This document shows, piece by piece, positions 1 to 52,848 of a DNA stretch of 52,848 nucleotides. The notes beneath the pieces were generated by a model. That model was not told where the DNA came from and did no database searches. It saw nothing but the letters and a program-made list of their open reading frames with translations. The stretch is taken from contig JAIPBL010000042.1 in the NCBI GenBank assembly GCA_021739645.1, forward strand, positions 1 through 52,848, read 5' to 3'. The stretch is from Saprospiraceae bacterium (GTDB taxonomy: Bacteria > Bacteroidota > Bacteroidia > Chitinophagales > Saprospiraceae). Position 1 is the first letter of the stretch, and each line of letters begins with the position of its first letter. Made by a program: the position numbers and the translations under genes.

Positions 1-45
1 GTCCCGGAGCAAAACTGTTATCAGTTTGCTTCGGGACTTTTTTTT
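1..45 (+). terminator. Rho-independent terminator of a gene left of the window
   Basis: A 16-17 bp stem (positions 1-17 pairing with 22-37, one bulge, one mismatch) with a 4-nt loop is followed by a run of eight T at 38-45. The T-run lies on the + strand, so it should end a + strand transcript whose gene lies outside the window. The lytic transglycosylase on the other strand converges on it. Confidence 0.75.
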
Positions 46-60
46 CTGCTTCGCAAAGCC

Positions 61-966
61 TCACTTCGGAATCTTGATATCGTACGCCTTCCGCTTCGAA
101 TTCGTCAATTTATTGTCCTTCAACCACGGGTTGAACACCTTCAGCATCCGGTAGCTGACACCGAATTGCTTCGCAAAATCGCCGAGATTGGCGATAGAAC
201 TATCCACGGTCACTAGGGCGTAGTTGTCGAGTGGCGGGTAAAGCTGCTCGCCTTCCATGTCGAACCCATACAGCTCTGGGTGCTCCATCACGTGCTTGAT
301 GGCCACGAGGCGGAAGATGTAGCGGTTGGTCTCATCATTGAGGTTTAGGTCATAGTAGTTATCGGATTTTTGGGCTTCAATCTCATTTCTCAGTCCGGTA
401 GGCCCCATGTTGTAGGCGGCGGCCACGAGTGCCCATGAGCCGAAACGTTCCTTGTATTTTTTCAAATAGGCACAAGCCGCACGGGTGGATTTTTCGAGGT
501 GTAGGCGCTCGTCCACCTCCTTATTCACTTCCATTCCGTACTCCTCTGCTGTGCCTTCCATAAACTGCCAGAGGCCCTTTGCGCCAGCAGGCGAAGAAGC
601 ATTTCGAAGGTCGCTCTCCGCCACGGCAAGGTACTTGAAGTCATCGGGCAGGCCGTTTTCTTTCAAAATTTTCTCCATCACTGGGAAGTAACGGGCACTG
701 TTTTTTAGGTTCAAAATCGTAGTGCTGTGACGATAGGAATTGACAATCAGCTCCCGCTCCAGCCGCTCCCGAACGTCGAAGTTCTTGACTGGGATACGTT
801 CCCCAGCGAACCAAAATTCGTCGTTAGCCTGTACGTGTGGGATGGAAAGCAAGGATTCGGAGCCGCCGTAAATACCAGCTTTGGACTCTGGCGTGTAAGC
901 GGTGAAAATGGCCACCGAGGCAAATGCTGCGAGGGCAGCGATGTAGTATTTCACGGAATTTTTCAT
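61..966 (-). CDS. Lytic murein transglycosylase (SLT domain, MltD-like)
   Basis: Predicted periplasmic or membrane-anchored enzyme that cleaves the MurNAc-GlcNAc bond of peptidoglycan. The 301-aa protein opens with a hydrophobic signal or anchor (residues about 7-24), followed by a family-1 SLT domain. The catalytic Glu is probably E117 in the AVAESDLRN motif; the typical GAKGLWQFM (about 128-136) and AAAYNMGP (about 181-188) motifs follow. The last 55 residues look like one degenerate LysM-type peptidoglycan-binding unit (VSYRMLKVFNPWL). The ATG at 966 is the natural start. It is followed downstream by a terminator that points the other way. Family assignment is strong; the exact subtype (MltD or a Bacteroidota-specific SLT) is inferred. 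Confidence 0.9.
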   Translation of the reverse strand: MKNSVKYYIAALAAFASVAIFTAYTPESKAGIYGGSESLLSIPHVQANDEFWFAGERIPVKNFDVRERLERELIVNSYRHSTTILNLKNSARYFPVMEKILKENGLPDDFKYLAVAESDLRNASSPAGAKGLWQFMEGTAEEYGMEVNKEVDERLHLEKSTRAACAYLKKYKERFGSWALVAAAYNMGPTGLRNEIEAQKSDNYYDLNLNDETNRYIFRLVAIKHVMEHPELYGFDMEGEQLYPPLDNYALVTVDSSIANLGDFAKQFGVSYRMLKVFNPWLKDNKLTNSKRKAYDIKIPK

Positions 967-1010
967 AGACAGGTGGTGGTTTTAGTTTTCAGCGTGCAAC
1001 GTAGATGCTC

Positions 1011-1532
1011 TTACGCCTTCGGTTTTTTAAAAATAGGTACCGTAGAACATGGTTCCCCGAACATGATACTTTTGGCGTAGGGTTGCAGCTTCCGGGTAAG
1101 CTCGACGTAGGCCGATGACGGCACGGGATGGTCACTGCACCCTTTAATGACGATGCGCTGGTCGGTATATTGCGCAGCATCCACTTCGTCGAGGGCTTTT
1201 TGAAAAATATGTTTGTAAAACTCTTCTGAAGTTCCTTGGAAAATATCGGTGGCAAACGGTGCTGCATACACCGTCACGAGCATGTACGCCCACACGGGAA
1301 TGATGGCATCGGCAGAGCAAAAAACAGCGAGATTCTTTCCGGTGTACTGCGGCCAATCGTGGTTGGCCAGTGCCTCCCGAAAGTCTTTTTCCTTCAAAAT
1401 GAGGCCCATGAACAGGTGGTCTTTCATGTCAAAAATGGCCATTTCTTCCTTCGGAAAAAACTCCTCTAACTTGAGCGTCACTAGTCCGCTACTGGCTACT
1501 CGGTTTACCAAAGGTTGTTCGATATTTTGCAT
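1011..1532 (-). CDS. DUF2480 family protein
   Basis: A 173-aa soluble protein without signal peptide or membrane segment that I recognise as the Bacteroidota-restricted DUF2480 family: N-terminal NRVASSGLVTLKLEEF, the central KNLAVFCSADAIIPVWAYML stretch and the C-terminal KGCSDHPVPSSAYVELT motif are characteristic. Function is unknown; the conserved Cys residues could bind a metal or cofactor, which is a guess. It begins with ATG at 1532, directly downstream of scpB (30 bp gap) on the same strand, so the two are probably cotranscribed. Confidence 0.85.
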   Translation of the reverse strand: MQNIEQPLVNRVASSGLVTLKLEEFFPKEEMAIFDMKDHLFMGLILKEKDFREALANHDWPQYTGKNLAVFCSADAIIPVWAYMLVTVYAAPFATDIFQGTSEEFYKHIFQKALDEVDAAQYTDQRIVIKGCSDHPVPSSAYVELTRKLQPYAKSIMFGEPCSTVPIFKKPKA

Positions 1533-1562
1533 AAAGCATTGATTTTCAATATCAAAATATTG

Positions 1563-2177
1563 CTAATTCTCCAATCTTTCAATTTCCGTTCCCGAATCGT
1601 TATTAAAGGCTTCCTCAATCGGCGCCCGCTCCCCAATCTCTTGGTCGGGGTCTCTGAAATCCTTGGGCCTGGGCAGGTCACTGAGGTCTTTCAAGCCGAA
1701 ATAATCCATGAACTTGATGCTCGTGCCGTAGAGCAGCGGCCTGCCTGGGCCGTCGCTGCGGCCTGTGATAGAAACAAGTTCCTTCTCCAGAAGTTTTTGG
1801 AGGGAGTAATCGCTGCTCACGCCCCTGATTTGCTCGATTTCGGTTTTGGACACCGGCTGCTTGTAGGCGATGATGGACAGCGTCTCTATCGCTGCCTGCG
1901 AGAGCCGCTTTTTGGTTGTCTGTTTGAGCCAAGTGCCAATGACGCCGTGGTAGGCGCCCTTCGTCATGAACTGCAGGCCCCCGGCGATTTGCACCAGCTC
2001 GATGGCGAAGTTTTCGTCGCCATAGCGGGCCTTCACCTCGGCAATGGCAGCGGCCACATCGTCGGCAGAAAACTCCGTTTCAAAAGCTTCATCCAGCACC
2101 TGCCGGATGTCGTCGGGGGAGAGTGGAGCGTCGGCGGCGAACACCAGCGCTTCGATATGTTGGGCTAGTTTTTCCAA
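1563..2177 (-). CDS. scpB: Segregation and condensation protein B
   Basis: ScpB is the winged-helix subunit that with ScpA (not in this window) binds SMC and helps chromosome condensation and segregation. The protein carries the usual pair of winged-helix domains: the first around EALVFAADAPLSPDDI, the second around LSIIAYKQPVSKTEIEQIRG, the best conserved motif of the family. No ATG is available at the N-terminus. The open frame reaches a TTG at 2222, but a second TTG at 2177 gives EKLAQHIEALVFAA, which matches the family start, and the 45 bases between them are a heptad repeat element (2176-2211). I therefore prefer the TTG at 2177 (204 aa). The C-terminal tail after position 170 is acidic and variable. 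Confidence 0.88.
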   Translation of the reverse strand: MEKLAQHIEALVFAADAPLSPDDIRQVLDEAFETEFSADDVAAAIAEVKARYGDENFAIELVQIAGGLQFMTKGAYHGVIGTWLKQTTKKRLSQAAIETLSIIAYKQPVSKTEIEQIRGVSSDYSLQKLLEKELVSITGRSDGPGRPLLYGTSIKFMDYFGLKDLSDLPRPKDFRDPDQEIGERAPIEEAFNNDSGTEIERLEN

Positions 2178-2211
2178 GGATTGAAGGTTTGAAGGAAAAA
2201 AGGATTGAATG
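2176..2211. repeat. Heptad repeat element at the scpB start
   Basis: Degenerate tandem units of the type gattgaa / ggtttga / aggaaaa / aggattgaatg. It lies across the alternative start codons of scpB, so it would be translated only if the upstream TTG at 2222 were used. Confidence 0.4.
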
Positions 2212-2255
2212 TCAGGCGGCAAATTTAGGAAAAAACAACTGCTTCCCTAACCATC

Positions 2256-3155
2256 CTAATCGGGCTTCAAATGGCCGCAGTTGGCTTCCATTTTTTCCAA
2301 GAAGCTTTTGTTGGTAGTGAGTTTAGTATAGGTTTTGAGGTTGTGCTCTAGGTTGTAGGCAGGCTTGGTGTCTTGAAAAAAGATGTCGGCCAGGGACCTT
2401 AAGCTGTCAAATTCAAAGGCAGTTTGCACAAAACATTGCGTCATGCCGGGTGGGGCATTGGGGTTGAGCTGGGCGTGTTTGCTGGCAGCTCGTTCCTTGT
2501 ACAGTTCGATTTGTCTGGGCATTGGCTCGCTGAACAGCATTTGGTTGGCGTGTGGTTTTCGAGTAGCGTAACGTACCCGGAACTCGTCGCCTTCTTCCAG
2601 AGGCATGGGGTTCACCAACAAAATCAACGGCTCAGATTGCAGCATTGAAACTTGGGTGTAAGTCTGGTTGCCCGCTACAAACTGGTAGGATATTTCAGAA
2701 CGGTTGCCATCCAGTTTTCTTATCGTAACCCTCCCAACTGTCTCTTGGCTTCCTTTTGCCAGCATTTCCTCTATCCTTTCTGTTTCGGATTTCTTGGCGT
2801 TTTTACCCCACATCACAATGCCCGTCACGAGCAGCCCCATCACGCCCAAAAATATCAATAGCTGGCAAAAATGTTTGCGCTCAAGCTGGTGACGGAAGCG
2901 GTTTCGGGGGGTGTCGGTTTTTTTATCAATGTTGAAACTGAAGTACATGTCGTTGTCCCGTCGTTCGAGGTTGATATGCACCAGTTCTTCTTCGATAAAA
3001 AAGGTGTACTCCTTCGAATCGAACACCTTGAAGTCTATCTGGACGATTTTGGAGCCAATATAAATGACCAGATGCCCGGTGTTAGGGCTGTGAAGCAGCC
3101 CGACACGGTAGTTCCTGCCGTTGTCCCCGAGGTATGTCCAGGTGTAGTGGTTCAT
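2256..3155 (-). CDS. Hypothetical protein with one transmembrane segment
   Basis: Not recognised. About 299 aa counted from the ATG at 3155; an upstream TTG at 3170 would add five residues but lies within a hairpin repeat. The N-terminal 90 residues look beta-rich (VGLLHSPNTGHLVIYIG, YFSFNID) and should be cytoplasmic. A single hydrophobic helix follows at about 96-117 (LLIFLGVMGLLVTGIVMWG). The C-terminal half (about 118-299) has no signal of known domain; it contains a beta-rich part (about 125-210) that resembles a small extracytoplasmic domain and a helical end. The topology suggests a bitopic membrane protein with domains on both sides. No functional link with the neighbouring scpB is evident. 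Confidence 0.7.
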   Translation of the reverse strand: MNHYTWTYLGDNGRNYRVGLLHSPNTGHLVIYIGSKIVQIDFKVFDSKEYTFFIEEELVHINLERRDNDMYFSFNIDKKTDTPRNRFRHQLERKHFCQLLIFLGVMGLLVTGIVMWGKNAKKSETERIEEMLAKGSQETVGRVTIRKLDGNRSEISYQFVAGNQTYTQVSMLQSEPLILLVNPMPLEEGDEFRVRYATRKPHANQMLFSEPMPRQIELYKERAASKHAQLNPNAPPGMTQCFVQTAFEFDSLRSLADIFFQDTKPAYNLEHNLKTYTKLTTNKSFLEKMEANCGHLKPD

Positions 3156-3165
3156 GCTTTTTTGA

Positions 3166-3234
3166 GACAATGGAAGTTAGACATTAGACTTTAGATGATA
3201 GCATGTGCTAGTCTAATGTCTAACTTCCATTGTC
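3166..3234. repeat. Perfect 24-bp inverted repeat built from heptads
   Basis: Left arm 3166-3189 and right arm 3211-3234 are exact reverse complements around a 21-nt spacer. The left arm reads in 7-bp units (agttaga, cattaga, ctttaga). It lies 10 bp upstream of the ATG of the 2256-3155 gene. The 316-bp gap between the divergent genes also holds a candidate promoter at 3357-3364; I see nothing else in it. Confidence 0.85.
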
Positions 3235-3356
3235 TATCGTCTGGTAGTGAATAACGTACCTAAAGGTAAAAGGAACGGCGAATGTGCTTCGGCGAATTTC
3301 AACAAATCAAGCAAGTTAAAACTAAGTTAAAACAGGCAACTTGCGTTTGTCATTGT

Positions 3357-3364
3357 TAAATTTG
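3357..3364 (+). promoter_or_regulatory. Candidate -7 box (TAAATTTG) for the kinase/regulator operon
   Basis: An exact fit to the Bacteroidota -7 consensus TAnnTTTG, 107 bp upstream of the kinase ATG. No TTTG box is found at the usual 19-21 bp upstream, so this is tentative. Confidence 0.3.
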
Positions 3365-3471
3365 TCATGTTTGCAGAGCGTACCAAAGTCAGTGAGTCAT
3401 TTGTGAGCAAGGTCATTCAATAAACTTTTACCTTATTGACAAATGGCTTCATTGGCCTGTTTTCCAACAAA

Positions 3472-4992
3472 ATGAATAAAAAAGTTATTTGGTTAATCAT
3501 CGGACTGATGAGCGCAGCACTCATCGGAATCGCCGCTATGCAGGCAAAGTGGGTGGCTGACTCGCTACAGGCCAATCAGAAGCAGTTCGATAACCAAGTA
3601 GTGGCCGCTTTGAACAAGGTGGGCGACAAGCTTGAGGTACAGGAGGAGATGGAAGCATACCGCCACGTGGATAACGGCTTTGCGCAAGATTTTTATGAGT
3701 CGGAGGTTCGCCAACAACTAGAAATGGGTGGACTTACTTTTTCCATTAATGATAATCACGATGGTGGTGCCCACGCCCACATTACCAAGCAGCAGCTAAT
3801 CGAACTTACCTTGGCCACCAACGACTGCAACTGCTCCGCATGCCAAGCTGACCGGGCAAAAAAACTCTCGCAGTTCGTCAGCATCACGGAGAGCCTCGAC
3901 CATGCCCCCATCACCGAGCGAATTGAGTTGGATATGCTAAGTTCGTTCCTGCGGCAGGAGTTTCAGGACAAAGGCATCAAAATCCCCTTTCGCTACGGTG
4001 TTTATGACAACCGAAAGAAGAGTTTTGTTATCGCAGATGGGCGCTATACCGTAGAGGACAGCCGCTCCCAGCCTACCATTGAAGGATATAAAAACCTCAA
4101 CAACAGCGAGTACCGGGTCGGACTTTTCCAGCGTGACAAGGAGGTGCCGGGCCTGCTCATGGTGTTTTTCCCCACAAAAAGCAGTTTCCTCTGGAGCTCC
4201 GTTTTGAAAAACCTGATTGGTTCCATCATTTTTATGAGCATCATTCTGTTCTGCTTTTTCTACACGATTTCTGTGGTGTTCAAGCAGAAAAAGGTGTCGG
4301 AGATGAAGAACGACTTCATCAACAACATGACCCACGAGTTCAAGACACCCATTGCCACTATCAGCCTCGCCACCGATAGCATCGCTAGTCCAATGATTGT
4401 GAACCAACCCGAAAAAATCCGCCGCTTCCTCGACATCATCCGGCAGGAAAACAAGCGGATGAACAACCAGGTGGAAAAAGTGCTGCAAATGGCGCAAATG
4501 GACCGACAGGATTTGGAGCTGCGAGTCAGCGACGTGAACCTACACGACGTCATCACACAAGCGGTCGGCTACATCGGCTTGCAAGTGGAAAAACGGGATG
4601 GCTCGGTGAGTACCGACCTCCAAGCCACACGGCCCATCGTGCAGGGTGACATTACACATATCTCCAACATTATCAACAACTTACTGGACAATGCGAACAA
4701 GTATTCGTCTGAAAATCCCGAAATTTCGGTTTCAACACGCAATGTGACGGGCGGTGTCGAAGTTATAGTCAGCGACAAGGGCATCGGCCTGAGTAAAGAG
4801 GCGAAAAAGCTTATTTTTGAAAAATTCTACCGGGTGCATACCGGCAACCTCCACGACGTGAAAGGCTTTGGCCTCGGCCTCAGCTACGTAAAGGCGATGA
4901 TGGAAGCCCACAAAGGGCGGGTGGAGGTGAAAAGCGAACTGGGGAAGGGGAGCAGTTTTGTGCTGTTTTTTCCCTTGAAGGCAGAAGCCTGA
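3472..4992 (+). CDS. Membrane sensor histidine kinase
   Basis: Bitopic two-component sensor of about 506 aa. TM1 covers residues 4-23, an extracytoplasmic sensor region extends to about 243, TM2 is about 244-269, then HisKA with the phospho-acceptor H288 in NNMTHEFKTPIATI and a HATPase_c domain with N box (NIINNLLDNANKYSS), G1 (DKGIGLSKEAKKLIFEKFYR) and G2 (GFGLGLSYVKAMM). There is no HAMP domain. The sensor region has a His-rich patch (NHDGGAHAH, about 95-103) and a CNCSAC motif (119-124), which could bind a metal or act as a redox switch (inference). I chose ATG 3472 because it puts the first hydrophobic helix at the N-terminus; a TTG at 3436 would add 12 residues. It is followed after 36 bp by its response regulator; architecture resembles RprX. 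Confidence 0.93.
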   Translation: MNKKVIWLIIGLMSAALIGIAAMQAKWVADSLQANQKQFDNQVVAALNKVGDKLEVQEEMEAYRHVDNGFAQDFYESEVRQQLEMGGLTFSINDNHDGGAHAHITKQQLIELTLATNDCNCSACQADRAKKLSQFVSITESLDHAPITERIELDMLSSFLRQEFQDKGIKIPFRYGVYDNRKKSFVIADGRYTVEDSRSQPTIEGYKNLNNSEYRVGLFQRDKEVPGLLMVFFPTKSSFLWSSVLKNLIGSIIFMSIILFCFFYTISVVFKQKKVSEMKNDFINNMTHEFKTPIATISLATDSIASPMIVNQPEKIRRFLDIIRQENKRMNNQVEKVLQMAQMDRQDLELRVSDVNLHDVITQAVGYIGLQVEKRDGSVSTDLQATRPIVQGDITHISNIINNLLDNANKYSSENPEISVSTRNVTGGVEVIVSDKGIGLSKEAKKLIFEKFYRVHTGNLHDVKGFGLGLSYVKAMMEAHKGRVEVKSELGKGSSFVLFFPLKAEA

Positions 4993-5028
4993 TTTCACAC
5001 AACAACAATTCAAAAACCCACTTATAAA

Positions 5029-5757
5029 ATGTCAGCAACAACACGTGGAAAAATCCTACTAGTCGAAGACGACCAAAACTTCGGGGACGTACTGCGCTCC
5101 TACCTCGAAATGAACGACTACGAGGTCACGCTCGCCAATGACGGCATCAAGGGCATCGAAAGCTACCACCGGGACACTTTCGACCTCTGTATCCTCGACG
5201 TGATGATGCCCCGCAAGGACGGATTCACCGTGGGCCGTGAAATCAGGGAGAAAGACCAAAAAGTTCCCATCATTTTCCTCACGGCCAAAACCCTCAAAGA
5301 GGACGTGCTGCAAGGCTTCAAGATTGGGGCTGACGACTATATCACCAAGCCGTTCAACTCCGAAGAGCTGCTGTTCCGCATCGGTGCAATCCTCAAGCGC
5401 ACCAAGCCGAAAGAAGCGCCAAAGGAAGAAGCACGGGAATACACCATCGGGAAATACCATTTCAACTACCCCCTCCGCATACTCACTTTCGACAAAGGCG
5501 GCGTCAACGAGCCACAGCACAAACTATCGCCCAAAGAAGCGCAGCTCCTCAAGATGTTTGCCCTTAAATTGAACGATGTGTTGACCCGCAACGAGGCACT
5601 GACCAAAATATGGGGCGAGGACAACTACTTCACTGCCCGCTCGATGGATGTGTTCGTCACCAAACTGCGCAAGTACCTCGCCGACGACGAGAACCTCGAA
5701 ATCGTCAACATTCACGGAAATGGGTTCCAGTTGTTGGAGAAGGATAAAGCTATTTGA
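5029..5757 (+). CDS. OmpR/PhoB-type response regulator
   Basis: Partner of the upstream kinase. The 242-aa protein has an N-terminal receiver domain (residues about 8-123: acidic pair in VEDD, phospho-acceptor D57 in LDVMMPRKDGF, conserved Thr in FLTAK, Lys in DDYITKPF) and a C-terminal winged-helix DNA-binding domain (about 140-235; ARSMDVFVTKLRKYL recognition helix). Overall similar to the RprY group of Bacteroidota. The gene lies 36 bp after the kinase, so they form one operon. Its TGA stop is part of a heptad repeat element that begins at 5755. Target genes cannot be told from the sequence. Confidence 0.94.
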   Translation: MSATTRGKILLVEDDQNFGDVLRSYLEMNDYEVTLANDGIKGIESYHRDTFDLCILDVMMPRKDGFTVGREIREKDQKVPIIFLTAKTLKEDVLQGFKIGADDYITKPFNSEELLFRIGAILKRTKPKEAPKEEAREYTIGKYHFNYPLRILTFDKGGVNEPQHKLSPKEAQLLKMFALKLNDVLTRNEALTKIWGEDNYFTARSMDVFVTKLRKYLADDENLEIVNIHGNGFQLLEKDKAI

Positions 5758-5784
5758 GGTATGGGGTCTGAGGTGGGGAGGTAT
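5755..5784. repeat. Heptad repeat element (aggtctg family)
   Basis: Units gaggtat / ggggtct / gaggtgg / ggaggtatg, starting on the stop codon of the response regulator. The same unit family occurs at 41951-42012. It fills part of the 43-bp gap between two convergent genes. Confidence 0.6.
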
Positions 5785-5800
5785 GTTTTTGCCCCGTCTT

Positions 5801-6583
5801 TTATTCCAATAAATTCCTTACCGTTTCTTTAAAAACGGGGCTAAAAATCACGCCCCGATGCCCTTCCGAAAGTTTCACCAGCCGAAATAAATTTGGATTG
5901 ATAGCCTGTAGTTTTTCAGAAGAACTGAACGGTATCACTTTGTCAAACTCACCGTGGAACAGGGTGACGGGGAACTTTACATTTTGTAGAAAAGCGTAAT
6001 TCCTCAGCGGGTATTTCAGCAAAAAATCGGGCAAGAAGGGTGCCATGCCGTTTTTTAAATCAACAACGCTGGTGTACGGCGCCAGCAGCACGAGCTGTTG
6101 CGGATGGTTGTTGGCGGCAAGGTAGCTGGCCATGCCTGAGCCGATGGAGTAGCCCACCACCACGATTTGGTCTTCTCGGTAGTGTTTTTTCAAAAAATCA
6201 TAAGCTGCCTGAACGTCACTGAAAAGCTGCTTTTCCGAATCAATCTCACCATCACTTTTGCCAAAGCCCCGGTAGTCGGGCATGAAAATATCGTAGGAGT
6301 TGCCCGCCATGGACTGTGCCTGATGGTAACAACGCCGATTGCTTCCCTTGTTGCCGTGGAGATACAAGATGACGCCCCGGGAAGCAGGCTCTTTCATCCA
6401 TAGGCAGTTGAGAGAAATGCCTTTGGCTACGGGCAGTTCCACTTCCTCGCCTTCTCTGAAGGCATAGTCCTCGTTCAGTTTGTCTGGGTGAAAAATCAGG
6501 CGCTCTTGCGCAAAATACAGCCCACCGCAAACCAGTGCGTACAGCGAAAACAAGACGATTACAATGCCTTTCAACCACTTCAT
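5801..6583 (-). CDS. Alpha/beta hydrolase, membrane-anchored
   Basis: A 260-aa protein with an N-terminal hydrophobic anchor (about 5-25) and a compact alpha/beta-hydrolase fold. Visible features are the oxyanion motif YLHGNKGS (about 74-81), the nucleophile elbow GYSIGSG with S146, the acid D214 in FHGEFDKVIPF and H242 in SEGHRGVIF. Closest general group is the BEM46/YfhR-type serine hydrolases, whose substrates are mostly unknown. It faces the response regulator convergently and is preceded by a 72-bp gap before the PA14-OmpA gene on the same strand; the two may be cotranscribed. Substrate not predictable. Confidence 0.88.
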   Translation of the reverse strand: MKWLKGIVIVLFSLYALVCGGLYFAQERLIFHPDKLNEDYAFREGEEVELPVAKGISLNCLWMKEPASRGVILYLHGNKGSNRRCYHQAQSMAGNSYDIFMPDYRGFGKSDGEIDSEKQLFSDVQAAYDFLKKHYREDQIVVVGYSIGSGMASYLAANNHPQQLVLLAPYTSVVDLKNGMAPFLPDFLLKYPLRNYAFLQNVKFPVTLFHGEFDKVIPFSSSEKLQAINPNLFRLVKLSEGHRGVIFSPVFKETVRNLLE

Positions 6584-6655
6584 AATTCAAAAATTGGAAT
6601 AAAATAACGAACGATAAACGCCTTGTTGGGGGTTTGAGTTGTGAAAATTCGGCTT

Positions 6656-7603
6656 TCAGTAGAGAATAAACACGACCCGCCGATTCTCTGGATACCCCCT
6701 TTTGGAGTTGCCAGTGATGAGCGGAAGGGAGCTGCCGTAGCCCTTCGCCTCGATGCGGTTTTGTGCAATGCCCTTCTTGGCAAGGTACTCGGCCACTACC
6801 TTGGCCCGTTCATCGGACAGCGCCTTGTTCATGTCCTGGTCGCCGATGATGTCCGTGTGCCCTTCGATTTTGAGTTTGATGTCGGGATTGCGGAGCAAAA
6901 AACCAGCGAGTAAATCCAACCCAGTTTTTGATTTTAACAGCATCACACTTTTGCTCTGCTCAAAAAGCACATCCTTCGGGACGTACCGCTCCAGGGTATC
7001 TTTGGGGACAACGGCGGGGGCATCCGTTTTCGAAGGTTTTTTTTGAACATCAGGCTTCGGTGCCGACTTGACAGGCAGAGCACTTTTTTTCGCCTCTACA
7101 GGTTTTGGCGGTGGCGGCGGGATGGTCTGGGTGAAAAATTTCGACTCAACGATAATGGGCCGCTCGGCCTCCGGCAGCTTCCAGAGCAGGCGCACCTCGC
7201 CTTCGATGAGCGCATTGAAATACTCCACTTTCAAGTCGTAGGGCGTGCCTTCCCGCATGATTACCCTTCCGGTAAAATGCCCGTTGTCGTTCAGTTTCCA
7301 GTTGTCAATGACCAAGATGCCGCCTACCCAGACCCGGATGCCATCGTCCACCTTGGCGGAGAAGGTGTAAGTGCCGGTCTCCGGCGCATTGAGGATGCCC
7401 GTCCAGCGGATGGAGCAGTCGTGGGGGTTGAGGCCGGGCACGGGTGGTTCGTCGTTCCAAGAGAGGTCAATCATGGGTTCAATCCTGGTGGCGACCATTT
7501 CGTTGAAGTCGGTGCCGTTGTAGTATTCAGTCTTTAAGCCGGATTGCGCAGCTAGGCAACCAAAAATGGCGAGTTGAAGGAAAAGGGAAAGTATTGGCTT
7601 CAT
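6656..7603 (-). CDS. PA14 and OmpA domain envelope protein
   Basis: A 315-aa secreted protein with a signal peptide (about 1-18, cleavage near CLAAQS). Residues about 22-150 form a PA14 domain (RWTGILNAPETGTYTFSAKV, DDGIRVWVGGILVIDNW), often carbohydrate-binding. A Pro/Lys-rich linker (about 158-200) leads to a C-terminal OmpA/MotB-type peptidoglycan-binding domain (about 215-315: KIEGHTDIIGDQDMNKALS, DERAKVVAEYL, NRRVVF). It should be a periplasmic or outer-membrane protein tethered to the cell wall. The combination suggests a surface or wall-associated sugar-binding protein; ligand unknown. Confidence 0.9.
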   Translation of the reverse strand: MKPILSLFLQLAIFGCLAAQSGLKTEYYNGTDFNEMVATRIEPMIDLSWNDEPPVPGLNPHDCSIRWTGILNAPETGTYTFSAKVDDGIRVWVGGILVIDNWKLNDNGHFTGRVIMREGTPYDLKVEYFNALIEGEVRLLWKLPEAERPIIVESKFFTQTIPPPPPKPVEAKKSALPVKSAPKPDVQKKPSKTDAPAVVPKDTLERYVPKDVLFEQSKSVMLLKSKTGLDLLAGFLLRNPDIKLKIEGHTDIIGDQDMNKALSDERAKVVAEYLAKKGIAQNRIEAKGYGSSLPLITGNSKRGYPENRRVVFILY

Positions 7604-7892
7604 ATCGTTGCTTTTGGTGAAAAAAAATCGAGTGCAGTCAAGTTTCGTAATAATAGCAATTTGAAAAAGCAGGATTGGGCAGTTTTCGACAGTTTCGGCC
7701 TATTTTGGGATAAATGGCCTCGTACCCACTGCGCCAACACGGGCAGAAGCTGAATAAAATCTTTCCTTTTTGACAAAAATCATGTTCCTGCGGTGATTAT
7801 TCTCCTCAACGTTCGGCCCAACTTTATTCGTCTTTTGTAAAAGTAAATGGCCGCTTTTACAGCTACATCGTTCACAAAAAAATAGAAAAAAA

Positions 7893-8705
7893 ATGGCACG
7901 ACTGATTGTACCCACCGACTATTCCACCGCCGCTGAAAATGCACTTGACCAAGCTTTGTTGCTGGCAAAAAAAGGCAATGATGAAATTGAATTGCTCCAT
8001 ATCATCATGATGCCACCATCGACGGATTCTCCAAGGGTTTTAGAATACATATTGAGTGGAAAAAAGGACGAAGAAGCCCGTTTAAAGGAGTTGGCCAATG
8101 CAAGAATCAAGGCGCTGAGACTGCCCGCTACCACTCGTTGGCGGGTAAAAGTTTTGTACACCGATAACTTCCTCAGCGGTATCATGAACCGTTTCAGAAG
8201 TGCTAGGGCCAAACTCATAGTGATGGGGACAACGGGCGTCAGCGGCATTGCCAACAAAATTTTTGGCAGCAACACCGCCAACCTTATTGGCAGGGGAGAG
8301 GTGCCCGTGCTGGTAATACCACCCGAATGGAAGACAGCGCTCATTAAAAAACTCGAATTCTGCATGACACCCGAACAGGTGCATGCCCACCAAAGGGAAA
8401 TCAAGAAATGGGCTACCTGGTTCGGAGCTGAAGCATCCGCTGTGTATTTCAAGCGGGTGGCCGATGTCACAGCACCACCGAAAGGCAAAAGTCCTTTTCC
8501 GATTAAAACAGTGCTGACCGTACCGCAGGATGCCCTCTGGGAAGACCTCGTGGAATATGGCAATAGCCTAAAAGAAAGCGCCCTCGCCATGTTCGTCCAT
8601 GAACGGATAACAGTTTTTGAGCGAATTTTTGATAGGAGCGTCACCGGGCAGGTGGCTGGCCGGGTGCATATCCCGATGCTGGCAATGCCAGTGAAGGCGG
8701 AGTGA
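7893..8705 (+). CDS. Universal stress protein (UspA family)
   Basis: A 270-aa soluble protein, twice the size of a single Usp domain. Residues 1-145 form a clear Usp domain, including the ATP-binding signature G-2x-G-9x-G-S (GTTGVSGIANKIFGSNT, about 111-127). The second half (about 150-270) is a more divergent Usp-like domain without that signature, which is common in tandem Usp proteins. The role is usually stress or starvation survival. It stands alone between two strand changes and ends in a good hairpin terminator at 8715. The ATG at 7893 is preceded by A-rich sequence instead of a Shine-Dalgarno site, as usual for Bacteroidota. Confidence 0.9.
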   Translation: MARLIVPTDYSTAAENALDQALLLAKKGNDEIELLHIIMMPPSTDSPRVLEYILSGKKDEEARLKELANARIKALRLPATTRWRVKVLYTDNFLSGIMNRFRSARAKLIVMGTTGVSGIANKIFGSNTANLIGRGEVPVLVIPPEWKTALIKKLEFCMTPEQVHAHQREIKKWATWFGAEASAVYFKRVADVTAPPKGKSPFPIKTVLTVPQDALWEDLVEYGNSLKESALAMFVHERITVFERIFDRSVTGQVAGRVHIPMLAMPVKAE

Positions 8706-8714
8706 GGCAACCGA

Positions 8715-8749
8715 AAAATTGACTGGGTGCTGGCCACCCAGTCAATTTT
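8715..8749 (+). terminator. Rho-independent terminator of the universal stress gene
   Basis: Perfect 15-bp stem (8715-8729 with 8735-8749) and 5-nt loop, with A residues before and T residues at the 3' end. It begins 10 bp after the stop codon. Confidence 0.75.
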
Positions 8750-8858
8750 GATAATAGCTGACCACCCTACCATTCTCGAAACCGGCACCGCCCCTACTTC
8801 ATCTCCAAGCGCATTTTTCCTTCCGTTTTGTCGCCATCCGACAGCTTCTTTTTCCAAC

Positions 8859-8888
8859 TTTCTTTTCCGAACTGAAACGCTACCTTTG
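8859..8888 (+). promoter_or_regulatory. Candidate promoter of the secreted protease
   Basis: TACCTTTG at 8881-8888 fits the Bacteroidota -7 box exactly. A TTTC at 8859-8862, 18 bp upstream, could be a -33 box (consensus TTTG). The leader to the ATG would be about 30 nt. Confidence 0.4.
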
Positions 8889-8919
8889 CCCGTATCCAAT
8901 CACCAGTTCAATTTTCTGT

Positions 8920-11900
8920 ATGAAAAAACTGAGTTTACTCCTGCTGTCCGGGCTTTTCAGCCTCGCCGTTTTATCCCAAAACGACCCAAGGATTGCCCAC
9001 GCTAAAACACCGCTGGACCAAATCCCCGTAGCCGTCATGCCCCACCTCGACAATACCGCCCTACTGGCTGCCGAGATGGCGCACCGTGCCCCCGGAATCG
9101 CCCCACGCTTCGCCGAACCCATCGAGGTGAGCATCAACCCAGTCACCAACGGCCACTGGGAACAGCTTGCAAACGGCAATGCCCTCTGGCGGCTGCGCAT
9201 CCGTTCCGGTGGCGCCAAGTCGCTCAACCTCGGTTTCACAAAATACCTCATGCCCGCTGGTGGCTCGCTCATCCTCTATTCGCCCGATTACCAGACGGTG
9301 ATGGGGCCGTTCACACCCGCCGACAACGAGGAGCACGAGCAGCTTTGGACGCCCATCCTGCCCGGTGAGGAACTGGTGGTGGAGGTACAACTGCCCGCTC
9401 ACAGCCAGTCCGCACTCCAACTCGAACTCAAATACGTCAACCACGATTTTGTCGGCTTCGCCGAAATGGCCTCCGGCTCCTGCAACCTCGACGTGATTTG
9501 CGGCGGTGCCGATGGCTGGGCCATCGTTGACCAGTACCGGGATATTATCCAGTCCGTGGCCGTCATCAGCACAGGCGGCACCACCTTTTGCACGGGTTTT
9601 TTGGTAAATAATGCCCGCCAAGACTGCACACCCTATTTTATGACCGCCAATCACTGTGGCATCACGGGAGGGCAAGCACCCTCGCTTGTTACCTACTGGA
9701 ATTTTTTCAACAGCACTTGCCGACAACCTGGCAGCCCCGGCAGCGGCAACAATGGCAATGGCCAACTCAACGACTTCAACACTGGTTCAGTGCTGCGGGC
9801 CACTGGTTCCAACTCCGACTTTACGCTCGTCGAACTCGACGACCCCGTCTCCGAAACCGCCGACGCCTTTTTCGCAGGTTGGAGCGCCGAAGATTTTGCT
9901 CCAACGGACACCGTCATTGGCATCCACCACCCCAGCACCGACGAAAAGCGCATCAGCTTTGAGTTCCAGCCGACCTTCATCGCCGATTACAACAGCACCA
10001 CGCCTAACCCGAACGGAACACACCTCACCATCCTCGACTGGGACGTTGGAACCACGGAAGGTGGGTCATCAGGCTCGCCGCTTTACAACCGTAAGAAACA
10101 AGTGGTCGGTCAACTGCACGGTGGCGCTGCCGCCTGCGGCAACAACCTCCAAGATTCCTACGGCTGGTTCCACATATCATGGGAAGGTGGCGGAATGCCA
10201 AACAACAGCCTAAAACCTTGGCTCGACCCTGACAACACGGGCGTCATTGTGCTCGATGGGCGTTCGGCCCTGCAGTGCAGCTACTTCGTGGCGGGCAGCC
10301 CGGCCAACATCTCGCTCTGCGTACCTGCCGATGCCGTTTATGAAATCACCGTCAGCCCAAATTTCACGGACAGTGTGACATTGTCCGTCCCTAATTTACC
10401 CGCAGGGCTGACCGCTACTTTTGTCCAAAACCCCGTAGCTCCCGGCGACACGACCACGCTCACCCTGAGTAACACCGCCGCCATTGCCGAAGGCAACTAC
10501 ACCCTAAGCCTCGATGGCACAGACGGCACGGAATCCAACAGTTCCGACCTCATGCTGCTGGTCGCTGCGCAATCGCCGATGCCACCCGCCCAGGTTTACC
10601 CGGCTGACGGGGAAGATGGCATTGGCCTAACACCAAATTTCACCTGGAGCGCAGTCGCTGGCGTCAAGTACACCATCGAAATTGCCACGGACACCGCATT
10701 TACTGACGTCATCGAAACGGCCTCCAACCTGACTGTGGCCAGCTACATACCCATTGCGCCGCTGGCGCAAACGGCTACCTACTTCTGGCGGGTGCGGGGC
10801 GACAACATCTGTGGACAAGGTAATTGGCCGACGCTGCCGAGCAGCTTCACGACCAGTGCCATCACCTGCGGCCCAGCCATTTCCACCAATGTGCCGATAA
10901 CCATCCCAACCCAAGGCACCCCAACCGTAACCTCCACACTGACCATCACAGGCGGCGGTTCTGTGGATGACATCAACGTGAGCAACTTGAACATCGCCCA
11001 CACATGGGTTGGCGACCTTCGGGTGGAGTTGACCTCCCCGATGGGGACAACCGCCGTGCTTTTTGCCAGCCCCGGTGGCGGCGATTGCAGCGCAAACAAC
11101 GTCCTGATTTCACTCGACGACCAAGCTGCAGCCACCAACGACGACCTGCTGAACATGTGCAACGGCGTACCGCCTGCCATCGCTGGCACCTTCCAGCCAC
11201 AAGACGCACTGAGCGTTTTCAACGGCGAACCCATCGCTGGAAACTGGGTGCTCATTGTGCACGACGATGTCAGCCAAGACGGTGGAAGCATCATCGCCTG
11301 GGGACTCGATTTGTGCAGCACCATCCCGAACGATTTGTCGGTTTCGCCTTCGGCAAATGCGTTCACGAGTTGCGTGGACGATTCGATATTCTTCAACTTG
11401 GTGCTCGGCACTGCCTTCGATGACACCACTGATGTAACGCTGACTGCCGAGAACTTGCCAGCAGGTGCAACTGCCACGTTTACCCCAAACCCAGCTACGC
11501 CGGGTGCAACGGTGGATGTGACGGTGAGCGGTGCAGCCAATGCGGGAAGTTTCAATTTTGAAGTGGTGGCGACGGACGGGCTCAACCAGAGCGGCAATGC
11601 ACCCGTGCAGTGGACAGTGCAGGGCGGGCCAGTGGCTCCGATGGGCATTGCGCCAGCACAAGGAGCGATGAGTGTTTCTGTAAATCCTGTTTTTTCATGG
11701 TCGGCGACGGGCAACTCCTACATGCTCATCGTGTCAACAAACCCTAGCCCCACCATGCAAAACGCCATTTTGATTACCAACCCGGGGCAGCCATCTTATG
11801 CTTCAAACGGCCTTTTTGACCCCTGTACCACCTACTACTGGACGGTGGCGGCGACGAACAACTGCGGGTTCACGCCGGGAACCAGTGTTTACAGTTTCAC

Positions 11901-12756
11901 GACCTTGGACGATTTGAGCTTTGACGTCAGCCCCAACTCCGTCACCGTTTGCCCGACGGGCAATGCGACTTTCTCGCTGCCAATTGGTGATTGCTTTGAA
12001 CCAAGCGGTGTAACAATTGCCGTGACGGGGACTCCGATGGGTGGACTTGCGTTCATTTCGCAAAATCCGGCACCGGCGGGTAGCACGGCCACCATTGATA
12101 TTGGCCTGTCGAATGTGGCCCCCGGCAGCTATCCCATCACCATCACTGGCAACGATGGCGTGAACACCGTGACCGAAACCGTGACGCTCAACATCGCTGC
12201 CCCAGCCGCAGCGCCCGTTTTCGTTTATCCTGCCAATGCGGCCATTGGGATAAACGTGCTGACGGTTTTCGATTGGGATCCGGTCGCTGGCGCAACGAGC
12301 TACCATTTCCAACTGGCCACTGACAATAATTTTACGAATATCGTAACCGACGTAACTATCCCCCAAACGGCCTACACGCTATCTTCGCCGCTGAACGTCA
12401 ACACCACCTACTACTGGCGGGTGACAGCGCTCAACATTTGCGGCAGCACAAACTCCGCTCCGTGGAGCTTCATCACTTGGCCCGTCAATGCCGTGAAGGA
12501 GTTGAACGGCTTGAGTATCAGCATTTTGCCAAACCCAACGACGGGGATGGTGAACGTCCAGTTTTCACAACCGACTTTTGAAGCCGTGGACGCCACGCTG
12601 TTTTCCGTGAACGGGATTTTGGTGAAAAACCAAGCCGTGCAAATCGGCAGCAAGTCCACCAGTTTTGACCTGACGGAATTGCCCAGCGGAGCTTATCTGC
12701 TCCGTTTGAAGAGCGGCAGCGCCGTTTTGACAGAAAAGATAATTTTGGAAAAATAG
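8920..12756 (+). CDS. Secreted trypsin-like serine protease with P domain and T9SS tail
   Basis: A 1278-aa extracellular protein. Order: signal peptide (1-20), N-terminal prodomain-like region, chymotrypsin-fold peptidase of the lysyl-endopeptidase type (about 200-440) with triad H245 (FMTANHCG), D300 (NSDFTLVELD) and S386 (EGGSSGSPLYN); beta-sandwich modules; fibronectin-III-like modules near 560-645, 905-995 and 1110-1200 (each with a TTYYWRV-type motif); a proprotein-convertase P domain at about 650-800 (VGDLRVELTSPMGT ... GNWVLIVHDD); and a C-terminal type IX secretion sorting domain (about 1200-1278; SILPNPTTGMVNVQF and LPSGAYLLRLKS). It is thus predicted to cross the outer membrane by T9SS and be attached to or released from the surface. 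Cleavage after Lys is a family expectation, not shown here. Confidence 0.93.
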   Translation: MKKLSLLLLSGLFSLAVLSQNDPRIAHAKTPLDQIPVAVMPHLDNTALLAAEMAHRAPGIAPRFAEPIEVSINPVTNGHWEQLANGNALWRLRIRSGGAKSLNLGFTKYLMPAGGSLILYSPDYQTVMGPFTPADNEEHEQLWTPILPGEELVVEVQLPAHSQSALQLELKYVNHDFVGFAEMASGSCNLDVICGGADGWAIVDQYRDIIQSVAVISTGGTTFCTGFLVNNARQDCTPYFMTANHCGITGGQAPSLVTYWNFFNSTCRQPGSPGSGNNGNGQLNDFNTGSVLRATGSNSDFTLVELDDPVSETADAFFAGWSAEDFAPTDTVIGIHHPSTDEKRISFEFQPTFIADYNSTTPNPNGTHLTILDWDVGTTEGGSSGSPLYNRKKQVVGQLHGGAAACGNNLQDSYGWFHISWEGGGMPNNSLKPWLDPDNTGVIVLDGRSALQCSYFVAGSPANISLCVPADAVYEITVSPNFTDSVTLSVPNLPAGLTATFVQNPVAPGDTTTLTLSNTAAIAEGNYTLSLDGTDGTESNSSDLMLLVAAQSPMPPAQVYPADGEDGIGLTPNFTWSAVAGVKYTIEIATDTAFTDVIETASNLTVASYIPIAPLAQTATYFWRVRGDNICGQGNWPTLPSSFTTSAITCGPAISTNVPITIPTQGTPTVTSTLTITGGGSVDDINVSNLNIAHTWVGDLRVELTSPMGTTAVLFASPGGGDCSANNVLISLDDQAAATNDDLLNMCNGVPPAIAGTFQPQDALSVFNGEPIAGNWVLIVHDDVSQDGGSIIAWGLDLCSTIPNDLSVSPSANAFTSCVDDSIFFNLVLGTAFDDTTDVTLTAENLPAGATATFTPNPATPGATVDVTVSGAANAGSFNFEVVATDGLNQSGNAPVQWTVQGGPVAPMGIAPAQGAMSVSVNPVFSWSATGNSYMLIVSTNPSPTMQNAILITNPGQPSYASNGLFDPCTTYYWTVAATNNCGFTPGTSVYSFTTLDDLSFDVSPNSVTVCPTGNATFSLPIGDCFEPSGVTIAVTGTPMGGLAFISQNPAPAGSTATIDIGLSNVAPGSYPITITGNDGVNTVTETVTLNIAAPAAAPVFVYPANAAIGINVLTVFDWDPVAGATSYHFQLATDNNFTNIVTDVTIPQTAYTLSSPLNVNTTYYWRVTALNICGSTNSAPWSFITWPVNAVKELNGLSISILPNPTTGMVNVQFSQPTFEAVDATLFSVNGILVKNQAVQIGSKSTSFDLTELPSGAYLLRLKSGSAVLTEKIILEK

Positions 12757-12767
12757 AAGGGGTTCGA

Positions 12768-12842
12768 GGTTTCAGGTTTCAATGGGTTTCAGGTTTCACG
12801 CCGGGACAGCCCTGAAACCTGAAACCATTGAAACCTGAAACC
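12768..12842. repeat. Heptad hairpin element (ggtttca family)
   Basis: Left arm 12768-12798 (ggtttca units) and right arm 12813-12842 are reverse complements apart from one extra G, around a 14-nt spacer. The element occupies nearly the whole gap between the protease stop and the fumarylacetoacetase ATG (7 bp further). The same family occurs at 14959-15028. Confidence 0.85.
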
Positions 12843-12849
12843 GAAAAAG

Positions 12850-14103
12850 ATGATTAAAGCAAACGACCCGACCCGAAAATCGTGGGTGGAAGTGCCCGCC
12901 GACAGTGACTTTCCGATTCAGAATCTGCCATTTGGCGTGTTCCGCACCGAGAGCAATCCGGCACCACGACTCTGCACCGCCATCGGCGACAACGTGGTGG
13001 ACCTGGCGGTGTTGAACTACATGGACCTGCTCGACGACGTGGAACTGGACAACGAGATTTACAGCAACCGCTACCTCAACGACCTGATGGCGCTCGGCAA
13101 GCCCAAGGTTCGCCAATTGCGTGACCGCCTGGCTGACCTGCTGGATGCCACCAACGACGAGGCCAAAGACCTCGCTTGGCATTTCTTGCATCCGATGGAC
13201 AAGGTGGAGATGCTGCTGCCCATCCAGATTGGCGACTACACCGACTTTTATTCCAGCATCGAACATGCCATGAACGTCGGCTCCATGTTCCGCCCCGACA
13301 ACCCGCTGCTGCCCAATTGGAAGCACCTGCCCGTGGGCTACCACGGTCGGGCGTCCAGCATTGTGGTGTCGGGTACGCCCGTGCACCGGCCCAGTGGGCA
13401 AACGTTGCCGAAGGACGCCGAACAGCCCGTTTTCGGCCCGACGAAGCTGATGGATTTTGAGCTGGAAATGGCCTTCGTGGTGGGCAAGCCCAATGCGATG
13501 GGCAGCCCGGTGAGCATCGCCGATGCCGAGGAACATATTTTTGGTTTGATGTTGTTCAACGACTGGTCGGCACGGGACATCCAGAGCTGGGAGTACGTGC
13601 CGCTGGGGCCGTTTTTGGCAAAAAACTTTGCCTCCACGGCCAGCCCGTGGGTGGTGACGCTGGATGCGCTGGAACCGTTCCGGGTGGCCGGGCCCGTGCA
13701 GGAGCCAGCGGTTTTGCCCTACCTGCAATCGCAGGGGGAAAAGAACTACGACCTTCATTTGGAAGTGGAAATACAGGCGGAGAACGGCGCCAATGCTGTG
13801 GTTTGCCGCTCGAATTTCAAGTACATGTATTGGAACATGGTGCAGCAACTGGCGCACCACACCGTGAACGGCTGCAACATGAACATCGGCGACCTTTGCG
13901 CCAGCGGCACCATCAGTGGCAAATCGCCGGACAGCTACGGCTCGATGCTGGAACTGACCTGGCGGGGCACGAAGCCGCTCAAACTCTCGGACGGCTCGGA
14001 GCGCAAATTCATCAACGACGGCGACACCGTGGTGATGCGGGGATGGGGGGAACGGAACGGTGTCCGCATCGGGTTTGGAGTGGCGTCGGGGAAGGTGGTG
14101 TAA
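12850..14103 (+). CDS. fahA: Fumarylacetoacetase
   Basis: Last enzyme of tyrosine degradation; hydrolyses 4-fumarylacetoacetate to fumarate and acetoacetate in the cytoplasm (EC 3.7.1.2). The 417-aa length is typical. The N-terminal SH3-like domain (FGVFRTESNPAPRLC) precedes the catalytic FAH fold with the metal and catalytic motifs YTDFYSSIEHAMNVG, LPVGYHGRASSIVVSG, KLMDFELEMAFVVG and LFNDWSARDIQSWEYVPLG, which carry the Asp/Glu ligands and the active-site His known from the mammalian enzyme. No other tyrosine-pathway gene (hpd, hmgA) is in the window. A hairpin repeat lies just upstream and a REP-like palindrome begins directly at the stop codon. Confidence 0.96.
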   Translation: MIKANDPTRKSWVEVPADSDFPIQNLPFGVFRTESNPAPRLCTAIGDNVVDLAVLNYMDLLDDVELDNEIYSNRYLNDLMALGKPKVRQLRDRLADLLDATNDEAKDLAWHFLHPMDKVEMLLPIQIGDYTDFYSSIEHAMNVGSMFRPDNPLLPNWKHLPVGYHGRASSIVVSGTPVHRPSGQTLPKDAEQPVFGPTKLMDFELEMAFVVGKPNAMGSPVSIADAEEHIFGLMLFNDWSARDIQSWEYVPLGPFLAKNFASTASPWVVTLDALEPFRVAGPVQEPAVLPYLQSQGEKNYDLHLEVEIQAENGANAVVCRSNFKYMYWNMVQQLAHHTVNGCNMNIGDLCASGTISGKSPDSYGSMLELTWRGTKPLKLSDGSERKFINDGDTVVMRGWGERNGVRIGFGVASGKVV

Positions 14104-14122
14104 CACGGACTGGCAGTCCGTG
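14104..14122. repeat. REP-like palindrome, copy 1
   Basis: Stem cacggact / agtccgtg around ggc; starts on the base after the fahA stop codon. A second identical copy lies 90 bp downstream. Confidence 0.75.
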
Positions 14123-14193
14123 CTTTTGCATTCGGGCTGCTTGTCCGTGAAAAGCAGTACGTTTGGCCATCAGTTAAAATGAAAATGGGAAAG

Positions 14194-14213
14194 CACGGAC
14201 TGGCAGTCCGTGC
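14194..14213. repeat. REP-like palindrome, copy 2
   Basis: Same 19-20 bp palindrome (cacggact-ggc-agtccgtg) as at 14104, in the same orientation, ending 10 bp before the ATG of the methyltransferase. The two copies are direct repeats, as in REP clusters. Confidence 0.75.
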
Positions 14214-14223
14214 AACATATAAA

Positions 14224-14949
14224 ATGAAAATCCAACACAACCTCACAATTCTTAGTCTTGTTTTGGCGCTGCTGCTTGCGGGTTGCGGTTCCGATGACCC
14301 CATTGCCGAAGGCAACACGAAAGCACCCAAGCCAGCCGACACGACTGCCCTCCAACATGGCCTGCCGACCGACAGCGCCAGCCTTCAAAACCTGCTCCGG
14401 CAGTACGACCCGCCGGGGCGTGATGTGTGGCAAAAACCAGAGGTGGTCATCGGTAAAATGGGCGACCTGACGAACAAAACCGTGGCCGACATCGGGGCTG
14501 GTTCGGGCTTTTTCAGCCGCAGGTTGGCGCAACAGGCCAAGCGGGTAATCGCCGTGGAACTCGACCCTCGATTCATCCATTTTATGGACAGCATCAAGTT
14601 GGTGGAGCTGAAACCGGAGTACCAAAAACGCTTCGAGACCCGCCTCGGCATGCCCAACGACCCCAAGCTCAAGCCCAATGAGGCGGACATCGTATTGGTG
14701 GTGAACACGTACATTTACATCCAAAACCGGGTAGAATATTTGAAAAACCTGCTGAACGTATTGCCAAAAGGCGGCAAAATCATCGTGGTGGATTTCAAGC
14801 GGAAACGGATGCCCATCAAGTACCCGAAACCGGAAGTTCGCCTCGAATTGTATGAAGTGGAAAATGAACTGGATGCCGCTGGGTTTACAAATATCGAGTC
14901 GGATGACTGTGCACTGGACTTTCAGTATATTGTGATGGCGGAGAAATAA
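14224..14949 (+). CDS. Class I SAM-dependent methyltransferase with a lipoprotein signal
   Basis: A 241-aa protein starting at ATG 14224; the open frame extends upstream to 14179 but that part is a REP-like repeat. The N-terminus (LVLALLLAGCGSDD) is a good lipoprotein signal with the lipobox LLAGC. The rest is a class I methyltransferase: motif I VADIGAGSGFFSRRL, acidic loop AVELDPRF, and a late motif LNVLPKGGKIIVVDFKRK. Similar proteins in Bacteroidota and Proteobacteria are annotated as exported methyltransferases without known substrate. An enzyme needing S-adenosylmethionine outside the cytoplasm is puzzling, so the lipobox or the activity deserves a check. It precedes the ABC pair by 82 bp. 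Confidence 0.82.
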   Translation: MKIQHNLTILSLVLALLLAGCGSDDPIAEGNTKAPKPADTTALQHGLPTDSASLQNLLRQYDPPGRDVWQKPEVVIGKMGDLTNKTVADIGAGSGFFSRRLAQQAKRVIAVELDPRFIHFMDSIKLVELKPEYQKRFETRLGMPNDPKLKPNEADIVLVVNTYIYIQNRVEYLKNLLNVLPKGGKIIVVDFKRKRMPIKYPKPEVRLELYEVENELDAAGFTNIESDDCALDFQYIVMAEK

Positions 14950-14958
14950 ACGGTTCAT

Positions 14959-15028
14959 GGTTTCAGGTTTTGGGTTCCAGGGTTCAAGACCGGGTTGCCT
15001 GGAACCTGAAACCCAAAACCTGAAACCT
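14959..15028. repeat. Heptad hairpin element (ggtttca family)
   Basis: Arms 14959-14974 and 15012-15027 are perfect 16-bp reverse complements; outer units continue imperfectly. It fills the gap between the methyltransferase stop and the ABC ATPase ATG at 15032. Confidence 0.8.
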
Positions 15029-15031
15029 GCA

Positions 15032-15658
15032 ATGCTTCAAACCACAAAACTTCAATACTCCTACAACAGCGGCAGCGCCCTGACCTTCCCCGACATCCGT
15101 TGCGAAACTGGGGAACATTGGCTGCTGCTCGGCCAGTCGGGCTGTGGGAAGACGACGCTGCTGCACCTGCTCGGTGGCTTGCTCACAGCCAAGGATGGAT
15201 CGGTGATGGTGGGCGACACGGCTATCAATACGCTGAAGACCAGCCAGTTGGATAAATTTAGGGGTAAAAAAATCGGCATCATTTTCCAGACGCCGCACTT
15301 CGTCCGGTCACTTCGGGTAGGCGAGAATTTGGAGCTGGCGCAACGACTCGCCGGGCTTCCGGTGGATAAGAACCACATCGAAAAATTGCTAAAAAGGCTC
15401 GGTATCGGCCACAAAATCAATGCAAAAACCGATGCCCTCAGCCAAGGTGAGCGCCAACGTGCCGCCATCGCCCGGGCGCTGGTGAACAAGCCCGAAATCA
15501 TCCTCGCCGATGAACCGACCTCTGCCCTCGACGACAAAAACACGGACGAGGTCATCCGCTTGCTGGAGGAAACGGCTTCGGAGGTGAATGCTACGCTGCT
15601 GGTGGTGACGCACGACGGGCGGTTGAAAGAGCGGTTTGCGAAGAAAATATTGTTATGA
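15032..15658 (+). CDS. ABC transporter ATP-binding protein (LolD/MacB type)
   Basis: A 208-aa ATPase subunit. Walker A is GQSGCGKTT, the signature is LSQGERQRAAIARALV, Walker B is ILADEPTSALDD, and the H-loop is VVTHD. ATG 15032 is chosen because the upstream extension to 14957 is encoded by a hairpin repeat. The type with a single FtsX-fold permease next door belongs to the LolCDE/MacB superfamily, which moves substrates within the envelope instead of across the inner membrane. Its stop codon lies at the edge of a repeat that runs into the start codon of the permease gene, 72 bp on. Confidence 0.92.
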   Translation: MLQTTKLQYSYNSGSALTFPDIRCETGEHWLLLGQSGCGKTTLLHLLGGLLTAKDGSVMVGDTAINTLKTSQLDKFRGKKIGIIFQTPHFVRSLRVGENLELAQRLAGLPVDKNHIEKLLKRLGIGHKINAKTDALSQGERQRAAIARALVNKPEIILADEPTSALDDKNTDEVIRLLEETASEVNATLLVVTHDGRLKERFAKKILL

Positions 15659-15732
15659 TTGTTGAATTGCTTGATTGTTATCCGGGACACCACAACAATC
15701 AAACAATCATACAATAAAGCAATTCAACAATG
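15656..15732. repeat. Heptad hairpin element joining the two ABC genes
   Basis: Units gattgtt / gaattgc / ttgattg. Arms 15658-15672 and 15717-15731 are perfect 15-bp reverse complements. The left arm starts on the last base of the ATPase stop codon, the right arm ends inside the ATG of the permease, so the entire intergenic region is repeat. Confidence 0.85.
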
Positions 15733-17064
15733 TTAAAATTAAGTTGGAAAAACCTGATCAACAAGCCGCTGAACATGGCGCTTTCCCTCATCCTGTTTGC
15801 GCTGGGAGTGGGTTTGGTGTCGTTGTTGGTCAATCTGAACCACCAGGTCGAGGAGAATTTCGATAAAAACCTGGCCGGGGTGGACCTCGTGTTGGGGGCA
15901 AAAGGCAGCCCGTTGCAGATGATTCTCTGCGCCATGTACCATGTGGACAACCCCACGGGCAATATTCCCATCGAAAAAGCCCGAGCGTTTTTGAACCCAA
16001 AACACCCGCTCATCAAGCAGGCCGTGCCGCTCTCGCTCGGTGACAGCTACCGGGGCTACCGCATCGTCGGTACGACCTATGACATCCTGCAATTCTACAA
16101 CGCCACTATTGCCGAAGGAAAACTTTGGGCGAACCCGATGGAGGTGACCGTGGGTGCTGCGGTGGCTGATGCCCAGCATTTGCACATTGGCGACAAGTTC
16201 AAAAGTTCGCATGGACTGGTGGAGGGCATCGAGGAGCACGAGCATGATTTCACCGTGGTGGGTATCCTGAAACCGAGCGGCTCGGTGATTGACCAACTGG
16301 TGCTGACGCCGAGCGAAAGTATCTGGGAATCGCACGCTCACGCCTCGGATAGTTCGGCAGTTCGACAGTTGGCAGTTGGCAGTCAGGATACTACTACCGC
16401 TGAGGTACATGAACATGAACACGAGCATACTAAAGTGGCGCCGACGACTTACGATTCCTTGACCATCAGTCAATTAGCGCAACAGCAACGGTTGGAATTG
16501 ATGGAAAAGACGGACAAAGACATCACGGCAATCCTGATTCGCTTTCGCTCCCGAACGAACATCCAAGCACTGAACATGGCCCGCAACATCAACGAAAACA
16601 CCGAGCTGATGGCGGCCAGTCCACCCAACGAAATCGCCCGGTTGCAAACCAACCTCGGCCTCGGTGCGGATACGCTGAAAATGTTGGCTTGGGTCATCGT
16701 CATTGTGTCCGGTCTGAGCATTTTTATCTCGCTTTTTTCCTCACTGCGTGACCGCCGCTACGAGCTGGCGCTGATGCGGGTGATGGGCGGTTCTCGGGGA
16801 ACCTTGTTCCAACTCGTCATTCTCGAAGGGTTGTTGCTGGCAGTAATGGGCTATGTGCTGGGCATCGTGCTGAGTCATTTCAGCCTGGGTATTTTGGCGG
16901 GTTTTATGAAAAGTACCTACCGCTACTCGTTTTCTGGCTGGAAGTTTTTGCCGGAGGAAGGCTGGTTGTTTGTCGGGGCGCTTGCCGTGGGTTTTGTGGC
17001 GGCGTTGATTCCGGCTTTGCAGGCGAGGCGGACGGATATTTCGGAGACGCTGGCGCAGGGGTGA
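15730..17064 (+). CDS. ABC transporter permease, FtsX/MacB fold, His-rich
   Basis: Permease partner of the preceding ATPase, 444 aa. TM1 is near residues 12-32, a large extracytoplasmic domain follows, and three more TM helices (about 316-338, 360-385, 410-432) form the FtsX domain (LRDRRYELALMRVMGGSRG). The extracytoplasmic part is rich in His: EEHEHDF, HAHAS and EVHEHEHEHTK near residues 165-245, which may bind zinc or another metal (inference). Between the last two His clusters lies a heptad repeat element translated as SSAVRQLAVGSQD. Substrate is unknown; Lol-like lipoprotein transport or metal-linked envelope export are both possible. Confidence 0.9.
   Translation: MLKLSWKNLINKPLNMALSLILFALGVGLVSLLVNLNHQVEENFDKNLAGVDLVLGAKGSPLQMILCAMYHVDNPTGNIPIEKARAFLNPKHPLIKQAVPLSLGDSYRGYRIVGTTYDILQFYNATIAEGKLWANPMEVTVGAAVADAQHLHIGDKFKSSHGLVEGIEEHEHDFTVVGILKPSGSVIDQLVLTPSESIWESHAHASDSSAVRQLAVGSQDTTTAEVHEHEHEHTKVAPTTYDSLTISQLAQQQRLELMEKTDKDITAILIRFRSRTNIQALNMARNINENTELMAASPPNEIARLQTNLGLGADTLKMLAWVIVIVSGLSIFISLFSSLRDRRYELALMRVMGGSRGTLFQLVILEGLLLAVMGYVLGIVLSHFSLGILAGFMKSTYRYSFSGWKFLPEEGWLFVGALAVGFVAALIPALQARRTDISETLAQG
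16351..16387. repeat. Heptad repeat (cagttgg family) inside the ABC permease gene
   Basis: Units agttcgg / cagttcga / cagttgg / cagttgg / cagtcag. Same family and nearly the same order as at 18011, 28943, 41478 and 49239. Translated in frame. Confidence 0.8.
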
Positions 17065-17066
17065 GG

Positions 17067-17099
17067 GGATTTACAATTTTGGATTTACGATTGGGGCGG
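17067..17099. repeat. Heptad repeat (gtaaatc/ggattta family)
   Basis: Units ggattta / caatttt / ggattta / cgattgg directly after the permease stop codon. Reverse-orientation relatives are at 39213-39243 and 46605-46636. Confidence 0.55.
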
Positions 17100-17203
17100 T
17101 TTTTCAATGAAGTCGGCCAGCAAAATTGATGGGTGTTAAACTTTGGTAAATCCCTCTCAACGAAACTTTTACCACCCGTTTTTATCCATATTTTTTAGCG
17201 TAA

Positions 17204-19303
17204 ATGAAGCAACTGCCATTTTATATCCTATTGATTTTCAGCGGGTTGTTCGTTGAAGGTGCCGCTGCGCAATTTGGTGGCGGTGGTGGTGGGTTAGGTG
17301 GTGTCGCTGGCAAGTTTGGCGGCAGCGGTGGTGGCGGTAGTGGCGTACAACGCTTGGCACTTGATACCTCGGACATTTTTTTCTTTTACGCTGACGAGCC
17401 GAACCTCGTCTTTCCATTCAGCGACAGCCTGCTCAGTTCGGTGCACCAGTACGACCCCATCCGGCAGCAGGAGTATGACTTCGCCAATCTCGGCAACCTC
17501 GGCTCGGCAGCCCGTCCGCTGTTTTTTCAACCCACTTGGCGGCGGGGCTTCGATGTGGGACTGCACCAATTCGATATTTACCAAACGTCCACCGCCGACA
17601 TCCGGTACTACAAAATCACGCAGGCCTACACCAAGGCCGACTTCTCGAAGGGCGCTACCCAGAACGATGCGCAGTTCAATGTGCAGTTCAGCCGCAACTT
17701 CGCCGATGGCCTCAATTTCTCCATCGAGCACCGCCGAATCAACAACCTCGGGGCTTACGACACGCAGAAGGCCACCACTTCCAGCGTGGCCACGGGCATG
17801 TGGTACCACCCCAAAAAGGGCAATTACGACGTCTATTTCAGCTTCGTTTCCAACAGCATCGAGCAGCAGGACAACGGGGGCGCCGCCGAGGACTTGAGCA
17901 CAGCGTTCTTTGACGCTTACCAAGTTGATGTCCATCTAGCCAATGCCAATACTCGCTATGCAAATCGGGAGTTGGCATACACGCAGTACATTCGATTGAA
18001 TGGGAGGAGGAAAGTTGGCAGTTCGACAGTTGGCAGTGGGCAGTCGGAGCCGGGCAGCCCTAAAGATTCTCTGAGTACACGACTAACAAACTCTTCCAAA
18101 ATTGATTCAGCCTCCCACCGTCCATCTTCCACTGCCTCCAATCCGCAATCCGCAATCCGCAATCCGCAACCTAAAAGAGCCTTCACCCTCTACCACCAAA
18201 TTGCGTGGCACAAGGACAGCTACAAGTTCTCCGACACGTCGCCGGACTCCACTTTTTACGGTGATTTTATGGTGGATAAACGGGGGCTTCGGCACTACCT
18301 GGAAGTGCGAAAACTGGAAAACACGTTCAAGCTGCAGACCTTCAAATTGCACCAGCAAACAACTGACTCGACCTCCAATAGGGCATTGCCGAAGGAAAGC
18401 GACCTGCTGGAAATCGGGCTGGTGCACCGCCTGAATTTTTTGAAACAAGAACCCGTGGACACCGGGGCCATCCAAAACCTGTTCCTGACCGCCCGGCTCA
18501 ACTTCTCGCCCGGCGACCGCCTGCGCCTGAACACCTACGCCCACCTCGGCATCGGTGCCAATGCGGGCGACTACCGGGTGAGCGGCGAGCTGTTTTTAAA
18601 CCTGAAAAAAATTGGAACGCTGCGGCTGGAGGCGGTGAACCAGCTGTATTCTCCTTCTTTGCTGCCGCAACGGTTTTATGTGACGCAAGAAGAAATGTGG
18701 AAAAATGATTTCGGAAAAACGCTGGAAACCAGCCTATCCGGCACGTATTCGCTGCCGCAATTCAAGTTCTCCGTTGGCGGCAAATCACACCTGCTGAACA
18801 ACCTCGTCTATTTCGATGAGGCCGGAAGACCCCAGCAAAGCGGCACCTTCAGCATCCTACAGCTCACGGCGAAAAAGGACTTCACGCTTGGCCCACTGCA
18901 CCTTGACAATTCGGCCTACCTTCAGCAAACCACCTCGGACGTGCTGCCGCTGCCGCAATTTTACAGTAAGCATAGCCTCTTTCTCGAAGGCAAGATTTTC
19001 AAAAAAGTGATGCTCACGAAAATCGGCGTGGATGCCCGGCTCACCGCTGCCTACACGCCTCCGAGCTACAACCCGCTAATTGGGCAGTTTGAACTGCAAG
19101 ACACGCAATCCCTGCCCTTCACGCCACTACTCGATGCGTTCCTCAGTGTCAGGGTGAAAACCTTCCGGTTTTTCTTCAAAATCGAAAACGTATTGGCCAC
19201 ACCGCTTCGGACTTACTATTACCAAACGGCTGACTACCCGATGCCTTTTGGCTACACAAATGGCGGGATGCGGCTGGGGATTTCTTGGCGGCTGGTGGAT
19301 TGA
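17204..19303 (+). CDS. Putative outer-membrane porin
   Basis: A 699-aa protein of the Bacteroidota putative-porin family. A signal peptide (1-22) is followed by a Gly-rich stretch (about 24-47). The body is made of alternating amphipathic strands typical of an outer-membrane beta-barrel, with motifs such as FFQPTWRRGFDVG, YHPKKGNYDVYFSF and a C-terminal strand ending GMRLGISWRLVD. Residues about 269-324 form a low-complexity Ser/Thr/Asn/Pro insert that is encoded by two repeat elements (18011-18048 and 18138-18171) and interrupts a barrel region; it is most likely an extended loop. Substrate unknown; the following fucosidase suggests glycan-related uptake, but the genes are not clearly cotranscribed. 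Confidence 0.83.
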   Translation: MKQLPFYILLIFSGLFVEGAAAQFGGGGGGLGGVAGKFGGSGGGGSGVQRLALDTSDIFFFYADEPNLVFPFSDSLLSSVHQYDPIRQQEYDFANLGNLGSAARPLFFQPTWRRGFDVGLHQFDIYQTSTADIRYYKITQAYTKADFSKGATQNDAQFNVQFSRNFADGLNFSIEHRRINNLGAYDTQKATTSSVATGMWYHPKKGNYDVYFSFVSNSIEQQDNGGAAEDLSTAFFDAYQVDVHLANANTRYANRELAYTQYIRLNGRRKVGSSTVGSGQSEPGSPKDSLSTRLTNSSKIDSASHRPSSTASNPQSAIRNPQPKRAFTLYHQIAWHKDSYKFSDTSPDSTFYGDFMVDKRGLRHYLEVRKLENTFKLQTFKLHQQTTDSTSNRALPKESDLLEIGLVHRLNFLKQEPVDTGAIQNLFLTARLNFSPGDRLRLNTYAHLGIGANAGDYRVSGELFLNLKKIGTLRLEAVNQLYSPSLLPQRFYVTQEEMWKNDFGKTLETSLSGTYSLPQFKFSVGGKSHLLNNLVYFDEAGRPQQSGTFSILQLTAKKDFTLGPLHLDNSAYLQQTTSDVLPLPQFYSKHSLFLEGKIFKKVMLTKIGVDARLTAAYTPPSYNPLIGQFELQDTQSLPFTPLLDAFLSVRVKTFRFFFKIENVLATPLRTYYYQTADYPMPFGYTNGGMRLGISWRLVD
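18011..18048. repeat. Heptad repeat (cagttgg family) inside the porin gene
   Basis: Units agttggc / agttcga / cagttgg / cagtggg / cagtcgg. Translated in frame as KVGSSTVGSGQSE. Confidence 0.8.
18138..18171. repeat. Heptad repeat (caatccg family) inside the porin gene
   Basis: Four near-perfect tandem copies of caatccg followed by a partial copy, translated as NPQSAIRNPQP. Confidence 0.8.
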
Positions 19304-19307
19304 GGCA

Positions 19308-19341
19308 AATTGTTGAATTGCTGAATTGCTGAATTGTTATG
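19308..19341. repeat. Octad repeat (aattgctg family)
   Basis: Four tandem 8-bp units (aattgttg, aattgctg, aattgctg, aattgtta) 5 bp after the porin stop codon, with a weak complementary stretch before the fucosidase ATG. Related to the elements at 15656 and 32103. Confidence 0.7.
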
Positions 19342-19380
19342 TTTACGCTCCAACTTTTCAACAAACTCAATAGTTCGGCA

Positions 19381-20826
19381 ATGAAATACCTGCTTTATTT
19401 TTTCCTCCCCATCCTCCTTTTCGCTTGCGCAAAACCACCCGTACCGCCGTCCGCTCCCTTCGGCCCCGTGCCGAGCGAAGCACAAGTCGCTTGGCAGCAA
19501 ATGGAGTTCAACGCCTTCGTCCATTTCAACATGAACACCTTCACGAACATCGAGTGGGGCATGGGCAGTGAGCAGCCCAGCACGTTCAACCCCACGGCAC
19601 TCGACTGCCGACAGTGGGCGAGGGTGTGCAAGGAGGCGGGCATGAAGGGCATCATCCTCACCGCCAAACACCACGACGGTTTCTGCCTCTGGCCGAGCAA
19701 GTACACGGAACATTCCGTAAAAAACTCGCCGTGGAAAGACGGAAAGGGCGACGTGGTACGGGAGCTTTCGGATGCCTGCAAGGAATACGGCCTCAAGTTC
19801 GGGGTCTATCTCTCGCCCTGGGACCGCAACCATGCCGACTACGGCAAGCCGGAATACCTGATATATTTCCGCAACCAACTGCGGGAACTGTTGACCAACT
19901 ACGGCCCCATTTTCGAGGTCTGGTTCGATGGGGCAAACGGCGGCGACGGCTACTACGGCGGTGCCAATGAGAAGCGGGAAGTGGACCGCCAGAACTATTA
20001 CGACTGGCCGACGACGTACAAGCTGGTCTATGAACTCCAGCCGAATGCCATCATTTTCAGCGACGCCGGGCCGGGCTGCCGCTGGGTCGGCAATGAGAAC
20101 GGCTATGCTAACGAGACCAATTGGAGCACCTTGCGCCTGAACGAGTTTTACCCCGGCTCCCCCAATTACAAGGAACTGACCAACGGTCACGCCGACGGCA
20201 CGGCTTGGGTGCCCGCCGAGTGCGATGTGAGTATCCGGCCGGGCTGGTACTACCACCCGGAGCAGGACACTGCAGTGAAAAGCTTGGAGAAACTGACGGA
20301 TATCTACTACAACTCCGTCGGGCGCAACGGCCTGCTGCTGCTCAACCTGCCCGTGGATACCCGTGGCCTCGTGCACGAAGCCGATGCCGCTCGGCTTAAA
20401 GAACTGGGCGAGGTGATTCGCAGGGACTTCGCCACCAATCTTGCCGTAGGCAAAAAGGTGACGGCCACTAACGAACGATGCCAAGGTTTTGAAGTTAAAA
20501 ATGCTCTCGACGCCAATCCTGAGACCTATTGGGCGACTTCCGATGAGGTGAAATCCGCCACCTTGGAAATTGATTTCACCAAGGGTACAAGCGGTAAAAA
20601 AATAACCTTCAGCCGCATCGTACTGCAGGAGCCTATCCTGCTTGGACAGCGGGTGAACAGCTTTCGGGTTTTTATCGAAAAGGATGGGGAATGGCAGCCG
20701 ATTGCCGAAGGCACGACCATTGGCTACAAGCGGATTTTGCGCTTTGAAGCACTGGAGGCGGAAAAACTGAAGATTGAATTTGAAGGAAGAACCGTGCTTT
20801 GTATAGCGGAGGTGGGTGTATATTGA
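19381..20826 (+). CDS. Alpha-L-fucosidase (GH29) lipoprotein
   Basis: Retaining alpha-L-fucosidase, 481 aa from ATG 19381. A lipobox LLFAC puts the lipidated Cys at residue 16, so it should be an envelope lipoprotein. The GH29 barrel spans about 30-345, with motifs FNAFVHFNMNTFT, ILTAKHHDGFCLWPS and FEVWFDGANGG, in which D183 is the probable nucleophile. The C-terminal 120 residues (about 355-470) resemble an F5/8-type C (discoidin) carbohydrate-binding domain. The lack of an obvious canonical acid-base position and the overall look favour the alpha-1,3/1,4-specific subfamily (GH29-B), which is inference. The frame upstream of 19381 (to 19339) is partly repeat and is not used. Confidence 0.92.
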   Translation: MKYLLYFFLPILLFACAKPPVPPSAPFGPVPSEAQVAWQQMEFNAFVHFNMNTFTNIEWGMGSEQPSTFNPTALDCRQWARVCKEAGMKGIILTAKHHDGFCLWPSKYTEHSVKNSPWKDGKGDVVRELSDACKEYGLKFGVYLSPWDRNHADYGKPEYLIYFRNQLRELLTNYGPIFEVWFDGANGGDGYYGGANEKREVDRQNYYDWPTTYKLVYELQPNAIIFSDAGPGCRWVGNENGYANETNWSTLRLNEFYPGSPNYKELTNGHADGTAWVPAECDVSIRPGWYYHPEQDTAVKSLEKLTDIYYNSVGRNGLLLLNLPVDTRGLVHEADAARLKELGEVIRRDFATNLAVGKKVTATNERCQGFEVKNALDANPETYWATSDEVKSATLEIDFTKGTSGKKITFSRIVLQEPILLGQRVNSFRVFIEKDGEWQPIAEGTTIGYKRILRFEALEAEKLKIEFEGRTVLCIAEVGVY

Positions 20827-21085
20827 ATTAAAAAAATCGCCCTGATTATTGTCGAACTCTACCCCGCTTTGCATCTCTACCGAAATATTGCTGGGTTCGG
20901 ATGACGGTCATTTAGGGTGTTTTCCACAATCCATTTCCCTAAAATTGCCGCCTAACTCATGAGCAGTTTAAGCTGCTTTTGCTTAAAACTTAGGTGTTTC
21001 TACTTGTAGGTTTTTTTATAAACCCCTCCCATTCCCTACCTTTACCCGCCTTGACCGAACACACCAGTTCAATACACTAAATAAA

Positions 21086-24000
21086 ATGAAACTAACCTTC
21101 CGCCTACTGCTACTTGCAGCCGTTTTTTCTTTTGTTTTTTCCTGTAAAAAAGACGCCGTTTCCGATTACGACCGACCGCAAGACCCCTGGGTTTTCCGCT
21201 CGGTGCTCGACTCCATCCCCCGTATCGCCACGGTGGGGCTGCACGACGATGTATGGCTGGCCTACAACACCGCCAACTGCGCTGTCTATAAATGCTGGAA
21301 AGGTTCGGTGAATTTCGATGGGGCGGTTTATACCACCGTGCACGGGCCACAACCTTCAAGTTTGGGCAATAGTTGGTTCGTGAACAATCACACCGAGCCT
21401 TGGCGGGTGGTGCGTGAGGGCAGGGAGGAAACACCCAAAGTCCAGTACAGAGGCCACCGCTTCGACAACGGTCAGGTGACCTTCAATTACGAACTCAAGA
21501 CGGTGGATGGCAAGCTCATCAAAGTCAGCGAGCGGCCAGAGCATGCCTCAAAAGGCGAGCAAGTCGGCCTCGAACGGGTGTACACGACCAGCGACGTGCC
21601 GCAAGGAGCGCAAGTCGTTTTGGTCACAAACCTTAGCTCCATCTCCCTCGAAAGCGCCGTGGAAACCGACGGCCAATGGCAGGTGACGGGCAAAGTCAAC
21701 CGGAATTTTGGTGGCATCAAGGGCCTCGACGTTGACGGGCATCTCACGCTGAAGTCCAACGGCAGCACCCGTTTTGCGGCGTTTTTTACCAAAAAACCAA
21801 TGCTGGAAAACAAGAACAAAATCGAAGGGGCGGAAGCCGCCGAAAACGTGCCGCTCGGTATGCGCCTCATCGCCAAGGCCGACTGCAAAAGCTGCCACAA
21901 TACCTACGTGAAGACCGTCGGGCCGTCCTACGTGGACATTGCGAAGCGCTACAAAAACACCGCCGACAACCTCGCCACGCTGGTGGGCAAGGTGAAAATC
22001 GGCGGTGCTGGCAACTGGGGCGAAGCTGCCATGAGCGCCCACGCCGACCTGCCCGGCAACGACATCAACATCATGGTGAAATACATCATGAACCTCGACA
22101 GCCTCGAAGAAGCCAAAATTGCGAGCATCCCAGAGGCCAAGACCAAGGCCGTTGGCCCGGCGCTGGAAGGCAAAACAGGCGTGAAGGAGGAAGATGTTTA
22201 TCCTGGTGCAGTCGTTCGGGTTTACCAGTTTTTGGACAAACGGAAGCTGACCAAAGTGGCCGATATGAAGCCGCTGCCCAAGCCAGTTTTCGAGGGTATC
22301 GTGCCGCAACTTCACGCCACGGCGGCAGATTTTGGGGAACTCACGGACAATTTCGGCCTCGTTGCCGAAGGCTACCTGAAAATCCCGAAGGACAACAACT
22401 ACGTCTTCCGCACTATCAGCGACGACGGCAGCATACTGTACATTGATGGCCAAAAAATCGTGGACAACGACGGCCTCCACGGCGACGAACCCAAGGACGG
22501 TGAGGTGTCGCTCAAGGCGGGGCTGCATCCGTTCCGCTTGGAGTATTTCGAGGCGGGCGGAGGCAACATGGTGTCGTTTTTATGGAAATCCTTCGACGAT
22601 GGCGGCGGCAAGTTTGAAATCGTGCCGGGGGCAATATTGGCACATGAAAAAAGCATGCAGCCAACGGGCATCAGCACTGTGGCGTTGGGCGCTGGCTCAA
22701 AGATTCCCGGCGACAAGGGTTTTGTGTCGGGCGTTCACCCCAGCTACGATTTGGAGCAGGCTCGCCCAGCAGACTTTTTGCCCAAAGTCGGCGGCATGGA
22801 CTTCCTCCCCGATGGCCGACTCGTGGTCAGCACCTGGGATGCCGAGGGCGGCGTTTACACCATCGAAAATGCGCAGAGCGGCGACCCCGCCAAGATGAAA
22901 GTGAAAAAAATTGCCAACGGCCTCGCCGAGCCGCTCGGCCTGAAAGTGGTTGGCGAGGCGATTTATGTTTTGCAAAAACAGGAACTGACCAAGCTCGTTG
23001 ACAACGACAAGGACGGCCTGATTGACGAATACTACACGGTCTGCAACAACTGGGGCGTGAGCAGCAATTTCCACGAATTTGCCTTCGGCTTGGTTTACAA
23101 AGACGGCTTCTTTTACGGTAGCCTCGCTACGGACATCCTGCCCGGTGGGGCAGGCGCTCCCACACAGCCGCACGACCGGGGCCGCACTTTCAAAATCAGT
23201 GAAAAGGACGGCAGCATCGAGTTCATCGCCAGCGGCCTGCGCACGCCCAACGGCATGGGCATTGGGGTGGACGGCGAGATTTTCAATGCCGACAACCAAG
23301 GCGACTGGCTGCCGAGCAGCAAAATCCTGCACATCACCCCCGGTGCGTTCTACGGCAGCCGTGCGGTGGACTTTGCTGGCACGGCCAATTTGACCATGAA
23401 GCCGCCCGTCGTTTGGCTGCCGCAAGATGAAATCGGCAACTCGCCCAGTACCCCGCTCGCCTTCACCGACGACAGCCCGTACAAGGGCCAGATGATGCAC
23501 GGCGAAGTGACGCACGGCGGCGTGAAAAGGGTTTTTACGGAGAAAATAAACGGCGAGTACCAAGGATGCGTGTTCCGTTTCACGCAGGGTTTGGAGGCTG
23601 GGGTCAACCGAATGGTTTGGGGGCCGGACGGGGCGCTCTACGTCGGCGGCATCGGCAACCCCGGCAACTGGAAGGACATGAACGGCGACAAGCTCAACTA
23701 CGGCCTCCAGCGCTTGAAGTACAATGGCAAACCGACCTTCGAGATGTTGGCCGTGCGGGCCAAGAGCAACGGCGTGGAAATCGAGTTTACCGAACCGCTG
23801 GAAGAGGGAGATGGGTGGATTCCAGCGAAATACCAAGTGGAGCAGTGGCGCTACGTGCCGACGAAGGAATACGGCGGCCCGAAGGTGGACAAAACCCACA
23901 TGAAAGTCCTCTCCGCAAATGTCAGTGCTAACCGCAAAAAAATCTTTTTGGAATTGGCGGGGATGAAACCGGGGCATGTTATCTATGTCCGACTTCCTTA

Positions 24001-24766
24001 CTCTTGGACGAGCGCCAGTGGCAACGAGCTTTGGGCGACCGAGGGCTGGTACACGCTGAACGCCATCCCCGCCAACCTGCCCGGCGAGAAGCACCCCCTT
24101 CCCCCTCAAGGGGGTTTTAATACCCTGACGGATGCCGAGAAAGCTGCTGGCTGGAAGTTGCTGTTCGATGGCAAAACGACCGCTGGCTGGCATGGTTTCA
24201 ACAAAAAGCCAGTCAGCAAAAAATGGGTGGTGCAAGATGGTGCGCTGTATTTTGACCCAAAAGCCGCCGTGGACGATAAGAACGGAGACCTCGTGACGGA
24301 TGCCGAATACGCCAACTACGAACTGCGTTTGGAGTGGAAAATTTCTGCCTGCGGCAATAGCGGCATAATCTACAACGTGGTGGAAGACCCCAAGTACGAC
24401 TGGGGCTGGCAGACTGGCCCCGAAATGCAGATTCTCGATAACACCTGCCACCCCGACGCCATGTACGACAAGCACAAGGCGGGCGACCTCTACGACCTCA
24501 TCGCTAGCAAGATGATGACCGTGAAACCTGCTGGAAACTGGAACCGTGCTCGCCTCGTGAACCGCAACGGGAAAGTGGAGCATTGGCTCAACGGCCGCAA
24601 GGTGGTGGAAGTGGACATGACGGGCGAAGACTGGAAGAAGCTCATCGCTGGCAGCAAGTTCAAAGATATGCCGGACTTTGGGAAAACGACGAGCGGCCGC
24701 CTGATGCTGCAAGACCACGGGAATGGGGTGTGGTTTCGGAACATGAAAATTCGGGTGTTGAAATAA
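21086..24766 (+). CDS. Multidomain lipoprotein: cytochrome c, PA14, beta-propeller, DUF1080
   Basis: A 1226-aa protein beginning with a lipoprotein-type signal (lipid Cys in FVFSCKKD). Domain order: N-terminal beta-rich region of about 230 residues; class I cytochrome c with heme motif CKSCH (C267, C270, H271) and a later methionine region; PA14 domain (about 395-505: FRTISDDGSILYIDGQKIV); a glucose/sorbosone-dehydrogenase-like beta-propeller (about 555-890: MDFLPDGRLVVSTWD, GLRTPNGMGIGVDG); and a C-terminal DUF1080 domain (about 1015-1226: WKLLFDGKTTAGWHGF, SGIIYNVVED), a fold of 3-keto-disaccharide hydrolases and sugar-binding proteins. It may oxidise or hydrolyse sugars with electrons passed to the heme (inference). 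A short palindromic repeat at 24093-24118 lies in the linker before DUF1080. Confidence 0.88.
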   Translation: MKLTFRLLLLAAVFSFVFSCKKDAVSDYDRPQDPWVFRSVLDSIPRIATVGLHDDVWLAYNTANCAVYKCWKGSVNFDGAVYTTVHGPQPSSLGNSWFVNNHTEPWRVVREGREETPKVQYRGHRFDNGQVTFNYELKTVDGKLIKVSERPEHASKGEQVGLERVYTTSDVPQGAQVVLVTNLSSISLESAVETDGQWQVTGKVNRNFGGIKGLDVDGHLTLKSNGSTRFAAFFTKKPMLENKNKIEGAEAAENVPLGMRLIAKADCKSCHNTYVKTVGPSYVDIAKRYKNTADNLATLVGKVKIGGAGNWGEAAMSAHADLPGNDINIMVKYIMNLDSLEEAKIASIPEAKTKAVGPALEGKTGVKEEDVYPGAVVRVYQFLDKRKLTKVADMKPLPKPVFEGIVPQLHATAADFGELTDNFGLVAEGYLKIPKDNNYVFRTISDDGSILYIDGQKIVDNDGLHGDEPKDGEVSLKAGLHPFRLEYFEAGGGNMVSFLWKSFDDGGGKFEIVPGAILAHEKSMQPTGISTVALGAGSKIPGDKGFVSGVHPSYDLEQARPADFLPKVGGMDFLPDGRLVVSTWDAEGGVYTIENAQSGDPAKMKVKKIANGLAEPLGLKVVGEAIYVLQKQELTKLVDNDKDGLIDEYYTVCNNWGVSSNFHEFAFGLVYKDGFFYGSLATDILPGGAGAPTQPHDRGRTFKISEKDGSIEFIASGLRTPNGMGIGVDGEIFNADNQGDWLPSSKILHITPGAFYGSRAVDFAGTANLTMKPPVVWLPQDEIGNSPSTPLAFTDDSPYKGQMMHGEVTHGGVKRVFTEKINGEYQGCVFRFTQGLEAGVNRMVWGPDGALYVGGIGNPGNWKDMNGDKLNYGLQRLKYNGKPTFEMLAVRAKSNGVEIEFTEPLEEGDGWIPAKYQVEQWRYVPTKEYGGPKVDKTHMKVLSANVSANRKKIFLELAGMKPGHVIYVRLPYSWTSASGNELWATEGWYTLNAIPANLPGEKHPLPPQGGFNTLTDAEKAAGWKLLFDGKTTAGWHGFNKKPVSKKWVVQDGALYFDPKAAVDDKNGDLVTDAEYANYELRLEWKISACGNSGIIYNVVEDPKYDWGWQTGPEMQILDNTCHPDAMYDKHKAGDLYDLIASKMMTVKPAGNWNRARLVNRNGKVEHWLNGRKVVEVDMTGEDWKKLIAGSKFKDMPDFGKTTSGRLMLQDHGNGVWFRNMKIRVLK
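24093..24118. repeat. Palindromic C/G repeat inside the DUF1080 gene
   Basis: A ccccctcaaggggg palindrome with flanking ccctt and tttt, translated as PLPPQGGFN in the linker before the DUF1080 domain. Confidence 0.5.
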
Positions 24767-24804
24767 AAGGTCTGGTGTTGGCGTGATTTACAGCTACGCC
24801 AAAA

Positions 24805-25268
24805 CTAATGGTCACATCCCAGTGCTGCTTTTAGTTCCGCCACCTCCACGTCCCAGCGGTGGTAGCCTGTATCCAGCACCAGTTGCACTGCCAGTTCGGT
24901 GTGCGCTGTGGCTTCCGACAGTTTTTTGGGCTGCCCCTCACTCATGGCGAGGCAGAGCCGTGCCATTTCGAGGTGGTAGTCGTGAGGTGGAGCCGCATGC
25001 CGCTCGGCTCGACGATATCGAGGACTTCTTCGAGGGCGGCAGGATAATTTTGGGTGGTGCGGTAATAGGCGGAGCGAGCAAGAAGCGCAAGAGGGGTGCG
25101 AATTTGGTCCCCAGCTTTTCCTAAGCTAAAAACTGATTGGTTTAGGTGAGTTTCGGCAAGTTGTGCATGATTTTCAGAAAAATTTAATTTTGTAAAAATT
25201 TCACAGGACAAATCTACATATCCAACTATACTTCGCTCCAATAGGTTTTGTGCAAATCCAAAAAGCAT
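24805..25268 (-). pseudogene. Decayed C-terminus of a TPR/STAND-type ATPase
   Basis: Only the C-terminal TPR part of a larger protein remains. Read from 25268, the frame gives TPR-like helices (GDQIRTPLALLARSAYYR, YPAALEEVLDIVEPSGMRLH) and then breaks near 24980: shifting by one base restores DYHLEMARLCLAMSEG and continues to a TAG at 24805-24807 (ending AELKAALGCDH). The motif GMRLHL-DYHLEMARL is typical of the C-terminal TPRs of large NB-ARC/NACHT-like proteins. So one base has probably been lost, and the N-terminal ATPase part is absent. The interval 24767-25367 otherwise holds a 17-bp inverted repeat but no other gene. Confidence 0.65.
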
Positions 25269-25342
25269 GATTCAGTCAAAACACCCTTCGATGTTGAGTT
25301 TAGGCTTAGTTCACAAAACTGAAAATGCACAAAACCTATTGG
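25238..25342. repeat. 17-bp perfect inverted repeat
   Basis: ccaataggttttgtgca at 25238-25254 reappears as its exact reverse complement at 25326-25342. The left arm belongs to the decayed TPR gene; the right lies 25 bp before the epimerase start. It may mark a small inverted duplication at the breakpoint that removed the rest of the gene. Confidence 0.7.
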
Positions 25343-25367
25343 CGACGAGTACAACTAAAGAAAATAG

Positions 25368-26381
25368 GTGTCTACGATAATCCTCACCGGCGCTGCAGGC
25401 TTCATCGGTTCCTGCCTTTTGCGCAAGCTAAATGACGATGGACTGACCGGCCTCATGCTCGTGGACGACTTCTCCCGCCCCGACAAAAACCGCAACTTAG
25501 AAGGAAAGCGTTTTCGCTCGAAAATAGACCGGAACGACTTTATACCCTGGCTGCAAACCCATGCCGACGAGGTCAGCTTCGTCTTCCACCTTGGTGCCCG
25601 GACGGACACAGCGGAACAGAACACCCTCATTTTCAACAAATTAAACCTCGACTACTCAAAATCCATCTGGCAAATTTGCGCAGCAAACAACATCCCGCTC
25701 GTGTACGCCAGCAGCGCCGCCACCTACGGCGCAGGCGAGCACGGCTATGATGACCACCATGAAATAGTGCCCGAACTACACCCCCTCAATCCCTACGGTG
25801 TCAGCAAAAACGACTTTGACCTTTGGGCACTCCAGCAAACTGGTGAACTCCCCACTGCCCAATTCACCAATTCACCAATTCCCAATTCACCGCCTTTTTG
25901 GGCTGGCTTGAAATTCTTCAATGTATATGGCCCTAATGAGTACCACAAAGGCCGCATGGCCAGCGTCATCTTGCAAACAGTGAAGCAAATCCGGGAAACA
26001 GGCGGCATGAAGCTCTTCCGCTCGCACCGCCCCGACTACCCCGACGGCGGACAGCTCCGTGATTTCATTTATGTAAAAGACGTGGCGGACATCTGTCTGT
26101 TTTTTTACAAAAACCAAAAACACAGCGGGCTTTACAACGTAGGCACAGGCAAAGCACGGCCATTTTGGGACTTGGCCGTCAACACCTTCCTGGCAATGGG
26201 ATTGGAACCGAACATCAGCTTCATGGACACACCAGAGGACATCAGAGCCACTTACCAGTATTTCACAGAAGCCAAAATGGAAAAACTACGAGCCATAGGC
26301 TATGACAAACCCTTCTTCACCCTAGAGGAAGGAATAGATGACTACGTTCGGGAATACCTTCGGGAGGGAAAAATTTGGTAA
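25368..26381 (+). CDS. hldD: ADP-L-glycero-D-manno-heptose 6-epimerase
   Basis: NAD(P)-dependent epimerase of the short-chain dehydrogenase type that makes ADP-L-glycero-D-manno-heptose for the lipopolysaccharide core. The 337-aa protein has the Rossmann motif TGAAGFIGS at its N-terminus, the catalytic YxxxK in NPYGVSKND, and HldD-type motifs DDFSRPDKNRNL, LKFFNVYGPNEYHKGRMAS and DYPDGGQLRDFIYVKDVAD. The start is GTG at 25368, giving MSTIILTG. Between the helix after YxxxK and LKFFNVYGP lies an extra stretch of about 14 residues (LPTAQFTNSPIPNS) encoded by a repeat element; family members pass directly from a short turn into WAGLKFFNVYG. The insert should form a surface loop. Confidence 0.9.
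   Translation: MSTIILTGAAGFIGSCLLRKLNDDGLTGLMLVDDFSRPDKNRNLEGKRFRSKIDRNDFIPWLQTHADEVSFVFHLGARTDTAEQNTLIFNKLNLDYSKSIWQICAANNIPLVYASSAATYGAGEHGYDDHHEIVPELHPLNPYGVSKNDFDLWALQQTGELPTAQFTNSPIPNSPPFWAGLKFFNVYGPNEYHKGRMASVILQTVKQIRETGGMKLFRSHRPDYPDGGQLRDFIYVKDVADICLFFYKNQKHSGLYNVGTGKARPFWDLAVNTFLAMGLEPNISFMDTPEDIRATYQYFTEAKMEKLRAIGYDKPFFTLEEGIDDYVREYLREGKIW
25854..25892. repeat. Octad repeat (caattcac family) inside hldD
   Basis: Tandem units caattcac, caattcac, caattccc, aattcacc. Translated in frame in the epimerase. Confidence 0.75.
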
Positions 26382-26426
26382 AAATGATTGGAAACCTGCC
26401 AAAATAAAGCACTCCAACCAATTAAA

Positions 26427-26457
26427 ATTTGCCAAAATTAAGTTTTGTAATACCTTC
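26427..26457 (+). promoter_or_regulatory. Probable promoter of the membrane pyrophosphatase
   Basis: TTTG at 26427-26430 and TACCTTCG at 26450-26457 with a 19-bp spacer fit the Bacteroidota TTTG / TAnnTTTG promoter with one mismatch. The leader would be about 100 nt. Confidence 0.5.
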
Positions 26458-26565
26458 GCCCCCTGTTTGAAAGGCCTGTTTTTTGAAGCAAAACGCTGGT
26501 TTTTGGCCATGAGGGCGGCCTTGCTTTTTCCGTTCAAATTCTTTTAAACTAAAACCAACAAGATT

Positions 26566-28773
26566 ATGGGTCAAAATTTAATGATGATCATCCCAGTACT
26601 GGGCGTACTGGGTTTGCTTTTCACCTTTTGGAAAACTTCATGGGTAACCAAACAGGACGCTGGCACTGACCAGATGAAAGGCATCGCTAAAGCCATCGAA
26701 GAGGGTGCTATGGCGTTCTTGAAAGCAGAATACAAGGTGCTTATCTTTTTCGTGATAGGCGTAGCCATCCTGCTCGGCTTCAGTGGTAATACTGAAAACT
26801 CTTCACCACTGGTAGGCCTTTCCTTCATCATCGGAGCTTTCTGCTCGGCGTTGGCTGGTTATATCGGCATGAAGGTGGCTACCAAAGCCAACGTTCGCAC
26901 TACCAACGCTGCCCGTACCAGCTTAGGCAAGGCCCTTGAAGTGGCATTTGCTGGTGGCTCCGTCATGGGCATGGGCGTTGTTGGCCTCGGTGTGCTTGGC
27001 CTCGGCGGTCTTTTCCTTGCCTATTCCAACATGGGCTGGGACGTCAATAAAGTTATCACCGTCATCACAGGCTTTTCCTTTGGTGCTTCCTCCATCGCCC
27101 TTTTTGCAAGGGTGGGCGGCGGTATTTACACCAAAGCAGCCGACGTGGGCGCTGACCTCGTGGGGAAGGTGGAAGCTGGCATCCCCGAAGACCACCCGCT
27201 GAACCCCGCTACCATCGCCGACAACGTCGGCGACAACGTGGGCGACGTGGCTGGCATGGGTGCCGACCTTTTCGAGTCCTATGTAGGTTCTATCGTGGGT
27301 ACAATGGTGCTTGGTGCCGCTTTTATCGGCATGAGTGGCTATGAAACCTCTAACGACTTCGGAGGCCTTAACGCAGTGTTGCTACCACTTATACTGGCTG
27401 GCATTGGCATTTTGACTTCCATTTTGGGTACTTTCTTCGTAAATGTAAAAGAAGGTGGCGACCCACAAAAAGCGTTGAATCGGGGTGAATTCATCTCCTC
27501 TGCCATCATGCTACTCGCTACTTTTTTAATCGTAAAATGGATGCTCCCAGACACTTGGAGCTTCGACGGACATGACTACAACTCCATGGGTGTTTTCTGG
27601 GCAGTACTCTTCGGCCTTGGCGGTGGTTTGGGCATTGGCCTTATCACTGAATACTACACTGGCACAGGTACAAAACCAGTTAATAGCATTGTGCAGCAGT
27701 CCAGCACTGGCGCAGCTACCAACATCATTGCTGGCCTCGGCGTGGGCATGATGTCCACTGCCATTCCAATCCTCATTCTTGCGGTGGCCATTATTGGCTC
27801 CTATAGCTTCGCTGGCCTGTACGGTATTGCTATCGCTGCGGTGGGCATGTTGTCCAACACGGGCATTCAGTTGGCAGTGGACGCTTACGGTCCGATTTCG
27901 GACAACGCAGGTGGCATCGCTGAAATGAGCCACCAGCCGAAGGAGGTTCGTGGTCGTACCGACAAATTGGACGCTGTGGGCAATACTACCGCTGCCATCG
28001 GCAAAGGCTTTGCCATCGGTTCTGCCGCTTTGACGGCACTGGCCTTGTTCGCAGCTTTCGTTACTTCTTACAACCTCACCCACCCCGATGCGAGACTGAA
28101 TGGCATAGACCTGACCAATCCATTCGTGATGGCCTCCATGTTCGTAGGTGGCATGTTGCCGTTCCTGTTTTCTGCCCTTTCAATGGGCGCTGTAGGCCGT
28201 GCGGCCATGGACATGATTAAGGAAGTGCGCCGCCAGTTCGCCGACATCCCTGAGTTGAAGGCCGCCCTTGCGGTAATGAAACGCAATGACGGCAAGGACG
28301 AAAAAGACTGGAGCGATGCCGACAAAAAGACTTTTGACGCAGCAGAAGGCAAACCAGAATATGCTAAATGCGTTGATATTTCCACCAAGGCTGCTATCCG
28401 TGAAATGGTGCGCCCGGGCCTTTTGGCCGTGTTGGTGCCTGTTCTCGTGGGATTGGTACCTGGCTGGATTGGCCTCGGCAGCCTCGTAGGTGCTGAGATG
28501 CTCGGCGGCCTATTGGCGGGCGTAACGGTGACCGGTGTGCTCATGGCCATTTTCCAGTCGAACGCTGGTGGCGCTTGGGACAACGCCAAGAAGATGTTCG
28601 AAGAAGGCGTGGATATTGGCGGCAAGATGTACTACAAAGGCTCTGACCCGCACAAAGCGGCTGTCGTAGGTGATACCGTTGGCGACCCTTTCAAGGACAC
28701 TTCCGGCCCGTCGCTCAACATCCTTTTGAAATTGATGTCAGTGGTGGCACTCGTGATTGCACCAATGCTTTAA
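26566..28773 (+). CDS. hppA: Membrane-bound ion-pumping pyrophosphatase
   Basis: Integral membrane enzyme with about 16 helices that couples pyrophosphate hydrolysis to export of H+ or Na+. The 735-aa length is standard. The substrate-binding motifs are complete: [18 protein letters not shown] followed by [20 protein letters not shown], and the C-terminal [17 protein letters not shown]. The cation-selectivity motif reads [10 protein letters not shown], with Ala in the place where K+-independent enzymes have Lys, so the enzyme is predicted to be K+-dependent; whether it pumps Na+, H+ or both cannot be decided by eye. The gene stands alone and ends in a strong terminator. A Trk potassium uptake system is encoded 3.4 kb downstream. 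Confidence 0.96.
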
Positions 28774-28827
28774 TCTGAGAGATACTACACAAAACAAAAA
28801 CAGACACTAAGCATACGCTTAAATTTT

Positions 28828-28863
28828 AAAGCCCCGGTAGCGCACTGCTGCCGGGGCTTTTTT
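28828..28863 (+). terminator. Rho-independent terminator of hppA
   Basis: A 14-bp stem (28828-28841 with 28847-28860, one G-T pair), 5-nt loop and T-run to 28863. Confidence 0.9.
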
Positions 28864-28942
28864 GATGGCAATTTGCCATTGAGGTTATTGGATGATGACT
28901 CATTCCAAAATCAATGCTTGACAGTACAATTACTTTCCCACT

Positions 28943-28977
28943 GAACTGCCAACTGCTAACTGTCGAACTGCCAACTT
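28943..28977. repeat. Heptad repeat (cagttgg family, reverse orientation)
   Basis: The reverse complement reads agttggc / agttcga / cagttag / cagttgg / cagttc. It ends 3 bp before the stop codon of trhO. Nearly the same element is translated in three other genes of this window. Confidence 0.8.
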
Positions 28978-28979
28978 TT

Positions 28980-30023
28980 TCACTCCATCACCAAATCCTC
29001 CCCCACCCGAAACGCCTTGTATCTTCCCTTGCTGAACTTCGACCCGTTGAACGTCTCTGTTTTGCGGAGCAAAACCCGCTCCTCCTCCGGTAATTGGTTA
29101 AAATCGGCGCATTTACTAGAACAACAGTCGTGGTACTTTTCCGCACAAGTTGGACACTGGATGAACAGCAAGTGGCAGGCATCGTTGGCGCAGTTTACGT
29201 GGGTATCGCAGGGACTGCCGCACTGGTGGCAGACGGCCACCACATCGTCACTGATGCGCTCGCCGAGGCGTTCATCGAAGACGAAGTTTTTACCAATAAA
29301 TTTGTTCGGTAGGCCAAACTGTTCACACTGTCGGGCATACTCAATGATGCCGCCGTCCACCATGAAAACATTCTTGAAACCCCGGTGCAGGTAGTAGGCA
29401 CTGGCCTTTTCGCAGCGGATGCCGCCTGTGCAATACATCACGATGTTGCGGTCTTTCTTGTCTTCGAGAATTTTTTCTACCAACGGGAGTTCCTCCCGAA
29501 ACGTGGCAATATCTGGACAGATGGCCCCCTGGAAATGGCCGACCTCGCTCTCGTAGTGGTTGCGCATGTCCACGATGAGCGTGTCGGGGTCATCCGTAAT
29601 TTCATTGAATTCGACGGCGCTGAGGTGGTGTCCCCGCTTGGTCACATCGAAACTGGCATCGTCCAGCCCATCGGCCACGATTTTTTCCCTAACCTTGATG
29701 GTGAGTTTGAAAAATGACTTTCCGTCATCCTCCACAGCGATGTTGAGTCGGATGCCGTTGAGAAACGGAACGGAAAAGAGCCGCTCTTTGAATGCTTCGA
29801 AGTTTGCCGTAGGCACGGAAATCTGCCCATTGACGCCCTCTTTGGCCACGTAAATTCGCCCAAAAGTGCCCACCTTGTCGAGCAACACGTACAGCTCGTT
29901 GCGGAATCGGGCAGGGTCTTCGATTTGGGCATACTGGTAAAACGACAGCGTGGTGCGCGCTTCGTCGCTCTCCATCAGGCGATGCTTTAGCTCATCCCTG
30001 TTGATTTTGTTGTACAAATTCAT
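28980..30023 (-). CDS. trhO: tRNA uridine(34) hydroxylase (rhodanese-related, YceA)
   Basis: Oxygen-dependent enzyme that makes 5-hydroxyuridine at the wobble position of certain tRNAs. The 347-aa protein has an N-terminal acylphosphatase-like domain ([20 protein letters not shown]), a rhodanese domain with the active Cys C198 in [13 protein letters not shown], and a C-terminal zinc-ribbon-like segment rich in Cys ([27 protein letters not shown]). The ATG at 30023 is unambiguous. The neighbours are unrelated. Confidence 0.92.
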
Positions 30024-30226
30024 GTCAAAAATATTGGTTAACGGTTCGGCAAGTTGCAGTCTTGCTGTTAACTCAAGCCAGACGGCTCACCGCCCGGCTT
30101 TAGGGCTGCAAATTTGGGGGAATAATTCCGAAGGCAAGGGGTTCATGCGGTGATTTTTGTCAAAATAAAAGGCCAAATCCACGACCTTTGGGCCTGACCA
30201 CCAAATTCAACCCACTATTTTGCCGT

Positions 30227-31363
30227 ATGTTTTCAAGAAAAAACCTCGCCCTGGTTGCCTTTTCCACCGTCTTTAGCCTGCTGTTGGCGGAGTTGGTGCT
30301 TCGAGCTGTTTCCCCGAAGGCGGCCAACTTCAACCATCACCAACTTTACTGTGAGTACGATTCACTGCTCGGCTGGCGCAAAATCCCAAATGCCAAGGGG
30401 CATCACAAAACTTCGGAATACGAAGTGCTGGAAAACATCAACTCGCAGGGCATCCGTGGGCCGGAATACCCCCTGCGAAAGGACAGCGGCGAGCAGCGGA
30501 TTATCGTACTGGGCGACTCATTTTCGGAGGGATACACGGTGGAGTTTGAGGAACTGTTTTCGGAAGTTTTGAAGAAGAAATTGAATGCGGAACAGCCAGA
30601 GCACCGCACCGAAGTCATCAATTTCGGTACAGGCGGCTACTCCACCGACCAGGAACTGCTCTGCTTCGAGCGGGACGCCGTCCATTACTCGCCCGATGAA
30701 ACGGTGCTGATGTTCTGCGTGAACGACCCGTGGTTCAACAACCAAAGCCGCTACTACAACCGGGGCTTCAAGCCGTTGTTCATTCCAGAAGGCGATAGCC
30801 TGCGATTGACCAACGTGCCAGTTCCGACGATGGCTTCGAGGTCGTTTTTTTCAAAAACAAAAGATTGGCTGCTGGAAAACTCGGAACTGGGGCGCCGCCT
30901 CAAAAACATTAGAGACAACATCCGTTACGCCGCTGACGAGCAGTCGGTGCCAGATGAGTGGCGGATTTACCAAAAAGAGAAAACACCTGAAATGGAGGCT
31001 GCTTGGCAGGTGACGGCGGCGCTTCTCGACCGCCTTCGGCAAAAAACAGCGGTAGCTGGCAGCGCCCTCACCGTGTTTTATATCCCCGAAAAAACGGAGG
31101 TTTACGTCGCTGACTGGCAGGATTTTTTGAAAACTTACTCGCTGGAGCCTGGGCAATTTGACCCAGCGGTGCCTCGCCAACGATTGCAAGCCATTTGCGA
31201 CAGCCTGCAAATCACACTCATTGACCCGACTTCGGTTTTTGTGGAAAAAGCAGCGACGAACCCTGCCGTCCCGCGCTATTTTAAACATGACTGGCACTGG
31301 AACGCACATGGCCATCACCTGGCGGGTGAGATACTGACGATTTTTTTTGAAGGCAAAAACTGA
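30227..31363 (+). CDS. SGNH/GDSL-type hydrolase, membrane-anchored
   Basis: A 378-aa protein from ATG 30227 with an N-terminal TM helix (about 6-25). The SGNH motifs are block I IIVLGDSFSEGYTVEFEE with the nucleophile Ser, and the C-terminal DWHWNAHGHHLAGE carrying the DxxH dyad. Proteins of this shape are often O-acetylesterases or acyltransferase partners acting on envelope polysaccharides; here the substrate is not evident. An upstream start at 30188 would place polar residues before the helix and is less likely. Confidence 0.83.
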   Translation: MFSRKNLALVAFSTVFSLLLAELVLRAVSPKAANFNHHQLYCEYDSLLGWRKIPNAKGHHKTSEYEVLENINSQGIRGPEYPLRKDSGEQRIIVLGDSFSEGYTVEFEELFSEVLKKKLNAEQPEHRTEVINFGTGGYSTDQELLCFERDAVHYSPDETVLMFCVNDPWFNNQSRYYNRGFKPLFIPEGDSLRLTNVPVPTMASRSFFSKTKDWLLENSELGRRLKNIRDNIRYAADEQSVPDEWRIYQKEKTPEMEAAWQVTAALLDRLRQKTAVAGSALTVFYIPEKTEVYVADWQDFLKTYSLEPGQFDPAVPRQRLQAICDSLQITLIDPTSVFVEKAATNPAVPRYFKHDWHWNAHGHHLAGEILTIFFEGKN

Positions 31364-31415
31364 GCGCAACGATTCAAAAACAACTTAATTCTCCATTTTC
31401 AATCTTCCACTCAAC

Positions 31416-32099
31416 TCACCCATTAAGGAACCTATCCAAGTCTTCTTTTTTAGAGAAAACAACGAGCAAGTCGCCCTCCTGTAGCATGGTGTCGGGAGCA
31501 ACAACACCGATGGCATCCTTCACCTCTCGGGTCACGCCAAGGATGTTTTTCCGTTTCTTCTTGCGGATGATGGTGATGATATTCATCTGATAGCGCTGGC
31601 GGAACTCAGTCTCGGCCACGGTCTTGCCCACCAAGTCTTCCGGCAGGTTGATCTCGTAGATGGAGTATTTTTCGGAAATCTCGAAGGAGTCGATGATTTG
31701 GTGCAATTCGAGGCGCTTCGCAAGTCGGTAGGCAGCTTCCTCCTCTGGGTGTACGATTTCATCCACGCCCATGGCCTCCAGCACGCTGTGGTGCAGCACG
31801 GTGATAGCCCGGCTGATGAGGCGCTTGGGGTTTTGCTGTTTCATGAGGGCAGTGGTGAGAATGGAAGCACCCTCGTCTTCGCCGATGGCCACGATGACCA
31901 CATCGGACTCCTCAACAGGTAGGTTTTTAATGGCTGCAGGGTTGGTGGAGTCGAGGGCTATCGTGAAAGTCAGGCGATCCTTAACGGCCTCTATTTTCTC
32001 CTGGCGCTTGTCCACGCCAATGACTTCGTGCCCCATTTCGGTGAGCTTGATAGCAAGTGAAGCGCCGAAATTTCCTAGTCCGATGATGATGAATTTCAT
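31416..32099 (-). CDS. trkA: Potassium uptake regulatory subunit TrkA (KtrA type)
   Basis: Cytoplasmic gating subunit of a Trk/Ktr potassium channel. The 227-aa single-unit protein has an RCK_N Rossmann domain (IIGLGNFGASLAIKL, then D at the end of strand 2 in IGVDKRQEK), and a C-terminal RCK_C domain (about 140-227: YEINLPEDLVGKTVAE, DTMLQEGDLLVVFSK). Its size is of the KtrA type, half that of E. coli TrkA. It follows trkH on the same strand after 92 bp that consist of a repeat hairpin, so cotranscription is likely. Confidence 0.93.
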   Translation of the reverse strand: MKFIIIGLGNFGASLAIKLTEMGHEVIGVDKRQEKIEAVKDRLTFTIALDSTNPAAIKNLPVEESDVVIVAIGEDEGASILTTALMKQQNPKRLISRAITVLHHSVLEAMGVDEIVHPEEEAAYRLAKRLELHQIIDSFEISEKYSIYEINLPEDLVGKTVAETEFRQRYQMNIITIIRKKKRKNILGVTREVKDAIGVVAPDTMLQEGDLLVVFSKKEDLDRFLNG

Positions 32100-32102
32100 G
32101 GA

Positions 32103-32190
32103 GGTGATTGTTATATTGCTGTATTGTTTGATTGTTGGTGGAAGTCATACGAGTAACAATTTAACAATCCCAACAATCAAACAATCACCG
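32103..32190. repeat. Octad hairpin element (gattgttt family) between trkH and trkA
   Basis: Units gattgtta / tattgctg / tattgttt / gattgttg; the right part carries the complement (ccaacaatcaaaca at about 32170-32183 pairs with the left arm). The element fills the whole gap between the two genes. Confidence 0.8.
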
Positions 32191-32191
32191 A

Positions 32192-33979
32192 TTACGTGAT
32201 AATTACATTTTCGACCGGATAATGATAATGCTTTGTGCCCACCGCTTTTTTCAAAAAACCCAAAAGCAGCGTATAGGCTCCAACTCGCCCAACGAACATG
32301 GTTATTGCAACGACAACCTTGCTGGCGGTCGTGAGCGAGGAGGTGATGCCAAGCGACAGGCCGACCGTGCCATAGGCAGAAAAGCACTCGAATACAATTT
32401 TTTCAAAGCTGATTTCTGGGTTAAAATAACCAACTGCCAAAATCGAAAGCCCCAAACCAATCAATGACAAAGCAATGACGATAAAGGCACGCAGCAATGA
32501 TTCGTTGGCAATTTCCCGCTTCGCAAATTCGACATGACTCCGCCCTCTGGCAATATTGAAAATGCCGAGCGTGGCCACGGCAATGGTGGTCGTTTTAATG
32601 CCACCGCCAGTAGAACCAGGAGATGCGCCAATCCACATCAACAGCAAAGTGACCATAATGCCCTCCCTTGTCATTGTGGCCATATCAATATTGTTGAAAC
32701 CCGCTGTACGGGGCGTCACGCTGAGAAAAAAGGAGGCGAGCCATTTGCCCACACCGCCATGCTCCCTCAGCGAGGTGTTGTACTCGGTGATATAAAAGAG
32801 CACGGTTCCTGCCAGCAGCAAGATGACCGTTGTGCGGAGCACAATACGGCTGTTGAAGTTGAGCACCCAAGGCACGTGGTCGTAAGCATCGCCCAAAACC
32901 AACTGCCTGAATCGGGCCCTCAGCCTTTGGCGCCCATAATCCACGATGTTGAAAGAGATATAAAAACCCAAGCCGCCGAAAATGATGAGCAAGGCAATGA
33001 CCGATTGAAAAAAATGGTTGTCGCGCAGCATGATGCTGTGGAGGCCCTCGGACTGTAGCTGAAACCCCGCATTGTTGAAGGCTGACACGGCATGAAAAAA
33101 TGCAAAATAAATGCGCTCACTCACATCGCCGCCAAAGTCGGCGGTGTTGAGTCCCATGTACAAAATGACCGCCCCGACCACTTCTACGCCGATGGTGAAG
33201 GTGACTATTTTGATAATGGTGGAAAAAACGTTTTTCAACTTGTCTTCCCCCATGACATCCTTGTAAAAAAGCTGATTTTTGAACGAGGATTCTCCTTTGA
33301 AAAACAAGCCGAAGAAGCTAGTGAACGTCATCACGCCAAGGCCGCCCAATGAAATCAGCGCCAACAACACATTTTGGCCAAAACGGGTAAAATAAGTACC
33401 CGTGTCCACGACACCGAGCCCCGTCACGCAGACAGCGCTGGTGCTGGTGAAAATAGCGTCAATGAACTTAAAGTCGCCAGATAAAGTGGAAATGGGCAGC
33501 ATGAGCGCAAATGCCCCGATGATGATCAGCACCAAAAAACTGAAAATAAAAATAAGGGCAGGATTTATTTTCAGGCTCTCGAACTGTAGGCTACGGGTGG
33601 AGATTTCAACCGCGAAAATGATGAAGATGGACAGCTGGAGAAACTCCGAGGTAGCAAGTGTTTCAAGGAAATCAATATCTAATTGCGCCAGCAACAAAAC
33701 AATCAAAAAAGTCAACTCCGTGAAGGTGACCCATTTTTCCCTTTTTTGCTTCAAAAGGAAATAGTTCAAGTAGGCACGAAAGCCGAAAAGCAGGAAGAAA
33801 ATAACGAGTGTGAACCGATATGCTTGGTCAAAGTCCAAAAACCAATCGCTGTGCATTTCGCCTACGTCCACAAACACGGCAAAAAAGCCTGCTACCGCAA
33901 AAGCGAACACCAAATTGTCAATGATGCGCTGGAACTTGAGAACAGACTGTTTTCCGTTGAAAAAATTGCGAAGGTTCAC
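32192..33979 (-). CDS. trkH: Potassium uptake protein TrkH/KtrB
   Basis: Channel-forming membrane subunit of the potassium uptake system. The 595-aa protein carries an N-terminal extension of about 130 residues with four extra helices before the TrkH core. The four pore-loop signatures are visible in order: STSAVCVTGLG, VSAFNNAGF, TPRTAGFNN and FSAYGTVGLS, each with the filter Gly. The C-terminus ends in the conserved KYPVENV-like HYPVENVIIT. The first start is GTG at 33979. It is transcribed ahead of trkA. Confidence 0.93.
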   Translation of the reverse strand: MNLRNFFNGKQSVLKFQRIIDNLVFAFAVAGFFAVFVDVGEMHSDWFLDFDQAYRFTLVIFFLLFGFRAYLNYFLLKQKREKWVTFTELTFLIVLLLAQLDIDFLETLATSEFLQLSIFIIFAVEISTRSLQFESLKINPALIFIFSFLVLIIIGAFALMLPISTLSGDFKFIDAIFTSTSAVCVTGLGVVDTGTYFTRFGQNVLLALISLGGLGVMTFTSFFGLFFKGESSFKNQLFYKDVMGEDKLKNVFSTIIKIVTFTIGVEVVGAVILYMGLNTADFGGDVSERIYFAFFHAVSAFNNAGFQLQSEGLHSIMLRDNHFFQSVIALLIIFGGLGFYISFNIVDYGRQRLRARFRQLVLGDAYDHVPWVLNFNSRIVLRTTVILLLAGTVLFYITEYNTSLREHGGVGKWLASFFLSVTPRTAGFNNIDMATMTREGIMVTLLLMWIGASPGSTGGGIKTTTIAVATLGIFNIARGRSHVEFAKREIANESLLRAFIVIALSLIGLGLSILAVGYFNPEISFEKIVFECFSAYGTVGLSLGITSSLTTASKVVVAITMFVGRVGAYTLLLGFLKKAVGTKHYHYPVENVIIT

Positions 33980-34114
33980 TTTTTGGAAATGCCGCTTGAT
34001 AAATCATCCTTGCAGAGGTTGGCCGGAGCAGGGGTGAAAAATATGCCTGAGGGTAGTTACAAATGTTCAATTTGCCCGCAAATGTAGAATCATTGCATCA
34101 AGTTATGGGGAAAT

Positions 34115-35155
34115 TTATTGCTTCTTCAAATCCATTCCTGAACTGCCCTTTTCCAAATCAAACGGGATACCACACCCGTTTAGCTCCTTCCCGTTCAGGG
34201 TGAGTTTTACTTGAAACCGGTACTTGTTGTCTGACATGCCATCGCCGCAGGGCTTGTTCTCCACTACGATGCGGATATTGTCGCCCGTGTCCTGGTTCAC
34301 GCCCGTGTAAATCTCCAGGCTGTCTTCTTGTACGGGTGGCTGGTAGGCGAAGAACTTGGTTCGGTCATCGTCCATGCCCCGGTACTCGATGACGCCCTCT
34401 TCCTCCGACACCTGCGCCTGCCAGAACGGCTCGGTGCCCAGTGCCCAAAACTTGTAGGGGATGCAGGTGTTGCGGTAGTTTTTCACTTCCAAATCGAGGA
34501 TTTCCGTCACCACGAAAAAACCAGCCATGTTGCTTGGGAGCACATGGTTGCCGAAGTAGGGCGTTTTATAGCCCTTCACCTCCGCAAAAATCGGCTGGTT
34601 TGGATAGGGGAACTTGAGCAGTCGGCGATAGTTTTTTTCGAGGTTGCCGCCCGTTTCGTCCACCACGAAATAGTGGTTACTTGGCTCGGCGCAGTCACGG
34701 TAGCTGCTGTTTTGCGCCGCAAAAACATACAAACCGCTGTGCTCCGCAATGTTTACGACAGGCATCAGCGCCTTCAGCGTTTCTGGCGAATTATTTTTCA
34801 GCGAGGTGCTGCCAGCCGTTTCCAACCCAGCCCACAGGCGCTGCTTCGTCTCCTGCGGTAGCTTGTTTATTTTTATGGAAAAAAGTTCGTCACCCAGCTT
34901 TTCGAGCAGGGATTGCATCACGTGACTGTGTTCGATGGAGGCTGCACTGTCCTGTCCCGCATCAAAAATCAGAAGTTCATTCAGCGCTGCATCATCACCT
35001 TTCATTGACTTATCGAGGTAGCCCGTGTAGTCAAAGCCCTGCCCTTTTGCGGCGGCTCGCAGCCCTGAATCCACCCGAATGCCATTAACCTCCACTGGGC
35101 CGCCGGAGGTACAGGCGGTTAGTATGGAAATTGCGAAGCAGTAAAAAAGGCGCAT
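34115..35155 (-). CDS. Lipoprotein of the COG3650 type
   Basis: A 346-aa probable lipoprotein: a short signal with lipobox ending ILTAC. The C-terminal 120 residues carry the pattern FWALGTEPFWQAQVSEEEGV, a later CGDGMSDNKYRFQVKLTLNG and GCG motif that I know from the COG3650 envelope proteins. The N-terminal 200 residues are not recognised. Such proteins are found near stress and heavy-metal genes in some bacteria but their function is unknown. It stands alone. Confidence 0.75.
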   Translation of the reverse strand: MRLFYCFAISILTACTSGGPVEVNGIRVDSGLRAAAKGQGFDYTGYLDKSMKGDDAALNELLIFDAGQDSAASIEHSHVMQSLLEKLGDELFSIKINKLPQETKQRLWAGLETAGSTSLKNNSPETLKALMPVVNIAEHSGLYVFAAQNSSYRDCAEPSNHYFVVDETGGNLEKNYRRLLKFPYPNQPIFAEVKGYKTPYFGNHVLPSNMAGFFVVTEILDLEVKNYRNTCIPYKFWALGTEPFWQAQVSEEEGVIEYRGMDDDRTKFFAYQPPVQEDSLEIYTGVNQDTGDNIRIVVENKPCGDGMSDNKYRFQVKLTLNGKELNGCGIPFDLEKGSSGMDLKKQ

Positions 35156-35230
35156 CGGTTGTAAGTTTTTGAAATGGAAAAAATGGTATGCGAAGCTAAG
35201 ATGATGTTGCCATTTGTTGGTCTAATCCGA

Positions 35231-35656
35231 TTATATTTTTGGGTGAGCATCGTAGGAAAGCAAGGCTTTGCGCAAATTTACCAACCCAGGTCTGTTCATT
35301 CTCAACCGCTCAATGGTAGCCCGTCCTGTTGGCGTCAAGCCCACCAAAAACGCAAAATCTTCGCTCCATGCAAAATGCGAATCCCATTTGTCGGCTCTTG
35401 GGTTGAAAAGCGGAGAAGTAGCTCCCGTCACTGGGTCTGGCCAAGATGTATGGATGTACTTGGCACCATTGCAGCCTCCACATGCTAGCGCAAGGTTGTC
35501 ATCGTCACTTGTCCCACCTTTTAAAAGGGAAATTATATGCTCAATATCAAATGAATCAGGTGAAAAGTCTTCGGGCGTATGGCAATATTCGCAAAGGAAT
35601 TCCGCCCGCTGGGCTACAAACAACCGCATGGAGGCTGAAAATTTACGCCGAGGCAT
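35231..35656 (-). CDS. HNH endonuclease, small stand-alone type
   Basis: A 141-aa protein with a complete HNH core: zinc Cys pairs C22/C25 (CEYC) and C59/C62 (CGGC), first metal-binding His H40 in SFDIEHIISLLKGGTS, N54 in DDDNLALAC and N63. The C-terminal third (SPLFNPRADKWDSHFAW, VGLTPTGRATIERLRMNRP) is a conserved extension seen in a widespread family of small HNH proteins, especially in cyanobacteria. It overlaps the upstream small gene by 14 bp on the same strand, so the two form a translationally coupled pair. No restriction, phage or defence gene is near. Confidence 0.85.
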   Translation of the reverse strand: MPRRKFSASMRLFVAQRAEFLCEYCHTPEDFSPDSFDIEHIISLLKGGTSDDDNLALACGGCNGAKYIHTSWPDPVTGATSPLFNPRADKWDSHFAWSEDFAFLVGLTPTGRATIERLRMNRPGLVNLRKALLSYDAHPKI

Positions 35657-36056
35657 GGCCGTATTTTTTCAAGCGGATTTGTTCGGCCAATTCTTTTAAC
35701 GAAACATGACGCAGCGCAGCAAGTTCCGCCATGAGGTGAATGCGCTCGACCGCCCTTTCTTCCATAAAATCAATGATTTGCAGCAGTTCCTGGTGTTCTG
35801 TCTCGGAAATGGTTTCCTTCTCCAGTTTGGCATGAAGCTGCTTGTAGCGGCGCTTTGCGAACGCAGGCACTATGTTTTCTATCTTGGTCAACAGTTCTTT
35901 TTCACGAAGAGCAGTGGTAGCAGATTTTCGACCAGTTAGGATTTGATTCATAGTGTCCATGAATTTTTCCAATACCGGCGTCTCCATTCTCGACACGCCA
36001 TTTATCAAGTCTTCTATGTCCACCCGGACGCCTTTTTGTATTTCGATGGTCTGCAT
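35643..36056 (-). CDS. Small helical protein coupled to the HNH endonuclease
   Basis: A 137-aa, mostly alpha-helical, charged protein without signal or TM. Residues about 1-30 resemble an antitoxin-type N-terminus (GVRVDIEDLINGVSRM); the middle has KRRYKQLHAKLEKETIS followed by EHQELLQIIDFMEERAVERI, then LAALRHVSLKELAEQI. From memory the same pattern (helical protein with an EHQELL motif, followed by an HNH gene) is frequent in cyanobacteria. It overlaps the HNH gene by 14 bp and precedes it, which is the usual order for antitoxin or immunity plus effector. A role as partner or neutraliser of the nuclease is a hypothesis. Confidence 0.75.
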   Translation of the reverse strand: MQTIEIQKGVRVDIEDLINGVSRMETPVLEKFMDTMNQILTGRKSATTALREKELLTKIENIVPAFAKRRYKQLHAKLEKETISETEHQELLQIIDFMEERAVERIHLMAELAALRHVSLKELAEQIRLKKYGHASA

Positions 36057-36161
36057 CTTTCAATTATTTTGTCCAAAAATACACTGAATTTTGGTGAAAA
36101 TAAAGCCGGGAAATCAATCAAACCCATACTACGAAACCTGTTGCTGCGCAAAAAGGACACC

Positions 36162-37454
36162 TCACCACGGCAAATCCATCACCATCTCCTTCAAAATCAG
36201 CCGCTCCCGCTCCGGCCCCGTGGACACCATCGTGATGGGCACACCGAGGTAAATTTCGAGGGCTTCAAGGTAGGCTTGTGCCGCTGCCGGCAAATCGTCG
36301 AATTCCTTGGCATCGTCCAGTTGCTGCTGCCAGCCCTTGAAGTCTTTGTAAACTGGCTCCAGCGGAACGCCACATAGGTCGAAGGGCAGTTGGTCGGTGG
36401 TTTGGCCATCATACCGGTAATGCGTGGCGGCGTTTATCTCGGCAAACTTGTTCAGCACGTCAATTTTCGTGATGACCAATTGCGTGACACCGTTGAGCAT
36501 GATGGTGTATTTCAGCTGTGGCAAATCAATCCAGCCGCAGCGGCGTGGCCGCCCAGTCGTGCTGCCGAACTCGACGCCTTCGTTGCGAAGGAAGTCACCC
36601 GTTTCATCCAACAACTCCGTCGGGAATGGCCCGCTGCCCACCCTCGTGCAGTATGCTTTCGTGATGCCGATGACCTGCCCGATTTTTTGCGGAGCAACCC
36701 CAAGGCCACTGCACACGCCAGATGTAATTGTATTGGAGGAAGTAACGTATGGATACGTGCCAAAGTCAATGTCGAGCATGGAGCCTTGGGCACCCTCGGC
36801 CAGTATTTTTTTGCCTTCGGCCAACATTTTATTGATGAAATACTCGCCGTCCACCAGCTGGAGCGAGCGTAGTCTTTCGAGGGCAGTGAACCAGCGCTGC
36901 TCCTCGCCATCCAGGTCAAAATCAATGGATGGAAGCGCTTGGAGCAACCCCAAGTGCTTGTTTTTCAGGGAGTTGTAGCGCTCCAAAAAGTCGGGAAGCT
37001 GGGTATCGCCCATTCGGAGGCCGTTGCGGCCAGTCTTGTCCATGTACGTTGGGCCGATGCCCTTGAGCGTGGAGCCGATTTTTTCCTTGCCCTTGGCCGA
37101 TTCGTTGGCGGCGTCGAGCAGACGGTGGGTTGGCAGGATGAGGTGTGCCTTTTTGGCCACGAGCAGGCGGCTGAGGTACTCCACCCCAGCATTGTCGAGG
37201 TTGTCGAGCTCCTTGACCAACGTGATGGGGTCAATGACCACGCCGTTGCCGATGAGATTGAGCAGTTCCGTTCGGAAAATGCCGCTCGGCACGGTGTGCA
37301 GCACGTATTTTTTGCCATCAAACTTGAGGGTGTGCCCAGCGTTCGGGCCGCCCTGGAAGCGGGCGACCACATCGTACTGGGTCGCCAAAAAATCAACAAT
37401 CTTACCCTTGCCTTCGTCGCCCCACTGGAGGCCGAGGATTACGTCTATCGTCAT
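36162..37454 (-). CDS. purA: Adenylosuccinate synthetase
   Basis: Cytoplasmic enzyme joining IMP and aspartate with GTP hydrolysis in AMP synthesis (EC 6.3.4.4). 430 aa from ATG 37454, the typical length. The GTP-binding loop WGDEGKGKIVD (D13 and K16), GGPNAGHT with H41, GIGPTYMDK and the C-terminal aspartate-loop STGPERERLI are present. The open frame runs upstream to 37514 but that part is encoded by a heptad repeat and is not used. fur lies upstream on the same strand, 63 bp away. Confidence 0.97.
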   Translation of the reverse strand: MTIDVILGLQWGDEGKGKIVDFLATQYDVVARFQGGPNAGHTLKFDGKKYVLHTVPSGIFRTELLNLIGNGVVIDPITLVKELDNLDNAGVEYLSRLLVAKKAHLILPTHRLLDAANESAKGKEKIGSTLKGIGPTYMDKTGRNGLRMGDTQLPDFLERYNSLKNKHLGLLQALPSIDFDLDGEEQRWFTALERLRSLQLVDGEYFINKMLAEGKKILAEGAQGSMLDIDFGTYPYVTSSNTITSGVCSGLGVAPQKIGQVIGITKAYCTRVGSGPFPTELLDETGDFLRNEGVEFGSTTGRPRRCGWIDLPQLKYTIMLNGVTQLVITKIDVLNKFAEINAATHYRYDGQTTDQLPFDLCGVPLEPVYKDFKGWQQQLDDAKEFDDLPAAAQAYLEALEIYLGVPITMVSTGPERERLILKEMVMDLPW

Positions 37455-37459
37455 GTTTT

Positions 37460-37519
37460 GGTGATTGGTGATTGGTGATTGGTGACTGGGGTCATCCCAA
37501 TCACCAGTCACCAATCACT
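37460..37519. repeat. Heptad hairpin element (gattggt family) between fur and purA
   Basis: Left arm 37460-37491 contains three or more ggtgatt/ggtgact units, right arm 37497-37519 is the reverse complement. It occupies the whole intergenic gap and overlaps the fur stop codon. Confidence 0.85.
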
Positions 37520-37988
37520 ATTTTTGAGCCGTTTTTTCACAAGCTCCATTGCACTCCCCGAACAAGTTCAGCGAGTGGTAAGTGACTTTAAATTTGAGCA
37601 ACTCGCCCATCATGTCCTTGATTTGCTGGATGCGGGGGTCGCAAAATTCGAAGACCCGGCCACAGTTCTCGCAGATGAGGTGGTCGTGCTGTTTGTAACC
37701 GTAAGATTTTTCGTAGAGCGCCAGGTTTTTGCCGAACTGGTGGCGCTTCACAAGGTCGCAGTTTACGAGCAGGTCGAGGGTGTTATAAACCGTGGCACGG
37801 CTCACCCGGTAGCTCTGGTTTTTCATGTGAATGTAGAGTGCCTCGGCATCGAAGTGGTCGCTGCGCCGGTAGATTTCCTCCAAGATGGCAAAGCGCTCCG
37901 GCGTCTTGCGGAAGGCGTTTTGTTCGAGGTGGTTGGCAAACAACTTTTTCACTTCGTCAATGATAGCATCTTCATTTCTCACACTCAT
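37518..37988 (-). CDS. Fur-family transcriptional regulator
   Basis: A 156-aa metal-responsive repressor. The N-terminal winged helix contains RKTPERFAILEEIYRR and SRATVYNTLDLLVNC; the dimerisation part has the HDHLICENCGRVFEF motif with a CxxC zinc site, and the C-terminus has CNGAC. This pattern fits Fur or PerR; the presence of HDH near the first CxxC is general for both. ATG 37988 is preferred over the TTG at 38003. Which metal it senses cannot be told, and no clear Fur box was found in the window. Confidence 0.9.
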   Translation of the reverse strand: MSVRNEDAIIDEVKKLFANHLEQNAFRKTPERFAILEEIYRRSDHFDAEALYIHMKNQSYRVSRATVYNTLDLLVNCDLVKRHQFGKNLALYEKSYGYKQHDHLICENCGRVFEFCDPRIQQIKDMMGELLKFKVTYHSLNLFGECNGACEKTAQK

Positions 37989-38026
37989 GTCAGGACTTTT
38001 CAAAAATAAACAGCAAAGGTAGAGAA

Positions 38027-38060
38027 AAGCTATTGGCCGTTGGTTATTAGCTATTGGCTT
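38027..38060. repeat. Heptad repeat (gctattg family)
   Basis: Units gctattg / gccgttg / gttatta / gctattg, between fur and rnpA, which diverge. Confidence 0.7.
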
Positions 38061-38120
38061 TTTTGAATGGGGAGGAGTTTGTCATTGCGCTGTGGCAAAT
38101 TTTCCCCAACTTCGCCTCCG

Positions 38121-38549
38121 ATGCCAGATTTTACCTTCAAAAAAGCGGAACGACTGAAAAGCCTGAAAGTCATTGGTGGCCTATTCAAGGGTGGGCAGTC
38201 GTTTGGCGTGTACCCACTGCGGCTGTTCTGGTCGGCGCAGCCGCTGGAGCCGGGGGCTTCGCCCGTGCAGTTCACGGTGAGCGTTGCGAAGAAAAACTTC
38301 AAGTCGGCAGTGGCCCGCAACCGCATCAAGCGGAAGGTGCGGGAGGCTTGGCGGCTGAACAAGCACCGCCTCTACCGCAAGCTGGAAGGCAACCCACAGC
38401 AGTACGCTTGCATGGTGCTGTACGTGGCGAAGGAAGACCTGCCATCGGTGCAAATCGAAAAGGCCATGCAGACGATGATTCACCTTTTTTACAAAAAAAA
38501 CATTGCGACAGCCACCAACCAACCCAAGGCCGAACCGCCACTTTCCTGA
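38121..38549 (+). CDS. rnpA: Ribonuclease P protein component
   Basis: Protein subunit of RNase P, which matures the 5' end of tRNAs. 142 aa from ATG 38121; basic protein with the RNR signature AKKNFKSAVARNRIKRKVRE and the N-terminal TFKKAERLKS motif. The last 20 residues are a variable tail. The frame open to 38067 upstream is not supported. No rpmH or yidC lies next to it, unlike the usual arrangement at the origin in many bacteria. Confidence 0.93.
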   Translation: MPDFTFKKAERLKSLKVIGGLFKGGQSFGVYPLRLFWSAQPLEPGASPVQFTVSVAKKNFKSAVARNRIKRKVREAWRLNKHRLYRKLEGNPQQYACMVLYVAKEDLPSVQIEKAMQTMIHLFYKKNIATATNQPKAEPPLS

Positions 38550-38564
38550 AAATCATTTTCCGCC

Positions 38565-39077
38565 ATGCGCAACATTTTACTGATTCTGACATTCGCCCTG
38601 CTTGCCATCAACGTTTTTGGGCAAAAATACCTCCAGCTCGAAAAGCTCAACGATGCTGAGACCCGCAAGTATTTCCCGGGGGACGAAATCACTTTCCGGC
38701 TCAACAACGGCCAATGGTACACCCGCGTCATTGAAGATGTTTCCTACGAACAAAAGCTGGTACTCTTCGCAAACGGGCATGTCGCCGTGGACAGCATCGT
38801 GGCGTTCCGAAGCTTCAAATCGGCCCGTTGGTCGAAGTCGCTGGGCAATCAGTTTTTAAATTTTGCGGCGGTGTGGGTCGTGTATTCACTCATTGACCAA
38901 GCCGTTAGCAACGACGGCTTCGACCCCGGTGTGGTGCTCATTGTGCCAGCCACCAGCGCCGCTACTGGCTTTTTAATAAAAAAACTGTTCAAGCACCGTA
39001 CTTTCCGCATCAAGCGAAACAAGGATGGCGAGGTGAAAAAGTGGCGGCTCAGGGCGATGGATTTGACGGTGAAGTGA
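38565..39077 (+). CDS. Hypothetical exported protein
   Basis: A 170-aa protein starting 15 bp after rnpA. It has a signal peptide (about 1-19; cleavage near VFGQ), a beta-rich part (LNNGQWYTRVIEDVSYE, about 45-75), then two hydrophobic stretches (about 103-115 and 125-140) and a basic C-terminus (KHRTFRIKRNKDGEVKKW). Not recognised; such small proteins are common in Bacteroidota envelopes. Probably cotranscribed with rnpA. Confidence 0.7.
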   Translation: MRNILLILTFALLAINVFGQKYLQLEKLNDAETRKYFPGDEITFRLNNGQWYTRVIEDVSYEQKLVLFANGHVAVDSIVAFRSFKSARWSKSLGNQFLNFAAVWVVYSLIDQAVSNDGFDPGVVLIVPATSAATGFLIKKLFKHRTFRIKRNKDGEVKKWRLRAMDLTVK

Positions 39078-39088
39078 GTTGGAGGGAC

Positions 39089-39118
39089 AAAGTAAAAAGT
39101 ACAAAGGCAAAAGGAGAA
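39089..39118. repeat. Heptad repeat (aaaaagt/caaaagg family)
   Basis: Units aaagtaa / aaagtac / aaaggca / aaaggag. A relative is at 45641-45674. Confidence 0.55.
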
Positions 39119-39212
39119 CACCTAAAACCTTCTTTTTAACCCATTTTTTCATAAAAAATGACCCATTTTTGCCCCCCGGCTACGGCCTTGCAGTTCTCGC
39201 AGGCGCCCCATC

Positions 39213-39243
39213 CGAAATCGTAAATCGTAAATCCGCAATCAAA
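39213..39243. repeat. Heptad repeat (gtaaatc family)
   Basis: Units gaaatcg / taaatcg / taaatcc / gcaatca, ending 5 bp before the ettA ATG. Relatives at 17067 and 46605. Confidence 0.7.
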
Positions 39244-39247
39244 CGCT

Positions 39248-40924
39248 ATGGCTGACAACAAAATAATCTTCTCCATGTCGGGCGTCTCCAAGACGTTCCC
39301 GCCACAGAAGCAGGTGCTGAAAAACATCTGGCTTTCCTTTTTCTATGGTGCAAAAATCGGCGTGCTCGGCCTAAACGGCAGTGGCAAGTCCACCCTCCTG
39401 AAAATCATCGCTGGCCTCGACCAGAACTATCAGGGCAAAATCGAATTTGAAAAGCAGTTCAAAATCGGCTACCTGCCGCAGGAACCCGTACTCGACGAGA
39501 CGAAGACCGTCCGCCAAATCGTGGAAGAGGGCGTCGGTGACCTGATGAAGCACATGCACGAGTACAACGAGGTGAATGCCAAGTTTGCGGAGCCAATGAG
39601 TGACGATGAGATGAACAAGCTCATCGAACGGCAGGGCGAACTCATGGAAATCCTCGAAAGCAACAACGCCTGGGAACTCGACCACAAACTCGACCGGGCG
39701 ATGGACGCCCTGCGCTGCCCGCCCGACGATGCCGAGGTAAAAGTCCTGTCGGGTGGTGAGCGCCGCCGGGTCGCATTGGCCCGCTTGCTCCTCTCCGAGC
39801 CTGATATCCTGCTCCTCGATGAGCCGACCAACCACCTTGACGCCGAGAGTATTGACTGGTTGGAGCAGTTCCTGCAACAGTTCCCCGGCACGGTCATCGC
39901 CGTGACGCACGACCGCTACTTCCTCGACAACGTGGCGGGTTGGATTCTCGAACTTGACCGTGGCGAAGGCATCCCGTGGGAGGGCAACTACTCCAGTTGG
40001 TTGGAGCAAAAAGCCAAGCGCCTCGAACTGGAAGCCAAACAGGACGACCGCCGCAAAAAGACCTTGGAGCGAGAGCTGGATTGGATCCGCATGAGCCCGA
40101 AAGCCCGCCAAGCCAAGGGCAAAGCTCGTCTGAACGCTTACGATAAGATGGCTGGCGAGGAGGCAAAAGAGAAAGAAAGCAAACTGGAATTGACCATTCC
40201 GTCTGGCCCACGCCTCGGGGAAGTGGTGATAGAAGTGGAAAACCTGAACAAGGCGTTCAACAATCGGGTACTGTTCGATGACTTCAGTTTTTCCGTTCCG
40301 AAAAACAGCATCGTGGGCATCATCGGCCCGAACGGGGTGGGCAAGACGACCCTCTTCCGAATGATCATGGGCCAAGAAAAACCCGATAGCGGCAGTATCC
40401 GCATCGGCGACACAGTGAAAGTCAGCTATGTGGACCAGTCGCATTCAGCTATTGACCCGGAAAAATCAGTCATCGAAATCGTTTCCGGCGGCCTCGACAT
40501 CATAAAAGTTGGCAGCTTCGAAATGAACGCCCGGGCTTATACCGGACGCTTCAATTTCACCGGCAACGACCAGCAGAAAAAAGCCGGCGTGCTATCTGGT
40601 GGCGAGAAAAACCGACTCCACCTCGCCCTCACCCTCAAGGATGGTGGCAACGTGCTCCTCCTCGACGAGCCTACCAACGATATTGACATCAACACCCTGC
40701 GGGCGCTGGAGGATGCGCTCGAAGCGTTCGCTGGCTGCGTCATGGTCATCAGCCACGACCGTTGGTTCATCGACCGCTTGGCCACACACATCCTCAGCTT
40801 TGAGGACGAAGGCGAGGTGGTGTTCTTTGAAGGAAATTACCAGGATTACGAAGCAGCGAAGAAAGCCAAGCTGGGCGATGTGACACCGCACCGGCCTAGG
40901 TTTAAGAATTTGCTTAAGGCATGA
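39248..40924 (+). CDS. ettA: Energy-dependent translational throttle ABC-F protein EttA
   Basis: Ribosome-associated ABC-F ATPase that controls entry into the elongation cycle depending on ATP supply. 558 aa with two nucleotide-binding domains: Walker A GLNGSGKST and GPNGVGKTT, signatures LSGGERRRVALARLL and LSGGEKNRLHLALTL, Walker B motifs ILLLDEPTNHLD and VLLLDEPTNDID. The arm and linker (WIRMSPKARQAKGKARLNAY) are of EttA type. No TM segment, which rules out a transporter. The gene begins 5 bp after a heptad repeat. Confidence 0.96.
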   Translation: MADNKIIFSMSGVSKTFPPQKQVLKNIWLSFFYGAKIGVLGLNGSGKSTLLKIIAGLDQNYQGKIEFEKQFKIGYLPQEPVLDETKTVRQIVEEGVGDLMKHMHEYNEVNAKFAEPMSDDEMNKLIERQGELMEILESNNAWELDHKLDRAMDALRCPPDDAEVKVLSGGERRRVALARLLLSEPDILLLDEPTNHLDAESIDWLEQFLQQFPGTVIAVTHDRYFLDNVAGWILELDRGEGIPWEGNYSSWLEQKAKRLELEAKQDDRRKKTLERELDWIRMSPKARQAKGKARLNAYDKMAGEEAKEKESKLELTIPSGPRLGEVVIEVENLNKAFNNRVLFDDFSFSVPKNSIVGIIGPNGVGKTTLFRMIMGQEKPDSGSIRIGDTVKVSYVDQSHSAIDPEKSVIEIVSGGLDIIKVGSFEMNARAYTGRFNFTGNDQQKKAGVLSGGEKNRLHLALTLKDGGNVLLLDEPTNDIDINTLRALEDALEAFAGCVMVISHDRWFIDRLATHILSFEDEGEVVFFEGNYQDYEAAKKAKLGDVTPHRPRFKNLLKA

Positions 40925-40957
40925 CAAACATCAATGCTGTCCTTTTAGGTGGCTAGT

Positions 40958-40965
40958 TAACTTTG
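40958..40965 (+). promoter_or_regulatory. Candidate -7 box (TAACTTTG) for the FGE-like gene
   Basis: Exact fit to TAnnTTTG, 14 bp before the ATG; no clear -33 box. Confidence 0.25.
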
Positions 40966-40979
40966 GGCAAATATTTTTG

Positions 40980-41948
40980 ATGAAATACATAACCAAACTA
41001 TTCATTTTCAGCACGTTAGCCTTTTTCCTCGTTGAAGAAATGGCTGCCCAGTCCCCTACACTGTCTGAGCGTATTCCTGGCTCGAAGGTCAGCTTCCAAC
41101 TGACACTTGTGCCCGGCGGCATCTTCACGATGGGCAACGAAAATGGCCCCGCCAATGAGCAGCCGCCCCGTCAGGTGCAGCTTGACAGCTTTTGGATGGG
41201 TACGACGGAGGTAGGCTACGACGAGTTCATTATTTTTTACCAAAAACAATACGACTCGGACTCCACGGCACACCCCGCACAAGCCTACAAGGCCGATGCC
41301 ATCAGCCGCCCCACCCCGCAGTACATTGACTACACTTACGGCATGGGCAAATCGGGATTCCCGGCGGTGAGCATGACACAGCAAGCGGCGCTGCGCTATT
41401 GCCAGTGGCTTTATGAAAAAACGGGAAATTTTTACCGCCTACCGACCGAGGCAGAATGGGAATATGCCTGCAGGTACAAAGTTGGCAGTTCGGCAGTTGG
41501 CAGTTGGCAGTTGGGAGCTGAGTTGAGTGATTATGCTTGGTATTACAATAACAGTTTTGAGAAATACCATGTGCTGGCGCAAAAAAAACCAAATGCGCTT
41601 GGCCTCTATGACATGCTCGGCAACGTGGCGGAGTGGACCCTCGATTTTTACGATGACGACTACCTCCAAAACCTCCCCGCCGACCCCGCCAAAAACCCGT
41701 GGATAGAACCCACCAAGCGCCACTCCCGTACCGTGAAAGGTGGCTCTTACGACAGCAATTCCTCGGAATGCACCTGTTCCGCAAGGAAAAAATCAGAGTC
41801 AAGATGGCAGGCCCGTGACCCCCAAATCCCGAAGAGCCGTTGGTGGAATCCCGATTCACCGTTCGTGGGCTTCCGGGTGGTTCGCCCCGTGAAGCCAATG
41901 ACGAAAACGGAGGTGGATGCGTTTTTTGAGAAAGCAATCAAGGACTAA
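40980..41948 (+). CDS. Secreted formylglycine-generating-enzyme-like (SUMF1) protein
   Basis: A 322-aa protein with a signal peptide (about 1-23, cleavage near EMAAQ) and an FGE-sulfatase domain: FTMGNENGPANEQPPRQV, FWMGTTEVGYDEF, FYRLPTEAEWEYACR, LGLYDMLGNVAEW and KGGSYDS. Such domains occur in formylglycine-generating enzymes but also in non-catalytic proteins of the gliding and T9SS machinery (GldJ/GldK), so activity is uncertain. The conserved residues after EWEYACR, usually an AG-rich stretch, are replaced by KVGSSAVGSWQLGAE, encoded by a heptad repeat at 41478-41520. The start is ATG 40980; a TTG lies 3 bp upstream. Confidence 0.88.
   Translation: MKYITKLFIFSTLAFFLVEEMAAQSPTLSERIPGSKVSFQLTLVPGGIFTMGNENGPANEQPPRQVQLDSFWMGTTEVGYDEFIIFYQKQYDSDSTAHPAQAYKADAISRPTPQYIDYTYGMGKSGFPAVSMTQQAALRYCQWLYEKTGNFYRLPTEAEWEYACRYKVGSSAVGSWQLGAELSDYAWYYNNSFEKYHVLAQKKPNALGLYDMLGNVAEWTLDFYDDDYLQNLPADPAKNPWIEPTKRHSRTVKGGSYDSNSSECTCSARKKSESRWQARDPQIPKSRWWNPDSPFVGFRVVRPVKPMTKTEVDAFFEKAIKD
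41478..41520. repeat. Heptad repeat (cagttgg family) inside the FGE-like gene
   Basis: Units agttggc / agttcgg / cagttgg / cagttgg / cagttgg. Same order of units as at 16351 and 18011. Confidence 0.85.
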
Positions 41949-41950
41949 AA

Positions 41951-42012
41951 TGAGGTATGAGGTCTGGGGTCTGAGGTCTTAAACACGAGTCTCAAAATAC
42001 CTCAGACCTCCC
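41951..42012. repeat. Heptad hairpin element (aggtctg family)
   Basis: Left part has units gaggtat / gaggtct / ggggtct / gaggtct; right part (from about 41996) carries the complement atacctcagacctcc. It lies between two convergent genes and begins 2 bp after the stop of the FGE-like gene. Confidence 0.8.
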
Positions 42013-42016
42013 TGCT

Positions 42017-43285
42017 TCACCTGCACTCCCGGTAAAAGCGCTCCAGCAATCGGTGGAAATCAACCAAAGTGGTCTCGGAAAGAAAGCCGGAGTTGTTGAT
42101 GTTGTAGTTGAGCTTGACGATTTTGGTAATGTGCTCCTCCGACACATCGGAGCGGATGGCGAGGCTCTTGGCAAACTGTTCGTTCAGTTCCTTGGTGGGC
42201 AGGTGATAGCGTTCCCGCACAAAAATCAGGAAAAGCCGCATCTTCTGGGCAGCCAGTTGGCGGTGGTTGTTTTGGATAAAAAACAGCCTGCCTATCGTCC
42301 CGATGAATTCCAACGAGGTGTTCGTGTTTTTTTCCAAAACGGGTATCACCCGCTGCCGCCGTTTTGCCCGGAAAATGAGGTAGAGCACGGCCATTCCCAA
42401 CAAAATATACCAAGCCCATGCCAGTGCTGGCTGCGAAAGAATGTACCTAAGCGGGCTTTGTTTGTCGCCCATACCGCCGCCACCTGCCTGGTCACCGAAG
42501 GGGTCAAGCGGCCGTTCGTCCCAGTAAATCGGGCCGGTTTTTAGGTGCGAAAACGACTTGGAAGCGTAATCAAGGCCCTTTTTTTCGACGACGAAAAGGT
42601 TAGTAAATGCCAGTGGTGTGGTGTGCAGCAGGAACTCGCCCTTGCCGTAGGTTGCTTTTGCGAAATTGAACTGGGCGTTGTTTAGCAAACCGAGCGAGGT
42701 AAAAACGGTTTGCGAGTCGCAGAAAATATTTTCGGGCAAATAGGTCCATTCGTACTGCTCGGGCTGCCTGACTACCAAATATTTATAGTCATAACCCGCA
42801 GAATCCCAAAGGGCAGGGTGTTGAAAATTCAGGTTGGCCGAAGTGTCAGCGTAGTAAATGTCATAAGGAACCTGGTAAGTGGAATCCTCATCGTAAGTTG
42901 ACAGGCACTCGCCACGGCTGATGGAGTCGAGCAGCGAGGTGGGCACAAACGGGCAGGCGATGAAGGCACGGTTGCCCCGCTCCACGAATCGGAGCAATTG
43001 GTCGAGTTCCATGGAATCGAGCCAAAAATTGCTGCCTACGTAAACGAAATTGCCAGAATCCAGCCGTTCACCGAGGCTATCCTCCACCACTTTGAAGGGC
43101 TGGCCGGGGTAGTAGGATTCGAGAAGGTTGCGCACAAGGTAGGTGCCGTAGGGGTCTTTGCTGCTGGGTTTGTAATGCTCCCGCCAACTGTAATTGCCCT
43201 CCCCCATACCCTGTGAGAGGTAGAAAAACAGCGCCAATATCAGTACCACGACGCCAACAATGATGGGAGTTTGTTTATTCGACAA
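42017..43285 (-). CDS. DUF4350 domain membrane protein
   Basis: A 422-aa protein with TM helices at about 9-24 and about 295-315. The N-terminal two thirds are extracytoplasmic and hold the DUF4350 domain (SSKDPYGTYLVRNLLESYYPG, FVERGNRAFIACPF); the C-terminal 100 residues are cytoplasmic. The first start is TTG at 43285, directly after an in-frame stop, and the next in-frame Met (MGEGNYSW) would remove the first helix; I accept the TTG. It follows the DUF4129 gene by 15 bp. In Bacteroidota these two genes often belong to a larger cluster with MoxR ATPase and DUF58 genes, but those are absent downstream here. Confidence 0.85.
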   Translation of the reverse strand: MSNKQTPIIVGVVVLILALFFYLSQGMGEGNYSWREHYKPSSKDPYGTYLVRNLLESYYPGQPFKVVEDSLGERLDSGNFVYVGSNFWLDSMELDQLLRFVERGNRAFIACPFVPTSLLDSISRGECLSTYDEDSTYQVPYDIYYADTSANLNFQHPALWDSAGYDYKYLVVRQPEQYEWTYLPENIFCDSQTVFTSLGLLNNAQFNFAKATYGKGEFLLHTTPLAFTNLFVVEKKGLDYASKSFSHLKTGPIYWDERPLDPFGDQAGGGGMGDKQSPLRYILSQPALAWAWYILLGMAVLYLIFRAKRRQRVIPVLEKNTNTSLEFIGTIGRLFFIQNNHRQLAAQKMRLFLIFVRERYHLPTKELNEQFAKSLAIRSDVSEEHITKIVKLNYNINNSGFLSETTLVDFHRLLERFYRECR

Positions 43286-43300
43286 TTAAATTCGTTGGGT

Positions 43301-44026
43301 TCATGCGCTGGCAGTGGCCACCGCTTTTTTTAGTTTGATTTCAAGTTGGTCAAAATCCGGCCTCGTCAGCTCAACCTTTCCATACCAAACCCGCTCAAAT
43401 GCCAAGGTGACTTCCTGTACGGTGCCAAAAAGCGGCGACCCGGCCATTTCCCGCAGGTATTCCCCGTTAGTCTTATCCCGTTTCCAGCGGATGTGGTTTT
43501 TCAACGCCAATTCCTTTAGTACGGCCAAGTAGTAAAGCCGCACCGCCATCGGAAAATCTCGTGCGGCAATGGCCCGTTGGATGGGGTCATCCAACTCGGC
43601 TTCGTGCAGGTTTTCCTCGATTTGGTCAATTTCAGCTTGGCTGACAGCAGGTTTAATTTTGCTGTTTCTCGGGCCAAAAAGGTTCTCGCCTCCAGCCATT
43701 TTTACAATCAAAAGCACCAGTGCGCCAACGAGCAGAATGATGGCGAGGATTTTCAGAATCGGACCAAGCCCCTTTATCCCAGAACTGGGCAGGTCCATTT
43801 CTTTTTCCACCTTTTTTTTGGAAGCTTTTTTCGCTGGCTTTTTTGGCCCTGAATAATCAATGCCCTCTTTTAGCGACGCCCATTTTTTTTCGTCAAAATC
43901 ATGGCGTTGGATTTGTTGTCCGGCATAAGTTTCGTTCGGTGAGGGCGATGGCAACGGCTCGTCCTGTGCACGCAGCGTGGAGAGCGCAAGGAATAGGAAA
44001 AGAAAAAGGGAGAAATAGCGGGGCAT
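43301..44026 (-). CDS. DUF4129 domain membrane protein
   Basis: A 241-aa protein with a signal peptide (1-20), a short extracytoplasmic part, a Lys-rich segment (GPKKPAKKASKKKVEKE), one TM helix (about 88-110) and a cytoplasmic DUF4129 domain at the C-terminus (AVRLYYLAVLKELALKNHI, KTNGEYLREMA, FERVWYGKVEL). First gene of a two-gene operon with DUF4350. Function unknown; in other genomes the group is thought to take part in envelope or gas-vesicle-like MoxR systems (weak inference). Confidence 0.85.
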   Translation of the reverse strand: MPRYFSLFLFLFLALSTLRAQDEPLPSPSPNETYAGQQIQRHDFDEKKWASLKEGIDYSGPKKPAKKASKKKVEKEMDLPSSGIKGLGPILKILAIILLVGALVLLIVKMAGGENLFGPRNSKIKPAVSQAEIDQIEENLHEAELDDPIQRAIAARDFPMAVRLYYLAVLKELALKNHIRWKRDKTNGEYLREMAGSPLFGTVQEVTLAFERVWYGKVELTRPDFDQLEIKLKKAVATASA

Positions 44027-44150
44027 TGTTGATTTTCGTGAAGTCCAAAAGTAAGGGATGCTTTCGTGTTTTCCTACGAAGCTGGAATTTGGCGATTTTA
44101 ATAAAAAAACTGGTAATGGTCAATTGTGTTGATATAGGCCGCAGACAGTA

Positions 44151-44172
44151 CTGCCAAAGTCCGCTTTGGCAG
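44151..44172. repeat. REP-like palindrome (left of an inverted pair)
   Basis: 9-bp stem ctgccaaag / ctttggcag with loop tccg. Part of a pair with 44229-44248 in the gap between mtaB and the DUF4129 gene. Confidence 0.75.
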
Positions 44173-44228
44173 CGCAGGTCTTCGAAAATTGGCAAATGTT
44201 AAGTGCCTACGAGCGCCAAGCTCAAAAG

Positions 44229-44248
44229 CGCCGAAGCGGACTTCGGCG
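44229..44248. repeat. REP-like palindrome (right of an inverted pair)
   Basis: 8-bp stem cgccgaag / cttcggcg with loop cgga, the complement of the tccg loop at 44160, so the two palindromes are in opposite orientation, like a BIME. Confidence 0.75.
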
Positions 44249-44284
44249 ATACATCAACCTTTTTGGGCCATCATCAAAAAAAAT

Positions 44285-45631
44285 TCAACCTCTAACCACC
44301 TCGTTCTCAAGCACTTCCATCACACCATCAGCATTCACGGCATTGAGGAGCACGGGCTGGATGGTGTTGATGGCATCCGCATCGAGCGGCAGGTCAACCT
44401 TGATGTAATTGTCAGTAAAACCAGACATGCGCCCTTTTACTGCACTTTTTTCGAAGAGCACCAACCTCGTTTCTCCGAGGTGGTTTTGGTAAAAATGGCG
44501 GCGTTTTTTTTCGGATAAAATGGTCAGCATTTCATTGCGCTTGCGTCGTTCCTGCACGGGCACGGGGTCGGACATCTCGGCGGCAGGAGTGTTCGGGCGC
44601 TCGGAGTAGGTGAACACGTGCAGGTACGACACATCCAGCTCATTCAAGAAACGGTAGGTTTCCAAAAAGTCTTCCTCCGTCTCGCCAGGAAAACCCACGA
44701 TGACGTCCACCCCAATGCAGCAATGCGGCATCCGCTGCTTGATGAGCGCCACCCGCTCGGCATACAACTCCTGGCGGTAACGGCGGCGCATGGCGGCCAG
44801 TTGCTTGTTGTTTCCGCTTTGCAATGGCATGTGAAAATGCGGCATGAACCGCTCGCTCCCCGCCACAAACTCGATGATTTCCTCGTTGCAAAGGTTTGGT
44901 TCGATACTCGAAATACGAAAGCGTTCGATGCCCTCCACCTTGTCCAGTTCCTTTATCAGGTCAATGAAAAGCGCTTCTTTTTTGGGCTTCATTCCCTCGA
45001 TGACCTCTGTTCCGTTGCCAAAGTCGCCGATGTTCACGCCCGTCAGCACAACCTCTTTCACGCCCATTTCTGCTATTTTCCGGGCATTGGCCACCACGCT
45101 TTCCACAGTATCGCTGCGGCTGCTGCCACGGGCCAGCGGGATGGTGCAAAATGTGCATTTGTAGTCGCAGCCGTCCTGCACTTTGAGGAAGGAACGAGTC
45201 CGGTCACCGAAGCTGAAAGCATGGGTGAAAGTGTTGGCCTCTTTCACCTCGCCAGCCTGAACCATGCCCTTGCCGGGCGCTTTGCTCAGGTTGTCCACAA
45301 AATCGAGGATGCGGAATTTCTCAGAGGCGCCCAGCACGAGGTCCACGCCGGGTATCTCGGCGATTTCCTGCGGTTTCAGTTGGGCGTAGCAGCCCACGAC
45401 GATGACGTTGGCATTCGGCGATTTGCGCAGGGCCCGCCGCACGATTTGGCGGCACTTGCGGTCAGCAAATTCTGTCACTGAGCAGGTGTTGATGACGAAG
45501 ATGTCGGCACCTCCCTCGAAACTAACCTCGGAGTAGCCAGCGTCCTCGAAGAGCCTGCCAATGCTGGAGGTTTCGGAGTAGTTCAGCTTGCAGCCGAGGG
45601 TAAGGAATGCGACGGATTTTGGCGTAGCCAT
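44285..45631 (-). CDS. mtaB: tRNA t6A37 methylthiotransferase
   Basis: Radical-SAM enzyme that adds a methylthio group to N6-threonylcarbamoyladenosine at position 37 of tRNAs reading ANN codons. 448 aa from ATG 45631: N-terminal MTTase domain with the cluster Cys residues (FLTLGCKLNYSETSS, VINTCSVTEFADRKC), radical-SAM motif CxxxCxxC in DGCDYKCTFCTIPLARG, and a C-terminal TRAM domain (GRMSGFTDNYIKVDL). The MtaB/YqeV group is favoured over MiaB by GCKLNYSE. The upstream extension to 45712 is encoded partly by a repeat. Confidence 0.94.
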   Translation of the reverse strand: MATPKSVAFLTLGCKLNYSETSSIGRLFEDAGYSEVSFEGGADIFVINTCSVTEFADRKCRQIVRRALRKSPNANVIVVGCYAQLKPQEIAEIPGVDLVLGASEKFRILDFVDNLSKAPGKGMVQAGEVKEANTFTHAFSFGDRTRSFLKVQDGCDYKCTFCTIPLARGSSRSDTVESVVANARKIAEMGVKEVVLTGVNIGDFGNGTEVIEGMKPKKEALFIDLIKELDKVEGIERFRISSIEPNLCNEEIIEFVAGSERFMPHFHMPLQSGNNKQLAAMRRRYRQELYAERVALIKQRMPHCCIGVDVIVGFPGETEEDFLETYRFLNELDVSYLHVFTYSERPNTPAAEMSDPVPVQERRKRNEMLTILSEKKRRHFYQNHLGETRLVLFEKSAVKGRMSGFTDNYIKVDLPLDADAINTIQPVLLNAVNADGVMEVLENEVVRG

Positions 45632-45640
45632 TTGTATTGC

Positions 45641-45674
45641 AGGTAAAAAGTAAAAAGGCAAAAGTACAAAGTGG
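45641..45674. repeat. Heptad repeat (aggtaaa/aaggcaa family)
   Basis: Units aggtaaa / aagtaaa / aaggcaa / aagtaca / aagtggg, 9 bp upstream of the mtaB ATG. Relative of 39089-39118. Confidence 0.6.
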
Positions 45675-45710
45675 GGGTCGTACAGGACGGGAGGGGAGTG
45701 GTTTTTTAGC

Positions 45711-45749
45711 AAAAAAAAAAGCGGGACAGCATTAATGCCGCCCCGCTTT
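45711..45749 (-). terminator. Terminator of the skp genes
   Basis: On the - strand a 13-bp stem (45747-45735 with 45732-45720, two G-T pairs) is followed by ten T (45720-45711). It lies about 120 bp after the stop of the second skp gene. Confidence 0.75.
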
Positions 45750-45869
45750 TGAGCGTTTTATGGTCGGAAAAGTCGTTTTCAAACTAACAGCAGGTAGGAG
45801 ACTTCTAAATCTATGAAATAAGCATCTCTCCCACTTTTACCTTTAAAGTTTTCCCTTTTCCTTCAAAAA

Positions 45870-46388
45870 TTACTGCAAACCCAACTTGGCCTTAACAAGA
45901 GCTGTCACGTCAGTGGATTCGTCGGCGTATAAAATCACGCCGGACTGTGCATCAAAAATGTACTGGAACCCGCCTTCTTTGGCCACATCCTGAATTGCGG
46001 TATTGACCTTGGTGAGGATAGGTTCCATCTCCTTTTGTTGCTTGTCAGCCATGTCGCCTTCCATTTTTTGGCCGTAGGCATACAGTTCTTCCTGCATCTT
46101 TTGAAGTTCAGCTGTTACATTCTCTTCTTCCTTCGGCGTCATTTCGCCTTCCCCTTTTTTCTTGGCAGCGGCTGCTTGTTTTTGTTGAAAAGCGGCGACT
46201 TTGGCTTCGCCATCTTTTTTCAAAATGGCTTCGTACGCCTTCAAGGTGGATTGCATCTGTTTCATCTCCGGCAGATCCGTTAGGATGGCGGCGGAGTTGA
46301 CGTAACCAAACTTCTGCGCTTGCGCCATATTGGCAAAGCAAACGAGCATGGTGGTGATAATTCCTGCTTTTATGAAATTCTTGATCAT
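45870..46388 (-). CDS. OmpH/Skp family periplasmic chaperone, second copy
   Basis: A 172-aa protein with a signal peptide (about 1-23, cleavage near MAQAQ). The mature part is a long charged coiled coil (KAYEAILKKDGEAKVAAFQQ, TAELQKMQEELYAYGQKMEG) framed by short beta segments (FGYVNSAAILTDLPEMKQM and FIFDAQ-type FQYIFDAQSGVILYAD), the Skp fold that holds unfolded outer-membrane proteins. It is transcribed after a paralogue 250 bp upstream, with its own TAATTTTG box. Confidence 0.9.
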   Translation of the reverse strand: MIKNFIKAGIITTMLVCFANMAQAQKFGYVNSAAILTDLPEMKQMQSTLKAYEAILKKDGEAKVAAFQQKQAAAAKKKGEGEMTPKEEENVTAELQKMQEELYAYGQKMEGDMADKQQKEMEPILTKVNTAIQDVAKEGGFQYIFDAQSGVILYADESTDVTALVKAKLGLQ

Positions 46389-46475
46389 TGTACTTAAACG
46401 TTTTTCATGGTATGCCTCGCCTCCGGCGCTTTCGCCGTTTCAGCGGGTTTTCCGTTAGTATTTGTAAATAGTGCA

Positions 46476-46483
46476 CAAAATTA
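46476..46483 (-). promoter_or_regulatory. Candidate -7 box (TAATTTTG) of the second skp gene
   Basis: Reads TAATTTTG on the - strand, 88 bp before the ATG; identical to the box upstream of the other skp copy. Confidence 0.35.
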
Positions 46484-46497
46484 GCAAAAAGGTTGTA

Positions 46498-46636
46498 CGA
46501 TTTACGATTGGAAGCCGTGGTTGGCGTTTAAAACAGCTTCTGATTACGATGATTCCCAAATAAAGCATGTCCACATTTCCTTTTGAAGGAAGCTACCCCC
46601 TCCTATTCGTAAATCGTAAATCGTAAATCGTAAATT
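46498..46636. repeat. Heptad repeats (gtaaatc family), inverted pair
   Basis: One unit pair (acgatttacgatt) at 46498-46510 and four units of cgtaaat at 46605-46635 in opposite orientation. They lie in the gap between the skp genes; the right block ends just before the stop codon of the first copy. Confidence 0.75.
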
Positions 46637-46639
46637 GCC

Positions 46640-47155
46640 TTACTTGCGCTTCAGCCGCTCCAACACGTCGCTAGTTTTGTCGTAGCTGGGGCTGGCAAAG
46701 AGCATTCCGGCAGAACTGCTTTTATCGAAAATGAAGTCGTAGCCTTTGTCGCTGGCATAGTCCTCGATGGCCGCATACACTCGGTCTTGGATGGGTTGTA
46801 CCAGTTCTTTACGGCGCTGAAAAAGCGCACCATCTGGGCCGAACTTATCTTTTTGAAGCTCACGGACTTTCTTCTCCATTTCCATGATTTCGTCTTCTTT
46901 TTTGCGGCGGGCATCGTCGCTCATTAGCACCTGTTCGGCCTGGTATCGGTTGTACTGGCCCTTGATGTTGTCATATTCCTGGGCAATTTCCTGGCGCCAA
47001 GTGGACGCCACATTGTCCAGCTCGTCCTGTGCCTTTTGGTATTCGTCAATGCTTTCGAGAATGACCTTAACGTCCACGTAAGCGATACGCTGGGCCTCTG
47101 ATTTAAAGGCAAAAGCAGCGATAAAAAACAATGCGAAAAATGTGTTCTTAACCAT
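46640..47155 (-). CDS. OmpH/Skp family periplasmic chaperone, first copy
   Basis: A 171-aa protein with a signal peptide (about 1-21, cleavage near KSEAQ) and the Skp architecture: beta segment RIAYVDVKVILESIDEY, coiled coil about 45-115 (EEKEDEIMEMEKKVRELQKD region), and the C-terminal KGYDFIFDKSSSAGMLFAS, which is the most conserved piece of the family. Two skp-like genes in a row are normal for Bacteroidota, often next to the BamA gene, which is not in the window. Confidence 0.9.
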   Translation of the reverse strand: MVKNTFFALFFIAAFAFKSEAQRIAYVDVKVILESIDEYQKAQDELDNVASTWRQEIAQEYDNIKGQYNRYQAEQVLMSDDARRKKEDEIMEMEKKVRELQKDKFGPDGALFQRRKELVQPIQDRVYAAIEDYASDKGYDFIFDKSSSAGMLFASPSYDKTSDVLERLKRK

Positions 47156-47203
47156 GATAGATTTTTTTTGATTTTATGATTTTGTTGAAATTCAGAATGC
47201 CGC

Positions 47204-47235
47204 CAAAATTAAGGCTTTCCGTTCGGCTGGCGAAA
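47204..47235 (-). promoter_or_regulatory. Candidate promoter of the first skp gene
   Basis: On the - strand TAATTTTG (47211-47204) with TTTC (47235-47232) 20 bp upstream, close to the TTTG / TAnnTTTG consensus. The 264-bp gap holds nothing else that I can see. Confidence 0.4.
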
Positions 47236-47419
47236 GTTAAGACTACGTTCTGTCAACTTTGCTACAACGCACTTTTCTTAACTTTTTAAAAAACTGCCTT
47301 GCAACTTGCACTCAATGAACGACTTAGGGAGTCAACGGTTGCCCGGATGGCCCAGACTTTAACGTGGGTTTAACCAGCATAAAACAAGGTTTAACAGTTT
47401 TGGCCAAGCTTCCAGTTGC

Positions 47420-49183
47420 TCAAAACTCGCCAATCACCTCCGCTTCCAGCTCCCAGTTGGCTCGCAGCTCCTCCAGCGTTTTCCGAACGACCCGCTCCGG
47501 CTGACGGTGAAGGTCGTAGCTGCCAGTCGTCCAACGCCCGTTTCGGTCGAGGTCTTCAATCAATTCGACAGTGTAGGTGGCGGGGGGCATCAGGTCGAGT
47601 TTTACCTGAAAATCCGCTACATCTGCCACTTTCCAGACCTTCACTGGTGGCGATTCGGGCTTTTCCAACAGGCGGATGATGTAGGCTTTGGCGGTGTCCA
47701 GTTTCGTTACTTTCAGCATCATCGTACCGAGGTCCTTTGCTTGGCCAACGGTAATTTTTTGATAGATACTGTCCGTGTTGCTCAGGCCGTACATGCTTGT
47801 CACGCCGCCGGGCAATATTTGAAGCTCGTAACCAACGCCTTCTTTCCACGGGTATTTCACCGCCAAAGTCCTTTTTGCCAAGGAGTCAATGCTGAATTTT
47901 GGCGTCACGATGGTCTTTGTGGTGTCTTCCAACAAGCGAAGGTTAGTGGCTTCGAATCCGACCAACGGGTAGTTAAAAGACAAACGGAACGGCTGACCTG
48001 GCACCAATTTTTGTGGTTGGCCGGTCGGTTTTGCGGCAGTCGTGAATTTGGCAACATCCAAAAAGCCAGCTCGAAGGCCACTTTTTACCAAAACGGTGTC
48101 CACGCTCGTGTCACGCTGCACGAACACCCGCCAAGTAGTGTCCTGCACAGGGTGGTTGTACCATAGCCGGAGGGTGTCTTTGTCGTTTTCAAAAAAGACG
48201 ACCTGCCCCAAACTGTCAAAACTGACCTTCGCCTCGATGGGCGGTTGGTTGAAAGTAAGATTTACCTGCCCGTATTTCGTGACGTCCTTGCTTCGCAAAA
48301 ACAGGGGTTTTTCTTCGGCAAAAAGTTTCAGGTTGACCTTAGGTGTGGGTGGCAGTTTGGGCTTCGCTATTGCCGGGAGGCTATCAATTTTCACCACCAA
48401 CGAGTCGCTTTGGAGGCTGTCTTGTTGCAGCGTATCTTGTTCCGCCACGGTTGTATCGGGCAGCATTTCACCACTCAAAACCAGGTTGCTGTCGAGGAAG
48501 CCAATCTGCTCGGCATCGCTGTCGAAGCGGTAGTTGAGGTTCAGGTCGTTCAGCGCCACGGCCTTGAAAGTGCCCGATTTTACGTTGTTCACTTTGAATT
48601 TGCCCTCCTTGTCCGTCATCGCAAAATAGAACGGTCGCTCCTTTCTCACCACCGAATCGGCGAGGTTTTCATAGAGCATGAACAGGGTTTTCTCCACGGG
48701 CTTGCCCGTCCAGGCATCGGCGATTTGACCCTCCACCGACAGCGAATCAATGTAGTCTCCAGTGGAAAAAACGAACACGATAGGCGCCACATTCCCCTCT
48801 GTGATGTCCCGGATGGCCTGTCCGAAATTGATGACGTAGGTGGCACTGTCCCGCAACACCTCATCCTTGTCGAAAAGGACTTGGATGGTTTTCTTTCGAC
48901 GCACGATTTCTGGGCGCTTTGCCAGCGGGGGCGAGATGACCACTTGCGTGAACACGTCCCGCAATTCCACCCACTCGTCAAAGGCAAGCACGATGTCCTG
49001 TTTTTTGAAACGAGTCTGAAAATTTCGGGTGGATTGTTCGGTTTTGAGCTTGGGCGGGTCGAGGTCTTTCGGGCCGCCTACCGGCAATACGGGGTTGGCG
49101 CAGCCGGCGAGGACAAGCGTCAACGCCAACATTGGCCAAGTAAAAAGCGGCAGTTTTAATATTTGCAAAAGACCTTTTTTCAT
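47420..49183 (-). CDS. Ig-like domain lipoprotein (SbsA/Big_5 type)
   Basis: A 587-aa lipoprotein from ATG 49183 with lipobox LVLAGC followed by NPVLPVGGPKDLDPPKL, a start that is very typical of this Bacteroidota family. The first 110 residues carry an Ig-like SbsA-type domain (FKKQDIVLAFDEWVELRDVF, ATYVINFGQAIRDITEGN). The rest is beta-sandwich material with a carboxypeptidase-regulatory-like part (VEGQIADAWTGKPVEKT, DKEGKFKVNNVKSGTFKAVAL) and a C-terminal domain ending YTVELIEDLDRNGRW. Function unknown; cell-surface or envelope role likely. The frame upstream of 49183 is not used. Confidence 0.85.
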   Translation of the reverse strand: MKKGLLQILKLPLFTWPMLALTLVLAGCANPVLPVGGPKDLDPPKLKTEQSTRNFQTRFKKQDIVLAFDEWVELRDVFTQVVISPPLAKRPEIVRRKKTIQVLFDKDEVLRDSATYVINFGQAIRDITEGNVAPIVFVFSTGDYIDSLSVEGQIADAWTGKPVEKTLFMLYENLADSVVRKERPFYFAMTDKEGKFKVNNVKSGTFKAVALNDLNLNYRFDSDAEQIGFLDSNLVLSGEMLPDTTVAEQDTLQQDSLQSDSLVVKIDSLPAIAKPKLPPTPKVNLKLFAEEKPLFLRSKDVTKYGQVNLTFNQPPIEAKVSFDSLGQVVFFENDKDTLRLWYNHPVQDTTWRVFVQRDTSVDTVLVKSGLRAGFLDVAKFTTAAKPTGQPQKLVPGQPFRLSFNYPLVGFEATNLRLLEDTTKTIVTPKFSIDSLAKRTLAVKYPWKEGVGYELQILPGGVTSMYGLSNTDSIYQKITVGQAKDLGTMMLKVTKLDTAKAYIIRLLEKPESPPVKVWKVADVADFQVKLDLMPPATYTVELIEDLDRNGRWTTGSYDLHRQPERVVRKTLEELRANWELEAEVIGEF

Positions 49184-49238
49184 AAAAACGCCATTGGGCG
49201 GGGCCAAAGATGCCGCATTTGCCGAAGTTTAACAAGAC

Positions 49239-49309
49239 AGTGTGCAGTTTGACAGTTGGCAGGGGGCAGTCGGTGGCTGTTATCACGGTCTCGACTGCTA
49301 ACTGCCCAC
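49239..49309. repeat. Heptad hairpin element (cagttgg family)
   Basis: Left arm with gtgcagt / ttgacag / ttggcag / gggg-cagtcgg units, right arm near 49293 with gactgctaactgccca, its approximate complement. It lies between xerD and the lipoprotein and its right end overlaps the stop of xerD. Confidence 0.7.
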
Positions 49310-50268
49310 TATTTCACCCCTCGCATCTCGACGTTTCTCGGGTGAAAGTTCAGCACCGTTTCCTTCAAATAATCCGTGTCGAGGTGCGTGTAAATCTCGG
49401 TGGTCGTGATGCTCTCGTGACCGAGCATGTCCTGCACGGCTTTGAGGTCGGCCCCGCCCTCGATGAGGTGGGTGGCGAAGGAATGCCGGAAGGTGTGCGG
49501 GCTGATGTTCTTCTCGATGCCCGCCAGTTTTGCAAGGTCTTTCACAATGAGAAAAACCATGATTCGGGTGAGCTTGCTGCCCCGGCGGTTGAGGAACAGC
49601 ACGTTTTCGTTGTCTTTTTTGATTTTCATGTGCCGCCGAACGCCATCCACATAAAACCCGATATGCTTCACCGCTTCATCGCCGATGGGCACGAGGCGCT
49701 CCTTGTCGTTTTTGCCCAGCACCTTGATGAAGCCCACATCGAAATGCAGGTTCGAGATGCGGAGGTTGGTCAGTTCGCTCACCCGCAAGCCGCAGGCGTA
49801 GAGGGTTTCGAGCATGGCCCGGTTGCGCAGGCCAAGTGGGTCGCTGTGGTCAATGGCGGCGAGCATCCGCTGGATTTCGTCGTAGTTCAGCACCTCTGGG
49901 ATTTTGCGGTCGAGCTTGGGGGTTTCGAGCATCTCGGTGGGGTCGGTTTGGAGGATGTCCTCCACGAGCAGGTAACGATAAAACGCCTTGATACCTGAAA
50001 TCAGGCGAGCCTGCGAGCGCATGTCGAGGCCGAGTTCGTTGAGCCATTTGAGCATTTTTTGGAAATCCACCAAGATTAAGTCGCCGGGGCTGGGCAGCGG
50101 TGGTCTTGGTTGCCCTTCGGGCAATGATTGCGAAGCGACAAGTTGTTGCAAATCAAGGTACTGCACCAGTTTTCCAATGTCCCGCAGGTACGCCTCGATG
50201 GTGTTGCCGGACATGGAACGCTCTAAAAGCAAGTAGGCGTGAAAACCTTTGATGTATGATTGCCACAT
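49309..50268 (-). CDS. xerD: Tyrosine recombinase XerD
   Basis: Site-specific recombinase that resolves chromosome dimers at dif. The catalytic set is complete: R162 (ACGLRVSEL), K186 (LGKNDKERLVP), H258 and R261 (HTFRHSFATHL), H284 (LGHES) and Y293 (TTEIYTHLD). The N-terminal SAM-like core-binding domain covers about 1-95. At 319 aa it is about 20 residues longer than usual. The extra stretch, SLPEGQPRPPLPSPG (about 48-62), lies in the N-terminal domain and is encoded by sequence containing a palindrome (50110-50124). No dif site was looked for beyond inspection. Housekeeping gene, not a phage integrase. Confidence 0.93.
   Translation of the reverse strand: MWQSYIKGFHAYLLLERSMSGNTIEAYLRDIGKLVQYLDLQQLVASQSLPEGQPRPPLPSPGDLILVDFQKMLKWLNELGLDMRSQARLISGIKAFYRYLLVEDILQTDPTEMLETPKLDRKIPEVLNYDEIQRMLAAIDHSDPLGLRNRAMLETLYACGLRVSELTNLRISNLHFDVGFIKVLGKNDKERLVPIGDEAVKHIGFYVDGVRRHMKIKKDNENVLFLNRRGSKLTRIMVFLIVKDLAKLAGIEKNISPHTFRHSFATHLIEGGADLKAVQDMLGHESITTTEIYTHLDTDYLKETVLNFHPRNVEMRGVK
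50110..50124. repeat. REP-like palindrome inside xerD
   Basis: ttgccc / gggcaa around ttc. Lies in the insert of XerD. Confidence 0.5.
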
Positions 50269-50314
50269 GTTTCAGTTATTAGATTGAATGGGCTTAGAAC
50301 AATGTCATCGCCAA

Positions 50315-50440
50315 ATGAGGCAGATGCAGGCATATTTTGAAAAAGTGGAAAGGTTTGTTCTCTTAGATTCAAGTCACAAATGCAACTCTTTGGCAAATTT
50401 CGTGGAATGGAAAAATAAAGGGTGCAGTCCTTCCCGATAG
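50315..50440 (+). pseudogene. Possible N-terminal fragment of an IS4-type transposase
   Basis: A 41-codon frame on the + strand contains FEKVERFVLLDSSHKCNSL, which resembles the strand carrying the first catalytic Asp of IS4-family transposases. The following gene remnant of the same type lies on the other strand, so an inversion within a decayed element is possible. The match is short and could be chance. Confidence 0.25.
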
Positions 50441-50465
50441 CAATCTCATGGGCGTCAAGGTAAAT

Positions 50466-50762
50466 TTAAAAGTACAATTGTTCTAAGAAATTGGGTTCTT
50501 TGACAAATAGTGTGGTGAAGCCCGAAGGGCTTAAATGTAAATAGCCCCTCCCGATAGCACCAGACCGGATGCAAAGGTCGCCTGCTTTCAGCACCGGAAC
50601 AATGGCCTCGACATAGCTTTGGTCGTCCTCCCGGAAACTGAACAGTTTCAACTCGCTGTGGCCCCTCTCCAGCAAATTCAGGCGCAGTTGGATATTTGCC
50701 ACGGCGCTCGGGCTCCTATGCGAAAAAGGCCCCGGAAAAAACGCTTCCACATTGTCCGGCAA
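50466..50762 (-). pseudogene. Remnant of an IS4-family transposase
   Basis: A 98-aa frame with no proper start. It begins LPDNVEAFFPGPFSH (family motif LP..-FPG) and continues through SAVANIQLRLNLLE and SYVEAIVPVLKAGDLCIR, which corresponds to the GDL-IRDLGYF motif around the second catalytic Asp. That motif is broken: GAIGRGYLHLSPSG stands where DLGYF should be, encoded by sequence with a tcccgatagca repeat (also at 50432) and an aagccc-gaa-gggctt palindrome (50519-50533). After FTTLFVKEPNFL the frame soon ends; the C-terminal catalytic part is missing. Dead element. Confidence 0.6.
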
Positions 50763-50890
50763 AATTAGACCACCTCAGTGTCCTATTTTACCCGCAAAGT
50801 TGAAATCAATACCCTAACGATGCTTTGATACTTTTACACTGACACAAAAACCCCAATTCCCTACCTTTACGAAAAAAAACATTGCTCACT

Positions 50891-51340
50891 ATGCACCACA
50901 AACCCCTCCTCCTTGCCCACTGTCAGCAATACGTGAACCAGCGACTTGAAACCATCACCAGTACCCAAGCGGGCATCCGGCAAGCCCTCGACGAAGAGAC
51001 CAAGAGCACCGCTGGCGACAAGCACGAAACCGGCCGGGCAATGATGCAGCTCGAACAGGAAAAGCTGGCGCTGCAACTAGCGGAAGTGCAACAGCTCCAA
51101 CAGGTAGTGGATAGGATTCAATTGGAAGACTTGCCGCCGGGCATTGGTGAGGGCAGCTTGGTGCTGACTGGTCAGGGCAATTACTTCATTGCCATCAGCG
51201 CCGGAAAGCTGGAACTGGACGGAATGGTTTACTATCTCATATCGCTAGCATCCCCTATCGCAGCAGCGTTGGTGAGCCGCAAGGCAGGTGAAACTTTCGT
51301 TTTTCGGGAACAAAGCATCCATATCTTGGAAGTACGGTAA
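50891..51340 (+). CDS. GreA/GreB-like C-terminal domain protein
   Basis: A 149-aa cytoplasmic protein from ATG 50891. A helical N-terminal half (QRLETITSTQAGIRQALDEE, KHETGRAMMQLEQEKLALQL) is followed by a beta domain with GEGSLVLTGQGNYFIAIS, YYLISLASPIAAALVSRKAGE and FVFREQSIHIL, which is the C-terminal domain of GreA/GreB transcription factors. The N-terminal coiled coil is much shorter than that of GreA, so it may bind RNA polymerase without stimulating cleavage (inference). Bacteroidota members of this family are often misnamed. TTG at 50882 is a less likely start. Confidence 0.8.
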   Translation: MHHKPLLLAHCQQYVNQRLETITSTQAGIRQALDEETKSTAGDKHETGRAMMQLEQEKLALQLAEVQQLQQVVDRIQLEDLPPGIGEGSLVLTGQGNYFIAISAGKLELDGMVYYLISLASPIAAALVSRKAGETFVFREQSIHILEVR

Positions 51341-51462
51341 TGCCGATTTTCCGCTTGCAGCTTATTCGGAATGACGCCACTGAGGGGTTGGCTATCCGCG
51401 AGCACTTCAAAAGACTGGCGTATTATTCCGTCATAAGCGCATAAAAACTGGGGTTGGATCGT

Positions 51463-51470
51463 TAGCTTTG
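51463..51470 (+). promoter_or_regulatory. Candidate -7 box (TAGCTTTG) for the secreted protein gene
   Basis: Exact fit to TAnnTTTG, 33 bp before the ATG; no good -33 box. Confidence 0.3.
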
Positions 51471-51503
51471 TCATCCAAATTGTTAAAAAAATAAATTGCC
51501 CAA

Positions 51504-52631
51504 ATGACGAAAAGGACATTTACGCTGTTCATCGCCCTGTTTTCATTGGGTTTTTGCGCCGTTGCGCAATCACCATTTAAGCCGCAATTGGCGGTTCCAG
51601 TTTATTTCAATTCCCTGTCAAAGAAAGTCACCAATATCGAAAAGCAAGCGCCAAACGCTTTTCTGTCAGGCATTGCACTCATGTTCCTCGACACAGCGGA
51701 CACCAACGACGAACTGCTTTTGAGCGGCAATTCGGACCTGGTGATTTGGCATGACAATGTTGGACAGAGCACTTTGTTGACCCTTATCGTGCCGGATAGC
51801 CAAGCGATTGGGAAAATGGAGCTGATGTTTTTTGATTCGAAATGTACCGCCAACCTCTGGCGACAAGACCGAAGCACGGGCGAAGTGTTGCATGCTTATG
51901 GCGACTTAGAAACAGGAAGTAACGGCTATGCGCTGCATTTTTCAACGGACAGTAAGGTAGCTGGAGCGGCCTTCGCTGATGCTATCGATGCCTTCAACGT
52001 GCAATTGATGAAATTGCATACCCGCGATATTCGAAAAGCGCAGGTTAAATCCTGGTACAATAAAGATTCCATCAATGTCATCGTTGGAAAAGACTATCAA
52101 TTCGGCACAGATAACGAACTTTTTTGGCTCGACCAATCGCTGCGCATCCGCCTTATGACAGTGGCATCAAATGATTATTCAAAACTGTTTTTGTTGAACA
52201 GTGAGAAAAAAATATTAAAGGACTCTACTGAAAGCAAATATGGAGTCATTTACCATGAATCCAAACCCTTGGTACAGCCCGATTGTCAAGGTGTCAACAG
52301 TGTCATCGCTATTACATTTAAGTCTGATTTTGTTGCCAACTATATGTTTTTTAATCCAAAGCATACATACCGGCTTTATATTGATTATACATTTTGGCAC
52401 GGAGGAAAAAAAAACAATGAATTTAATATAAACCGCTTTGGTTTGCGAAATATGGACAATGGGGACTTCGTGGATATGGATTTATTCGATTTCGTCAGTA
52501 GCGGGTTGCCCATTGTATATATTGACCTGATAAATGGCGTAGTCACAGATAGCTACAGGGGTTGGGATATCCCTAATGCTATTCATTTTATCGAAGATGT
52601 TTTTAGGGCTAGTGCGCTGCCGTATGAATAG
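51504..52631 (+). CDS. Hypothetical secreted protein
   Basis: A 375-aa protein with a clear signal peptide (about 1-21, cleavage near CAVAQ). The mature part has mixed alpha/beta content and no motif that I recognise; it contains FLDTADTNDELLLSGNS, LWRQDRSTGEVLHAYGD, MFFNPKHTYRLYIDYTFWH. No TM segment and no T9SS tail. Its function is unknown. The gene stands alone, and lower GC in its last 500 bp compared with the neighbours hints at a different history. Confidence 0.75.
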   Translation: MTKRTFTLFIALFSLGFCAVAQSPFKPQLAVPVYFNSLSKKVTNIEKQAPNAFLSGIALMFLDTADTNDELLLSGNSDLVIWHDNVGQSTLLTLIVPDSQAIGKMELMFFDSKCTANLWRQDRSTGEVLHAYGDLETGSNGYALHFSTDSKVAGAAFADAIDAFNVQLMKLHTRDIRKAQVKSWYNKDSINVIVGKDYQFGTDNELFWLDQSLRIRLMTVASNDYSKLFLLNSEKKILKDSTESKYGVIYHESKPLVQPDCQGVNSVIAITFKSDFVANYMFFNPKHTYRLYIDYTFWHGGKKNNEFNINRFGLRNMDNGDFVDMDLFDFVSSGLPIVYIDLINGVVTDSYRGWDIPNAIHFIEDVFRASALPYE

Positions 52632-52718
52632 ACTTGTTCGTGCTTGATTATCAGATAGTTACTTCCAAATGATAATTCCAAAGCCCTGCACATACTCCTA
52701 TTATTTTGTCGTAATTGA

Positions 52719-52848
52719 TTAGCGATGTTGCGCCTCGTAAGCGGGCATATTTCCTGTTCGCATAACATAAGCCAATCCGTCAAGAATATCATGCCCCCTC
52801 TTTCGCAGGGTCTTGATGACACTCATAAATGCGGCACGGGCATCAGCC
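52719..52848 (-). CDS. C-terminal end of a probable transposase, cut by the window edge
   Basis: A frame entering from the right edge and stopping at TAA (52719-52721) reads RAAFMSVIKTLRKRGHDIL, then DGLAYVMRTG. This looks like the end of an IS66-type transposase (helical RA-F-S-IKT-RKRG pattern), but I cannot exclude other transposases. The start lies outside the window. The gap 52632-52718 holds nothing recognisable. Confidence 0.4.
   Translation of the reverse strand, partial: ADARAAFMSVIKTLRKRGHDILDGLAYVMRTGNMPAYEAQHR

Follow-up and report, generated by a model that had tools for sequence, protein, structure and literature searches.

STRR-like heptad and octad hairpin elements of a Saprospiraceae genome and their possible renewal by break-and-copy repair from G-rich 3' ends

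Introduction

Why do the gaps between genes of a Saprospiraceae bacterium hold so many short hairpins that share one layout, made of degenerate 7- or 8-bp units, and differ in sequence from place to place? The question was raised by a sequence-only reading of a stretch of 52,848 nucleotides (the window), which likened the elements to the STRR of cyanobacteria and proposed that they spread by slippage, by hairpin-primed copying or through a RAYT-like or reverse-transcriptase-like enzyme. Cyanobacteria have long been known to carry heptamer repeats, and STRR were first described from heterocystous members of this group. To our knowledge, there is no accepted mechanism for them.

Results

The heptad and octad hairpin elements of this genome were confirmed as real. 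TRF at a minimum score of 30 gave 38 rows across the window, 22 of them with period 7 or 8, and a lag-match scan found 77 elements in 452,848 bp. Lag-7 matches formed 35 runs that were 10 or more long, whereas an order-3 Markov copy had one. In intergenic DNA (59,896 bp), segments scoring at least 10 numbered 35 at period 7 and 17 at period 8, where the Markov control gave 0.2 and 0.6; the fear that shuffled intergenic sequence might give a similar density was therefore not borne out. Coding DNA held 14 such segments at period 7 and 8 at period 8 (0.3-2.5 in the control), and some period-7 segments sit inside conserved genes with the reading frame kept. A stricter scan gave 142 elements in 838,332 bp, genes being defined by a home-made gene finder. 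The density first proposed, one per 2.3 kb, is thus near the figure for the window (20 lag-scan elements in 52.8 kb) but too high for the genome (about one per 5.9 kb); densities for other genera are based on 2-20 kb per genome. Seven window elements had DNA folding z-scores of -12.0, -9.8, -7.1, -5.4, -4.7, -4.1 and -1.8. Unit sizes beyond 7-8 bp were also found, such as 10/9 bp in the closest congener, G013.

Table 1. Heptad and octad features of the window, with the state of the same slot in congeners
Position	Strand	Feature	Basis	Congeners
2176..2209	.	AAGGATTG octads, start of minus-strand gene 1563-2177	TRF, lag scan	
3165..3235	.	TTAGACA-unit hairpin, perfect 26-bp arms, G-rich arm 5'	folding z -12.0	
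12757..12849	.	GGTTTCA heptad hairpin, fills gap before FAA-hydrolase gene	lag scan, congener alignment, folding	G013: GATTGTT octad hairpin, flanks matching
14950..15031	.	GGTTTCA hairpin	congener alignment, folding	G013: GGGTTGATAA hairpin, period 10/9
15648..15741	.	NNATTGYT octad hairpin, overlaps end of one gene and start of next	lag scan, folding	family retained in G013, G003, G008
16351..16383	+	AGTTGGC heptads, in frame, loop of FtsX/MacB permease gene 15730-17064	lag scan	G013: GGTGGAC heptads and remnant; G008, G007: no array
18001..18047	+	AGTTGGC G-rich arm, in frame, Porin_10 gene 17204-19303; mixed-family pair with 18139..18169, G-rich first	lag scan	
18139..18169	+	CAATCCG C-rich arm, Porin_10 gene 17204-19303	TRF, lag scan	lost in G013
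19304..19375	.	AATTGCTG octad hairpin, start of Alpha_L_fucos-domain gene (finder start 19339)	TRF	absent from G013 alignment
25839..25891	+	CAATTCAC octads, in frame, NAD-dependent epimerase gene 25368-26381	TRF, lag scan	
28944..28976	.	AACTGCC C-rich arm, AGTTGGC family	TRF	present in G013
32100..32191	.	GATTGTT octad hairpin, fills TrkA-TrkH gap	congener alignment, folding	same family in G003, G006, G005, G011; AATTGGG-type hairpins in G008, G012, G013
37455..37518	.	GATTGGT heptad hairpin, fills FUR-adenylosuccinate synthetase gap	congener alignment, folding	related unit in G009; different unit types in G003/G007, G012, G013
39087..39114	.	AAAGTAAAAAGTACAAAGG G-rich arm	lag scan	
39205..39240	.	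CGTAAAT C-rich arm, mixed-family partner of 39087-39114	lag scan	
41480..41520	+	AGTTGGC heptads, in frame, FGE-sulfatase-domain gene 40980-41948	lag scan	AGTTGGC also in G013
41949..42016	.	TGAGGTC hairpin, fills convergent gap	congener alignment, folding	G013: GAGTTTC hairpin; G003: gap of ~30 bp, element-free
45643..45672	.	GTAAAAA/GTACAAA G-rich arm	TRF, lag scan	same family in G013
46496..46514	.	GATTTAC G-rich arm, long-loop hairpin between two OmpH genes	congener alignment	G013: related GATTGCG-type arms; G003: other units (OmpH-OmpH slot)
46600..46639	.	TCGTAAA C-rich arm of the same hairpin	TRF, lag scan	as above

There is no preference for a class of gap: the 371 co-directional gaps hold 67 elements, the 96 convergent ones 20 and the 97 divergent ones 16. 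On the stop side, 50 of 107 edges fall between -5 and +10 bp from the stop codon. The numbers for divergent gaps and the 36 of 142 elements inside genes do not agree with intrinsic terminators, which follow transcripts and are seldom found in divergent gaps or within genes. Rfam models gave no match at gathering score across the window, and the idea that the 7-nt unit derives from tRNA anticodon loops was dropped as likely numerology.

Slots for comparison were picked by hand: 26 rows, covering the window plus a single 20-kb stretch and only a part of the 77 elements; eight rows without flanks in G013 were excluded and the other 18 represent 17 slots. At these 17, G013 carries another array family in 12, the same in four and none in one, as judged by eye and by alignment scores. 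We graded eight of the changes as clear and four as less so: a remnant survives at slot 16351, the unit at 46600 is a related one with an AATC core, GGTAT is found in both genomes at C56:149817, and the array at C56:154940 is weak. Outside this count, the G013 element is of the same family at 45643 and absent at 19304. The study genome's family is retained in G003 at five changed slots (16351, 32100, C56:149009, 150075 and 156944), and the adenylosuccinate synthetase is 96% identical to that of the study genome in G013 and 90% in G003. Since G003 keeps the family, taking it as the outgroup would place these five changes on the branch leading to G013.

At C56:156944 in G013 and at C56:157969 in the study genome, remnants of an outer arm adjoin an array of another family; within the G013 FtsX loop, the remnant of the old array lies on the 3' side of the new units rather than outside them. 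Some slots are empty in certain congeners, and inspection by eye gave no clean case of a target-site duplication at empty or replaced sites. In loops of conserved proteins, namely the FtsX-type permease and a SNF2-like helicase, the peptide has been swapped wholesale for one of similar length (the FtsX comparison omits the split G006 gene and had no anchor in 6 of 13 genomes). Congener alignments thus uphold, at many slots, the suggestion that form rather than sequence persists. Vertical descent accounts for some slots, inherited with their sequence, but most of those examined against the closest congener have been replaced.

Arrays within 200 bp of each other were scored as Gc when the G-rich array lay 5' and the C-rich array 3', and as cG in the reverse order. 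In the study genome, 47 of 52 pairs are Gc and none is cG. Congener stretches gave 21 Gc and no cG (n=23), and loci from other Saprospiraceae MAGs 32 Gc and 2 cG (n=46); these loci were chosen for an AGTTGGC pattern, their species may overlap with the former sets, and they have no 500-bp stretch in common with them at 95%. The order persists when the arms belong to different families, with 9 Gc and no cG among 11 such pairs in the study genome, and 26 Gc, 1 cG and 8 other among 35 in the five sets pooled, where "different" is set by a score threshold and a few pairs resemble diverged members of one family. The small cyanobacterial sample, taken from plasmids, comprises Nostoc (8 Gc, 1 cG, n=12), Gloeothece (1 Gc, 0 cG, n=1) and Trichormus (one pair, GG). 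The cG pairs total three, two in MAG loci and one in Nostoc.

Among intergenic inverted repeats, 56 of 61 with heptads are G-first, versus 52 of 99 ordinary ones, which excludes a general hairpin bias as the source of polarity; within genes, heptad inverted repeats are G-first in just 7 of 11 cases. The order is gone at spacings of 201-1000 bp (8 Gc vs 7 cG). Beyond 1 kb neighbouring arrays are mainly cG (45 vs 12), as expected from Gc pairs in succession. Rho or RNA-level strand selection is not a likely cause, because single arrays do not favour the sense strand (9 of 26 within genes; 15 of 34 in gaps between co-directional genes). As unlike arms retain the G-first order, polarity looks like an attribute of each arm rather than of palindrome copying.

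The families differ entirely between loci and are shared among members of the genus. A longer order of units (AGTTGGC, AGTTMGAC, AGTTGGC, AGTTGGC) is often common to AGTTGGC elements. The number and order of units vary freely. By eye, the loop motif CTGCTTCCAC occurs in three AGTTGGC elements, and the GGTTTCA loops have a loose mutual likeness; such family-specific signatures fit whole-element copying and count against a break-and-copy process. One element of the study genome matches congener loci at 71-83% over nearly its full length. In a new 124-nt element the arms recur at dozens of places and the loop does not. Donor searches for two new elements of G013 (78% complete) found no near-identical match, the best other matches reaching 73% (116 nt) and 80% (67 nt). 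Judged by eye, almost every substitution counted in two inherited GATTGTT elements hits the Y or one of the two variable letters of NNATTGYT, and the arms of octad elements have the ATTGYT core in common, whereas the NN letters often differ between them. In the hairpin at 3165-3235, non-repeat letters are common to both arms. The carriers of the element's long pattern are Saprospiraceae, Saprospirales or Bacteroidetes MAGs, hence we call the elements STRR-like and not cyanobacterial STRR.

With regard to candidate enzymes, PF00078 (reverse transcriptase) had one RVT_1 match in the study genome and none in 7 of the 14 genus genomes (G002, G003, G005, G008, G011, G012 and G013), of which G002, G003, G008 and G012 are heptad-rich and 98-100% complete. 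Y1_Tnp (PF01797) matched in 33 of 40 genomes searched, heptad-poor ones included, and in 12 of 14 in the genus; it had no match in G013, a 78% complete genome that shows the rewriting scored here. Only one of the seven Y1_Tnp genes of the study genome has a GC-rich array nearby, at 324 bp; the other six have none within 1.1 kb, the nearest being at 1.1-3.4 kb or missing from the stretch. Ku had no match in any of the 14 genus genomes, which speaks against classical NHEJ, so rejoining would need a different route.

Discussion

We propose, at a probability of roughly 40%, that these STRR-like elements are renewed by break-and-copy repair that starts at G-rich 3' ends. The elements form many families, often with two arms flanking a loop, and the G-rich arm leads whichever strand is read. 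An extruded hairpin would be cut near its loop and, following from the observed polarity, the two resulting 3' ends would be the G-rich strands of both arms. Each end would be trimmed outward, prime through microhomology on another heptad array and be extended by some units, and the ends would be rejoined into a new G-first pair, usually of one family. Copying between elements would spread families through the genome, and gaps and protein loops would be the tolerated sites, where, to judge from the intact frames, only in-frame outcomes would survive. The hairpin would then mark an inherited slot with exchangeable contents. In favour of this proposal are the polarity, which unlike arms keep, the changed contents of inherited slots, the outer-arm remnants, the recurrence of arms but not of the loop of the 124-nt element, and the clustering of stop-side edges near stop codons. 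The sequence comparisons revealed no break, enzyme or intermediate. Also counting against the proposal are the missing near-identical donors of the two G013 elements, the place of the FtsX remnant, the low G-first share of heptad inverted repeats within genes, the three cG pairs and the lack of Ku matches. Such a DNA process would be previously unrecognised, and cyanobacteria may share it. Simple slippage or hairpin-primed copying, as first suggested, leaves unexplained both the G-first order of unlike arms and whole-family replacement in place.

It is rather unlikely that the elements are MITE-like families, in which heptad-armed hairpins would be moved whole by a putative transposase that prefers existing hairpins and displaces the old element. 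The longer unit order and occasional loop motif of AGTTGGC elements, the near full-length matches to congener loci and the old-arm remnants adjoining new elements would suit such movement; however, the best other copies of the two newly written elements are just 73% and 80% alike, units vary freely in number and order, unlike arms retain polarity, and the Y1_Tnp genes, the transposase family examined, are not linked.

An unlikely explanation is also that the hairpin, as RNA or DNA, is itself selected, while its sequence changes under that constraint through ordinary slippage, turnover of units and point mutation. No gap class is preferred, many elements lie inside genes, slots are vacant in some congeners, change relative to the closest congener is wholesale with no intermediates, and the polarity of unlike arms is not predicted. 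These facts have to be set against the strong folding of window elements, the placing of substitutions in the inherited GATTGTT elements and, according to the portion of PMC4476775 consulted, the membership of the Nostoc P6b hairpin in an intron RNA.

We consider it improbable that in at least two phyla the 3' ends of a broken hairpin are capped with short G-rich repeats, telomere-like, and then fused head to head, with neither Ku nor a reverse transcriptase that can be recognised, the scar hairpin breaking again and being rewritten; if true, this cycle would make a structural, sequence-free inheritance. Even more doubtful is a donor-free addition of G-rich heptads to both break ends by a telomerase-like or terminal-transferase-like activity. 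The layout does equal two G-strand-capped ends fused head to head, unlike arms keep their polarity and octad arms share the core more than the NN letters, but half of the genus genomes have no PF00078 match, families shared genus-wide suit copying from existing arrays, and so do the non-repeat letters shared by the arms of 3165-3235. Finally, a reverse transcriptase or RAYT, as the sequence-only reading had it, is highly improbable as the spreading agent despite the Y1_Tnp matches and the single RVT_1 match, given the heptad-rich and nearly complete genomes without a PF00078 match, and given that Y1_Tnp does not discriminate heptad-rich from heptad-poor genomes, has no match in the 78% complete G013 and is not associated with arrays at its flanks.

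The likeness to STRR goes deeper than form: tandem degenerate 7-bp units are dispersed over many intergenic sites, one unit class is replaced by another in place, and the G-first polarity is shared with Nostoc plasmid arrays (8:1, n=12), a small sample. In the Nostoc trnL intron, the part of PMC4476775 consulted describes degenerate heptads in the P6b stem-loop (Class I TDNGATT, Class II NNTGAGT) and one locus where the whole stem-loop was replaced in place by the other class. Degenerate heptad stem-loops and in-place class replacement are common to both systems; unlike P6b, the elements described here belong to many loci and families in one genome of the Bacteroidota, occupy gaps and in-frame protein sites, have another family at 12 of 17 examined slots, and have a polarity that is stated and controlled.

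The claim that Bacteroidota had no described equivalent was wrong, since TAACTGA heptamer direct repeats are already known from Beggiatoaceae, Cyanobacteria and five Bacteroidetes (PMC4679880, consulted in part). These share with our elements intergenic heptamer arrays near gene ends, a scattered distribution and some longer mixed assemblies, and differ in having a single unit sequence, which in the main species is chiefly in direct orientation and located ahead of gene starts; the sections of PMC4679880 consulted contain no description of paired-arm polarity or in-place replacement. Neither the polarity rule nor genome-wide rewriting was seen in the literature searched. REP/REPIN are likewise paired inverted short repeats that form hairpins, many per genome, and the REP class is tied to a RAYT gene in the passages of PMC3116915 consulted. 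Here we found no such linkage, neither copies flanking a RAYT gene nor one conserved REP sequence per RAYT. Elhai and colleagues (2008) reportedly described small dispersed repeats (SDR) of Nostoc punctiforme, tiny units of 21-27 nt with a common structure and unlike sequence, often inside heptameric repeats; set side by side from description, they resemble our elements in structure over sequence and differ in unit length. Rickettsia palindromic elements are inserted in frame within protein genes, as some heptad arrays are here, and are not known to contain heptad units.

Strand polarity across unlike arms, in two phyla, is a constraint on any mechanism, and slippage alone fails it. In-place rewriting makes the process testable by ordinary resequencing of culturable Nostoc. 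Moreover, the wholesale exchange of loop peptides through turnover at the DNA level is an uncommon way for new coding sequence to arise.

Dispersed heptad hairpins and the order of their arms

The proposal that dispersed micro-elements with a period of 7 or 8 bp occur here was borne out by a scan that at first covered the window and 400 kb from its own genome (452,848 bp) and later 838,332 bp of that genome, which is 6.16 Mb long and 99.7% complete, with the window as contig 34. At a score of at least 10, intergenic DNA contained 35 segments of period 7, where the control had 0.2, and 17 of period 8 (control 0.6); coding DNA contained 14 and 8 (control 0.3-2.5). The 452,848 bp also contained 35 runs of at least 10 matches at lag 7, where an order-3 Markov copy had one; lags 8, 14, 15, 16, 21 and 22 were raised as well. 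Folding z-scores of seven window hairpins ranged from -12.0 to -1.8. The AGTTGGC family has 178 matches genome-wide with at most one mismatch, compared with three for the reversed control pattern, and nine of the 13 congeners have at least 16; congener G010 has none, and its 70 matches to the reversed pattern represent another heptad. Contigs C49 and C69 of the same genome each carry about 19 perfect AGTTGGC units in their first 140 bases, and since they start within long arrays, the assembly seems to break there and array lengths may be underestimated. On contig C44, positions 16483-16708 hold several tandem copies, about 67 bp each, of a AGTTAGAC/AGTTGGC element with a common loop, and an inverted copy lies at 16832; this is a larger array assembled from a small element. 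Other inverted repeats, at window positions 44148-44252 (GCCAAAGTCCGCTTTGGC...) and 14099-14217 (GCACGGACTGGCAGTCCGTGC...), are free of heptad units and are probably different dispersed palindromes.

When two arrays lie at most 200 bp apart, the G-rich array precedes the C-rich one on the plus strand: at threshold 10 this order was found in 39 of 44 pairs and its reverse in none (47 and 0 of 52 at threshold 9). Since reverse complementation leaves the layout unchanged, the rule holds for both strands. Ratios of G-first to reversed pairs were 21:0 of 23 in congener stretches, 32:2 of 46 at loci of other Saprospiraceae MAGs, 8:1 of 12 on two Nostoc N6 plasmids (250 kb) and 1:0 of one on a Gloeothece plasmid (50 kb), while the single pair of a Trichormus plasmid (150 kb) was GG. 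Small dispersed repeats have reportedly been described for Nostoc punctiforme in one paper. Pairs whose arms were scored unlike were still G-first (9:0 of 11 in the window's genome; 3:0 of 4, 12:1 of 17, 1:0 of 2 and 1:0 of 1 in the remaining sets). Neighbouring arrays 201-1000 bp apart in this genome had no polarity (8 G-first, 7 reversed). As a control, perfect inverted repeats with arms of 10 or more, loops of 3-60 and unequal numbers of G and C were counted. Of those that overlap no array, 52 of 99 intergenic and 21 of 41 genic ones had the G-rich arm first; where an array was overlapped, the counts were 56 of 61 in intergenic DNA and only 7 of 11 in genes. Of 26 single arrays in genes, 9 had the G-rich strand as the sense strand, as did 15 of 34 in co-directional gaps; with no sense-strand excess, removal of C-rich transcripts by selection is unlikely to account for the polarity. 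At locus L188 (330-470) a mixed hairpin, with G-rich GGATTGAA and C-rich ACTGCCA arms, is tandemly duplicated.

The commonest long repeat pattern of the genome was found in MAGs of Saprospiraceae, Saprospirales or Bacteroidetes, one of these MAGs being labelled Lewinella (55 stretches in all), and on that basis the genome was assigned to a species of Saprospiraceae. The sequence-only reading knew of no described equivalent in Bacteroidota, which is contradicted by the TAACTGA heptamers that PMC4679880 reports from Beggiatoaceae, Cyanobacteria and five Bacteroidetes. Work by Mrazek and colleagues is cited there for the idea of polymerase slippage and for the finding that, in most of the repeat-rich genomes, long simple repeats are most often heptanucleotides.

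Slots are inherited and rewritten

DNA identity between the window's genome and its closest congener, G013, is 79-92% across large matches. Among 17 slots, or hairpin positions, with both flanks found, 12 hold another family in G013 (8 of them clear), four the same family and one has lost its element. At five changed slots the family is common to the window's genome and G003, so the change would fall on the G013 branch if G003 is the outgroup, a status taken from protein identities and not from a tree.

Examples of clearly replaced slots
Window position	Window's genome	G013
12757	GGTTTCA	GATTGTT
14950	GGTTTCA	10/9-bp GGGTTGATAA hairpin
41949	TGAGGTC	GAGTTTC

The TrkA-TrkH gap has a hairpin in all eight genomes compared (seven and G013), of the GATTGTT family in five and AATTGGG-type in G008, G012 and G013. 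The gap between FUR and adenylosuccinate synthetase was examined in the window's genome and 12 congeners. Six of these 13 genomes have hairpins, which fall into four or more unit types: GTGATTG-like in the window's genome and G009, GGATTGRA-like in G003 and G007, and others in G012 and G013. In four (G008, G006, G005 and G011) the gap is longer, with other sequence of 266-632 bp that may comprise small inserted genes, and no hairpin was seen; in the last three it measures 56-62 bp and lacks an element. In a literature search of limited depth, covering a small share of subscription literature, neither the polarity rule nor the rewriting of slots across a genome was found to have been stated before.

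Slots also lie inside genes. One loop of an SNF2-like helicase, a name given by eye to the translated gene, carries an AGTTGGC hairpin in the window's genome and a GATTGCG hairpin in G013, both in frame and with nearly identical flanking residues. The FtsX loop has AGTTGGC units in the window's genome, G003 and G011, GGTGGAC units in G013, a mixed insert in G005 and no heptad units in G008 and G007 (six of 13 genomes, without anchor, were left unscored). At window positions 16330-16460 this loop is His- and Asp/Glu-rich beside the insert, and its length differs among congeners. In-frame elements of the window occur in the FtsX/MacB permease, a Porin_10 protein, an FGE-sulfatase-domain protein and an epimerase.

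Of 142 elements, placed with the help of 610 genes from a home-made gene finder, 67 lie in the 371 co-directional gaps, 20 in the 96 convergent and 16 in the 97 divergent ones, 36 within genes and three at stretch edges. Stop-side edges fell -5 to +10 bp from the stop codon in 50 of 107 cases. A terminator role was rejected, as this distribution over gap classes and genes is unlike that of terminators.

Possible origin of the elements

Spread by a reverse-transcriptase-like or RAYT-like enzyme, as suggested earlier, found no support in profile searches. PF00078 had no match in seven genus genomes (G002, G003, G005, G008, G011, G012 and G013). PF01797 matched in 33 of 40 genomes searched and, within the genus, had no match in G013 and G001; moreover, arrays do not cluster beside the seven Y1 genes of the window's genome. 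Ku had no match among the 14 genus genomes. The only RVT_1 match of the window's genome adjoins a Y1_Tnp gene (locus L323, contig C51, 41217-42972), and both frames, read stop to stop, start with similar RRTGVRR / PPNWGSAV peptides, suggesting another palindromic coding repeat.

No fresh donor copy was found in G013 (78% complete) for two of its new elements. One, of 124 nt, has 41 further matches there, all but two of them 23-47 nt long and in arms or arm edges; the remaining two, one per strand, mark a single near full-length place (73%). The other, of 87 nt, has eight other matches, of which the best covers 67 nt at 80%, and the loops resemble each other loosely. Thus, arms are common property and loops less so. 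AGTTGGC elements often have a common unit order (8-nt AGTTMGAC second) and at times a common loop motif, so the copied blocks exceed one unit. A MITE-like model seems unlikely, selection acting first on structure slightly more so, and de novo addition at 3' ends improbable.

We consider that the elements, with their period, hairpins, polarity, persistent slots, replacement and in-frame coding slots, are best explained by breakage and copying, to which we give a probability of about 0.4. DNA would break at the hairpin, G-rich 3' ends would prime on other arrays and the ends would rejoin. At C56:156944, about 12 letters from the outer end of the former GATTGTT arm survive in G013, with a GGTTTCA hairpin after them, and at C56:157969 the window's genome has an outer arm part common with G003 followed by another family, both consistent with trimming from the loop outward; the remnant order in the FtsX loop of G013 is the opposite.
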